Below, piece after piece: positions 1-41,790 of a stretch of 41,790 bases of DNA. This DNA comes from an uncultured Bacteroidales bacterium (GTDB lineage: Bacteria; Bacteroidota; Bacteroidia; Bacteroidales; WCHB1-69), in the NCBI GenBank assembly GCA_900315705.1, contig ONAB01000025.1, positions 1 to 41,790 on the forward strand, read 5' to 3'. Both the position numbers and the translations under genes were made by a program. The notes under the pieces are model-generated. The model worked only from the letters and a program-made list of their open reading frames with translations. It searched no databases and had not been told where the DNA came from. Each line of letters starts with the position of its first letter. The first letter of the stretch is position 1.

Positions 1-2064
1 GCTGTGCCCCTCCACGTAAATGCCCTGCCACATCTCGCCCGTGCAGGAGTTGGTCAGCGTGCCACCATCCACAATGAGCTTACCGCCGGGGCGCACGATA
101 ATGCGGGAAGACGGAGCGCAATGGAGAGTGTCCGAAACCACAAGAGTCCGGGTGGAATCGATAAACAGGTCGCCTAATATCAAGGACGGATGCGTGATGC
201 TGTCGGATACCCCAAGCAAAGTGTCAACCACGGAAAAGGAATGGGCAATGAAAACAGGGCGTTGAATGGGCATAGTATCACCCGCGTGGATGATATTGAA
301 AGCAACCCAACCGCTGCCCACCTCGTTGCCCCAGACTGTTATTGACGAATCAGTCTCTATGGTCCAATCCAAATTGGGAGACGTGGACCAGCAAAAGGTT
401 ATCGAATCCGGAAAGGACGGGAAGTTCTCCAGAGATACGGTTTGATTCCTGCAAATAAAAACAGTGTCGGGACAAACCACCCTGCAATTCCTATACATGG
501 TTTTCAGCAATGCATGATGCACATTCAGCAAGCCATATCCCAACTCCTCATTCCAAGTCCCGTATGGATAGTTGTCATAATATGCAAATGGATACTCATC
601 AACGCGTGGCTTCGTGGTTGAGGAACAGATGATTTCAAAGACATCCTGATACGTCAGCGTGGAATCTAAAGACAAAATTAAGGCAGCTGTTGCGGCTACC
701 TGTGGTGCGGCAAAAGAGGTTCCGTGGACATCATCATATGCCGTATCATTAACAATTGTTCTTATACCCTCGCCTAGAGCCACCAAATTAAGTCCATCTC
801 CATATTGACTAAGAATAATATTGTACGCACGGAATGTGTCCTGATCCACTGCACCAACCCCCAAGACATCGTCCAGTCGAGCGGGAAATTTAATCTGACT
901 GTATCCTTTGTTACCGACTGAGGCGCAGACAATGATTCCTTTGCCGTTGCGCCCGTGGATCGTGGCATGGTGGATGGCGGACGACAGGCTTGTGTTTTCC
1001 ACCATCCCTCCCCACGAGCAGTTGAGGACATCCACATGAACCGTGTCACAAGCATAGTAGATGGCACGGATCAGGTACTCATCACTGGTTATGCAGCCAT
1101 TTTCTGTCGGTGGGTTAATGTCCCTTGTAACACCATAGAATGCCTTCAATGGCATCACTTTGGAGGTGTGCGCCACTCCTACCATCCCGACACTGTTGTT
1201 TTCAGCGGCCAAAATACCCGTGCATTTTGTCCCATGTACTTCACGTCTTGAAGGAATACTCTGTCCGGTTGGACACCCGGAAGGCGTAAAATCTTTCCCC
1301 AGCAGGACGTTGTTATGTAAGTCGGGATGCCCGAGATTTATCCCGTCATCTATAATGCCTATCACGATGGAAGAGTCTCCCGTTGTGAACAACCAGGCTT
1401 TAAGCACGTTAATGTCCGCATCTGTTGAGCTGTCCAAATACCATTGGTTAGAAAACTCTGGGTTGTCCCCGTAGGAACACTGAAGTGAGGATCTGTAAAA
1501 AAGCGGGCTTGCATAAACAACGTCCTCCTGTTCGGCAAGGGATTGGGCGACCGAGAAAACATCAACGTCTTTGGCCAATACAATCTTATAAACAAAATCC
1601 GACACTGAAATGGTTTCTGTCTGGAGAGGATAGAGCTCCATCTGACTCAGAATGCCGTCAAGAGGGCCTCTTACCTTCAGAAGGATGGCATGATATGTCC
1701 ATGCCTTTTCTCTGTCATTGTTCTTGTCGCCCAAATAGCAAAAACTGACATTGTCCACGACAGGATCTGCAAGGGCTTTATTCATAAACTCCCCCCTAAG
1801 ATTGGTGTCATCAATATGAAGCCTGTAGATATTGTCAACTATTATCTTCTCATCAGAATATGAAGACATTTCAGCAATAAACTCGTTTTTTTCATCCTCC
1901 CCAGCATCTCCATACAGTTCAACATATATTGTGGCGGAATCTATGCTGTAGTATATTTTCGACTTGTCCAGATTGTACACAAACACGCTGTCCTGTCCGT
2001 TGCACATTGACAAACCGATCCAAAACGGGACTAACAATAACAATATCTTATTGAAATTTCTCAT
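1..2064 (-). CDS. Secreted subtilisin-like (S8) serine protease, C-terminus beyond window
   Basis: An uninterrupted frame of 688 codons runs from the ATG at 2064-2062 to the window edge, so the C-terminus is missing. Residues 1-24 look like a signal peptide (hydrophobic core ILLLLVPFWIGLSM). After a pro-region of about 200 residues comes an S8 catalytic domain with Asp239 (IIDDGI), His277 (VHGTKC), oxyanion Asn385 (SVGNKG) and Ser450 (HGTSFAAP), so the full triad is present. Beyond about residue 500 the chain has a beta-rich part with GGKLIVDGGTLTN, a pattern common in large T9SS-secreted Bacteroidota proteins. I infer that a T9SS sorting domain lies off the window. The start is 13 bases after the stop of the upstream gene, so the two are probably co-transcribed. 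Base composition is lower in GC than the housekeeping genes (26 of 60 bases in 1081-1140). Confidence 0.9.
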   Translation of the reverse strand, partial: MRNFNKILLLLVPFWIGLSMCNGQDSVFVYNLDKSKIYYSIDSATIYVELYGDAGEDEKNEFIAEMSSYSDEKIIVDNIYRLHIDDTNLRGEFMNKALADPVVDNVSFCYLGDKNNDREKAWTYHAILLKVRGPLDGILSQMELYPLQTETISVSDFVYKIVLAKDVDVFSVAQSLAEQEDVVYASPLFYRSSLQCSYGDNPEFSNQWYLDSSTDADINVLKAWLFTTGDSSIVIGIIDDGINLGHPDLHNNVLLGKDFTPSGCPTGQSIPSRREVHGTKCTGILAAENNSVGMVGVAHTSKVMPLKAFYGVTRDINPPTENGCITSDEYLIRAIYYACDTVHVDVLNCSWGGMVENTSLSSAIHHATIHGRNGKGIIVCASVGNKGYSQIKFPARLDDVLGVGAVDQDTFRAYNIILSQYGDGLNLVALGEGIRTIVNDTAYDDVHGTSFAAPQVAATAALILSLDSTLTYQDVFEIICSSTTKPRVDEYPFAYYDNYPYGTWNEELGYGLLNVHHALLKTMYRNCRVVCPDTVFICRNQTVSLENFPSFPDSITFCWSTSPNLDWTIETDSSITVWGNEVGSGWVAFNIIHAGDTMPIQRPVFIAHSFSVVDTLLGVSDSITHPSLILGDLFIDSTRTLVVSDTLHCAPSSRIIVRPGGKLIVDGGTLTNSCTGEMWQGIYVEGHS

Positions 2065-2077
2065 CGCTTTTATGCCT

Positions 2078-3271
2078 TTATCGTACAATAAACAAATTCA
2101 TCATCGGTGAGACATCTTCAAACCAGTCATCTGGATCCGCAGTCCCTTTTTGCATAATAAATGCACTTGAAAAGCTCCCGGGACGCAGTCTCAAATACCG
2201 TCTTATGATAAAAGTGCCGTCCATGGAAAAAACATCCATCTGGCCTTGGCACCTGAGACAATAGGGGTCATTTTCAACAGGATACTGGGTTAACCGGTAT
2301 CTATATTGCCCCGTTGGCAAAGGCCATACCTGCATCGGGTCATATCCGCCCAGACGAATTTGTATATACCCATTCTCAAAAGTAACTGATGTGGGAGATT
2401 GCGGGATAACTGTCAGAGGGCAACTTGGATTGGGATATACATAAAAAGTACTGTCCTGAAATTCGATGTATTTCCATATCAGATGATCGGGGTTGTAGTC
2501 GTCTAAAAAAGCGTTCTCGTACGGGAGAGGTATCGCCACAAGTCGGTGCTTCAGACTGTTCTCGTTCCAAAAAACAGTGTCCGCCTGATGAATGTTCCAA
2601 TATTTGTTTTCTCCCACACTGGCAACAAAAAGGCCGCTCCGCACGGAATCAAGAATATGATGGTTCCACCCCAAATTAGATAGTTGCAATTTGTCCCCTA
2701 TATTGACATTCTGTTGTGTCTTCATTGCCGGGATGTCCGGTGTAATACCAGCGGTGCCGCTGACCCTCACGGCATCGGAATGTCCCGAGGTGGCAAGGTT
2801 CACGATCTTGGCATACACGCTCTGGCCGTGCGATGTGGCCCGCAATATGTGGAGGCCGCGCCCCGACAGGGAAACCTCTACCGTATGCGTGCCCTGCTCC
2901 AACGCCACCGTGCTCGACGCCTTCAGCCTTCCCACTTCATCAAACAGTTGCAGCATGACATTCCCGTCGCGGTCGGTGGTCAGCGTCACATCGGCCTTCC
3001 CCTCGCTCGGGTTCGGATAGACTGCCGACAGGGAGAATCCCCCCACTTCAAAATCTTCCACGCCCGTCAGGTCGCAGTTGTGCAGCAGGGAATCGCTCAT
3101 CGTAAAAGTAGTACCCTGTGTCTGGTTGGTAACAGTGATGGGGAAAATGTCATAATAGGGGGCTCCTAACAGGGTCGGACGGATATACAGCGTGAAGCAG
3201 CTGTCCGCCTGCCCGAAGGCGACAACCTGCAGTACCAGCAAAGCCAACAGAGGCAATAGTCGTTGTTTCAT
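2078..3271 (-). CDS. Secreted protein with internal T9SS-type sorting-like domain
   Basis: I start this 397-residue protein at the ATG at 3271-3269, because MKQRLLPLLALLVLQVVAFG is a good signal peptide. The frame stays open upstream to 3733, but that part overlaps xerD. Residues about 80-158 form a Por-secretion-tail-like sandwich: SLSAVYPNPSEGKADVTL, then LFDEVGRL, then a GLHILRA strand. In most proteins this domain is C-terminal. Here about 240 residues follow it. Proteins with the Fibrobacter succinogenes major paralogous domain (TIGR02145) have a similar early sandwich followed by a NIGDKLQL-like link (residues 190-197), but the downstream domain here is not one I recognise. It contains YVYPNPSCPL near residue 305. 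The GC content drops after about residue 190. The S8 protease gene follows 13 bases downstream. Function is unknown. Confidence 0.85.
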   Translation of the reverse strand: MKQRLLPLLALLVLQVVAFGQADSCFTLYIRPTLLGAPYYDIFPITVTNQTQGTTFTMSDSLLHNCDLTGVEDFEVGGFSLSAVYPNPSEGKADVTLTTDRDGNVMLQLFDEVGRLKASSTVALEQGTHTVEVSLSGRGLHILRATSHGQSVYAKIVNLATSGHSDAVRVSGTAGITPDIPAMKTQQNVNIGDKLQLSNLGWNHHILDSVRSGLFVASVGENKYWNIHQADTVFWNENSLKHRLVAIPLPYENAFLDDYNPDHLIWKYIEFQDSTFYVYPNPSCPLTVIPQSPTSVTFENGYIQIRLGGYDPMQVWPLPTGQYRYRLTQYPVENDPYCLRCQGQMDVFSMDGTFIIRRYLRLRPGSFSSAFIMQKGTADPDDWFEDVSPMMNLFIVR

Positions 3272-3429
3272 AAATCCATTTTTTATAGCAAAATTGTTGT
3301 CTTGATAAGTTCTTTGTCTTCTGTTTACGTTCATTATGTCAAGTTTTGAATGATAGTGAACTAACACTGCAAGTTTACAAAAAAAACAAACATCCTCGTT
3401 GTTAAAAAACGTTAAACACAACCCTTGTT

Positions 3430-3481
3430 GTAGAGCCGCCACAAAGTAGAGCCGCCACACTGTGACGGCTCTACTTTGTGG
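3430..3481. repeat. GTAGAGCCG palindromic repeat / hairpin
   Basis: The word GTAGAGCCGCCACA occurs at 3430-3443 and again at 3446-3459. The second copy forms a perfect 16-base inverted repeat with 3466-3481 (left arm 3439-3454), and a smaller CAC/GTG stem sits inside the loop. It lies in the 254-base gap between the 3' end of xerD and the start of the secreted 397-residue protein. It could end xerD transcription as a hairpin without a strong T-tract, but its resemblance to the element at 30900-30992 suggests a dispersed intergenic repeat. Apart from it I see no confident promoter in 3272-3525. Confidence 0.85.
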
Positions 3482-3525
3482 GTCGTTGTGGTGTTTTAAT
3501 GGGAAGGTCAATACCATCTGTGAGA

Positions 3526-4416
3526 TTAGTATCTCGGGTGGAACTGGGCGATGTTGCTGCGGATGTAGTCCTTGTCGAGGTGGGTGTAGATTTCGGTGGT
3601 GGTGATGCTTTCGTGGCCGAGCATCTGCTGCACGGCGCGCAGGTCGGCGCCGCCCTCCACCAAGTGTGTGGCAAAGGAGTGACGGAAGGTGTGCGGACTG
3701 ATGTGCTTTTCGATGCCGGCGTCCTTGGCCCACTGCTTGACCAGCATAAAGACCATCTCGCGGGTGAGATGGCTGCCCCGCCGGTTCAGGAACACGTAGT
3801 CCTCCTCGCCTTTTTTGATTTTCACCTCTTTGCGTTTCCCATCGACGTACAGGTTCACCATTTTCTGTGCCATTGTGCCGATGGGCACGAAGCGTTCCTT
3901 GTTGCCCTTGCCCACGATTTTCAGGAATCCTTCATTGAAGAATAGATTGGAGAGGCGCAGCGTCACCAGTTCGCTGACGCGGAGGCCGCAGCCGTAGAGC
4001 ACTTCGGCCATTGCGCGGTTGCGATGCCCCTCGGGGGTGCTGAGGTCGATGCTGTCGAGGATGGCTTCCACCTCGGGCAGGGTGAGCACGTCGGGGAGGT
4101 GCAATCCTATTTTGGGGGCGTCGAGCAGCTCGGTGGGGTCCTCTTTGAGCCGGTTGTCGTAAAGCAAAAAGCCGTAGAACGATTTGAGCCCGGAGATGAT
4201 GCGGGCTTGGGAACGCGTGGCCATCCCCTGTTCGTAGAGATGCTTCAGGAAAGCCTGCAGGTCCTCCAACTGCGCCTGGTCCAGAGGCTTGTCGCCAAGG
4301 AAGTCGGCCAGCAGGGTCACGTCGTGCAGATAGGCCTCCACGCTTTTGGGGAGAAGGCCTTTTTCATAGACCAGGTATTGGCGGAAGAGGACGACGAGGG
4401 GATTGGGCTGGTCCAT
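3526..4416 (-). CDS. xerD: Tyrosine recombinase XerD
   Basis: A 296-residue tyrosine recombinase of normal XerD length. It has an N-terminal SAM-like core-binding domain (residues about 7-90) and a C-terminal catalytic domain. All catalytic residues are visible: Arg146 (GLRVSEL), Lys170 (VGKGNKE), His242 and Arg245 (SPHTFRHSFATHL), His268 (LGHESITTTEIYTHL) and the nucleophile Tyr277. Together with XerC, this family resolves chromosome dimers at dif near the terminus. No dif-like site is seen next to it, and there are no integron or phage genes nearby, so a housekeeping role is likely. It is the last gene of a minus-strand operon and starts 9 bases after the cinA stop. Confidence 0.95.
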   Translation of the reverse strand: MDQPNPLVVLFRQYLVYEKGLLPKSVEAYLHDVTLLADFLGDKPLDQAQLEDLQAFLKHLYEQGMATRSQARIISGLKSFYGFLLYDNRLKEDPTELLDAPKIGLHLPDVLTLPEVEAILDSIDLSTPEGHRNRAMAEVLYGCGLRVSELVTLRLSNLFFNEGFLKIVGKGNKERFVPIGTMAQKMVNLYVDGKRKEVKIKKGEEDYVFLNRRGSHLTREMVFMLVKQWAKDAGIEKHISPHTFRHSFATHLVEGGADLRAVQQMLGHESITTTEIYTHLDKDYIRSNIAQFHPRY

Positions 4417-4425
4417 AGGGGAGGG

Positions 4426-5676
4426 TTAGCGCAGGTCTTTTTCAATCTCGATGCGCAGCATATTGAGGGCGGCGTGGGCGGCGCGCTCCACGATCTGGGC
4501 GCGTCCGGTGCGGCTGCCGAAGTGGAACACGTTGGTGGCCAGACGGGTGGGGGAGGCCACGGCAATCCAGACCGTGCCCACGGGCTTCTGCTCGGTGCCG
4601 CCGTCGGGACCGGCGATACCGGAAGTGGCTACGGCATAGTCCACATCGAAGAGTCCCATCGCGTTGAGGGCCATATCGCTGACCACCTCTTCGCTGACGG
4701 CGCCGCGGCGCTTGAGGTTGTCCTCGCGCACGTTGAGCAGGTCGCGTTTCACCTCGTTGCTGTAGGAGACCATCGCCCCCTCGAAATAGCGCGAGCTGCC
4801 GGGCACGGAGGTGATGAGGTTGGCGATGCGCCCGCCAGTGCAACTCTCGGCGGTGGCCACCTTGCGGTCGAGTCGGGTGAGGAGTTTGCCCACCACCTCT
4901 TCCATTTTCAGGTCCTCGTCGGTGAAGGCGTAGGAGCCCGCGGCCTCCTTGAGTTTGGCGAACTGGTCGTCCAGAAGTTTGGCCAGAGTCTCCTTGTCGT
5001 CGCTTTCGCCGGTGAGGCGCAGGCGGATGATGCCGGGCACAGGCAGGTAGGCGAGTTTCAGCTCGGGCGGCAGCTGTTGCTCGAAGGGCTCGAGCAGGTC
5101 GGAGAGGCCGCTTTCGGTGATGTTGGTGCATTGGAGCACGCGGTAGAGCATTGCGTGGTGACGGGTGTCGCGGGCCTGCAGGCGGGGCAGCACCTCCTCC
5201 TTGACGAGGCGCTCCATCTCGAACGGCACGCCCGGCAGCATAATGAGCACCTTGCCCTCCTCCTCGAGCCAGATTCCAGGCGCCGTGCCCAACGCATTGG
5301 GGAGCACCGTGCACCCTTCGGGCACGAGGGCCTGCTCGCGGTTGGTCTCCGTGAGGGCCATTCCTCGGGCGGCGAAGATGTCGGTGACGTGCTGCAACAC
5401 ACTCTCGTCCATCACCAACTCGCGGTGAAACAGGTCGCACACCACCTTCTTGGTAATGTCGTCCTTGGTGGGTCCCAGCCCGCCGGTCATCAGCACGGTG
5501 TCGCTTTTTTGGAAGGCGTTTTCAAGCGCCTCGCGGATGGCGTCGCCGGCGTCGCCGATGGTGATGACTTCAGTGAGGGGAAAGCCGGCGGCAGTAAACT
5601 GCTGGCCTACAAAAGCGGCGTTGGTGTTCACCACCTGGCCGATGAGGAGTTCGTCTCCAATATTGATCAGTATCAT
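4426..5676 (-). CDS. cinA: CinA family nicotinamide-nucleotide amidohydrolase
   Basis: A 416-residue protein with the full CinA architecture. The N-terminal MoCF/COG1058-type domain (residues 1 to about 170) carries GGLGPTKDD at 65-73, and the C-terminal PncC-type amidase domain (from about residue 255) carries the active-site stretch ATAESCTGG near residue 277 and GIAGPDGG further on. The C-terminal domain deamidates nicotinamide mononucleotide to nicotinate mononucleotide, recycling NAD breakdown products. The N-terminal domain in related proteins is an ADP-ribose pyrophosphatase. The ATG overlaps the stop of the upstream lipoprotein gene by 4 bases (ATGA at 5676-5673), which implies translational coupling. 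Confidence 0.95.
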   Translation of the reverse strand: MILINIGDELLIGQVVNTNAAFVGQQFTAAGFPLTEVITIGDAGDAIREALENAFQKSDTVLMTGGLGPTKDDITKKVVCDLFHRELVMDESVLQHVTDIFAARGMALTETNREQALVPEGCTVLPNALGTAPGIWLEEEGKVLIMLPGVPFEMERLVKEEVLPRLQARDTRHHAMLYRVLQCTNITESGLSDLLEPFEQQLPPELKLAYLPVPGIIRLRLTGESDDKETLAKLLDDQFAKLKEAAGSYAFTDEDLKMEEVVGKLLTRLDRKVATAESCTGGRIANLITSVPGSSRYFEGAMVSYSNEVKRDLLNVREDNLKRRGAVSEEVVSDMALNAMGLFDVDYAVATSGIAGPDGGTEQKPVGTVWIAVASPTRLATNVFHFGSRTGRAQIVERAAHAALNMLRIEIEKDLR

Positions 5677-6416
5677 AATTGTAATTGTTTTTGCAAGTCC
5701 ATTCTCTCCATTCGTCTTTCCATCATAAGGATGTAGGGACTGTCGGGGTATTGTTGTTTCAAAGTTTGGGTAAGAGTCCGCAACAGGCCGTCATATTTTT
5801 CCCTGTCGAGAAAAACTCTGCGGTTATATTGCTGGTAGAAAGCCATATAGGAAGCCATATTCTGCGGATGATGTTGGATGAAATCCACCAGGTATGCCGT
5901 ATGGGCATTGACCAGTTCCATATAGCGGGCTTCGATGCGGGCGCGGATAGAATCGTTTTCTATATTTTTCTGATAATAGGGATACCACTCTTCGGCCTGT
6001 TGGGCCAGCACAGAGAGGGCGCTGTCGAGCTGGCAGCATAGGAGGGCCTCTTCGCCGCCGCTCACGCGGTAGGTGCGCACCAGGTTGGTGGCATCGGCGG
6101 TGAAGCGGAGGTGCTCCCCGCCCTGTGCGATGGTGGTGATGGCATTGTTGTGGCCGAGGTCCAGCCTGTAGAGCATCGGGGTGGCGTTGCGTGCGCGGCT
6201 CTCGTCGTCAGTGGCCCGAAGGGTGAAACAGAAGTGGCCGTTTTTCATCTTGACAGAGTCCAGCACTACCGTTCCGTCAGGACTTGTCCACGAGAGGCGC
6301 ACGAGCGCGTTGTCCCCGTGAGTGAAGTCGCCCTCAATCACAATGTCGTTGCCCCGCTGATGGCAGGCGGCGAGCAACAGGCAAAGTGCCAGTCCCAGAG
6401 CAAACAGCCGTTTCAT
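5673..6416 (-). CDS. DUF4369-type lipoprotein
   Basis: This 247-residue protein begins with a lipoprotein signal (MKRLFALGLALCLLLAAC, lipidated Cys18). The following region (VIEGDFTHGDNALVRL, VLDSVKMKNGHFCFT) matches the DUF4369 pattern that precedes thioredoxin domains in many Bacteroidota TlpA/ResA-like proteins. No CxxC thioredoxin domain follows. The remaining part is mostly alpha-helical (residues about 125-247) and rich in Tyr and Gln. It is probably anchored to a membrane facing the periplasm. The gene overlaps both neighbours by 4 bases (ATGA), so it belongs to a tightly coupled operon with the small lipoprotein and cinA. Its role is unknown. Confidence 0.85.
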   Translation of the reverse strand: MKRLFALGLALCLLLAACHQRGNDIVIEGDFTHGDNALVRLSWTSPDGTVVLDSVKMKNGHFCFTLRATDDESRARNATPMLYRLDLGHNNAITTIAQGGEHLRFTADATNLVRTYRVSGGEEALLCCQLDSALSVLAQQAEEWYPYYQKNIENDSIRARIEARYMELVNAHTAYLVDFIQHHPQNMASYMAFYQQYNRRVFLDREKYDGLLRTLTQTLKQQYPDSPYILMMERRMERMDLQKQLQL

Positions 6417-6604
6417 AGCCGGGAGTCTTCGGTTTGCTCGGGGAGCGTACAGATGGTTTCAGTGGGGGTGCCGGGAGCGGAGAGGTTCTCGCATCCGCAG
6501 TTGCGGTCGCGCCGGTGGGGCGTGGCCCCGTTGATTCTTCTGGAACAGGAGGTGGCCACCAGAAGTATTAGAATGATGGACAATAAGATGGTTCTCGCTT
6601 TCAT
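6413..6604 (-). CDS. Small lipoprotein, first gene of the cinA-xerD operon
   Basis: A 63-residue protein starting at the ATG at 6604-6602. An in-frame ATG 30 bases further upstream would add ten polar residues in front of the signal peptide and would leave no room for the promoter at 6632-6639, so I reject it. The signal sequence ends in a lipobox (LLVATSC, Cys20). The mature part is only about 43 residues, polar, with a Cys pair in RDRNCGCEN. The 3' end overlaps the DUF4369 gene by 4 bases. Coding status rests on the lipobox, the overlap and the promoter. I do not recognise the family. Confidence 0.7.
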   Translation of the reverse strand: MKARTILLSIILILLVATSCSRRINGATPHRRDRNCGCENLSAPGTPTETICTLPEQTEDSRL

Positions 6605-6631
6605 CGTCGTACCCGATTTTGATTGGAGCGG

Positions 6632-6639
6632 CAAAAATA
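6632..6639 (-). promoter_or_regulatory. Bacteroidota -7 box for the lipoprotein-cinA-xerD operon
   Basis: TATTTTTG on the minus strand fits TAnnTTTG and lies 27 bases before the ATG at 6604. No clear TTTG -33 box is seen at the usual distance. Confidence 0.6.
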
Positions 6640-6651
6640 CGAAAAAAAAGG

Positions 6652-6659
6652 TATCTTTG
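6652..6659 (+). promoter_or_regulatory. Bacteroidota -7 box for the S8 protease gene
   Basis: TATCTTTG on the plus strand fits TAnnTTTG and lies 36 bases before the ATG at 6696. A TTTG at 6618-6621 is further away than the usual spacing, so the -33 element is uncertain. Confidence 0.65.
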
Positions 6660-6695
6660 CCGCCGTTATTAATGACGTTTACCCTAACGGAAAAT

Positions 6696-8360
6696 ATGAA
6701 TAATTATTTTAAAACTCTTCTGTTGCTGCTGGCGTTTTTTTGCCTTGCGGCACCCTTGACGGCCCAGACGCCGGCCACTTGTTATCGTCTCACGCTGAGT
6801 GACAAGAACAACTCGCCGTACACCATTAGCAACCCCTCCGCTTATCTTTCGGAACGTGCGCTGGCCAAGCGCGCCCGTTTCAATATCCCCATCACGGAAG
6901 AGGACTTTCCCGTCAACCCGCAGTATGTGCAGCAGGTGCAGGGGGTGGACTCCCGCATCCGCGTGCTGTGCAGTTGCAAGTGGCTCAACACGTTGACGGT
7001 TTATTGCCCTGACAGCACCAAGCTGTCGCAGCTGTCGGCCTTGCCCTTTGTGACGGACATTCTGCCCGTGGCCAACTACGACCTCGACTCGCTGGCGCCG
7101 CTGCCTGCCGCTCCGGAACCGGAGTATAGCCCGATGGTAACCAACACTTTCCGCGACAGTGTGGTGCCTTACGATTACGGTACGGGTGCGGCCCAGATCG
7201 CTATCCATAATGGACAGCTGCTTCATAATGAGGGATTCCGGGGCGAGGGAATGCTCATCGCGATGTTCGACGCCGGTTGGCAGGGTGTTGACACAGACTC
7301 CTTCTTCCAGAACCTCAACGCCGGCGGGCAACTGTTGGGTACCCGCGACCTTATCCCGTTCCGCAACAATGTCTTTGAAGGGCATTACCACGGAACCATC
7401 TGTGCCTCCACGATGTCGTGCCTGCGGGAGAGCGAATTGGTGGGCACCGCTCCTCAGGCCAGTTATTTCTTCATACGCTCGGAGGAGCCTGGGTCTGAAC
7501 AGCTTATCGAGGAGGACTTCTGGGCCCAGGCGGCTGTCATCGCCGACAGTATCGGGGCGGATGTCATCAACTCCTCGTTGGGATATACCACCTTCCCGGA
7601 TTTCCCGCAGCAGGTCAACACCTATGCCGATATGGACGGTGTGAGCAGTATCGCCTCACTTGCGGCGACCTTGTTGGCGCGGAAGGGGGTGATTGTCTGC
7701 ATCAGCGCTGGCAACGAGGGGGCCAACGAATGGCATTATATCGGGCATCCCGGCGATGCCTATGACGTGCTGACGGTCGGGGCGGCGGACATCTTCGGCC
7801 AGGTGGCCCGTTTCTCCTCGCGCGGACCCTCCTACGACGGGCGCGTGAAACCCGACATCACTTCCGTGGGCGTGAGCACCGCCTGCGTCTATCCTGGCGA
7901 CTGGCTTTACGTGGCCGACGGCACCAGCCTGGCCGGTCCTGTGGCCGCTGGACTGTGCGCCTGTCTGTGGCAGGCCTTGCCCGAGGCATCTTCCCTCCAG
8001 GTGATGCAGTACATACGCGAGAACGGCTCCTGCCATGACAATCCCAACGACTCGCTCGGCTATGGTATCCCTGACTTCTACGCGGCCTACACCCAGCACG
8101 TGGGTATCCCCGAGCCGACTGACATCTCCCTTTCCGTGTTCCCCAACCCCTGCAGCGATGTGCTCCAAATCGCCAACGGGGACCTGCAGATTGTGACGGT
8201 GGAACTTTATGACGCTTCCGGAAAGCTGGTGCGAAGCCATCACAATGCCGGCGATTATCTGATGCGCATTGCCGTCAATGACCTCCCTAATGGTATTTAT
8301 ATCGGAAAAGTGCGCCTCCGCAATGGGGGGAACAAGACGTTTAAGGTGTTCAAGATGTAA
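6696..8360 (+). CDS. T9SS-secreted subtilisin-like (S8) serine protease
   Basis: A 554-residue secreted protease. I start at the ATG at 6696 because the signal peptide (MNNYFKTLLLLLAFFCLAAP) begins there, just after a promoter. The longer open frame to 6111 runs antisense over the lipoprotein genes. The S8 domain has Asp192 (MFDAGW), His232 (HYHGTICAS), Asn340 (ISAGNEGA) and Ser411 (DGTSLAGPVAAG). The Asp motif is DAG instead of the usual DTG or DSG. Residues about 478-554 form a type A T9SS sorting domain (SLSVFPNPCSDVLQI, VELYDASGKLV, NGIYIGKVRL), which directs export across the outer membrane and is then removed or anchored. It is a second, separate protease from the one at 1-2064, about half its GC-poor partner's length, and sits alone in its transcription unit. 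Confidence 0.95.
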   Translation: MNNYFKTLLLLLAFFCLAAPLTAQTPATCYRLTLSDKNNSPYTISNPSAYLSERALAKRARFNIPITEEDFPVNPQYVQQVQGVDSRIRVLCSCKWLNTLTVYCPDSTKLSQLSALPFVTDILPVANYDLDSLAPLPAAPEPEYSPMVTNTFRDSVVPYDYGTGAAQIAIHNGQLLHNEGFRGEGMLIAMFDAGWQGVDTDSFFQNLNAGGQLLGTRDLIPFRNNVFEGHYHGTICASTMSCLRESELVGTAPQASYFFIRSEEPGSEQLIEEDFWAQAAVIADSIGADVINSSLGYTTFPDFPQQVNTYADMDGVSSIASLAATLLARKGVIVCISAGNEGANEWHYIGHPGDAYDVLTVGAADIFGQVARFSSRGPSYDGRVKPDITSVGVSTACVYPGDWLYVADGTSLAGPVAAGLCACLWQALPEASSLQVMQYIRENGSCHDNPNDSLGYGIPDFYAAYTQHVGIPEPTDISLSVFPNPCSDVLQIANGDLQIVTVELYDASGKLVRSHHNAGDYLMRIAVNDLPNGIYIGKVRLRNGGNKTFKVFKM

Positions 8361-8403
8361 TTATTTAGTTTAAAATCAATAAATTAAGAAAAAATACAAT
8401 CGC

Positions 8404-8436
8404 TTTGCTGAGGTAAAGAAAAAAAGTGTATTTTTG
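8404..8436 (+). promoter_or_regulatory. Promoter of tRNA-Phe
   Basis: TTTG at 8404-8407 and TATTTTTG at 8429-8436 are separated by 21 bases. This is a complete Bacteroidota -33/-7 pair 18 bases before the tRNA. Confidence 0.8.
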
Positions 8437-8454
8437 CAGCCTCAAAACTGAGAC

Positions 8455-8527
<73 letters not shown>

Positions 8528-8532
8528 CACCG

Positions 8533-8559
8533 AACCCCGAAATCCTTCGGGGTTTTTTT
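8533..8559 (+). terminator. Rho-independent terminator after tRNA-Phe
   Basis: AACCCCGAA (8533-8541) and TTCGGGGTT (8546-8554) form a perfect 9-base-pair stem with a 4-base loop, followed by a T run to 8559. It separates the tRNA from the downstream amidase gene. Confidence 0.9.
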
Positions 8560-8587
8560 GTATTGCATCAACAAAAAACACGGAAAA

Positions 8588-9346
8588 ATGGTCACCATAG
8601 GATTGGTACAATCGGACATCAGGCCCGGGGCTGTGGCGGAAAATCTGGCTCATTATGAAGAAATGCTGCGGCAGCTGACGGGCTCCGTGCAATTGCTGGT
8701 GTTCCCCGAGATGTTCGCCTGCGGCTTCGGACCCGACCTTGGGGCGTATGCGGATGCCGACGGCGGCCAGTCGCTTGCCTTTTTGCAGCGCGTGGCCCGC
8801 CAATACGGTTGCGAAACGGTAGGCACAGTGCCCGTCCGCGAACGGGGTGACCTTTTCAACCGACTTTATTGGGTGACGGCGGAGGGGCCGCGCGCCACCT
8901 ACGACAAGCGCCACCTCTTCTTTGGCGAGGAGCGGATGCAGTGCACACCCGGCACAGAACGTACCATCGTGGAGACATTCGGTTACCGTTTTCTGCCGCT
9001 GATTTGCTTCGACGTGCGCTTCCCCGAATGGAGCCGCAACCATTGTGTGGAGGGAGTTCCCGAGTATGATTGTCTGCTCTACACGGCCAATTTCCCCGCC
9101 CCGCGTGAGGAGGTGTTGCTGAGGTTGGCCGCGGCCCGCGCCATCGAGAACCAGGCCTACGTCGCTGTGGTCAACCGTATTGGCACCGACGGCAACGGTT
9201 TCGCACATCGCGGCGGCACCGCCGTCTTCGACCCCGAAGGCAATATTATGGCTTCCGCCGCGTTTGACAGGGAGCAGATTGTCACCGCCACCCTGCCGCT
9301 GAACACCCTGAAAAGTTTGCGAAAGAGGTTCCCGGTGCTGGGATGA
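8588..9346 (+). CDS. Nitrilase-superfamily amidohydrolase (omega-amidase-like)
   Basis: A 252-residue carbon-nitrogen hydrolase. I choose the ATG at 8588, after the terminator. The longer frame from 8498 would run through the tRNA. The catalytic triad is Glu41 (FPEMFACGF), Lys107 (YDKRHLF) and Cys140 (PLICFDVRFPEW). These motifs fit the Nit2/YafV branch, which hydrolyses omega-amides such as alpha-ketoglutaramate, a transamination product of glutamine, or related deaminated metabolites. The exact substrate cannot be read from the sequence. It acts in the cytoplasm and stands alone between the tRNA terminator and the S41 protease promoter. Confidence 0.9.
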   Translation: MVTIGLVQSDIRPGAVAENLAHYEEMLRQLTGSVQLLVFPEMFACGFGPDLGAYADADGGQSLAFLQRVARQYGCETVGTVPVRERGDLFNRLYWVTAEGPRATYDKRHLFFGEERMQCTPGTERTIVETFGYRFLPLICFDVRFPEWSRNHCVEGVPEYDCLLYTANFPAPREEVLLRLAAARAIENQAYVAVVNRIGTDGNGFAHRGGTAVFDPEGNIMASAAFDREQIVTATLPLNTLKSLRKRFPVLG

Positions 9347-9385
9347 TGGGGTAAGTGTTGTATAGTCATCACCAACATTTTTTTG

Positions 9386-9393
9386 TATCTTTG
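9386..9393 (+). promoter_or_regulatory. -7 box for the S41 protease/dnaG operon
   Basis: TATCTTTG matches TAnnTTTG and lies 26 bases before the ATG at 9420. No convincing -33 box at normal spacing. Confidence 0.65.
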
Positions 9394-9419
9394 CACCCCT
9401 TTAAAAGAATCGAGATATA

Positions 9420-11210
9420 ATGAAAAAAATTGCTTTTATTATTCTGACTATAAGTTTGTTGTCGGTGTCCAACCTTTGGGCGCAGAACAAGAACTACCAG
9501 ACCTGCCGCACCAAGATGGACCAGGTTATCAACTCCATCAACCAGATGTATGTGGACACGGTCGATTTTGACCCGATGGTGGACAAGGCCATCTCGGCGA
9601 TGCTGAAGGAACTTGACCCGCACACCGCTTACATCCAGAAAAAGGATGTGCAGGCGATGACCGAGCCACTGCAGGGCTCGTTTGACGGCATTGGCGTAAC
9701 TTTCCAGCTGATCAAGGACACCATCAACGTCATCGAGGTCATCATCAACGGCCCGTCCGAGAAGGTGGGGCTGCTGGCCGGCGACAAGATCGTGAAGGTG
9801 GACGACACGCTGGCGGTGGGCGACAAAATCACCAACGACTGGGTGCGCAAACATCTGCGCGGGGCCAAGGGCTCCAAGGTGAAAGTCTCCGTGAAGCGCG
9901 GACGCAACCCCGAGCTCCTCGACTTCACCATCACCCGCGGCGCCATCCCGATGTACAGCATCAACGTCTCCTTTATGGTGGATGAAACCACCGGCTACGT
10001 CAAGCTGGAACGATTTGCCGCCACCTCCACCAAGGAGTTGACCGACGCCCTCAGAAGACTGAAGGCCAGAGGGATGCAAGACCTGATTCTTGACCTGCGC
10101 GGCAATGGCGGCGGCTACCTCAACGTGGCATTCGAGATTTGCGACCAGTTTATCAGCGGCAAAAAGATGATTGTCTATACCGACAATTTCCGCAATACGG
10201 GCGAGAAGTTCTATTCGGGCAAGGACGGCCTCTTCGAAGAGGGCAAGCTGATCGTGCTCGTGGACGAGAACTCCGCCTCCGCCTCCGAGATTACCTCCGG
10301 CTGTATCCAAGACTGGGACCGCGGTCTGGTCATCGGCCGCCGTACGTTTGGCAAGGGACTGGTGCAGAAGCCGTTGCGTCTGGTTGACCAGTCGGAAGTG
10401 CGCCTTACCATCTCCCACTACTACACGCCCACGGGCCGCTGTATCCAGAAACCGTACGACGATGGCCTTGACGCCTACTACAAGGACCTGCAGACCCGTG
10501 CCAACAATGGCGAGCTCTACACTGCCGACAAAATCAAGTTCCCCGACTCCCTCAAGTACAGAACCCCGCACGGCCGCGTGGTGTATGGCGGCGGCGGCAT
10601 TATGCCCGACATCTTCATTCCGCTCGATACTACCAAGTACTCTACCCTCTACAACGAAATCGTCCGCAAGGGCGTCTTCGGCAATTTTGTGATGGACTAC
10701 CTGGACGGGGAGCGCGACAACCTCAAGAAACAGTATCCGACCTTCGAGGATTTTGAGAAAAACTACAAGATTACCGATGACTTTTACAAAGAATTCAAGG
10801 CCTTTGCCAAGAAAGAGGGGGTGAGCGACAGCGCCGCCTTCAAGTTCTCCAACTACGCCGACGCGTTCCTCAAGGCCAACAAGGACAAGCTGGACTCCCT
10901 GTTCACCTCGGCAAATCAGATCAACACCTACACGCTGGACACGATGTTTACCCATTATGTCACTAAAAACTACGCTGAAGCGATGCGCCTGCGCAACGAG
11001 GCTCACGCCGACGAGTTCATCAAGGATTATCTGCGCTTTGAAATTGCCCGCGGTGTGTACGGCTATGGCGAGGCCTACCGCATTTTCCTCGAAACCGACG
11101 ACACCTTCCAACAGGCGGTCGAGATTATGCATAACAAGAAGATCTTCAAGAAGTTCAAGGTCTATTCCGGCAAAGGCGGCGCCTCCAATAAAGATTATGA
11201 CGAAGAGTAA
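9420..11210 (+). CDS. C-terminal processing peptidase (S41 family)
   Basis: A 596-residue periplasmic protease with a signal peptide (residues 1-21), an N-terminal helical part, a PDZ domain (about 82-165, starting QGSFDGIGVTF) and an S41 catalytic core. The Ser/Lys dyad is Ser287 in SASASE (285-290) and Lys312 in RRTFGKGLVQ. The 25-residue spacing equals that between Ser430 and Lys455 of E. coli Tsp. The C-terminal 200 residues are charged and helical. Enzymes of this family trim or degrade envelope proteins by their C-termini. Its stop overlaps the dnaG start by one base (TAATG at 11208-11212), so translation of the two is probably coupled. Confidence 0.95.
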   Translation: MKKIAFIILTISLLSVSNLWAQNKNYQTCRTKMDQVINSINQMYVDTVDFDPMVDKAISAMLKELDPHTAYIQKKDVQAMTEPLQGSFDGIGVTFQLIKDTINVIEVIINGPSEKVGLLAGDKIVKVDDTLAVGDKITNDWVRKHLRGAKGSKVKVSVKRGRNPELLDFTITRGAIPMYSINVSFMVDETTGYVKLERFAATSTKELTDALRRLKARGMQDLILDLRGNGGGYLNVAFEICDQFISGKKMIVYTDNFRNTGEKFYSGKDGLFEEGKLIVLVDENSASASEITSGCIQDWDRGLVIGRRTFGKGLVQKPLRLVDQSEVRLTISHYYTPTGRCIQKPYDDGLDAYYKDLQTRANNGELYTADKIKFPDSLKYRTPHGRVVYGGGGIMPDIFIPLDTTKYSTLYNEIVRKGVFGNFVMDYLDGERDNLKKQYPTFEDFEKNYKITDDFYKEFKAFAKKEGVSDSAAFKFSNYADAFLKANKDKLDSLFTSANQINTYTLDTMFTHYVTKNYAEAMRLRNEAHADEFIKDYLRFEIARGVYGYGEAYRIFLETDDTFQQAVEIMHNKKIFKKFKVYSGKGGASNKDYDEE

Positions 11211-13201
11211 TGATCTCTAAGAGGACCATAGAGGAAATCCAGTTTGCCACCAAGATTGAGGATGTGGTGGGCGACTTCGTCACCCTGAAACGGCAGGGGT
11301 CGAGTTTTGTGGGCGTGTGTCCGTTCCACAACGACAAAAACCCCTCGCTGCACGTCACCCCGCGCCTCGGCATCTACAAGTGCTTCGTGTGCGACGCCAA
11401 GGGCAACGCCATCCATTTCCTGATGGAGCACGCCAAGATGACCTATCCTGAAGCGCTGGAGTACCTGGCCAAGAAGTACAACATCACCATTGAGTACGAT
11501 CGGCCCGAGACCCCGCAGGAGAAAGAACTGCGCAGCGAGCGCGAAAGCCTCTTCATCGTCAACGAGTTTGCCGAGAAGTACTTTATGGAACAGTTGCGCA
11601 ACAGTGACGAGGGCAAGATGCTCGGACTCACCTATTTCAAGGAGCGCGGCTTCAAGGAGGCCACGCTTGACAAGTTCCACCTCGGCTACTGTCCCGGCGG
11701 TTGGGACTCGTTTACCCAAACGGCCCTCAAACAGGGTTATAAGGAGGAGTTTTTGTTGAAATTGGGTCTCTCCAAGAAGAGCGACAAGGGCAAACTGTAT
11801 GACTTCTACCGCGGGCGTGTCATCTTCCCCATCCACAATACGGTGGGCAAGGTCATCGGCTTCGGTGGCCGTATCCTCAAAAAGGACGAGAAAATCGCCA
11901 AGTATTTCAACTCCCCGGAGAACGAAATCTACCACAAGAGCGACACCCTTTACGATCTCTATCTGGCAAAGAAGGCCATCCGTCAGATGGACAATGTCTT
12001 CCTGGTGGAGGGCTACACCGACGTGATCTCGATGTTCGAGTCGGGCGTGGAGAACGTGGTGGCCTCTTCGGGCACCTCCCTCACCGACGGCCAGGTGAAG
12101 TTGCTCTACTCGCTGACCAAGAACATCACGGTGCTTTACGACGGCGACGCCGCCGGCATCAAGGCCTCCCTGCGTGGCATCGATATGCTGCTCGAAAAGG
12201 GGATGAACGTGCGCGTGTGCCTGCTGCCCGACGGCGAGGACCCCGACTCGTTTGCCAAGAAACACCGCGACAGCGAACTCCAGGAGTACCTGACGCAAAA
12301 CACCACCGACTTCATCCTCTTCAAGGTGCAGATTTTGCTCGAAGAGGCCGGCAAAGATCCCCTCAAACGTGCCGAGGTGGTGAACAATATCCTCCAAAGC
12401 ATCGCGAAGATACAGGACAACATTGTCCAATCTTTTTACATTAAAGAGTGTGCCCGCCTGTTTGAGATTCCGGAGGCATCGTTGGGCAGCAAACTCCGCT
12501 CCATCCTGTGGAAGAACAAGTCCGAGCGCAAGAAGGGTGAGCAAGCCCCCGCTGAGGAGGTCACCCCGTTGCAGGAGGTGCAGATTCGCGAACAGCAGCA
12601 GACAGAGCAAATTAAGCCCCAAGTCGATCTTCTCTATGAAGCTGAAAAGAATCTCCTGATTCTTCTGCTCAAATACGGTTTTTACGAGATTGTGGTCAAG
12701 GACCCGAACGCCGAGGATGGTGTGGCCCCCAAACGCGTGGACCAATACATCTATGACGAGCTGTACAATGACGGTCTCGTCCTGCAGAATCCGCTGTTGC
12801 GCAAGATTTATGACCATTATGCGGAAAAGGCCGAGATTCTGAAGGATTTTGGAGACCTTCAGCGCTCGTTTGTCTATAGCGAGGACAAGGAAGAGAGCCA
12901 GTTTGTGCTCGACAATCTGGAGTGGGATGACTATGAGTACAGTGATTTGTGGGAAAAGAAGTACGATATGTACACCCGGTACGCCAGCAACAACATCCAA
13001 AGTTTACAGCAGGAGGTGGAAAGCACCCTGCTTTCGCTGAAACTGCGGATTGTGGAGAACCAAATTGAATTTTTGAACAAGGAGTTGAAGAGAGAGGAGT
13101 ATGAGGAGGAGGATATCAACAATATCATACAGAATATCAGTCTTTTGAATCAATGTAGGAAAAATATTTCCGAAAGGTTAAACAGAGTTGTAAGCAGATA
13201 A
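11210..13201 (+). CDS. dnaG: DNA primase DnaG
   Basis: A 663-residue primase that makes RNA primers for replication forks. The N-terminal CHC2 zinc-binding domain has Cys37, His40, Cys58 and Cys61 (CPFHNDK and CFVCDAKGN). The catalytic core follows, with the Toprim acidic residues Glu267 (VEGYTD), Asp311 and Asp313 (YDGDAAG) and a later PDGEDPDSF. The last 200 residues should contact the DnaB helicase and are rich in Glu and Lys. Length is normal. The gene starts inside the stop of the S41 protease gene and is followed after 1 base by the YitT gene, which puts a replication gene inside an envelope-related operon. Confidence 0.97.
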   Translation: MISKRTIEEIQFATKIEDVVGDFVTLKRQGSSFVGVCPFHNDKNPSLHVTPRLGIYKCFVCDAKGNAIHFLMEHAKMTYPEALEYLAKKYNITIEYDRPETPQEKELRSERESLFIVNEFAEKYFMEQLRNSDEGKMLGLTYFKERGFKEATLDKFHLGYCPGGWDSFTQTALKQGYKEEFLLKLGLSKKSDKGKLYDFYRGRVIFPIHNTVGKVIGFGGRILKKDEKIAKYFNSPENEIYHKSDTLYDLYLAKKAIRQMDNVFLVEGYTDVISMFESGVENVVASSGTSLTDGQVKLLYSLTKNITVLYDGDAAGIKASLRGIDMLLEKGMNVRVCLLPDGEDPDSFAKKHRDSELQEYLTQNTTDFILFKVQILLEEAGKDPLKRAEVVNNILQSIAKIQDNIVQSFYIKECARLFEIPEASLGSKLRSILWKNKSERKKGEQAPAEEVTPLQEVQIREQQQTEQIKPQVDLLYEAEKNLLILLLKYGFYEIVVKDPNAEDGVAPKRVDQYIYDELYNDGLVLQNPLLRKIYDHYAEKAEILKDFGDLQRSFVYSEDKEESQFVLDNLEWDDYEYSDLWEKKYDMYTRYASNNIQSLQQEVESTLLSLKLRIVENQIEFLNKELKREEYEEEDINNIIQNISLLNQCRKNISERLNRVVSR

Positions 13202-13202
13202 T

Positions 13203-14138
13203 ATGAGTTCGTCAAAGAAAATAGATTTAAAGAATGTAGATTGGAAAGAGTTTCTCAAGACCTATTCGCTGATAGTCTTGGGAACATTCATTATGTCTAT
13301 CGGATATGTGATTTTCGTGTCGCCGTTGAAGCTGGCGCCGGGTGGCGTGTATGGCATTGCCATCATTTTGCACCACCTGTTCAACTTCCCCATCGGTTTG
13401 TCGGGTATCTGCCTGGACATACCCCTGTTGATTATCGGCACGCTCTGGCTGGGTCCCAAGTTCGGGGCCAAGACCATCGTGGGGGTGATCACCCTGCCGG
13501 CGTTCATCTCCCTGTGGGAGAAGATCTACGGCTATGCGCCGCTCATTGCCCTGCCGGGAGACCCGATGACGCCCGACCCCGCGGCCAACTTCATCGTGGC
13601 GCTCTTCGGCGGTGTCATCATCGGCGTCGGACTGGGCCTGATCTTCAAGACCCGCGCCACCTCCGGCGGCAGTGACATCATCGCGATGATTATCGGCAAG
13701 TACCTCAAGCACATCCCGCTGGGCACGCTCCTCATCATCGTGGACTCCACCATTGTGCTCGCCGCCCTCGCCGCGTTCAAGGACTGGACCATCCCTCTCT
13801 ACTCCTGGCTCATCATCTATGTCACTGGCATTGTGATGGACAAGGTGATTGCGGGTTTCCACTCCAACAAGGTGGTGCTCATTGTCTCCGACCATTACGA
13901 AGAGATACGCCAGCACATTTTCGACGAGCTCGACCGCGGCGGCACCTACATCCACGGGGAGGGAATGTACAACAACGATGAGAAGAAGATCATCTTCACC
14001 TCCATCTCGCGCAAGCAGCTGCCCATACTGGTGCATTTTGTACACGCGATAGACCCGAAGGCCTTTGTTTCCATCCTCGACGCCTCCGAGACGTTGGGCG
14101 ACGGTTTCACCTCCTTGAGAGAAAAGGCCCTCAACTAA
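13203..14138 (+). CDS. YitT family membrane protein
   Basis: A 311-residue protein with about five to six hydrophobic helices (first at about 20-42, then about 55-75, 85-105, 130-150, 170-190 and 195-215), matching the DUF161/YitT repeat (APGGVYGIAIILHHL and TSGGSDIIAMII). A soluble C-terminal DUF2179 domain follows from about residue 222 to 285 (RGGTYIHGEGMYNNDEKKII). The family is widespread in the inner membrane, and no transported substrate is established. The ATG is 1 base after the dnaG stop, so it is co-transcribed with dnaG. Confidence 0.9.
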   Translation: MSSSKKIDLKNVDWKEFLKTYSLIVLGTFIMSIGYVIFVSPLKLAPGGVYGIAIILHHLFNFPIGLSGICLDIPLLIIGTLWLGPKFGAKTIVGVITLPAFISLWEKIYGYAPLIALPGDPMTPDPAANFIVALFGGVIIGVGLGLIFKTRATSGGSDIIAMIIGKYLKHIPLGTLLIIVDSTIVLAALAAFKDWTIPLYSWLIIYVTGIVMDKVIAGFHSNKVVLIVSDHYEEIRQHIFDELDRGGTYIHGEGMYNNDEKKIIFTSISRKQLPILVHFVHAIDPKAFVSILDASETLGDGFTSLREKALN

Positions 14139-14183
14139 TTCCTTGATACGAACGATAACGAGTCAACCATTTCTGAAAAAGTT

Positions 14184-14486
14184 ATGATCAAACAACAGGT
14201 AATTGACGTATTGAACGATATTTACGACCCTGAAATCCCGGTCAATATCTGGGAGCTGGGTTTCATATACCAGTTGGAGGTAAAACCCAACAATGACGTG
14301 TACATCCTGATGACGCTCACGGCGCCCAACTGTCCGGTGGCCGAATCGCTGCCGTTGGAGGTGCGTACCCGCGTGGCCGCCATTCCCAGTGTGGGCAACG
14401 TGGAGGTGGATGTTACCTTTGACCCACCCTGGGATATGGACAAAATGACCGACGCGGCCAAGATGGAGCTGGGTCTCTTATATTAA
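14184..14486 (+). CDS. SufT-like (MIP18/DUF59) iron-sulfur assembly protein
   Basis: A 100-residue single-domain MIP18-family protein. The family's conserved stretch is clear: DPEIPVNIWELGFIY (15-29) and TAPNCPVAESLP with Cys50, and the C-terminal FDPPWDMDKM. Homologues such as SufT help mature iron-sulfur proteins, and PaaD is a related pathway-specific form. With no phenylacetate genes nearby, the SufT-type role is more likely. It follows the YitT gene by 45 bases. Its stop codon TAA (14484-14486) overlaps the stop of the convergent creD gene within the palindrome TTAA. Confidence 0.9.
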   Translation: MIKQQVIDVLNDIYDPEIPVNIWELGFIYQLEVKPNNDVYILMTLTAPNCPVAESLPLEVRTRVAAIPSVGNVEVDVTFDPPWDMDKMTDAAKMELGLLY

Positions 14487-15775
14487 TCTTTGCTTTTCCG
14501 CAGCTTCACGGTGGCGTACATCGTGACCGCGAGTATGACGAAGAGTCCCAGACTGCCGGCCAAAAGCGCGTAGCTTTCCAGTTGCAGCAATACGAAAATG
14601 AAGATATAGAGCAAGGTCAGCAGCCCGCCGACCACCAAGGCCGTTTTCTTGTCTTTCAAGATGGCGGCCATAAATGTCGTGATGAGTCCGATGGTCATCA
14701 GGGCGGCGATGAGGTATGAGATGAAGAACGAAAGGTGCTCCGAGAAGGAGAGCAACAGTGTGTAGAACAGCAGCAAGGCAATGCCGATGAGGATGTACTG
14801 CACGATGTGGATGTTGACTTTGCGGCGGATTTCCACAAAGAAAACCACGGCGAAGGTGAGCACGATAATGAGGATGGCGTATTTCACCGTGCGGGTGGTC
14901 TGCTGGTACTGATCCACCGGGATGCAGAGTTTGACGCCCAGTTCGGAGCCCGACATCAGTGACCCCCAGTAGGAGGTACCCGTCGCAATCTGACCGTATT
15001 CGCGGTTGAGGGCCATCACCTTCCAGTCGGCTTTGAACCCATTGTCGCTGACTTCGCGATGAGAGGGCAGGAAGTTCCCTTGGAAACTCGGGTCGCCCCA
15101 GTCGGAGGTGAGGGTGATGGAGTTGGAGTTGCCCACCGGTGCCAGATAGAGCGCGTCGATGCCTTTGATGGGGAGGGTGATTTCAAAGGACACCGTGTCG
15201 CCGTTCAGCAGGTTGTCGAGGTCGAAAGCGCACACCAGTCCGCTGTTGGAGGGTGCATCGGATAATGAGGAGGCGGGCTCCACCTCACTTACCACGCCGT
15301 TCAGCGCAACCGTCACGTTTTCCGAAAGCCCCCGCAAGTCACCCAATCCGATGAACAGGAAACTCTTCTGCTTTGCCTTTTGCGACAGTTCTCTGGTGCG
15401 CAAGTCTTTGGGACACTTGAAGGTGCCTGAAATCTTGATGGGCGCGTTATAGACGCTGAAGTCAAAGATGCCGCGTTTGAGGGTTTGCGACTGGATGTTG
15501 CCGGTCGCCTCCAGCGTTTCGGGGAAGAGATAAAGCGTCTCTACCTCTTTGTTGCCGGGAATGACCACGGCCGGGCCACCGATGTGCTGGTCCATACCCC
15601 AGCTTTTGGCCAGTTCGGTTTTGGCCTCGTTGCGGGTGCTCTGCCGTTCTGAGACAAGGTTCATAATGAGAAACTGCGGGATGAGCAGCAGCACGCTGAT
15701 GCAGACGATGATCAAAAGTTTCAAGCTGAGACGCTTGTTTTCACTCATTGCGGGTTTTGTGTCGATTATTTCCAT
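14483..15775 (-). CDS. creD: Inner membrane protein CreD
   Basis: A 430-residue CreD-family protein. It has one N-terminal transmembrane helix (about residues 19-40), a large periplasmic beta-rich region with the family pattern WGDPSFQGNFLPS and a cluster of about five helices at the C-terminus (from about 305 to 425). CreD belongs to the CreBC regulon in Enterobacteria and protects against some envelope stresses. In Bacteroidota it is usually found without CreBC and next to a small winged-helix protein, as here. It lies 91 bases after the regulator gene and probably ends that operon. No loss of key regions is apparent. Confidence 0.92.
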   Translation of the reverse strand: MEIIDTKPAMSENKRLSLKLLIIVCISVLLLIPQFLIMNLVSERQSTRNEAKTELAKSWGMDQHIGGPAVVIPGNKEVETLYLFPETLEATGNIQSQTLKRGIFDFSVYNAPIKISGTFKCPKDLRTRELSQKAKQKSFLFIGLGDLRGLSENVTVALNGVVSEVEPASSLSDAPSNSGLVCAFDLDNLLNGDTVSFEITLPIKGIDALYLAPVGNSNSITLTSDWGDPSFQGNFLPSHREVSDNGFKADWKVMALNREYGQIATGTSYWGSLMSGSELGVKLCIPVDQYQQTTRTVKYAILIIVLTFAVVFFVEIRRKVNIHIVQYILIGIALLLFYTLLLSFSEHLSFFISYLIAALMTIGLITTFMAAILKDKKTALVVGGLLTLLYIFIFVLLQLESYALLAGSLGLFVILAVTMYATVKLRKSKD

Positions 15776-15866
15776 AATAATGTGGTTTTAAAAGGTTTGT
15801 GATAAAGTTTTTTGTATATAAATAAAGTACTTTGTTTTATAAAGCATATAGGGCAAAAAAAATAGG

Positions 15867-16163
15867 TCAGCAATTGTTTTTGAGGAAGGATTCGAGGGCG
15901 GCGATATGGGCGGCGAAGGCGTCGCGGCCGGTTTCGGTGACGGCGAAGGTGGTATTGGGCTTGCGTCCGATGAATCTTTTTTCAGAGCGGATATAGCCCA
16001 GTTCCTCCAGGTTGCGGGTATGGCCAGCGAGGTTGCCGTCGGTCAGGCCGAGCAGCGACTTCAGGGTGGTGAAGTCGGCCGACTCGTTGGCCATCAGGAT
16101 GGACATAATGCCGAGGCGCGCCTTGCTTTCGAAGGCTTTGTTGAATCCGTTGAGTTGGTCCAT
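15867..16163 (-). CDS. Small winged-helix transcriptional regulator
   Basis: A 98-residue protein made almost entirely of a winged helix (residues about 12-90). The recognition region TTLKSLLGLTDGNLAGHTRNLEELG and wing (EKRFIGRKPNTTFAVTETG) fit the HTH_34 family. No ligand-binding domain is visible, so it probably dimerises and acts as a local switch. Its ATG overlaps the stop of the upstream membrane protein gene by one base (TAATG), and creD follows. The arrangement suggests control of its own operon, which I infer from position only. Confidence 0.88.
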   Translation of the reverse strand: MDQLNGFNKAFESKARLGIMSILMANESADFTTLKSLLGLTDGNLAGHTRNLEELGYIRSEKRFIGRKPNTTFAVTETGRDAFAAHIAALESFLKNNC

Positions 16164-16804
16164 TACTTTATTCTGTCGTATTTGAGGGAGTAGAGGATGC
16201 CGAAGAGGATATGGAGTACGCCGAAACCGAGGAACCAGAAGAGGAGGGCGTGGTGGATGGAGAAGCAGTCGATGATGCCGAGGAGGATTTCGCCGTAGCC
16301 GAGGAAGCGGAGGGCGGGGTAGGTGTAGTGCTGGCAGTTGACGAGGGCGAGGCCGTAGAAGAGCAGCATCACGGAGGAGGTGAGGCCGTAGTGGCCTTGG
16401 GTGAGGAGGGCGATGCAGAAGAGGGCGCCCACGCCGAGGGGGAGCAGGAAGTTGAAGGCCATCTGGAACATACGTTTGTCGGCCTCGAACCGGAGTTGAT
16501 GGCGTTTGGCCTTGGCGTAGGCCATTGCGGTCACGGTGAGGGCGGAGAGCAGGAACAGGCCTGCGGCCAAAATGACGGCCCAGCGGATGCGGGCGGGGGT
16601 GTTCAGATGGAGGATATGGTCGTTTTTGGGGAGAAAAGGCAGCCAGTTGGCGCCACCCAGCAGATAGCAGGCTGCCAAGGAGGCGATGCAGGCATAGACC
16701 CCGACAATGATGATGGATATACCGCTAATAGCCTGGAAACGAGACGATTTCTCCATCATCTGCTTAATCTCCCGAAGGTTTTCCAATACGTCGTTTTTAT
16801 TCAT
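16163..16804 (-). CDS. Multi-pass membrane protein of the creD module
   Basis: A 213-residue protein. I prefer the ATG at 16804 (MNKNDVLENLREIKQMMEKS), because the amphipathic N-terminal helix typical of these proteins starts there. An in-frame ATG 48 bases upstream is possible. Five hydrophobic segments are visible (about residues 27-48, 75-97, 115-135, 140-155 and 175-205). I recognise no enzymatic motif. Similar membrane proteins often sit in front of a winged-helix gene of this type in Bacteroidota, and it may pass a signal to it. The one-base overlap with the regulator supports an operon of membrane protein, regulator and creD. Confidence 0.8.
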   Translation of the reverse strand: MNKNDVLENLREIKQMMEKSSRFQAISGISIIIVGVYACIASLAACYLLGGANWLPFLPKNDHILHLNTPARIRWAVILAAGLFLLSALTVTAMAYAKAKRHQLRFEADKRMFQMAFNFLLPLGVGALFCIALLTQGHYGLTSSVMLLFYGLALVNCQHYTYPALRFLGYGEILLGIIDCFSIHHALLFWFLGFGVLHILFGILYSLKYDRIK

Positions 16805-16859
16805 ATCGATTAAAAAGTACTTTACGCCGCAAAGTAACAAAAAATATTTCAATTATGCA

Positions 16860-16904
16860 AGAGAAAAAACAAAAAATGAAAGGGATTGTATTCCAACCCC
16901 TTTC
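16860..16904 (-). terminator. Terminator located upstream of the creD module
   Basis: On the minus strand GAAAGGG (16904-16898) pairs with CCCTTTC (16884-16878) around a 13-base loop and is followed by a T-rich run to 16860. It lies 43 bases past the stop of the M13 peptidase gene, so it would end that transcript before the creD module. Confidence 0.7.
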
Positions 16905-16947
16905 ATAACTTAATATTTAATGATTTAATATCTTAATAATAAAGGCC

Positions 16948-18966
16948 TTACCAGATATTCACCCGCTTGCTGGGCTCCACGTAGAGTTTGTGGCCGGGTT
17001 TGATGTCGAAGGCCTTGTACCAGTATTCGCATTGCGACAGGCCGCCGTTCACGCGGAGGTGGCTGGCGGAGTGCACGTCGTTCATAGTGAGGTAGCGCAG
17101 GATCTCGTCGGAGGCGGTGCCGGCCCACACGTTGGCGAAGGAGAGGAAGAAGCGCTGCTCAGGCGTGAAGCCCTTCTCGTCGGGCAGGCGACCGTGCTTG
17201 TCCATTGCCATCTGCAGGGCGTCGTAGGCGATGTTCAGTCCGCCGTGGTCGGCGATGTTCTCGCCCAGGCACTGGTGTCCGTTGCTGTGCAACTGGCCGG
17301 GAATCACCCACAGGGAGTCGAAATAAACGGCCATTTGCTCGGTGGCCAGTTTGAAGGCTTTGAGGTCCGACTCGGCCCACCAGTTCTTCAGGTTGCCGTC
17401 CTTGTCGTACTGGCTGCCCTGGTCGTCGAAGCCGTGCGTCATTTCGTGGCCGATGACCACGCCGATGGCGCCGTAGTTGGTGGCATCGTCGGCGGCAATG
17501 TCAAAGAACGGGGGTTGCAGGATGCCGGCGGGGAAGCAGATCTCGTTGGTGGTGGGGTTGTAATAGGCGTTCACCATCTGGGCGGGCATTTGCCACTCGT
17601 CGCGATCGACGGGCTTGTTGTAGTTCTTCTGCTTGTCGAGTTCAAAGTAGAAGCGGCCGGCCTCCACCACGTTCTCGTAAAGCGATTTTTTGGGGTCGAT
17701 GACCAGTTTGGAGAGGTCATCCCACTTGTCGGGGTAGCCAATCTTGACATAGAAGGCTTCCAGTTTCTCGAGGGCCACCTTCTTGGTGTCATCGCTCATC
17801 CATTCCTGTGACTTGATGCGCTCGCCGAGGGCGACTTGGAGGTTTCTGACCAGTTCCAGCATTCTTTTCTTCGCTTCGGGAGGGAAGTATTTCTTGACGT
17901 ACATCTGGCCCACGGCGTCGTTGAGCAGGCTGCTGACCAGATCGACAGAGCGTTGCCAGCGGGGAGTCATCTCCTTGGCGCCGGAGATTTTCTGTCTGAA
18001 AGCGAAGTTCTCAGCAACGAAGTCATCGGAAAGGTAGGGGGCAGCACCCTTGATGGCGCGGAAGATGTAGAGGGTTTTGAGGTTCTCCAGTTTTTCCGTC
18101 ATCATCATCTCGCAGGCGAGGGCCACGGGTTCGGGTTGGCCGACCAGCACTTCGTTGGTCTTGTCGTAACCGTAGTCGCGGAGATAGGAGGCCCAGTTGA
18201 AGCCCTTGCATTGTTTGCTCAGTTCAGCCACGCTCATCTTGTGGTAGTTGGCCTCGGGGTCGCGCATCTGCTCGATGGAGTAGCTGGCCTTGGCGAGCTT
18301 GGTCTCCATAGCCCAGATGGTCTTCACGTTCTTCTTGGCTTGCTTGGCAGAATAGCCGCACAACTTGAAGAGGTTCTCGTAATGCTCGATGGCCGCCTTG
18401 CGGATTTTGGCGATTTCGGGGTCTTTGGAGACATAGTAGTCGCGGTTGCCCATCGAGAGGCCGCCCTGGTTGATGGAGACGATGTGCTGGGTGGCGTTCT
18501 TGTCGTCCACGCCGATATAGAGCGACCAGAGCAGGTTGTCGTGCTCGCGGGTGAGGTATTTGAACAGCTCGTCGCGGGTTTGGATGGCCTTGATGCGGTT
18601 GATTTCATTCAGCAAGGGCTGGGCCGCTTCGCGATTGAGGCGGATGCTGTCCATCGCCAACTTGTAAAGGTCACCGATTTTCTGCTCCACGGTGCCGGGC
18701 TTGTTGCGCCGCTTGGAAATGTCCTGGATAATGCCGGCCACGGCCTTGGTGTTGTCGTCATCCAGCTTGGTGAAGGAGCCCCACATCGGGTAGATGGGCG
18801 GCTGCGGGTTGTTTTTCACCCAATTGCCGGTGGCGTATTGGAAAAAGTCGTCGCCTGGTTTCACTGACGGGTCCATATTTTCGTAATGGAGGCCGGATTT
18901 GTGTTGCCCGAATACGGGAATGAGAAGAAATGCACACAGAATGCAAAGCAGAGTTTTCTTTATCAT
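16948..18966 (-). CDS. M13 family zinc metallopeptidase (neprilysin/PepO-like)
   Basis: A 672-residue secreted endopeptidase. I start at the ATG at 18966, where the signal peptide begins (MIKKTLLCILCAFLLIPVFG). A longer frame to 19026 would cross the promoter. The peptidase M13 N-terminal domain is followed by the zinc domain with HEMTH at 507-511 (His507, Glu508, His511) and ENIADHGGL with the third ligand Glu569 and Asp573. The C-terminus ends in PSKRVNIW, close to the family's conserved end. Substrates are usually peptides below a few kilodaltons. It is probably periplasmic, and alone in its transcription unit, with a promoter at 19016-19023. Confidence 0.95.
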   Translation of the reverse strand: MIKKTLLCILCAFLLIPVFGQHKSGLHYENMDPSVKPGDDFFQYATGNWVKNNPQPPIYPMWGSFTKLDDDNTKAVAGIIQDISKRRNKPGTVEQKIGDLYKLAMDSIRLNREAAQPLLNEINRIKAIQTRDELFKYLTREHDNLLWSLYIGVDDKNATQHIVSINQGGLSMGNRDYYVSKDPEIAKIRKAAIEHYENLFKLCGYSAKQAKKNVKTIWAMETKLAKASYSIEQMRDPEANYHKMSVAELSKQCKGFNWASYLRDYGYDKTNEVLVGQPEPVALACEMMMTEKLENLKTLYIFRAIKGAAPYLSDDFVAENFAFRQKISGAKEMTPRWQRSVDLVSSLLNDAVGQMYVKKYFPPEAKKRMLELVRNLQVALGERIKSQEWMSDDTKKVALEKLEAFYVKIGYPDKWDDLSKLVIDPKKSLYENVVEAGRFYFELDKQKNYNKPVDRDEWQMPAQMVNAYYNPTTNEICFPAGILQPPFFDIAADDATNYGAIGVVIGHEMTHGFDDQGSQYDKDGNLKNWWAESDLKAFKLATEQMAVYFDSLWVIPGQLHSNGHQCLGENIADHGGLNIAYDALQMAMDKHGRLPDEKGFTPEQRFFLSFANVWAGTASDEILRYLTMNDVHSASHLRVNGGLSQCEYWYKAFDIKPGHKLYVEPSKRVNIW

Positions 18967-19015
18967 ATTGATATATAATTTATTATAGATTAAAATCTTA
19001 ATTTGTAAAGCAGGG

Positions 19016-19023
19016 CAAAAATA
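19016..19023 (-). promoter_or_regulatory. -7 box for the M13 peptidase gene
   Basis: TATTTTTG on the minus strand lies 49 bases before the ATG at 18966. It faces away from the plus-strand box at 19037-19044, forming a divergent pair 13 bases apart. Confidence 0.65.
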
Positions 19024-19036
19024 CAATTATTTTATG

Positions 19037-19044
19037 TAATTTTG
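19037..19044 (+). promoter_or_regulatory. -7 box for the CNNM-type transporter gene
   Basis: TAATTTTG fits TAnnTTTG and lies 34 bases before the ATG at 19079. Confidence 0.65.
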
Positions 19045-19078
19045 CAGCCTGAAACTGTTAACCATATAAAAAGCATAA

Positions 19079-20122
19079 ATGGGTCTTTTAATCGTCTTTT
19101 TGGTAGGGGCAATGTCCATCTCGTTCCTCTGTTCCATACTAGAGTCCACGCTGATGTCCACGCCCTTGTCTTATATCACGATGCGCGAGGAGGAGGGCTA
19201 CAAGCCAGCTACCAAGTTCAAGCAGTTCAAGCAGGAGTCGAGCCGTCCTATTGCGGCCATTCTTTCGCTGAACACCATCGCGAACACCATCGGTGCCGCC
19301 GGTGTGGGTCGCCAGTGCACCCTTCTGTTTGGCAGCGAGTGGTTCGGCCTGGTCAGTGCCATCACCACCATCCTCATCCTTGTCTTTTCCGAAATCATCC
19401 CCAAGACCATCGGCACCACACAGTGGCGTCACCTGATGGGTATGACCACCCGCTGTCTCAGTTTCCTCGTCGTGGTCCTCTTCCCGCTGGTCATCATCTT
19501 CGAGTGGCTCTCCAAACTCATTGCGCCCGACAAGGAGGAGGCCTCCGTGTCGCGTGAGGAGGTGAGCGCTATGGCCAACGTGGCCGAAGAGGAGGAGGTG
19601 CTCGATGAGGACGAGAACGCCGTCATCCAGAACCTCATCAAGATGGACGATATTCCCGCCTCCGAGGCGATGACCCCCCGTGTGGTGGCCGCTATCGCCC
19701 CTGAGTCGATGACCGTCAACGCCTTCTACCGCGACAAGCACTTCCGCCATCATAGCCGTATCCCTGTCTATGCCGACAATGACGAGTACATCACCGGCTA
19801 CATCCTCCGTATGGACGCCCTGCAGCTGCTCGCCGAGGACAAGTTCGACCGGACTCTCGGCAGCATTCGCCGAGACATTGAGCTTTTCAATGAGGACACG
19901 CCATTAGGCGAGATTTGGGACACGATGCTTACCAAAAACGAGCAGATCTGCTGCATTATCGATGAATACGGCTGTTTTGAGGGCATTCTCTCGCTGGAGG
20001 ATGTCATCGAGACGCTGTTGGGCTCCGAGATTGTGGATGAGAACGATGTGGCGCCCGATATGCAGGCCTACGCCCGCGAGCGCTGGCAGAAGCAGAAAGA
20101 GAAGGACCAACCCCAGCAATAG
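19079..20122 (+). CDS. CNNM/CorC-type membrane protein with CBS domains
   Basis: A 347-residue protein of the hemolysin-C/CNNM (UPF0053) family, linked to magnesium or cobalt transport. The N-terminal DUF21 membrane domain has about three to four helices (residues 1-150) with the family motif SEIIPKTIG. A pair of CBS domains follows (about 195-315), starting EAMTPRVVAAI and ending GILSLEDVIETLLG. The C-terminal CorC_HlyC domain that many relatives have is absent: the chain stops about 30 residues after the second CBS with a charged tail. The start has a strong initial helix directly after Met, with no signal peptide. The CoA transferase gene begins 8 bases downstream. Confidence 0.92.
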   Translation: MGLLIVFLVGAMSISFLCSILESTLMSTPLSYITMREEEGYKPATKFKQFKQESSRPIAAILSLNTIANTIGAAGVGRQCTLLFGSEWFGLVSAITTILILVFSEIIPKTIGTTQWRHLMGMTTRCLSFLVVVLFPLVIIFEWLSKLIAPDKEEASVSREEVSAMANVAEEEEVLDEDENAVIQNLIKMDDIPASEAMTPRVVAAIAPESMTVNAFYRDKHFRHHSRIPVYADNDEYITGYILRMDALQLLAEDKFDRTLGSIRRDIELFNEDTPLGEIWDTMLTKNEQICCIIDEYGCFEGILSLEDVIETLLGSEIVDENDVAPDMQAYARERWQKQKEKDQPQQ

Positions 20123-20130
20123 CTTTTCTT

Positions 20131-21420
20131 ATGGAAAACCACAAAATCCCCCAGACGGTCACGGCAGAGCAGGCACTCCAGTGGGTGCAGTCAGGTGACC
20201 GCCTGCATTGGCCTTGTGTGGCCGCAGCTCCCGAGCATCTCATCCGTGCCTTGGTGGCCCGTGCCCCCGAGTTGCACGACGTGCACATCACCCACCTCTA
20301 CACGGAGGGCTATGCCGACTATGTGCTGCCGCAATATGCCGGCCAGTTTCATCTAGACTCCTTCTTTGTGGGCGGCAATGTGCGCAAGGCCACGCAGGAG
20401 GGTAGGGCAGACTACATCCCCTGCTCGCTTTCCGACACGGCCCGTATCATCCGGGAGGGCATACAGCCTGTGGATGGTGTGCTGCTGATGGTGAGCGAGC
20501 CCGACGAGGAGGGCTATGTGTCGCTGGGCACTTCGGTGGACTGTACCCTGGCGGCCATTGAGCAGGCCCGCTATGTGATTGCGCAGGTAAATCGCTATAT
20601 GCCTTTCTGTTACGGGGACGCGCGTATCCCGTTGTCGTCCATCACGGCCCTGGTGCGGCACGATGTGCCCCTGCTGGAGGCTGAGTTTCCCCCGTTGAGC
20701 GAGCAGGATGTGGCCATCGGCAAGCGTGTGGCTGCGCTCATCCCTGACGAGGCCACCTTGCAAATCGGCATTGGCAACATCCCCAACGCGGTGCTGGCCC
20801 AGCTGGGTGACCACCGGCATCTGGGCATCCACTCGGAGATGTTCTCCGACGGGGTGCTGCCCTTGATTGAGCAGGGCGTCATTGACGGCAGTTGCAAGCG
20901 TATCGACCGAGGCAAGCACGTGGCCACGTTCTTGAAGGGTACTCAAAAGCTCTACGACTTTGTGCACCGCAATCCTGACGTGCTGATGCAGGATGTGGCC
21001 TATACCAATGCGCCGGCTGTTATCGCGCAGAACCCCAAGGTGGTGGCGCTCAACTCGGCCATCCAGATCGATCTGACGGGCCAAGTGTGCGCCGACTCCA
21101 TCGGTACGCGCCATTTCAGCGGTTCGGGCGGGCAACTTGATTTTATGTTAGGGGCCGTGGCCAGCGAGGGAGGCATCCCCATCATCGCGATGCCTGCCGC
21201 CACTGCCAAGGGTGTGAGCAAGATTGTGCCGACTCTGGCTGAAGGGGCGGGCGTGGTGACCCCGCGCACGGTGGTGCACTGGGTGGTCACCGAGTACGGT
21301 GCTGTAAATCTGTTCGGTCGTCCTATGCAGGAACGGGCGCGCCTGCTCACCTCCATCGCGCACCCCGCTGCCCGCGAGGCACTCGAAAGAGCCGCGCACG
21401 AACGCTTTTTTGGTGCGTAG
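20131..21420 (+). CDS. Acetyl-CoA hydrolase/4-hydroxybutyrate CoA-transferase family protein
   Basis: A 429-residue family I CoA transferase. The CoA-binding pattern GIGNIPNAVLAQLG (213-226) is followed by the presumed catalytic Glu236 in GIHSEMFSDG, and the C-terminal half has SGGQLDFMLGA and VVTEYGAVNLFG. It probably moves CoA between acetate and another short-chain acid (4-hydroxybutyrate, butyrate or propionate) in fermentation. The sequence alone does not decide between transferase and hydrolase. It starts 8 bases after the CNNM-type gene and is followed by a heptamer array 8 bases past its stop. Confidence 0.92.
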   Translation: MENHKIPQTVTAEQALQWVQSGDRLHWPCVAAAPEHLIRALVARAPELHDVHITHLYTEGYADYVLPQYAGQFHLDSFFVGGNVRKATQEGRADYIPCSLSDTARIIREGIQPVDGVLLMVSEPDEEGYVSLGTSVDCTLAAIEQARYVIAQVNRYMPFCYGDARIPLSSITALVRHDVPLLEAEFPPLSEQDVAIGKRVAALIPDEATLQIGIGNIPNAVLAQLGDHRHLGIHSEMFSDGVLPLIEQGVIDGSCKRIDRGKHVATFLKGTQKLYDFVHRNPDVLMQDVAYTNAPAVIAQNPKVVALNSAIQIDLTGQVCADSIGTRHFSGSGGQLDFMLGAVASEGGIPIIAMPAATAKGVSKIVPTLAEGAGVVTPRTVVHWVVTEYGAVNLFGRPMQERARLLTSIAHPAAREALERAAHERFFGA

Positions 21421-21427
21421 AGGATTG

Positions 21428-21476
21428 AGACTTAAGATTTAAGACTTAAGACTTTTTCGTAAATCGCAAATCGTAT
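21428..21476. repeat. Heptamer array 1
   Basis: Seven consecutive 7-base units in perfect phase: four of the AGACTTA type (21428-21455) followed by three of the ATCGTAA type (21456-21476). It begins 8 bases after the stop of the CoA transferase gene. The rest of the 297-base gap (21477-21717) holds a promoter and a long leader. Confidence 0.85.
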
Positions 21477-21554
21477 CATTATCGAAAGGTAATAGCTATC
21501 GGCCAATTACTATTTTTTTTTCATTTTCCACTTTTCTTTTTCAAAAAAATATAA

Positions 21555-21562
21555 TACTTTTG
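21555..21562 (+). promoter_or_regulatory. -7 box for the 1876-residue adhesin gene
   Basis: TACTTTTG fits TAnnTTTG. It predicts a 5' leader of about 150 bases before the ATG at 21718. The leader contains a TTCCTT/AAGGAA hairpin (21591-21608) and a TTCTC/GAGAA hairpin (21632-21645). Confidence 0.6.
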
Positions 21563-21717
21563 TGGCCTACTTTTCAGCTTGGGCACATTGTTCCTTTTTT
21601 TGAAGGAATCCTCGTTTCCCCAATGGAAGTATTCTCGGTGGAGAAGGCTCTTTGTCGGGTGTATTAAGGAAATAATAATGGCAAAACAATAATTAGTAAC
21701 AATAAATACATAGAACT

Positions 21718-24700
21718 ATGAAAAAAATCTTCTTCCTTTTTGCTGTTTTAGTAGTAGGAATGTGGTCATTGTCGGCACAATCCACTTGCCCGGCACCTGC
21801 ATCAATGAATGCGATAATGCACTATCCTTCCTGGAATAGTGTCCGGTTGCAGTGGGAGGCGGCGCCCGATCCGACCCAATCGGAAATCAAGTGGTCCACC
21901 AACACGATGGGCACGCGCATCGGTCTCGCCACGGGCCCTGTGAACTTGACAGGTGCAGTCCGGTTTGAGACCTCCGACCTGACCGCCTACAACCACCATT
22001 CCATCACAGCAGTGAGCTTTGTTCCGGGCGGACCCGCACAGGGCGAACCGCGGCCCGACTGCCAATATACCGTCAAGATCTGGCGCGGCGGCAGCCACGG
22101 CTCCTCCTATAATGCCGGCACACTGGTATATAGCAAGGTTGTAACCCAAGAGCTGACGGAAAATAGCCTTAACACTGTGCTGTTGGACAGCGCGGTGGCC
22201 ATCAATCCCAACCAGGAGTTGTGGATTGGCGTGCAGTGCGTGACTACTACCACGGATCCGGCCTATCCGTTGGGTGCCAGTGCCAACACTACAGTGGCTG
22301 GCAAGGGCGAACTGCTCAACCTCGGCTCCTCCTGGATGACCCTGACCCAAGGGGGCCTGAGCGACTACAACTGGATTATCATCGGCACGGTGACCGACAA
22401 CGACCATATCGTGGACGGATACAACGTATATCGTGACGATGTCCTCCTCACCTCCTCCCCACTGTCGGCTTACAGCTATGCCGAAACCGTCACCAACGGC
22501 ACGTACCATTATGCGGTGACAGCCGTGTACCGCACGGGATGCGAGTCGGATTCCGTCACCGCAACGGTGACAATGGGCGACAACCCCTGCTTCGACTGTA
22601 TGGACAGTGTCTTTGTGAGCAACGGCAACACGAACTCCTACCGTCTGCCGACCAGCACCTATTACGCCTATTCCTACAGCCAGCAGATTTACAACGCTTC
22701 CGAAATAAGCCGCATCAATGGTAAAATCAACTGTATCTCGTTCCAATATATCAACCCCACGCCGCAATTCCGCCAAATTAAAATATACCTTGCCAATACG
22801 GCCAAGAACTCTTTCGCCAACGGTTCCGACTGGGTGCCTATGAGCGATATGACCCTTGTGTATGACGGCGCACTCTATCTCCACAACGGCGGTCCCAACT
22901 ACTGGATCAACGTTCCCTTGAACCAACCGTTTGAATGGAACGGCAGCGACAACATCGTGGTGGCACTTTTGGACAACACGGGGCATAACACGACCAGCAC
23001 GTCCAATACCTTCTACGTGCATTCTATCTCCAACAGATCTATCTATACCCAGAACACCACCACCCCCATTGAACCGATGGGAGGTTCCTACAGCGGAACT
23101 ATGGGCACAGTCAGAAGCAATATCCGCTTTATGCTGGGTGATTCCATCACTTGTGTAATGCCTTCGGCACTCCAAGTGAACGAAATCTCCGAAAACAGCG
23201 CGACGGCCAGCTGGATTCCCCGTGGTGGCAGCAACAACTTTGACGTGGTGCTGGTGCCTGAGGGCAGCGCCCTGGAGAATGAGGGTATGCAAACCGTGAC
23301 CGATACCTTCTTCTTGATGCAAGGTCTGACAGAAAACACACACTACACCCTCTATGTGCGGAGCAACTGCGGCGGCGAGACCAGTTCTTGGAACTCCGTC
23401 TCATTTGTCACCAACTGTCTGCCGTATAATGCATTGCCGTATGTCGAAAACTTTGAAGGCATCGGCTATGGCACCGATGTGATGCCCGACTGCTGGTTGA
23501 AGAGCACGACCTTGAACAGTGTGGCCTATGTGGAGGAAGACGACGACACAAGCCATCATTGCCTGTATATGTACTCCTACGCCAACGCTCCTGCCTATGC
23601 GGTGCTTCCCGCTGCCGACCCTTCCATTGACCTCGGCACGCTCCAGGTGCGCTTCAAGCTGCTCAAGACCTCCGCGTCTTACGGCAACATCGAGGTGGGC
23701 TTGATGACCGACCCGCGCGACATCTCCACCTTCGTGTCCGTGAAGAGCATCAGTGGCAGCCAACTTGCCAACAATAACACTTGGTATGATTTCATCGTTT
23801 ATCTGACAGGTTTCTCCAATGCCGGCCGCTATATCGCCTTCAAATCCCCCGACCTTTTCGCCAACTATGTGTATTTGGACGATGTGGAGGTGAATATGAT
23901 TTCTGGCTGCGGTCTGCCCACCAACTTGCAGGTGGCTTCCACTTCGGGCACGGCAGCCCTTCTCACTTGGCAACCCGGCGACCTGTCGGATGTCAGCGAC
24001 CTCTTCAATGTCGAGTATTCGATACAGGGTCTGGACAGCTGGCAGACGCAGACCACGCAGGGGAACCAGCTCTTCCTCTCCGGTTTGGATCCGCTGACGC
24101 ACTATGATGTGCGCTTGTATGTGACGTGCGACAATGGCGTGAGTGACACTCTGTTCGCCACATTCTCCACCCGCTGCATTGCCGGTGGTGACATCAGCAT
24201 CGGCAGTGGCACTACCACCTCCTCCTATCTGCCTTCTTACAGTTTTTATAATTATAGTTATTCGCAACAGGTGTATCTGGCTTCCGAACTGGGTGGCCCC
24301 AACACCTTCCATTCCATCTCCTTCAACTGCAGTTCCCTCTCCTCCAGTCCCACCCGTGACTATAACATCTACCTGATGCACACGAACGAAACCTCTCCCG
24401 CCACAGCTTGGCTGCCCGCCGACTCGGCAAAGCTGGTTTATACTGGTAACGTGACCTGGCATACGGGCTGGAATGTCATTGATTTCGACAGTCTGTTCGA
24501 ATATGACGGCGTCAGCAACCTTGCCTTGCTGGTGTTGGACAACACGGGCAGCTATGTGGGTACCAACACCTTCTACACCCATTCTTCCACGGGAGTGTCA
24601 CGTTATGTGTACAATGATGGTTCGGCCTACAACCCGATGAATATGTCCTCCACGGGCTACACCACCTCTTATCGTGACAACATCGTACTGGGCGGTCACT

Positions 24701-27348
24701 GCGACAGCGTGGTGGTCTGCGTGCCTCCTATGGTGGTGGTCAATAATGTAACTCCCCACACGGCACAAGTGCGCTGGGCTCCGGGTTATCAGGAAGATTC
24801 CTGGGTTATGGACTACAAGATGGAGAACGACTCGGTGTGGACCTCTTTGGGTACACAGAGCAACACATCCTACTCGTTCGCCAACCTGCTGGCCTCCAAC
24901 ACCTACAAGGTGCGTCTGCGCAGCATTTGCGGCGACAGCACCAGCGCCTACACACAAGTCTCATTTGACACAGAATGCGAATATCAAGACACCCTTCCGC
25001 TGATGGAGAACTTCGACCAGATCAGCTCTACGGGTACAGCCGCTTATCCTGATTGCTGGAAACGTCTGTACACCAGCACTAGCGCATACCCGTACGTCAG
25101 TTCCTCGTATGCATTGTCGGGCAACCGCGCCCTGTATGTCTATAACGGCGGCACCGCAAACTACGCCATTGGGGTTATGCCTCGTCTGGGCGACGCCATC
25201 GCGATGGACAGCCTGCGCATCTCCTTCTACACACGCAGCACCTCCACCACCGCGGTGATGGAAGTGGGTGTGATGAGCGACCCCAACGATGCCGCCACCT
25301 TCACCACGTTGGAGATTCTGCGCCCCAGTTCCACTACAGATTGGGAGAGCCGTGAAATCATCACCCGCTCATACAGCGGTACCGGACATTATATTGCCTT
25401 CCGTATGCCGATGGGCGCCTCTGGCAATATGTATGTGGATGACATCACGATTGACTATCTGCCTGAGTGTATGCACGTGATGAACCTGCAGGCCGTGGAG
25501 GTGGACAGCGCCAGCGCCCGCATCGTGTGGAGCCCTGGCCGCGACGAGATGGACTGGCAGCTGGTGGTTCTTCCCACCACCACCGACAGCGTGGACCTCG
25601 ACACTTGCGTCACCTTCTATCCCACAGAAGCCTCCTACTTCCTTGACCAACTCACTCCGGTGACCAATTACACGGTCTATGTGCGAGCCAACTGTGGCAG
25701 CAGCTTCAGCGAATGGGAAACTGTCCAGTTCACGACCACACAGACCCCGGCGTTTCTGCCGTATGTCTGTACCTTTGAAACCGACCCGCACAACTGGGCA
25801 CTCGTCAACGGCACCTGCACCAATGGCTGGTATGTGGACACGGCCGCCAACAACGGCGGTTCGCGCTCCCTTTACATCTCCAACGACGGCGGCCAGACCA
25901 ATGCCTATTCCTCTCCGGCCTGCTACGTGTGGGCATATCGCGACATCTATTTCCCCGCCAGCCCCAATGGGTATGAGTTCTCGTTCGACTGGCACTGCCT
26001 GGGTGAATCTTCCCTTGACTATGTGGAAGTCTATTTTGGCGATCCTGTGGCCCCCACGGCCGGCACGTCGCTGATAGTGCCCGCCGGCGCCACCTCCATT
26101 ACGGGTAAATTGAACCAGAGCAGCACTTACCAGATGTACACCACCATCTTGCCCGGCAACGCCACGGGAGGCATCAAGCGTCTCTACTTTATGTGGCATA
26201 ACGACGGCAGCATAGACAACAACCCGCCCGCCGCTATCGACAACATCACCTTAGACCTTATGAATTGTCCCGCGCCGGTCAACGTGTACGCCTATAACGT
26301 CACCGCCAACTCGGCAGTGGTGGATTGGGCCGAAACGGGCAACGCCACCCACTGGAACCTCTACTACAAGAGTGCTGCCGCCACCAGCTGGACGATGGTG
26401 CAAGATGCTCAACGTCCTTATACCCTTACCAACCTGTCGGAAGGCACCACGTACAGCATCTATGTGGAAGCCCTTTGCGACCCGGTCGCCAACACGACAA
26501 GCCAGGCCTCTTTCAACAACACCTTCACCACGCCGTTTGCTTGTCCGCAACCCACAGGCATCGTGGTTTCCAACATCACGGATAACAGCTTTACAGTCAA
26601 CTGGACCCCTGCCGGCAGCGAGACCCAATGGACGGTGGCCTACAGAGTGAACACCGCCTCCACCTGGACAGAGGTGCCCGCCACAGGCCATCCTTACACC
26701 ATTACGGGACTGACAGGCTCCACCACTTACAATGTGCGCGTGAAAGCTAACTGCAGCTCCACCGAGGAGAGCCAATGGACGGAATACAGCCAGGGTGTTG
26801 TGACGCAGACAACACCGTGTCCTGCTCCCACCAATGTCACAGTGACGAATGTCACCGCCCATTCGGCGGATATCAGCTGGATACAGGCCGACAACACCGC
26901 CAATGCTTGGCGTATTTCCTACAGAAAGTTAGGTCTGACGTGGGATACGGTGGATGTGAACACCCCCTCGTATAGTTTCACGAATTTGGAGGCCACTTCA
27001 CGCTACGTGGTAAGAATCTACGCCAACTGCGGCAACAACAACTTCAGCAATGCATCTGTGACCACCTTCACCACTTTGGAGGATCAGGACACCACCGGTA
27101 TTGTGGATTATCTCGAACAGATCATAACGGTATACCCGAACCCGACGGATGGGAAGATTATGGTGCAGAACAGCCACTCCCTGATTCAGGATGTGGAGGT
27201 TTATGATGCCTTCGGCAAGATGCTGTTTGCCAACAAGGTGAATGACAACACGGCGATGCTGGATATGACAGCTTATGCTGCCGGTATGTACTTCGCCCGC
27301 ATTTCCACCTCGGAGGGTGTGATTACCAAACGTTTTATTAAGAAATAA
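21718..27348 (+). CDS. Giant T9SS adhesin-like protein with fibronectin III repeats
   Basis: An 1876-residue surface protein with a signal peptide (residues 1-20). About eight fibronectin III-like domains each begin with a Cys-x-x-Pro type start (for example CPAPTNVTV near 1701, CPQPTGIVV near 1609). Between them lie three gingipain-type adhesin or MAM-like sandwich modules (LPYVENFEGIG near 573, LPLMENFDQ near 1094, LPYVCTFETD near 1347) and two copies of a Tyr-rich module with YSYSQQ (near 318 and 840). Only the second fibronectin part of each kind is well conserved. The last 75 residues form a type A T9SS sorting domain (ITVYPNPTDGKIM, VEVYDAFGKM, GMYFARIST). It probably acts outside the cell in attachment or polysaccharide contact. 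The CoA-disulfide reductase gene starts 15 bases downstream. Confidence 0.93.
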   Translation: MKKIFFLFAVLVVGMWSLSAQSTCPAPASMNAIMHYPSWNSVRLQWEAAPDPTQSEIKWSTNTMGTRIGLATGPVNLTGAVRFETSDLTAYNHHSITAVSFVPGGPAQGEPRPDCQYTVKIWRGGSHGSSYNAGTLVYSKVVTQELTENSLNTVLLDSAVAINPNQELWIGVQCVTTTTDPAYPLGASANTTVAGKGELLNLGSSWMTLTQGGLSDYNWIIIGTVTDNDHIVDGYNVYRDDVLLTSSPLSAYSYAETVTNGTYHYAVTAVYRTGCESDSVTATVTMGDNPCFDCMDSVFVSNGNTNSYRLPTSTYYAYSYSQQIYNASEISRINGKINCISFQYINPTPQFRQIKIYLANTAKNSFANGSDWVPMSDMTLVYDGALYLHNGGPNYWINVPLNQPFEWNGSDNIVVALLDNTGHNTTSTSNTFYVHSISNRSIYTQNTTTPIEPMGGSYSGTMGTVRSNIRFMLGDSITCVMPSALQVNEISENSATASWIPRGGSNNFDVVLVPEGSALENEGMQTVTDTFFLMQGLTENTHYTLYVRSNCGGETSSWNSVSFVTNCLPYNALPYVENFEGIGYGTDVMPDCWLKSTTLNSVAYVEEDDDTSHHCLYMYSYANAPAYAVLPAADPSIDLGTLQVRFKLLKTSASYGNIEVGLMTDPRDISTFVSVKSISGSQLANNNTWYDFIVYLTGFSNAGRYIAFKSPDLFANYVYLDDVEVNMISGCGLPTNLQVASTSGTAALLTWQPGDLSDVSDLFNVEYSIQGLDSWQTQTTQGNQLFLSGLDPLTHYDVRLYVTCDNGVSDTLFATFSTRCIAGGDISIGSGTTTSSYLPSYSFYNYSYSQQVYLASELGGPNTFHSISFNCSSLSSSPTRDYNIYLMHTNETSPATAWLPADSAKLVYTGNVTWHTGWNVIDFDSLFEYDGVSNLALLVLDNTGSYVGTNTFYTHSSTGVSRYVYNDGSAYNPMNMSSTGYTTSYRDNIVLGGHCDSVVVCVPPMVVVNNVTPHTAQVRWAPGYQEDSWVMDYKMENDSVWTSLGTQSNTSYSFANLLASNTYKVRLRSICGDSTSAYTQVSFDTECEYQDTLPLMENFDQISSTGTAAYPDCWKRLYTSTSAYPYVSSSYALSGNRALYVYNGGTANYAIGVMPRLGDAIAMDSLRISFYTRSTSTTAVMEVGVMSDPNDAATFTTLEILRPSSTTDWESREIITRSYSGTGHYIAFRMPMGASGNMYVDDITIDYLPECMHVMNLQAVEVDSASARIVWSPGRDEMDWQLVVLPTTTDSVDLDTCVTFYPTEASYFLDQLTPVTNYTVYVRANCGSSFSEWETVQFTTTQTPAFLPYVCTFETDPHNWALVNGTCTNGWYVDTAANNGGSRSLYISNDGGQTNAYSSPACYVWAYRDIYFPASPNGYEFSFDWHCLGESSLDYVEVYFGDPVAPTAGTSLIVPAGATSITGKLNQSSTYQMYTTILPGNATGGIKRLYFMWHNDGSIDNNPPAAIDNITLDLMNCPAPVNVYAYNVTANSAVVDWAETGNATHWNLYYKSAAATSWTMVQDAQRPYTLTNLSEGTTYSIYVEALCDPVANTTSQASFNNTFTTPFACPQPTGIVVSNITDNSFTVNWTPAGSETQWTVAYRVNTASTWTEVPATGHPYTITGLTGSTTYNVRVKANCSSTEESQWTEYSQGVVTQTTPCPAPTNVTVTNVTAHSADISWIQADNTANAWRISYRKLGLTWDTVDVNTPSYSFTNLEATSRYVVRIYANCGNNNFSNASVTTFTTLEDQDTTGIVDYLEQIITVYPNPTDGKIMVQNSHSLIQDVEVYDAFGKMLFANKVNDNTAMLDMTAYAAGMYFARISTSEGVITKRFIKK

Positions 27349-27363
27349 TAAGAGTAATATAGA

Positions 27364-29043
27364 ATGAAATATGTGATTGTGGGCGGCGTCGCGGGAGGCG
27401 CTTCCGCTGCCGCCCGCCTGAGAAGGCTCAATGAAGATGCGGAGATCGTCCTTTTTGAAAAGGGCGAGCATATCTCCTACGCCAATTGCGGTTTGCCCTA
27501 TTATATCGGCAACACCATCGAGGAGCGCAAAAAACTGTTTGTGCAGACTCCCGTCTCTTTTGGAAACCGCTACGATGTGGATGTGCGCACACTCAACGAG
27601 GTGACGGCCATCCACCGCGACCGGAAGGTGGTGGCGGTGAAGAACTTGCACAATGGCAAAGAGTATGAGGAGCGGTACGACGTGCTGCTGCTCTCACCGG
27701 GTGCCCTGCCAGTGGTGCCGCCCGTGCCGGGCGTTGACCTGCCCAATATCTTCACCCTGCGCAATGTGGCCGACTGCGACCGCATCAAGGCGCAAGCGGT
27801 GCAGTTGCTGGAGGAACAGGCCGAAGCGGTTATCGTGGGCGGTGGCTTCATTGGCTTGGAGATGGCCGAAAACCTTCAGAAAATCGGCTATAAAGTGACC
27901 ATCGTGGAGAAAGCCCCCCATATTCTGACTCCCCTTGATTGGCCGATGGCCGCCATCGTGCAGCAGCACCTCTCCGAAAAGGGAGTGCGCGTGCTTGCCG
28001 GCAATGGACTGGCCGCTTTTGAGGAGCGCGACAGCAAACTGCACGTGATTCTCGAAGACGGCACGAGTCTGCCCTGCCAACTGGCCATCCTCAGCATCGG
28101 CGTGCGCCCCAACGTGCAGCTGGCCCGCGAGGCCGGACTGGCCATCGGCGAGGCCGGAGGCATCTCCGTCAACCAGTACCTGCAAACCTCCGACGAGAGC
28201 ATCTACGCCGTGGGCGACGCTATCGAGTTCCCGCATCCTGTCACGGGAAAGCCCTACTGCAACTTCCTGGCCGGTCCCGCTAACCTGCAGGCGCGTATCG
28301 TGGCGATGAATATGGCTTACCCCGAAAGCACGCCCTATATGGGCTCTGTCGCTACCGCCATCGCCAAGGTCTTCGACCTTACCGCCGCCAGCACAGGCCT
28401 CTCCGAGGCTGCCCTGCAGAGAGCCGGCATCTCTTTCCAAACCGTCATTGTGCACCCCGCCGCACACGCCACCTACTACCCCGGCGGCAGCCCGATGTCA
28501 CTGAAACTCAACTTTTCCCCGGAAGACGGGCAGGTGCTGGGCGCCCAGGCCGTGGGCAAGATGAACGTGGACAAGCAAATCGACGCCATCTCCCTGCTGC
28601 TCAAACACAAGGGCACCATCTATGATCTCATCTACAGCGAACACGCCTACGCGCCGCCCTACGCCTCAGCGAAGAGTCCCGTGATGTTCGCCGGTATGGT
28701 GGCCGAAAACATTATGGCCCACCTGATGAACCCCATACAAGCCGCTGATTTAGACCAGCTTATTGATAGCGGTGAGGAGTTCCAGCTGCTCGATGTGCGC
28801 GAAATCAAGGAGTTCAAGAGCGGCACCATCCAAGGGGCCGAGAACTATCCCGTGGACGAGCTGCGTGAGTTTCTGGAAGACATTCCCCAGGACAAGAAGA
28901 CCGTGGTCTTCTGCGAAGTGGGACTCAGAGGCTATGTGGCCTCCCGCATCCTGATGCAGTCCGGCTTTGAGAATGTCTATAACCTCATCGGCGGTATGCG
29001 TACCTACCGACTGGTGGGCAAACACAATGTAAAACCCCAATAG
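27364..29043 (+). CDS. CoA-disulfide reductase with C-terminal rhodanese domain
   Basis: A 559-residue flavoprotein. The N-terminal FAD domain has GGVAGGASAAARL (7-19) and the single active-site Cys42 in YANCGLPYYIG, typical of CoA-disulfide reductases. The NAD(P) motif is VGGGFIGLEMAENL near 158-171. The pyridine-nucleotide dimerisation domain follows, and then a fused rhodanese domain (about 460-555) with catalytic Cys517 in FCEVGLRG. Such fusions reduce CoA disulfide or CoA persulfide, and can also reduce polysulfide. It belongs to thiol redox balance in the cytoplasm. QueD follows 7 bases after its stop. Confidence 0.92.
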   Translation: MKYVIVGGVAGGASAAARLRRLNEDAEIVLFEKGEHISYANCGLPYYIGNTIEERKKLFVQTPVSFGNRYDVDVRTLNEVTAIHRDRKVVAVKNLHNGKEYEERYDVLLLSPGALPVVPPVPGVDLPNIFTLRNVADCDRIKAQAVQLLEEQAEAVIVGGGFIGLEMAENLQKIGYKVTIVEKAPHILTPLDWPMAAIVQQHLSEKGVRVLAGNGLAAFEERDSKLHVILEDGTSLPCQLAILSIGVRPNVQLAREAGLAIGEAGGISVNQYLQTSDESIYAVGDAIEFPHPVTGKPYCNFLAGPANLQARIVAMNMAYPESTPYMGSVATAIAKVFDLTAASTGLSEAALQRAGISFQTVIVHPAAHATYYPGGSPMSLKLNFSPEDGQVLGAQAVGKMNVDKQIDAISLLLKHKGTIYDLIYSEHAYAPPYASAKSPVMFAGMVAENIMAHLMNPIQAADLDQLIDSGEEFQLLDVREIKEFKSGTIQGAENYPVDELREFLEDIPQDKKTVVFCEVGLRGYVASRILMQSGFENVYNLIGGMRTYRLVGKHNVKPQ

Positions 29044-29050
29044 AGTTGCT

Positions 29051-29470
29051 ATGATTCTGCTTACCAAGCATTTTGATTTTGAGATGGCGCACGCCTTGAT
29101 GGGCTATCCTGGCAAATGCCGCAACATCCACGGCCACTCCTACAAGATGGAGGTCACCGTGACGGGTGAAATGCAACCCGACACGGGGATGGTGATGGAT
29201 TTCAAAGCACTGAAAGACCTTGTCAACGATATTATAGTCAACAAATTAGACCACGCGCTGGTACTCTCCGACCAGGTGGACCACACCTTGATTGAGACCT
29301 TGCGCGCCCATTACGACAAGATTGTGCTTTTCCCCTTCCAGCCCTCCACCGAGAATATGCTGGCCCATTTTGCCACCCTCTTGCGGCCCCAGTTGCCCTC
29401 CAACGTGCGGCTCTATTCCATCCGTCTTCACGAGACTGACACCTCCTTTGCCGAGTGGCGCGAGGAGTGA
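29051..29470 (+). CDS. queD: 6-carboxytetrahydropterin synthase QueD
   Basis: A 139-residue protein of the PTPS/QueD family. Zinc ligands His14, His27 and His29 are present (EMAHAL and CRNIHGHSY), with catalytic Cys23, Asp67-His68 (LDHAL) and substrate-binding Glu101 and Glu128 (RLHETDTSFAEW). The Cys-x3-His-Gly-His spacing fits the QueD type rather than the eukaryotic PTPS. It converts dihydroneopterin triphosphate into carboxytetrahydropterin on the path to queuosine. No other queuosine gene (queC, queE, queF) is in the window, so it must act with genes elsewhere. Confidence 0.93.
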   Translation: MILLTKHFDFEMAHALMGYPGKCRNIHGHSYKMEVTVTGEMQPDTGMVMDFKALKDLVNDIIVNKLDHALVLSDQVDHTLIETLRAHYDKIVLFPFQPSTENMLAHFATLLRPQLPSNVRLYSIRLHETDTSFAEWREE

Positions 29471-29505
29471 AACAATCAAAGATTAATTTTTATAAAACCT
29501 TATAT

Positions 29506-30903
29506 ATGAATCCTTTATTCGAAAAATCCGTTTATCAAAACCGTCGTGAAAAACTCACCCAGCTGGTGGGCCACGGCATTGCTGTTTTCTTGGGCAACCA
29601 CGAAGCCCCGATGAATTATCCTGACAACACCTATAACTTCCGACAGGACAGTGATTTCCTTTATTTCTTCGGACTCTCTGCCGCTGATCTGGCCGCCGTC
29701 ATCGATTTTGACGCGCACCAATCCATCATCTTCGGCAACGATTTCACTATAGATGACATCATCTGGATGGGCGACCAGCCCACCATCGCCTCCCTTGCCG
29801 CTCAGGTGGGCGTTACGGAGACTCGTCCGCTCGCCCAGCTGGAGCCGATGATTCGCGAGGCCCAGCAAAAAGGCCGCAAGGTGCACTTCATCCCGCAGTA
29901 TCGTGGCGACAACCAGATTTGGCTCTCCAATATGACGGGCATCAACGTCAACAACATTCGCGAGGCGGCTTCCGTGGAGCTTATCAAGGGCATTGTGGAG
30001 TTGCGTTCCGCCAAGGAGGCGTGTGAGATTGAGGAGATGGAAAAAGCTTGCGAGATTGGTGTGAAGATGCACACCGCGGTGATGCGCCGTTGTGTGGAAG
30101 GCGCCTCCGAGCACGAGCTCGCCGGCCTCGCCGAGGGCATCGCCCTCTCCTACGGCAATGGCATCTCCTTCCCCGTCATCCTGTCGCAGCACGGTGAAAC
30201 TTTGCACAACCACATCCACAACGGCATCCTGCAGAAGGGCAATATGCTGCTGATGGACGCTGGCGCCGAAGGACTGATGAACTACTGTTCCGACTACACC
30301 CGCACGCTGCCTGTAAACGGCCGCTTCACCACCAAGCAGCAGGAGATTTACGAGATTGTGCTCAAAGCCAACCTCGATGCCATTGACGCCGCCCACCCGG
30401 GAATGTACAACAAGGAACTGCACCGCCTCTCCTGCGAGGTGATTGCCCAAGGCCTCAAGGATCTTGGCCTGATGAAGGGCGATGTGAAGGAGGCTGTGGA
30501 GGTCGGTGCCCACGCCCTCTTTATGGTGCACGGCCTGGGCCACCAAATCGGTCTCGACGTGCACGATATGGAAGGTCTTGGCCAGATTTACGTCGGCTAC
30601 GACGACACCGTGCGCCCCAGCAACATCTTCGGCTGGGCCTCCCTGCGTATGGCCCGTGAGCTGCGCCCCGGCTTTGTGGTCTCCATCGAGCCCGGCATCT
30701 ACTTCATCCCCCATCTCATCGACATCTGGAAAAAAGAGAACAAGTTCCCGGAATTCATCAACTACGATGTGGTGGAGAAGTACCGCGACTTTGGCGGCAT
30801 CCGCATAGAAGACGACCTGCTCATCACCGAAACCGGCCACAAGGTCCTCGGACCGCACTTGCCCAAGGGCGTGGAAGAGTTGGCCGATATCATCGGCAAG
30901 TAG
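29506..30903 (+). CDS. Xaa-Pro aminopeptidase (M24B)
   Basis: A 465-residue metallopeptidase. I start at the ATG at 29506, because the creatinase-type N-terminal domain starts with MNPLFEKSVYQNRREKLTQL. An in-frame ATG at 29455 lies inside queD. The pita-bread domain has the five metal ligands Asp251 (MDAGAE), Asp263 (CSDYTRT), His346 (HGLGHQIGLDVHD), Glu395 (SIEPGIYF) and Glu435 (RIEDDLL). It cleaves the N-terminal residue before proline. Its stop codon TAG (30901-30903) is the second to fourth base of the repeat at 30900-30992. Confidence 0.93.
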   Translation: MNPLFEKSVYQNRREKLTQLVGHGIAVFLGNHEAPMNYPDNTYNFRQDSDFLYFFGLSAADLAAVIDFDAHQSIIFGNDFTIDDIIWMGDQPTIASLAAQVGVTETRPLAQLEPMIREAQQKGRKVHFIPQYRGDNQIWLSNMTGINVNNIREAASVELIKGIVELRSAKEACEIEEMEKACEIGVKMHTAVMRRCVEGASEHELAGLAEGIALSYGNGISFPVILSQHGETLHNHIHNGILQKGNMLLMDAGAEGLMNYCSDYTRTLPVNGRFTTKQQEIYEIVLKANLDAIDAAHPGMYNKELHRLSCEVIAQGLKDLGLMKGDVKEAVEVGAHALFMVHGLGHQIGLDVHDMEGLGQIYVGYDDTVRPSNIFGWASLRMARELRPGFVVSIEPGIYFIPHLIDIWKKENKFPEFINYDVVEKYRDFGGIRIEDDLLITETGHKVLGPHLPKGVEELADIIGK

Positions 30904-30992
30904 AGACTGGGCGCGCCCCGTCTCAATAATGGTAGAGACGGGATCCTGGCGCATCTCAAAAAATAGTAGAGACGGGCGCGCCCAGTCTCTAC
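30900..30992. repeat. Three-copy GTAGAGAC palindromic repeat
   Basis: Three near-palindromic units stand in a row: 30900-30924, 30932-30957 and 30966-30992. Each starts GTAGAGAC and ends in TCTC, the last in GTCTCTAC, and the first and third carry GGGCGCGCCC in the middle. The first and third units are near-perfect reverse complements of each other, so the block can fold into one long hairpin. The first unit supplies the stop codon of the aminopeptidase. The first glycosyltransferase gene starts 15 bases after the block. It may end transcription, but no T run follows. Confidence 0.85.
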
Positions 30993-31007
30993 AACACAAA
31001 AAACAAT

Positions 31008-32120
31008 ATGAAAAACGCCATCGTTTCGGTTATCAACGACTTGGTCACTGACCAGCGCGTACACAAGAACTGTATGGCCCTGCAGAAGTCGGGCTATACG
31101 GTTCTGTTGGTGGGTCGCAGGCAGCGCAAAAGTCCTCCGATGGAGGAGCGTCCCTACCGTACGCACAGGATGAAGCTGCTCTTCGAGAAGGGTCCCCTCT
31201 TCTATGCGGAGTATAACATCCGTCTCTTCTTTTTCCTGCTGTTCCATCGTGCCGATATGCTCTTTTCCAACGATATAGACACGGTGTTGCCCAACTGGTT
31301 CGTCTCCCGACTGAAGCGCTGCAAGATGATTTTGGACAGTCACGAGTACTTCACGGAGACACCCGAGCTGGTAAACCGTCCCCGGGTACAACGGGTGTGG
31401 AAACGCATTGAAGAGTTTGCCGTGCCACGTCTGGGACGGCTCATCACGGTGAACGAGTCCATTGCCGAGCTGTTCCGCGACAAGTATGGCGTGCAAGTGG
31501 CGGTGGTGCGCAACATCCCAGCGCGCCGGGCCCTCCCGCCGGCAGGCGACCGCGCGCAGTTGGGACTGCCCACCGACAAGCATCTTCTCGTGCTGCAGGG
31601 GTCGGGCATCAACATACAGCGCGGCGCGGAGGAACTGGTGCAGGCGATGGCCCTGCTCGACGACTGCCACCTGATGATCATCGGCGGGGGCGACGTGCTC
31701 CCCATCCTCAAGGAGATGGTGCAAACATTGCACATCCCCGACCGGGTGACTTTCCTGCCCAGGATGCCCTATGCCCAGATGATGGCGCACACTCAGCTGG
31801 CCGAGGTGGGCTTCACCCTCGACAAGGACACCAATCTCAACTATCGTTTCAGCCTCCCCAACAAACTGTTCGACTATATCCAGGCGGGCGTGCCCATCGT
31901 GGCCTCCCATCTGGTGGAGATAGAAAAGATTATCCGTCAGTACGACCTCGGGCTATTTATTGACGAGCACACCCCCGAATGCATTGCCCGCACTGTGCGG
32001 GAGGCCCTTGCCGACGAGGGGCGCCGCCGGCAGTGGAAGGAGAATCTGAAACAGGCTGCCGCCGAGCTTTGTTGGGAAAATGAAGAACAGAACCTGCTGG
32101 ATTTTATACAGGAAAAATGA
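31008..32120 (+). CDS. Glycosyltransferase (GT-B, GT4-like)
   Basis: A 370-residue GT-B protein. The N-terminal domain (residues 1 to about 170) has the early IVSVINDLVTDQRVHK and SNDIDTVLPN. The C-terminal nucleotide-sugar domain has VLQGSGINIQRGAEEL near 204 and the diagnostic SLPNKLFDYIQAGVPIVAS near 282-300. No signal peptide or transmembrane helix is seen apart from a hydrophobic patch near 75-85. Sugar donor and acceptor cannot be read. It probably builds a cell-surface glycan, together with the second glycosyltransferase, whose ATG overlaps its stop by 4 bases (ATGA at 32117-32120). Confidence 0.9.
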   Translation: MKNAIVSVINDLVTDQRVHKNCMALQKSGYTVLLVGRRQRKSPPMEERPYRTHRMKLLFEKGPLFYAEYNIRLFFFLLFHRADMLFSNDIDTVLPNWFVSRLKRCKMILDSHEYFTETPELVNRPRVQRVWKRIEEFAVPRLGRLITVNESIAELFRDKYGVQVAVVRNIPARRALPPAGDRAQLGLPTDKHLLVLQGSGINIQRGAEELVQAMALLDDCHLMIIGGGDVLPILKEMVQTLHIPDRVTFLPRMPYAQMMAHTQLAEVGFTLDKDTNLNYRFSLPNKLFDYIQAGVPIVASHLVEIEKIIRQYDLGLFIDEHTPECIARTVREALADEGRRRQWKENLKQAAAELCWENEEQNLLDFIQEK

Positions 32121-33238
32121 GCGAACAACATCTGCATATAGTCTCTTTCGACGTGCCCTGGCCCGCCAACTACGGTGGCGTCATCGACGTGTTTCATCGC
32201 GCCCGCACCCTCACGGAGATGGGTGTGAAGGTGCACCTGCACTGCTTTGAGTATGGGCGCGGCGAGCAGGAGGCCTTGAACTTTTGCCACGAGGTGCACT
32301 ATTACAAGCGCGACACCTCGCTGTGGCGGCAGTTCAGCCGCAGACCCTATATTGTAGCCTCCCGCTATTCGGAACAGCTTGTAAAAGAGTTGCTTAAAGA
32401 CGATTACCCTGTCTTGTGCGAGGGCCTCCACACGGCAGCCTTGCTGGAGGAGGAGCGGCTGCGCGGGCGGGCCATCTATGTGCGGATGCACAATGTGGAG
32501 CACGACTATTATCGGCTGCTGGGACAGGCGGAGAGGAGCTGGTGGAAACGCTTGTACTTCTATTCGGAAGCCCGCAAGTTGGAGCGCTATGAGAAGATTT
32601 TGTCCCGCGCCACCGGTATTTTCGCCGTCACTGAGAAGGATGCGGCCAGTCTGTCGGCGCGCTATGCCAATGTCATCCTGATGCCCTCCTCCTGTGCCAA
32701 TGACGAGGTCACCGCATTGCCCGGCACGGGCGAATATGTGCTCTATCACGGCAATCTTTCAGTGAGGGAAAACGAGGAGGCCGCTATGTGGCTCTTGGAT
32801 AACGTGTTCTGTCGCCTTAAGGTGCCGTGCATCATCGCAGGGCTGCGCCCGTCAGAGAAATTGGCCAAGCGTGTGGCTGCCCTCCCCAATGTGACTCTTC
32901 GGGCCGATTTGCCCGACAGGGAGATGCGGGAGTTGATTCGCCAAGCTCAGGTCAACGTGTTGGTGACCCATCAGCCTACCGGATTGAAACTCAAACTGTT
33001 GAACGCACTCTATCAGGGACGGCACTGCGTGGTGAATGAGGAGATGGTGGCGGGCACCCCGCTGGGCTCATTATGTACGGTGGCGGATGACGGTCCCTCT
33101 TTGGCTTCTGCCATCGAGCACCTTTGGTCCAACCCCTTCACGGAAGAGGAATTACAACGTCGCCAACAGGCAATGTCGGCGCTTTACGACACCAAAGCGA
33201 ATGCGAAAAAGTTGATGAAGTTTGTCTTTGGCCGTTAG
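32117..33238 (+). CDS. Glycosyltransferase family protein
   Basis: A 373-residue protein with the GT-B outline: an N-terminal part opening with HIVSFDVPWPANYGG, where a glycine-rich donor-entry loop lies, a middle MHNVEHDYY near 135, and a C-terminal half with VLYHGNLSVRENEEAAMWL near 208 and LLNALYQGRHCVV near 293. The classic E-x7-E motif of many GT4 enzymes is weak here. It overlaps the preceding glycosyltransferase by 4 bases, so the two are made together. Its stop codon TAG (33236-33238) is followed by heptamer array 2. Confidence 0.88.
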   Translation: MSEQHLHIVSFDVPWPANYGGVIDVFHRARTLTEMGVKVHLHCFEYGRGEQEALNFCHEVHYYKRDTSLWRQFSRRPYIVASRYSEQLVKELLKDDYPVLCEGLHTAALLEEERLRGRAIYVRMHNVEHDYYRLLGQAERSWWKRLYFYSEARKLERYEKILSRATGIFAVTEKDAASLSARYANVILMPSSCANDEVTALPGTGEYVLYHGNLSVRENEEAAMWLLDNVFCRLKVPCIIAGLRPSEKLAKRVAALPNVTLRADLPDREMRELIRQAQVNVLVTHQPTGLKLKLLNALYQGRHCVVNEEMVAGTPLGSLCTVADDGPSLASAIEHLWSNPFTEEELQRRQQAMSALYDTKANAKKLMKFVFGR

Positions 33239-33263
33239 CCTTTGGTTATTAGCTATACGATTT

Positions 33264-33354
33264 GCTAAAGTCTTACGTCTTACGTCTAAAGTCTTACGTC
33301 TTAAGTCTCAAGTTTCAAGTCTAAAATCGTAAATCGCAAGTCGCAAATCGTCCT
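33264..33354. repeat. Heptamer array 2
   Basis: Thirteen consecutive 7-base units in one unbroken phase: eight mostly of the TCTTACG, TCTAAAG and TCTCAAG type (33264-33319), one junction unit TCTAAAA, then four of the TCGTAAA or TCGCAAG type (33327-33354). Further words before 33264 (such as ACGATTT at 33257-33263) keep a 7-base spacing. The array fills most of the gap between the second glycosyltransferase and comEC. Confidence 0.85.
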
Positions 33355-33368
33355 ATCATTTTTTTTCC

Positions 33369-33376
33369 TATGTTTG
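33369..33376 (+). promoter_or_regulatory. -7 box for comEC
   Basis: TATGTTTG matches TAnnTTTG. It lies only 9 bases before the first ATG (33386), so the transcript would have almost no leader. Confidence 0.5.
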
Positions 33377-33385
33377 TGAAAATGA

Positions 33386-35452
33386 ATGATTATGGACCTG
33401 TCGAAATACCCTTTGCTGAAAATCCTCTTACCTTACGTTGCCGGCATATTAGTGGCCTATTATGGTCAATTTCCGAAGTCAGTGTTCTGGATTTTCCTTG
33501 TAACCGTTGTCGTTTTGTGGCTGGTTGCGCTGCTTTTGTTGCGTGTTAAGCGCTATAAGTGGCAGTGGCTGAAGAGCGTGGTGATGCTCTTGGCATTCGG
33601 TTTTGCGGGTGTTTCCGCCACAATGTTCCGATTGTCGCCCCGAGGGCCCGCTTCTCAGGAGGGGGCGTTGCGCGACAGCAGCGGGTTTGTGGTGCGCGTG
33701 GTGGACCATCCCGTGCCTCGGGCGAAGAGCGTGAAGGTGGTGGCCGAACTGTGGCAAAGCGACCGGGGCGTTCCCCTGCGGGGCAAGGTGCTGCTGTATG
33801 TGCAAGGCACTGGCCCGCAGGCGACTTCTCTGCAGTATGGCGACATCCTGGCCGTCAGCACGACCCTGTCGGAGTTTGACCCGCCCGCCAACCCTGACGC
33901 ATTCGACACCCGGCGCTATATGCAACGCAAGGGGATTTTCTACACGGGCTTTGTGCCCGCCAGCGGTTGGAAACTGCTTGGACACAGGAGCCCCAATCCG
34001 TTCAAGTCGCTGTCGCACAGTATGCAGCAGCAGCTTGCCTCACGCTATGCCACTGCCGGGATGTCGGGCGCGGAGCTGGCCATTGCGCAGGCCATCTTGT
34101 TGGGCGACGACGACACGATGGAGCCCGAATTGCGCGCCTCGTACGCTGCCGCAGGGGTCAGCCACATTCTCTGTGTGTCGGGAATGCACGTGGGTGTTAT
34201 CTTTATGATCCTCAACTTCTTGCTCAAGCCTCTGGAACTGTTCCCCGCCACGCGCCACCTCAAGGCTCTGCTCCTGATGCTGGCCTTCTGGTTTTACGCC
34301 CATATCACAGGTCTGTCGCCGTCGGTGACGCGTGCTGCCACAATGTTCTCGTTCGTCACGGTCGGAGGTGTACTGCGCCGCAACACAAACGTGTTCCACA
34401 GTCTGGCGGCCTCCCTGTTTGTGCTGCTGGCGCTCCGTCCAATGCTGATGTTCGAGGTGGGCTTCCAACTCAGCTATCTGGCTGTGTTTGGCATTGTGCT
34501 GCTGCAACCCCGCATCGCCGGCATTTACACTTGTAAAACCAAGGTGGCCAATTATTTCTGGCAGCTGCTTTCCGTGTCGGTGGCCGCCCAGATTGCCACG
34601 TTCCCCGTCTCTGCCCACTACTTCGGGATTTTTCCCAACTACTTCCTGATATCCAATCTCTCCGTCATTGCGCTCTCTTTTGTGGTGATTGTCACGGGTG
34701 TGGGGCTGTTGGCCGTGTCGTTTTTGCCTACAGTGGCTGGCTTGATCTCTTTTTTGCTGACGTGGGAAATCCGCATAATGAATGCCATTGTGGCCTTTGT
34801 GGAGGGCTTGCCTGGTGCTGTTACTCGTGACATTGACATTTCGGGAAGTCAGGTGTTGTTGCTTTATTTTTGTATTATTCTGTTATACTGCTTGATACAA
34901 TATAGGAAACGGGTGCTTTTCTGGGGATTACTCTCGAGTTTGACCCTCCTGTCGGGCACCTTTGCCCTGCGGCGTGTAGCTATTGAGCGGCGGGAGGAGA
35001 TGGTGGTCTATCAAATCCGCAAGGTGTGTGCGCTGGAGTTCTGCCGCAGGGGCGAGTGCTTGTTATTTTCGGACTCCATCCGCGATGCGGGCAGCACCCA
35101 TTACGGTTACTCCATTCAAAACCACGCACGCAAGTTGCACGCCCACTGGACGTTTGTGCCGATAGACACGGTCTGTTACGAGACATCCTTCCTCGCCAAG
35201 CGCGGACCATTCATTCAATTTGGTGACAAATGTTATTATCTTTTGAAAAGGAAGGAAAGAGTGTTGCCTGCCGAATACCGGCCGCACGTCGATGTACTAC
35301 TGCTGCAACATAATCCTGTGATGCAGCCCGAGGAGGTGGCCTCAGCCTTGGATTTCGCTGCCGTCACGGCCGACGAGACCAACACGCCATTCTACAAGGA
35401 GCGTTGGCGCGCCTATTGCGAAGCGCACGGAATTCCATTTGAAGCGATGTGA
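33386..35452 (+). CDS. comEC: ComEC/Rec2-type DNA uptake channel
   Basis: A 688-residue membrane protein. The start may be the ATG at 33386 or the one at 33392 two codons later. Two or three N-terminal helices are followed by the DUF4131 region (about 60-190, FDPPANPDAFDTRRYMQRKG) and the competence domain with the family motif SHILCVSGMHVGVI near 258. About eight helices run from 265 to 525. The last 150 residues correspond to the beta-lactamase-like region, but the metal-binding HxHxDH motif is missing. Bacteroidota ComEC proteins are often like this. It takes single-stranded DNA through the inner membrane during natural transformation. No comEA or pilus gene is nearby. Confidence 0.92.
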   Translation: MIMDLSKYPLLKILLPYVAGILVAYYGQFPKSVFWIFLVTVVVLWLVALLLLRVKRYKWQWLKSVVMLLAFGFAGVSATMFRLSPRGPASQEGALRDSSGFVVRVVDHPVPRAKSVKVVAELWQSDRGVPLRGKVLLYVQGTGPQATSLQYGDILAVSTTLSEFDPPANPDAFDTRRYMQRKGIFYTGFVPASGWKLLGHRSPNPFKSLSHSMQQQLASRYATAGMSGAELAIAQAILLGDDDTMEPELRASYAAAGVSHILCVSGMHVGVIFMILNFLLKPLELFPATRHLKALLLMLAFWFYAHITGLSPSVTRAATMFSFVTVGGVLRRNTNVFHSLAASLFVLLALRPMLMFEVGFQLSYLAVFGIVLLQPRIAGIYTCKTKVANYFWQLLSVSVAAQIATFPVSAHYFGIFPNYFLISNLSVIALSFVVIVTGVGLLAVSFLPTVAGLISFLLTWEIRIMNAIVAFVEGLPGAVTRDIDISGSQVLLLYFCIILLYCLIQYRKRVLFWGLLSSLTLLSGTFALRRVAIERREEMVVYQIRKVCALEFCRRGECLLFSDSIRDAGSTHYGYSIQNHARKLHAHWTFVPIDTVCYETSFLAKRGPFIQFGDKCYYLLKRKERVLPAEYRPHVDVLLLQHNPVMQPEEVASALDFAAVTADETNTPFYKERWRAYCEAHGIPFEAM

Positions 35453-35467
35453 GGAAATAATCAACCG

Positions 35468-36418
35468 CTAAAGGCTATTGGCAAACAGCTTCATTATTTT
35501 CTCGTACGCAACCTTGGCGTGCCGCAGTTCAGCGTCGAGGGTTTGCCCGCCCACGTGCGGGGTGAGGATGACATTTTCCATAGCGGCCAGGGCGTGCATT
35601 GCTTCCGGCCACTCCTGCTTGGGCAGGTTTTGGAGCCGCGTGTTCTCGTATTCGAGCACGTCGAGGGCTGCGCCGAGTACCTTTCCGCTTTGCAAACCGC
35701 GTGCCAAGGCAGCGCAATCCACCACCAACCCGCGCGAGCTGTTGAGCAGCAGGAACGGGTGCGGCATCCGGGCTATGAACTCCTCGTTGATGAGATGGAA
35801 ATTGTCAGGTATATAGTTGACGTGGAGGGAGATGACATCGCATTGGGCGCAGAGTTCTTCCAACGTGACCATCGTGGCATTCTTGTCGCCGGCATTGGGA
35901 TTGTAGCGGTCGTAGGCATATACCTTGCCGCCGAGGGCTGTGAGCAGGCGGGCAAAGGCGGGCCCTGTATGGCCGTAGCCGATGAGTCCGTAGGTGTGCG
36001 ACGACAATTCGGTGCCCTTGTTCTTCTCGCGCAGCCATTCGCCGGCCCGCACCTCCGTGTTGGCGGCGGGGATGTGGCGCAGGAGGCCCAGCAGCAGGCC
36101 GAGGCAATGCTCCGCCACCGCGTGGGCGTTGCCCTCCGGCGTGGATATCACCCGTATGCCCCGCGACTCGGCGTAGGCGACGTCAATGTTCTCCACGCCC
36201 GCCCCGATGCGCACAATGAAACGCAACGACGGCTTGGTGTCAAGAAGCGCCTGGTCCACCACAAAGCGGCTGCGAATCACCAGGCCGAACAGATTGTCCG
36301 GCCTGGCGCAGAATTGTTCGTAAGTCTCTGATAGGTTGGTGGTGCAGTCAAACCCCTGTGCCTGAAGTTGCTCCGACAGGTAGGGGTGGACGCGGTCCAC
36401 GATGAGGATGCTGGCCAT
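35468..36418 (-). CDS. NAD-dependent D-isomer-specific 2-hydroxyacid dehydrogenase
   Basis: A 316-residue dehydrogenase of the 3-phosphoglycerate dehydrogenase group. The NAD fold starts LIGYGHTGPAFARLL (145-159), with Asp170 at the end of the second strand (YAYDRY), which favours NAD over NADP. Catalytic residues are Arg229 (NSSRGLVVD), Glu256 (LDVLEYEN) and His288 (LTPHVGGQT). There is no C-terminal ACT domain, and the length is that of short SerA-like enzymes or of glyoxylate/hydroxypyruvate reductases, so the substrate stays open. Its ATG overlaps the stop of the upstream OYE-family gene by one base (TAATG), suggesting a shared path. Confidence 0.9.
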   Translation of the reverse strand: MASILIVDRVHPYLSEQLQAQGFDCTTNLSETYEQFCARPDNLFGLVIRSRFVVDQALLDTKPSLRFIVRIGAGVENIDVAYAESRGIRVISTPEGNAHAVAEHCLGLLLGLLRHIPAANTEVRAGEWLREKNKGTELSSHTYGLIGYGHTGPAFARLLTALGGKVYAYDRYNPNAGDKNATMVTLEELCAQCDVISLHVNYIPDNFHLINEEFIARMPHPFLLLNSSRGLVVDCAALARGLQSGKVLGAALDVLEYENTRLQNLPKQEWPEAMHALAAMENVILTPHVGGQTLDAELRHAKVAYEKIMKLFANSL

Positions 36419-37671
36419 TAGTGGTTGTCCCTTTCGACGTTTTTCTCCAGTTTTTCAATCTCCCGTTGCAGTCTGGCGGGCAGTTCGTTCTTCTCCATAC
36501 ACTGGTGGCATTTCATATCCAGCGTGTACATACGGCCGATGCAGTAGTTGGAGTGTTTGCAGCCGCTGCGGGTTACCTCACCCGACTGGAGCTTGTTGAC
36601 GAAGTTGGTGTCCTGAATCAGGGCGCGGGCCATCTGGAAGGCTACGAAGCCGGAGTTGAGCACCTTCTCCATATTATCCTTGTCCACCATACCGCCCACA
36701 TAGATGAGGGGCATCTTCACGGCCTGGCGGAACTTCATTGCGGTGTCGTAGAAATAGGCGTCCTTGTAGGGGACGGTGGGGATGACGATGCGGCCGCCGA
36801 TGTTGACGCCGAATTTCAGCCACCAGAATTTCTTCATATCCATATAGTGGGCCATCGCCTTGAGGGGCATTGCGCCGTGCATCACCTCCATAGGGGCTTT
36901 GCTGACGAAGCCGGCGGTGAGCACGAGGGCGTGCACGCCGAGGCGCTCCAATTCCTGGGCCACCTTGATGCACTCGTCCACCTGCATACCGCTGCGGAAA
37001 CCGTCGTACATATTGGTTTTCACCACGATGGCCATATCGTCCTTGGCCTCTTCCATCACGCGGGTGATGACGCGGCGCATAAAGCGCATACGGTTTTCCA
37101 GCGAGCCGCCGTACTCGTCTTTGCGGCGGTTGGTGTAGGGCGAGAGGAACTGGCTGATGAAGTAGCCGTGGCCGGCGTGCACTTCAATGCAGTCGAAGCC
37201 GGCGCGGCGGCAGAGGTCCACGGCTTTGCCGAAGTCCTCCACAATCTGGTCGATTTCGGGGATGGTGATCTTCTTGGTGAAGGTGGGCGAATAGAGGTTG
37301 AAGCGGCCTGACGGGGAGAAGGGCTTCTGTCCGCAGGTGGCGCGGTGCGTCATATTGCCGCAGTGGCCGATCTGGATGGAGGCCTTGGCCCCTTCCGCGT
37401 GGATGGCGTCGGTCAGCTTTTTGAGCTCCGGTACAATCTCCTCGCGCAACCACAGCTGGCCGTCGAACGAGAGTCCGCTGCGACTGACGGAGGCGTAGGC
37501 CACCGTGGTCATACCGATACCGCCCTTGGCAACGGCGGTGTGGTAGTTGAACAGTTCTTCCGTGGGTCTGTTGCCGTGGGCCATATTTTCAAAGGCCGCG
37601 GAACGGATGGTGCGGTTGCGAAGGGTAATCGGACCGATCTGACAAGGGGTAAAGATGATAGATTCAGACAT
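36418..37671 (-). CDS. NADH:flavin oxidoreductase (old yellow enzyme family)
   Basis: A 417-residue TIM-barrel flavoenzyme. Diagnostic stretches are IQIGHCGNMTHR near 102 and the barrel end FDCIEVHAGHGYFISQFLSP near 164-183, followed by TNRRKDEYGG. After the barrel it has four Cys (371, 377, 388 and 391), resembling the region that binds an iron-sulfur cluster in 2,4-dienoyl-CoA reductase relatives. The spacing differs from the usual CxxC pattern, and the C-terminal FAD/NADPH domains of those enzymes are missing. It therefore looks like a single-module reductase of an alkene or enone substrate. Only 12 bases separate it from tatD. Confidence 0.87.
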   Translation of the reverse strand: MSESIIFTPCQIGPITLRNRTIRSAAFENMAHGNRPTEELFNYHTAVAKGGIGMTTVAYASVSRSGLSFDGQLWLREEIVPELKKLTDAIHAEGAKASIQIGHCGNMTHRATCGQKPFSPSGRFNLYSPTFTKKITIPEIDQIVEDFGKAVDLCRRAGFDCIEVHAGHGYFISQFLSPYTNRRKDEYGGSLENRMRFMRRVITRVMEEAKDDMAIVVKTNMYDGFRSGMQVDECIKVAQELERLGVHALVLTAGFVSKAPMEVMHGAMPLKAMAHYMDMKKFWWLKFGVNIGGRIVIPTVPYKDAYFYDTAMKFRQAVKMPLIYVGGMVDKDNMEKVLNSGFVAFQMARALIQDTNFVNKLQSGEVTRSGCKHSNYCIGRMYTLDMKCHQCMEKNELPARLQREIEKLEKNVERDNH

Positions 37672-37683
37672 TTTGTATAATTT

Positions 37684-38460
37684 TTAATTAGATAATCTTT
37701 TGAAAATGTTCAAGGCGTTGGCGGTGGTTTGCTCCATCACGGTTTTCACGGAGGTGTCGAGCAGTTCGGCAATCTTCTGGGCAATGAGCGGGATGTAGGC
37801 GCTCTCGTTGGGCTTGCCGCGGTGGGGTACAGGCGCCAGATAAGGGGCGTCCGTCTCCAAGACGAGATGTTGCAGCCCGATTTGTTTCACGATTTCCTGT
37901 ATCTTGCTGTTCTTGAAGGTCACAATGCCGCCGATGCCGAGGGCAAAGCCGTGGTTTACAGCCCATTGTGCCTCCTGAATGCCGCCCGAGAAGCAGTGCA
38001 TCACGCCCGTGAGCTCGCCCGCCTTGAACTCCTGGAGGATGGAGATGGCCTCCGCGTAGGCGTTGCGGATGTGCAGCGACAGCGGCAGCTTGTGGTCGCG
38101 GGCCCATACCAGTTGCCGGTGGAAGGCCTCTTTCTGCTCCGCCTCGAACTCGCGGCTCCAGTAGAAATCGAGCCCTATCTCACCGATGCCCACCACGTTG
38201 GGGTCGCCGATGTGCGGTTCCAGCAGGGCCAGTTCCCGCTCAAAGTCGGGACGGGTCTCTTCGGGATGCAGCCCCACCAAGGCGAACATATTGTCGGGAA
38301 ACAACGCCACTGCCTCTTGGATCTGGGGCAGGGTGGCGCTCTCCACACAACCCAATATCATCTGGGTGACATTGGCATCCACGGCACGCCTTACCACCTC
38401 CTCGAAGGTTTCGGGGTAGTATTCGCGGTAAAGGTGGGTGTGGGTGTCTATATAATGCAT
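37684..38460 (-). CDS. tatD: TatD family metal-dependent DNase
   Basis: A 258-residue TatD-type hydrolase with all metal ligands: His7 and His9 (DTHTH), Glu94 (GEIGLD), His130 (LSLHIRN), His155 (MHCFSGG) and Asp204 (ETDAPYL). TatD proteins are 3'-5' exonucleases acting on DNA or RNA ends during repair or turnover. The gene has its own promoter (38482-38512) inside the 3' end of the preceding HAD gene and leads the group tatD, OYE-family reductase and hydroxyacid dehydrogenase. Confidence 0.95.
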   Translation of the reverse strand: MHYIDTHTHLYREYYPETFEEVVRRAVDANVTQMILGCVESATLPQIQEAVALFPDNMFALVGLHPEETRPDFERELALLEPHIGDPNVVGIGEIGLDFYWSREFEAEQKEAFHRQLVWARDHKLPLSLHIRNAYAEAISILQEFKAGELTGVMHCFSGGIQEAQWAVNHGFALGIGGIVTFKNSKIQEIVKQIGLQHLVLETDAPYLAPVPHRGKPNESAYIPLIAQKIAELLDTSVKTVMEQTTANALNIFKRLSN

Positions 38461-38481
38461 CTTTTTTCAGAAAAACGGCTG

Positions 38482-38512
38482 CAAAAATATAAAAAAGTAT
38501 GGTTATATCAAA
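38482..38512 (-). promoter_or_regulatory. Promoter of the tatD group
   Basis: On the minus strand TTTG (38512-38509) and TATTTTTG (38489-38482) are separated by 19 bases, a full Bacteroidota promoter. The -33 box lies inside the last codons of the upstream HAD gene, so this is an internal promoter. Confidence 0.75.
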
Positions 38513-39150
38513 GCAAGAATCTCTTCAGGTTTGGAAATGATGTATTCCGCGTGCTCGCCTTCCAGTTCTTCGCGGGTGCGGTAGCCCCAGAGCACTCCCA
38601 CGGCCTCCACGCCTGCGCGGTGGGCCGTCATCATATCCACGTTCGTGTCGCCCAAATAGAGCGTCTCCTCCGGTGTGCATCCCGTTTCGGACAGGATGTC
38701 ATACACCACCTGCGGGTCGGGTTTCACGGGAATGCCCTCGCGCTGCCCGATGAGGGCGGCAAACTGAATCATAGGGAAATAGTCGGTCATCAGCGGGGAG
38801 ACGGCCGTCTGCACCTTGTTGGTGGCCACGGCTATTTTTATGCCACGCTGTTGCAGCTCCTCCAGCACTTCGGAGATGCCTGGATAGACGGTGGTCTTGT
38901 CATACATATGGATGCTGTAATAGGCCTTGAACTCCTGCAGGCAGGTTTCGTGCATCTGTCCGGTCTTGTAGCCATCGGGCAGGATGCGGCGGATGAGTGT
39001 GGGCATTCCGTCGCCCACAAAATAGCGGTAGGCATCCACCGGGTGGGTGGGAAACCCGTGGCAGGTCAGGATGTGGTTGGCCGAGTCGGCAAGGTCCACC
39101 AGACTGTTGAGCAGGGTGCCGTCCAGATCGAAAATAAGCAGTCTCTTCAT
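38503..39150 (-). CDS. HAD-family phosphatase (phosphoglycolate phosphatase-like)
   Basis: A 215-residue HAD hydrolase with the normal motifs: I, DLDGT with Asp8 and Asp10; II, VATNK near 108-112; III, VKPDP near 142; and IV, LGDTNVDM near 166. The cap domain (about 15-85) is a C1 helical cap, as in Gph and pyrophosphatase PpaX. Phosphoglycolate is the most likely substrate by similarity of the motifs, but many HAD enzymes are broad. It is the last gene of a minus-strand group, 12 bases after rfbC. Confidence 0.88.
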   Translation of the reverse strand: MKRLLIFDLDGTLLNSLVDLADSANHILTCHGFPTHPVDAYRYFVGDGMPTLIRRILPDGYKTGQMHETCLQEFKAYYSIHMYDKTTVYPGISEVLEELQQRGIKIAVATNKVQTAVSPLMTDYFPMIQFAALIGQREGIPVKPDPQVVYDILSETGCTPEETLYLGDTNVDMMTAHRAGVEAVGVLWGYRTREELEGEHAEYIISKPEEILALI

Positions 39151-39162
39151 TGGCGGGCGGAA

Positions 39163-39732
39163 TTATTGCGGCAGAACGTACGACTCGTAGTCGAAAGGTG
39201 ACACAAAGTCGCGGAAAGCCATCCCCTGCAGGTCTTTGGCCGAGGTGAGCGGGTTCTCCACCTGCCAGTCGATGCGCAGATTGGGATCGTCGAAACGAAT
39301 GCTGGCCTCGGAAGCCTTGTTGTAGAAGTTGGAGCACTTGTAGGCGAAGAGGGTGTTGTCTTCCAGGGCGGAGAAGCCGTGGGCGAAGCCGGCGGGGATG
39401 TAGAACTGGGTGAAATTCTCGGCACTCAGCAGTACGGAGTAATATTGGCCGTAGGTAGGACTGCCCCGGCGGATATCCACGGCAAAGTCGATGGCCGAGC
39501 CTTGCAGGATGCGCACCAGTTTGGCCTGTGCATACGGAGGCTTCTGGAAATGGAGTCCGCGCACAACGCCTTTCTGGGAACACGACTGGTTGTCCTGCAC
39601 CCAATGCTCGCGGATGCCGAGCTCAGCCAGCGTCCGCTCATTGAAGCTCTCGAAAAAATAGCCGCGATCGTCTTTGAAGACATCGGGCTGGAGAATGGCA
39701 AGGCCGTTGATGGGCGTGCGGGTTATTTTCAT
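39163..39732 (-). CDS. rfbC: dTDP-4-dehydrorhamnose 3,5-epimerase
   Basis: A 189-residue cupin epimerase of usual length. Catalytic His61 sits in RGLHFQ, and Tyr131 in LFAYKC is the other active-site residue. DFAVDIRRGSPTYGQ near 82-96 and PAGFAHGFSAL near 113-123 are family motifs. It makes dTDP-4-dehydro-L-rhamnose, the third step of dTDP-rhamnose synthesis for surface glycans. The other three rfb genes are not in the window. It lies 36 bases after the ClC gene. Confidence 0.95.
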   Translation of the reverse strand: MKITRTPINGLAILQPDVFKDDRGYFFESFNERTLAELGIREHWVQDNQSCSQKGVVRGLHFQKPPYAQAKLVRILQGSAIDFAVDIRRGSPTYGQYYSVLLSAENFTQFYIPAGFAHGFSALEDNTLFAYKCSNFYNKASEASIRFDDPNLRIDWQVENPLTSAKDLQGMAFRDFVSPFDYESYVLPQ

Positions 39733-39768
39733 AGAATGTATTTGCTTTTTAAGGTGTTATCAAAAAAA

Positions 39769-41556
39769 TCAGTCATCGGATTCCGCAGCGATGAAATGCT
39801 GGTATTTGGCCAAAAAGCGGGCCTTCGACAGGAATCCGAGGTAGGTGCGTTCGTGGTCGATGACCGGCATATTGAAGTTGCCGGTGCGGTTGAATTTCTC
39901 AAGGACAGTGCTGGCCGTGTCGTCGTCATAGATGAACTCCTCTGGTTCGATCATCAGGTCCTCGACGTGCACGAGGTCGTACAGTTCCTGGCGGAAGATG
40001 ATGTCGCGGTGGTCATCCATCACGAGCAGGCCTGCGAAGTGGTTGTTGTCATCGGTCACCACGAAGAGGTTGCGTTTGCAATTGGCGATGCACTGGGTGT
40101 AGGCGCGCAGGTTGCTGTGCGCGGGCACGGTGCTGATGTTGTGGTCAATGATGTTGTGCCAGTCCAGTTTCCGGAGGGCGAACTTGTCCTTGTTGTGGGT
40201 TTTGAGGTTGCCCTTCTCGGCCAAGGGGCGGGTATAGACGGAGTATTTCTCGAAGGGGTTGACGCAGAGGTAGGAGCAGGCGGCGGTGATCATCAAGGGG
40301 ATGAGCAGGGTGTAGCCGGTGGAGAGCTCCGCGATGAGGAACATCGCCGTCATCGGGGCCTGCATCACGCCGGTCATCACGCCCGCCATTCCCGCCAAAA
40401 TGAAGTTGACGTAGGGCAGATGGAAGCCGAACAGGTTGTTGGCCACCCCCGCCACGAAGAAGCCCGTGAAGGCGCCGATGAAGAGGGTGGGGGCGAACAC
40501 GCCGCCGATGCCGCCGGCGGAGGTGGTGAAGGTGGTGGCAAACACCTTCATCAGGATGATGCCGATGAGTCCGAGCAGGAAAATCAGCTGGCTGGAGCAC
40601 CAGGCGTTCAGGGGCGAACCGGCGAAGAGATTCTGGTAGTTGCCGTTGATGAGCATATTGATGTTGTCGTATCCTTCGCCGTAGAAGACGGGGAAGAGAT
40701 AGATGAGGCCGCTGAGCATCACACCGCCCACGATGGCGCGCACATAGACCTTCTTGATGCGCTTTATCTGTTTCTCAATCCATCGCGACACGCGCAGGAA
40801 ATAGACGGAGATAAGTCCGGTGAGCAATCCGAGGATGATGTAGAAGGGGATGTTGCTGAGGTGGAAGGCCTGGGTGCTGCTGATGTGGAACATCACATCA
40901 TTGCCGAGGAAGAGGAGCGACATCACGGTGCCCGTGGCGGCGGAGAGCAGCAGGGGCAGGATGGCGCTGCCGGTGAGGTCGAGCATCAGCACCTCGAAGG
41001 TGAAGACGATGGCGGCGATGGGGGCCTTGAAGATGGCGGCCATCGCGGCGGCCGAGCCGCAGGCCAGCAACAGAGTGGTCTGCTTGGCGTTCAGCCTGAA
41101 AAACTGGGCCACGTTGGAGCCTATGGCCGAGCCCGTCAGCACAATGGGGGCCTCCAGTCCCACCGAGCCGCCGAACCCGACGGTGATGGCACTCGACACC
41201 ATTGAGGAATAGACGTTGTGGAAGCGCAGCTTGCCGTCGCTCTTGCAGATGGCCTTGAGCACGATGGAGACGCCGTGGCCGATATTGTCGCGCACCACGC
41301 GCCGCACGAACAGCAGCGTGAGCAGGATGCCGAAGATGGGCAGGATGAGATAGAGGTAGTTGACCTGCGCGTTGGGGAAGGCCCTTCCGAGCGCTTGTGT
41401 GGTGAGGTGTACGAGGTTCTTGATAATCACAGCGGCGGCAGCACCCAGAATGCCGATCAAGACACTGAGGATGATCACTGTGGTGCGTGTGCTGAAATGC
41501 CGTGTAAAGAAGCGGCGCACCTTGACCAGATTGCGCAAAAATCTCCTTTTTTTCAT
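39769..41556 (-). CDS. ClC-type chloride channel/transporter with CBS domains
   Basis: A 595-residue membrane protein with about ten or more helices over residues 25-430 and two C-terminal CBS-like domains (from about 470). ClC motifs: GFGGSVGLEAPIVLTGSAIG holds the gating Glu, with Ala where most have Gly in GxEGP. GIGGVFAPTLFIGA corresponds to the GxFxP motif. The first motif reads GHGVSIV instead of GSGIP. It may be an H+/Cl- antiporter or a channel; the sequence does not decide. The -7 box TATCTTTG at 41582-41575 precedes the ATG by 18 bases. It is the first gene of the group with rfbC and the HAD phosphatase. Confidence 0.92.
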   Translation of the reverse strand: MKKRRFLRNLVKVRRFFTRHFSTRTTVIILSVLIGILGAAAAVIIKNLVHLTTQALGRAFPNAQVNYLYLILPIFGILLTLLFVRRVVRDNIGHGVSIVLKAICKSDGKLRFHNVYSSMVSSAITVGFGGSVGLEAPIVLTGSAIGSNVAQFFRLNAKQTTLLLACGSAAAMAAIFKAPIAAIVFTFEVLMLDLTGSAILPLLLSAATGTVMSLLFLGNDVMFHISSTQAFHLSNIPFYIILGLLTGLISVYFLRVSRWIEKQIKRIKKVYVRAIVGGVMLSGLIYLFPVFYGEGYDNINMLINGNYQNLFAGSPLNAWCSSQLIFLLGLIGIILMKVFATTFTTSAGGIGGVFAPTLFIGAFTGFFVAGVANNLFGFHLPYVNFILAGMAGVMTGVMQAPMTAMFLIAELSTGYTLLIPLMITAACSYLCVNPFEKYSVYTRPLAEKGNLKTHNKDKFALRKLDWHNIIDHNISTVPAHSNLRAYTQCIANCKRNLFVVTDDNNHFAGLLVMDDHRDIIFRQELYDLVHVEDLMIEPEEFIYDDDTASTVLEKFNRTGNFNMPVIDHERTYLGFLSKARFLAKYQHFIAAESDD

Positions 41557-41574
41557 CTGTCAGAAACGAGAGCG

Positions 41575-41582
41575 CAAAGATA
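41575..41582 (-). promoter_or_regulatory. -7 box for the clc-rfbC-HAD group
   Basis: TATCTTTG on the minus strand fits TAnnTTTG. No TTTG is seen at the usual distance upstream. Confidence 0.55.
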
Positions 41583-41604
41583 CACAATTTTGCGATTGTA
41601 TCAT

Positions 41605-41695
41605 AGACCGCAGACCGGAGACCGAAGACCATTGACCGTAGATCATTTTCGTAAGTCGTACGTCGTAAATCGTAAATCGTAAATCGTACATCGTC
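41605..41695. repeat. Heptamer array 3
   Basis: Thirteen 7-base units: six of the AGACCGA type (41605-41646), then TTTCGTA and six of the AATCGTA or CGTCGTA type (41654-41695). Three AATCGTA units in a row are identical. It lies upstream of the ClC gene, on the far side of its promoter. Confidence 0.85.
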
Positions 41696-41790
41696 CCGGC
41701 AGGAACGGAAGCCCGGTAGAAAGATGTGGCATATACGGTGGTCATCGTTTCATTGCCCGCAGACCTACGGCCTGCGATGGGGGGTTCCCG
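41696..41790. repeat. Probable further intergenic repeat at the right edge
   Basis: Past array 3 no gene is visible. The arms GCAGACC (41759-41765) and GGCCTGC (41769-41775) make a 7-base hairpin with one mismatch around TAC. The stretch CGTCCCGGCAGGAACG (41692-41707) can also fold back. The region resembles dispersed non-coding repeats of Bacteroidales, but the window ends before its limits can be seen. Confidence 0.4.

Follow-up and report, generated by a model that had tools for sequence, protein, structure and literature searches.

Intergenic arrays of degenerate heptamers in preferred block order: a variant of heptanucleotide simple repeats in a Bacteroidales bacterium

Introduction

The heptamer repeats of cyanobacteria go by the name STRR, and the name BIME is linked with REP elements. 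Seven bases is a favoured unit of bacterial long simple sequence repeats (LSSRs), with slippage as a proposed mechanism (Mrazek et al. 2007, as related in PMC4679880), and cyanobacterial heptamers are mentioned in PMC4692102. The TAACTGA repeats of Beggiatoaceae have been proposed to be regulator binding sites (MacGregor 2015, PMC4679880), and heptamer assemblages in Bacteroidetes are described in excerpts of the same article. According to excerpts of PMC4692102, the GGGAATC heptamers of Xanthomonas are not confined to surface genes.

The arrays considered here were noticed in a 41,790-nt stretch of DNA from an uncultured Bacteroidales bacterium, called the window throughout. To judge from the excerpts, they resemble heptanucleotide LSSRs and cyanobacterial heptamers in the preferred 7-base unit and the patchy distribution among species, but their units are degenerate, many words coexist and the blocks are ordered. 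With the TAACTGA repeats they have in common intergenic heptamers in some Bacteroidetes, the presence of further heptamers alongside them within a space, and relatives whose orthologous spaces are free of repeats; unlike that system, which in the excerpted account involves one word lying mostly just upstream of start codons in its main genome (PMC4679880), they comprise many words and are found more often behind stop codons. The Xanthomonas heptamers are similar in lying near or partly over stop codons and in varying both in sequence and in length where the flanking genes are the same, whereas they consist of one G-rich word with quadruplex potential and are generally free of association with mobile elements, and a block order was not found described in the excerpts (PMC4692102). 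Likewise, REP elements and their RAYT transposases (PMC3733652, excerpts) provide a parallel in short dispersed intergenic palindromes and in Y1 genes with palindromes beside them, the difference being that the palindromic core is here bordered by heptamer arrays. Since heptamers, including ones at stop codons, have been published in the excerpts cited, neither the kind of repeat nor its place at stop codons is new. New are the block order, the compound with a REP-like element and the turnover of words at fixed sites; a limited literature search found no description of a polar many-word order, of such a compound (A-core-B, see below) or of genus-wide word turnover.

Three Arrays in the Window

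An earlier note, made from the letters of the window, had described three arrays with a strict 7-base period, at 21428-21476, 33264-33354 and 41605-41695, and all three are present as first read. At a score of at least 14, the window contains four lag-7 self-match segments (21420-21454, 33265-33350, 41605-41642 and 41649-41694), no segment at lags 5, 6, 8, 9, 10 or 11, and none at lag 7 in 200 dinucleotide shuffles. The second block of array 1 is too short for this score and was detected by pattern instead; allowing up to three mismatches, the B word (RTCGYAA) has nine matches over the three arrays versus 0.06 expected. Units match at period 7 by 81-90%. The following features were delineated:

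21428..21454, + strand: array 1, first block of AGACTTA-type units (lag-7 segment, sequence)
21457..21477, + strand: array 1, second block of TCGTAAA/TCGCAAA units, with a T run as the joint (pattern match)
33236..33256, + strand: array 2, leading TTAGC-type units (by eye; the class of the TTAGCTG arrays elsewhere in the genome)
33257..33265, - strand: array 2, short inverted B piece ACGATTTGC (sequence, fold)
33270..33322, - strand: array 2, first block of GTCTTAC units, the reverse complement of the AGAC type, in the minority orientation (lag-7 segment)
33323..33354, + strand: array 2, second block of RTCGYAA units (sequence, lag 7)
41590..41598, - strand: array 3, short piece of inverted B ahead of the first block (by eye)
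41605..41646, + strand: array 3, first block of AGACCGN-type units (lag-7 segment)
41649..41697, + strand: array 3, second block of TCGTAAA units, with a one-base slip relative to the first block (lag 7, pattern)
41693..41721, + strand: REP-like palindromic unit just downstream of array 3 (by eye; compare the palindromes beside the Y1 transposase gene L330)

The phases, taken modulo 7, are 1 for AGAY and 2 for TCG in array 1, 6 for GTCT and 0 for TCG in array 2, and 4 for AGAY and 6 for TCG in array 3. The one-base slip that had been read between the blocks of array 3 was thus correct, as were the other phases given for the arrays and the reading that array 2 has its first block on the opposite strand and its second on the same strand as the others. 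The TTAGC-type units at the stop codon and the inverted B piece of array 2, together with the upstream inverted B piece and the downstream REP-like palindrome of array 3, are additional to that reading.

An acetyl-CoA hydrolase/transferase gene (Pfam) has its stop codon at 21418-21420, and array 1 begins 7 bp past it; in array 2 the stop TAG of the upstream gene (33236-33238) sits inside the first TTAGC-type unit, while the second block stops 32 bp short of a ComEC-type gene (Pfam). Genes around the arrays include those for a secreted Fn3 protein, the ComEC-type protein and a ClC-type protein (Pfam). In a single-strand fold, ACGATTTGC pairs with the B block of array 2 (z -2.5); a hairpin is not common to arrays 1, 2 and 3, whose fold z values are -0.4, -2.5 and +1.4, respectively. 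A known RNA family was rejected, as Rfam at gathering scores returned only tRNAs from the window together with the stretches L033 and L034 (81,790 bases). Phase-variable contingency repeats, which are long runs of uniform units, were also set aside, the units of the window arrays being degenerate.

The 7-Base Period in the Whole Genome

The genome comprises 2,995,600 bases in 47 contigs. The occurrence of further arrays in it had been set beforehand as a test of the earlier reading, and they are abundant: the pattern TCGYAARTCGYAARTCG has 149 exact matches versus 1 for the reversed pattern, and 265 versus 1 when one mismatch is allowed. Twenty stretches (359 kb) were sampled, 13 around B hits and seven making up all of contig C6, which with the window gives 400,836 bases. 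Lag 7 yielded 85 segments in the sample, lag 8 yielded 11, lag 6 two and lag 9 one, with none at lags 4, 5, 10 and 11; the harmonic lag 14 had 61. The densities for this genome are too high because the sample was partly picked by B-word hits, only C6 and the window being unselected; the whole of C6 (126,766 bases) contains 38 lag-7 segments versus 0 in 20 shuffles.

The arrays are mainly intergenic. Seventy-nine of the 85 lag-7 segments of this genome lie outside predicted genes, which cover 78.5% of the sequence, and the same is true of 220 of 238 arrays, with a coding share of 82%; genes were predicted by an in-house codon-score script in place of a standard gene finder. Tandems of 7 bp outnumber those of other unit lengths and those in shuffled sequence, and they lie mainly between genes, both as in heptanucleotide repeats. 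A single uniform word per array is not found, as many arrays hold several in-phase words, and because the units are not one uniform word the arrays are filed as a variant of heptanucleotide simple repeats.

Word Classes and Block Order

Six classes of words were distinguished: E (AGAATTG-like), A (AGACNNN), O (the octamer TAATCGYN), T (TAACCNN), C (TTAGCNN) and B (RTCGYAA). On the TCGYAA strand, another tandem word lies within 70 bp 5′ of B in 27 of 47 blocks and 3′ of it in three. When pairs of classes within 150 bp were counted in their four possible arrangements (a prime marks the inverted word), the 35 A/B pairs fell into 26 A>B, three A′>B, four B>A and two B>A′. E precedes A in all nine pairs, and T precedes B in seven (T>B), with three further T′>B. 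These A>B, E>A and T>B orders rest on fair counts, whereas O and C are placed on the basis of small numbers: O>B 4 and O′>B 1, O>T 3 and O′>T 2, and C>B in three of three pairs. In addition, E>B was found in five of seven pairs, A>T in three of four and A>O in two of three; counter to the order run E and T (0 of 2) and A and C (0 of 1). A gradual, in-phase change of the word within a single array can be followed at L043:766-874.

The block order, whose randomness would have counted against the earlier reading, is thus not random, and the two-block design stands in part: the polar A>B order holds, while the arrays are not limited to two blocks and more classes join. In short, the design is polar, with blocks in a preferred order and more than two word classes involved. 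With no more than 30 bases allowed between the blocks, the strict A>B pattern gives 35 overlapping matches in this genome, which fall at 19 distinct places; it is present at one place in each of the congeners G001 and G037, and at none in the remaining 38 congeners or in 295 other genomes of the phylum, so that the pairing is nearly species-specific.

Position Relative to Genes and Stop Codons

In 151 spacers holding arrays, an array lies within 10 bp of the border at 95 of 162 stop-codon borders and at 27 of 140 start-codon borders. Divergent spaces make up 3 of the 48 spaces with arrays versus 28 of the 180 spaces over 30 bp. As the arrays favour stop-side over start-side borders and are few in divergent spaces, a promoter element was rejected.

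The arrays are anchored at stop codons. They overlap the stop codon 52 times per 901 congener genes and 27 times per 279 genes of the own genome (a partly selected sample), i.e., 79 times for 1180 genes overall. Counted independently of array detection, an identical stop trinucleotide stands 7 nt further on in 41 of the 901 congener genes, where the remaining offsets between 3 and 28 give 8 to 31, and in 15 of the 279 own genes, where they give 2 to 13. A stop trinucleotide is present on some strand in 90 of the 108 distinct heptamer words of the genus versus 62 expected, and TAA, TAG and TGA are the top three of 32 trinucleotides in these words; 107 of the 108 words are kin within one single-linkage family, so this excess is not separable from kinship. 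Per 7 bp, the density of stops is 0.71 sense and 0.58 antisense in 129 arrays at one stop end, 0.60 and 0.47 in 105 arrays at no stop end, and 0.32 per strand in other intergenic DNA.

Period and Words in Related Species

Exact B-word matches occur in 11 of 40 congeners. Lag counts were made for 32 of them, with G004, G007, G008, G017, G022, G029, G038 and G039 left out, as were 60 kb of G036 (L065-L067) with one lag-7 segment; the stretches were taken around ComEC, murG and, in some genomes, B hits. Lag 7 again dominates, with 153 segments, followed by lag 8 with 31, lags 12 and 16 with 18 each and lag 6 with 17, the harmonic lag 14 giving 105. At least one lag-7 segment is present in 27 of the 32 congeners, and none in the 20-40 kb sampled from each of G002, G010, G024, G034 and G035.

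Orthologous spaces were compared at murG, for which 39 genomes had a match, 31 upstream stretches were read and 14 had what looked by eye like the end of folD ahead of murG (in the own genome both genes were identified by Pfam). In nine of these 14 species the folD-murG space carries 7-base arrays (score at least 10), and the words fall into five groups:

own genome: TTAGCTG plus TCGTAAA
G013, G025: AATTAAC-like
G027: ACGTCTC
G018, G019, G011: GAACTTT/GACTTTG-like
G012, G015: GTGAACA-like

The space of G020 has degenerate TTAGC units below this score, and no segment reached a score of 10 in G023, G010, G005 and G022. G001 is 95% identical to the own genome in the longest stretch matched. At a second site, L034:9825-10010, the border sequence and the AGA phase are common to the own genome, G001 and G020, with the words AGACGTT/AGACTTG in the own genome, a short AGAATTA in G001 and AGAGTTA in G020. 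The length and the word of an array vary between species at the same sites, and the different words at these two sites indicate that the period and the place outlive the word. Two other spaces were unusable for ortholog comparison: upstream of ComEC the gene order is not kept, and L034:650-862 has another upstream neighbour in G001 and G020 (by eye).

Arrays in Other Organisms

Among 393 genomes from the order, 29, the own one included, contain the B pattern, versus eight for the reversed control. Named genomes yielded at least 118 stretches with exact (TCGYAAR)3TCG arrays, belonging by title to about a dozen phyla among the matches listed. This spread and the published Bacteroidetes heptamers (PMC4679880, excerpts) tell against a form restricted to Bacteroidales. 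In 80 of the at least 118 loci, a cross-phylum set chosen by the B word, lag 7 gave 192 segments, lag 8 gave 18 and lag 6 three. That B arrays are polar in general was rejected, since in these 80 loci another word lies 5′ of B in 21 of 119 cases and 3′ of it in 12 of 119, several of these words being inverted B. One locus (L195, Acidobacteriota by title) has AAGACCG units followed by TCGCAAA units. Words from other phyla contain a stop trinucleotide in 60 of 94 cases versus 49 expected, a weaker excess than in the genus.

A REP-Like Core between A and B

At several places A and B are separated by about 80-130 bases that contain the motif CTTGAGCAG and two palindromes. When this core motif was sought with up to two mismatches, regardless of heptamers, 39 sites were found in the genome and none with the reversed control, and 30 of the 39 were read. 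At 19 of the 30 loci the core has tandem AGAC no more than 75 bp away on its 5′ side, at 13 it has B within about 310 bp on its 3′ side, and at 10 it has both. Of the other arrangements, inverted B 5′ and AGAC 3′ were found at one locus each, and inverted AGAC (5′ or 3′), B 5′ and inverted B 3′ at none. The exact junction of AGACTTTC followed directly by CTTGAGCAG is present at 19 of the 30 loci, 18 of which have AGAC 5′; the 30 loci are partly close neighbours (e.g., C27:5679, 5768 and 5982) and hence not all independent. The orientation within A-core-B is fixed. Most arrays are without a core.

With 39 sites, the core qualifies as a dispersed short intergenic palindrome in the sense of REP/BIME. 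A single copy folded as single-stranded DNA gives hairpins (z -2.6). REP/BIME hairpins have a GTAG (or CGTC) foot beside them; in core copies read by eye, GGTAG or CAGTAA precedes palindrome 2. Taken as a measure of A arrays moving together with the core, the order of AGAC units in the 19 core-linked arrays shows a weak likeness (0.585 versus 0.565 shuffled, p = 0.08). Five Y1_Tnp genes are present in the genome, of which three were rescanned and confirmed by Pfam. Palindromes that are not those of the whole core flank the genes L330, L331 and L333 on both sides (by eye), while L332 has palindromes downstream only, where the second palindrome of the core recurs (by eye).

The sister species G001, G020, G016 and G023 provided 18 core copies for reading, of which two are truncated where the contig ends. 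Sixteen are without a lag-7 segment on either side (score 10), which means that the core does not need the heptamers; of the remaining copies, one has a 5′ lag-7 segment with a different word and one has B 3′. Among the 16, the copy L372 of G001, the ortholog of L034:9825-10010, shows short units of E-like and of B-like type when read by eye. As E-like units, core and B-like units stand together at this site, the compound there predates the split from G001. The A-core-B compound is far commoner in the own genome than in the sisters read.

Origin of the Arrays

Characterized by their 7-base period, intergenic place, polarity, anchoring at stop codons, fixed A-core-B orientation and word change at fixed sites, the arrays are real and form a structured variant of heptanucleotide simple repeats that is specific to the lineage. 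They are probably best explained as intergenic repeats, in which this lineage is very rich, that grow by slippage, drift in word, are tolerated at the 3′ ends of genes and are partly dispersed with REP-like elements. Seeds would grow by 7-nt steps in permissive DNA, chiefly directly behind stop codons; point mutation and more slippage would then alter the word while site, phase and orientation stay, and the outcome would be several in-phase word blocks per array and other words in orthologous arrays. In this species particular block series (E>A>B), partly with the REP-like core at the A/B border, would have been copied to many intergenic sites, since drift and slippage alone would not yield the same order at dozens of places. 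The carriers would probably be REP-type elements movable by a Y1 (IS200-like, RAYT-like) transposase, with the heptamers as passengers. We infer slippage as the growth step and a transposase as the driver of dispersal; that block series were copied along with REP-like elements is likely rather than proven. Counted against this explanation are the weak likeness of AGAC unit order, the sister cores free of heptamers, the many arrays lacking a core, the one-sided palindromes of L332, which is the transposase gene with a core-matching flank, and the excess of stop trinucleotides over the null.

That excess might instead reflect a selected device at gene 3′ ends. As 7 leaves a remainder of 1 on division by 3, one stop per word closes all three frames, so that any 7-base word with a stop would serve and words would be free to change; the leading rank of the three stop trinucleotides, the raised stop densities in arrays, the abutment on and overlap with stop codons and the peak of stop recurrence at 7 nt all agree with it. 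Nevertheless, among 156 arrays in tandem-gene spaces, all frames are closed in 94 on the sense and in 95 on the antisense strand; sense-rich arrays outnumber the others 67 to 43 (p = 0.03) where one end lies at a stop, but arrays with no stop end near show a similar lead of 56 to 37 (strand as given). The words are kin, which makes their counts non-independent, the excess is weaker in other phyla, and periods of 5, 10 and 11, equally suitable, are nearly absent. Because of the near-equal strands, the kinship and the weaker excess elsewhere, the all-frame stop idea is held as a rival only, and a quite unlikely one. A single mobile REP/MITE-like element of A-core-B form, with core-less A-B arrays such as those of the window as its empty or excised sites, would account for the fixed orientation and the exact 5′ junction, for core-less junctions such as AGACTTTTTTCGTAA that have the same ends without the core, for the TTC that borders the majority of the 18 sister copies on the 5′ side (by eye), for near-identical arrays 4 kb apart (L039:17253-17367 and L040:1458-1569) and for the compound at the orthologous site of G001. 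It is unlikely, given that the 3′ junction with B is variable, that nearly all sister copies read are free of lag-7 segments, that most arrays carry other words and no core, and that 7-base arrays also occur in many other phyla.

A set of sites for a regulator that binds DNA or RNA would fit the genome-wide intergenic occurrence in one preferred order, and the murG start codon does fall in the last B unit of its array; but words that differ between close species at the same site, and the rarity at start-side borders and in divergent spaces, make this very improbable. A bolder combination was also considered, in which the period and not the word is conserved: word-free all-frame stop tracts would be rebuilt on stop codons throughout the lineage, and in one species a block series would have been captured at both ends of a palindromic element mobilised by a Y1 transposase and spread in fixed order. 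We regard this as decidedly doubtful, and slippage growth with partial REP-like dispersal remains the preferred explanation.

Biological Meaning

The genus offers a natural experiment on the bacterial preference for seven bases, in which the same gene pairs can be followed through many species, with the period often kept and the word changed. The block order of one species can be read as a record of growth and copying, and slippage, selection for stops and REP-like dispersal become separable by sequence comparison.

Other repeat arrays in the genome and its congeners

The longest array of B words (RTCGYAA) in the own-genome sample lies at L049:7442-7607, where more than 20 units form a single run. 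B arrays are also arranged as inverted repeats, in the DNA stretches L051 and L054 (congener G033), L055 (congener G028) and L050:12286-12380. At the last site, the inverted arrays give a strong hairpin when folded as a single strand (z -2.9), with AGAC units in the loop.

Owing to octamer arrays of the TAATCGYN and CTTAATTT types, period 8 is the second commonest period, with 11 segments self-matching at 8 bases in the own-genome sample. The octamer arrays are found in L034, L035, L037, L043, L044, L045, L047 and L050. Long arrays of GGGTTAR/TAACCTY at L034:17848-18359, whose sequence resembles telomere repeats, are partly inverted and carry a B block at the end.

Palindromes adjoin four genes for Y1 (IS200-like) transposases of the own genome (G000) and are apparently dissimilar between genes; a B array lies downstream of the gene in L330.

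Y1 transposase genes and adjoining palindromes
L330, G000 C2:40277, palindromes on both sides
L331, G000 C6:17280, palindromes on both sides
L332, G000 C35:3287, palindromes downstream only
L333, G000 C20:23565, palindromes on both sides

Comparison with other organisms

In two close relatives, G016 (L103) and G001 (L131), the upstream neighbour of murG differs, and in G016 a ATTCGTGTA-like repeat of about 9 bases stands upstream of murG in place of a 7-base repeat.

In another phylum, the reverse strand of L195:5129-5202 (Pyrinomonadaceae MAG) bears AAGACCG units followed by TCGCAAA units, a short distance before an apparent start codon. Both the word types and their order are those of the own genome (AGACNNN, then B), an agreement that may be due to chance.
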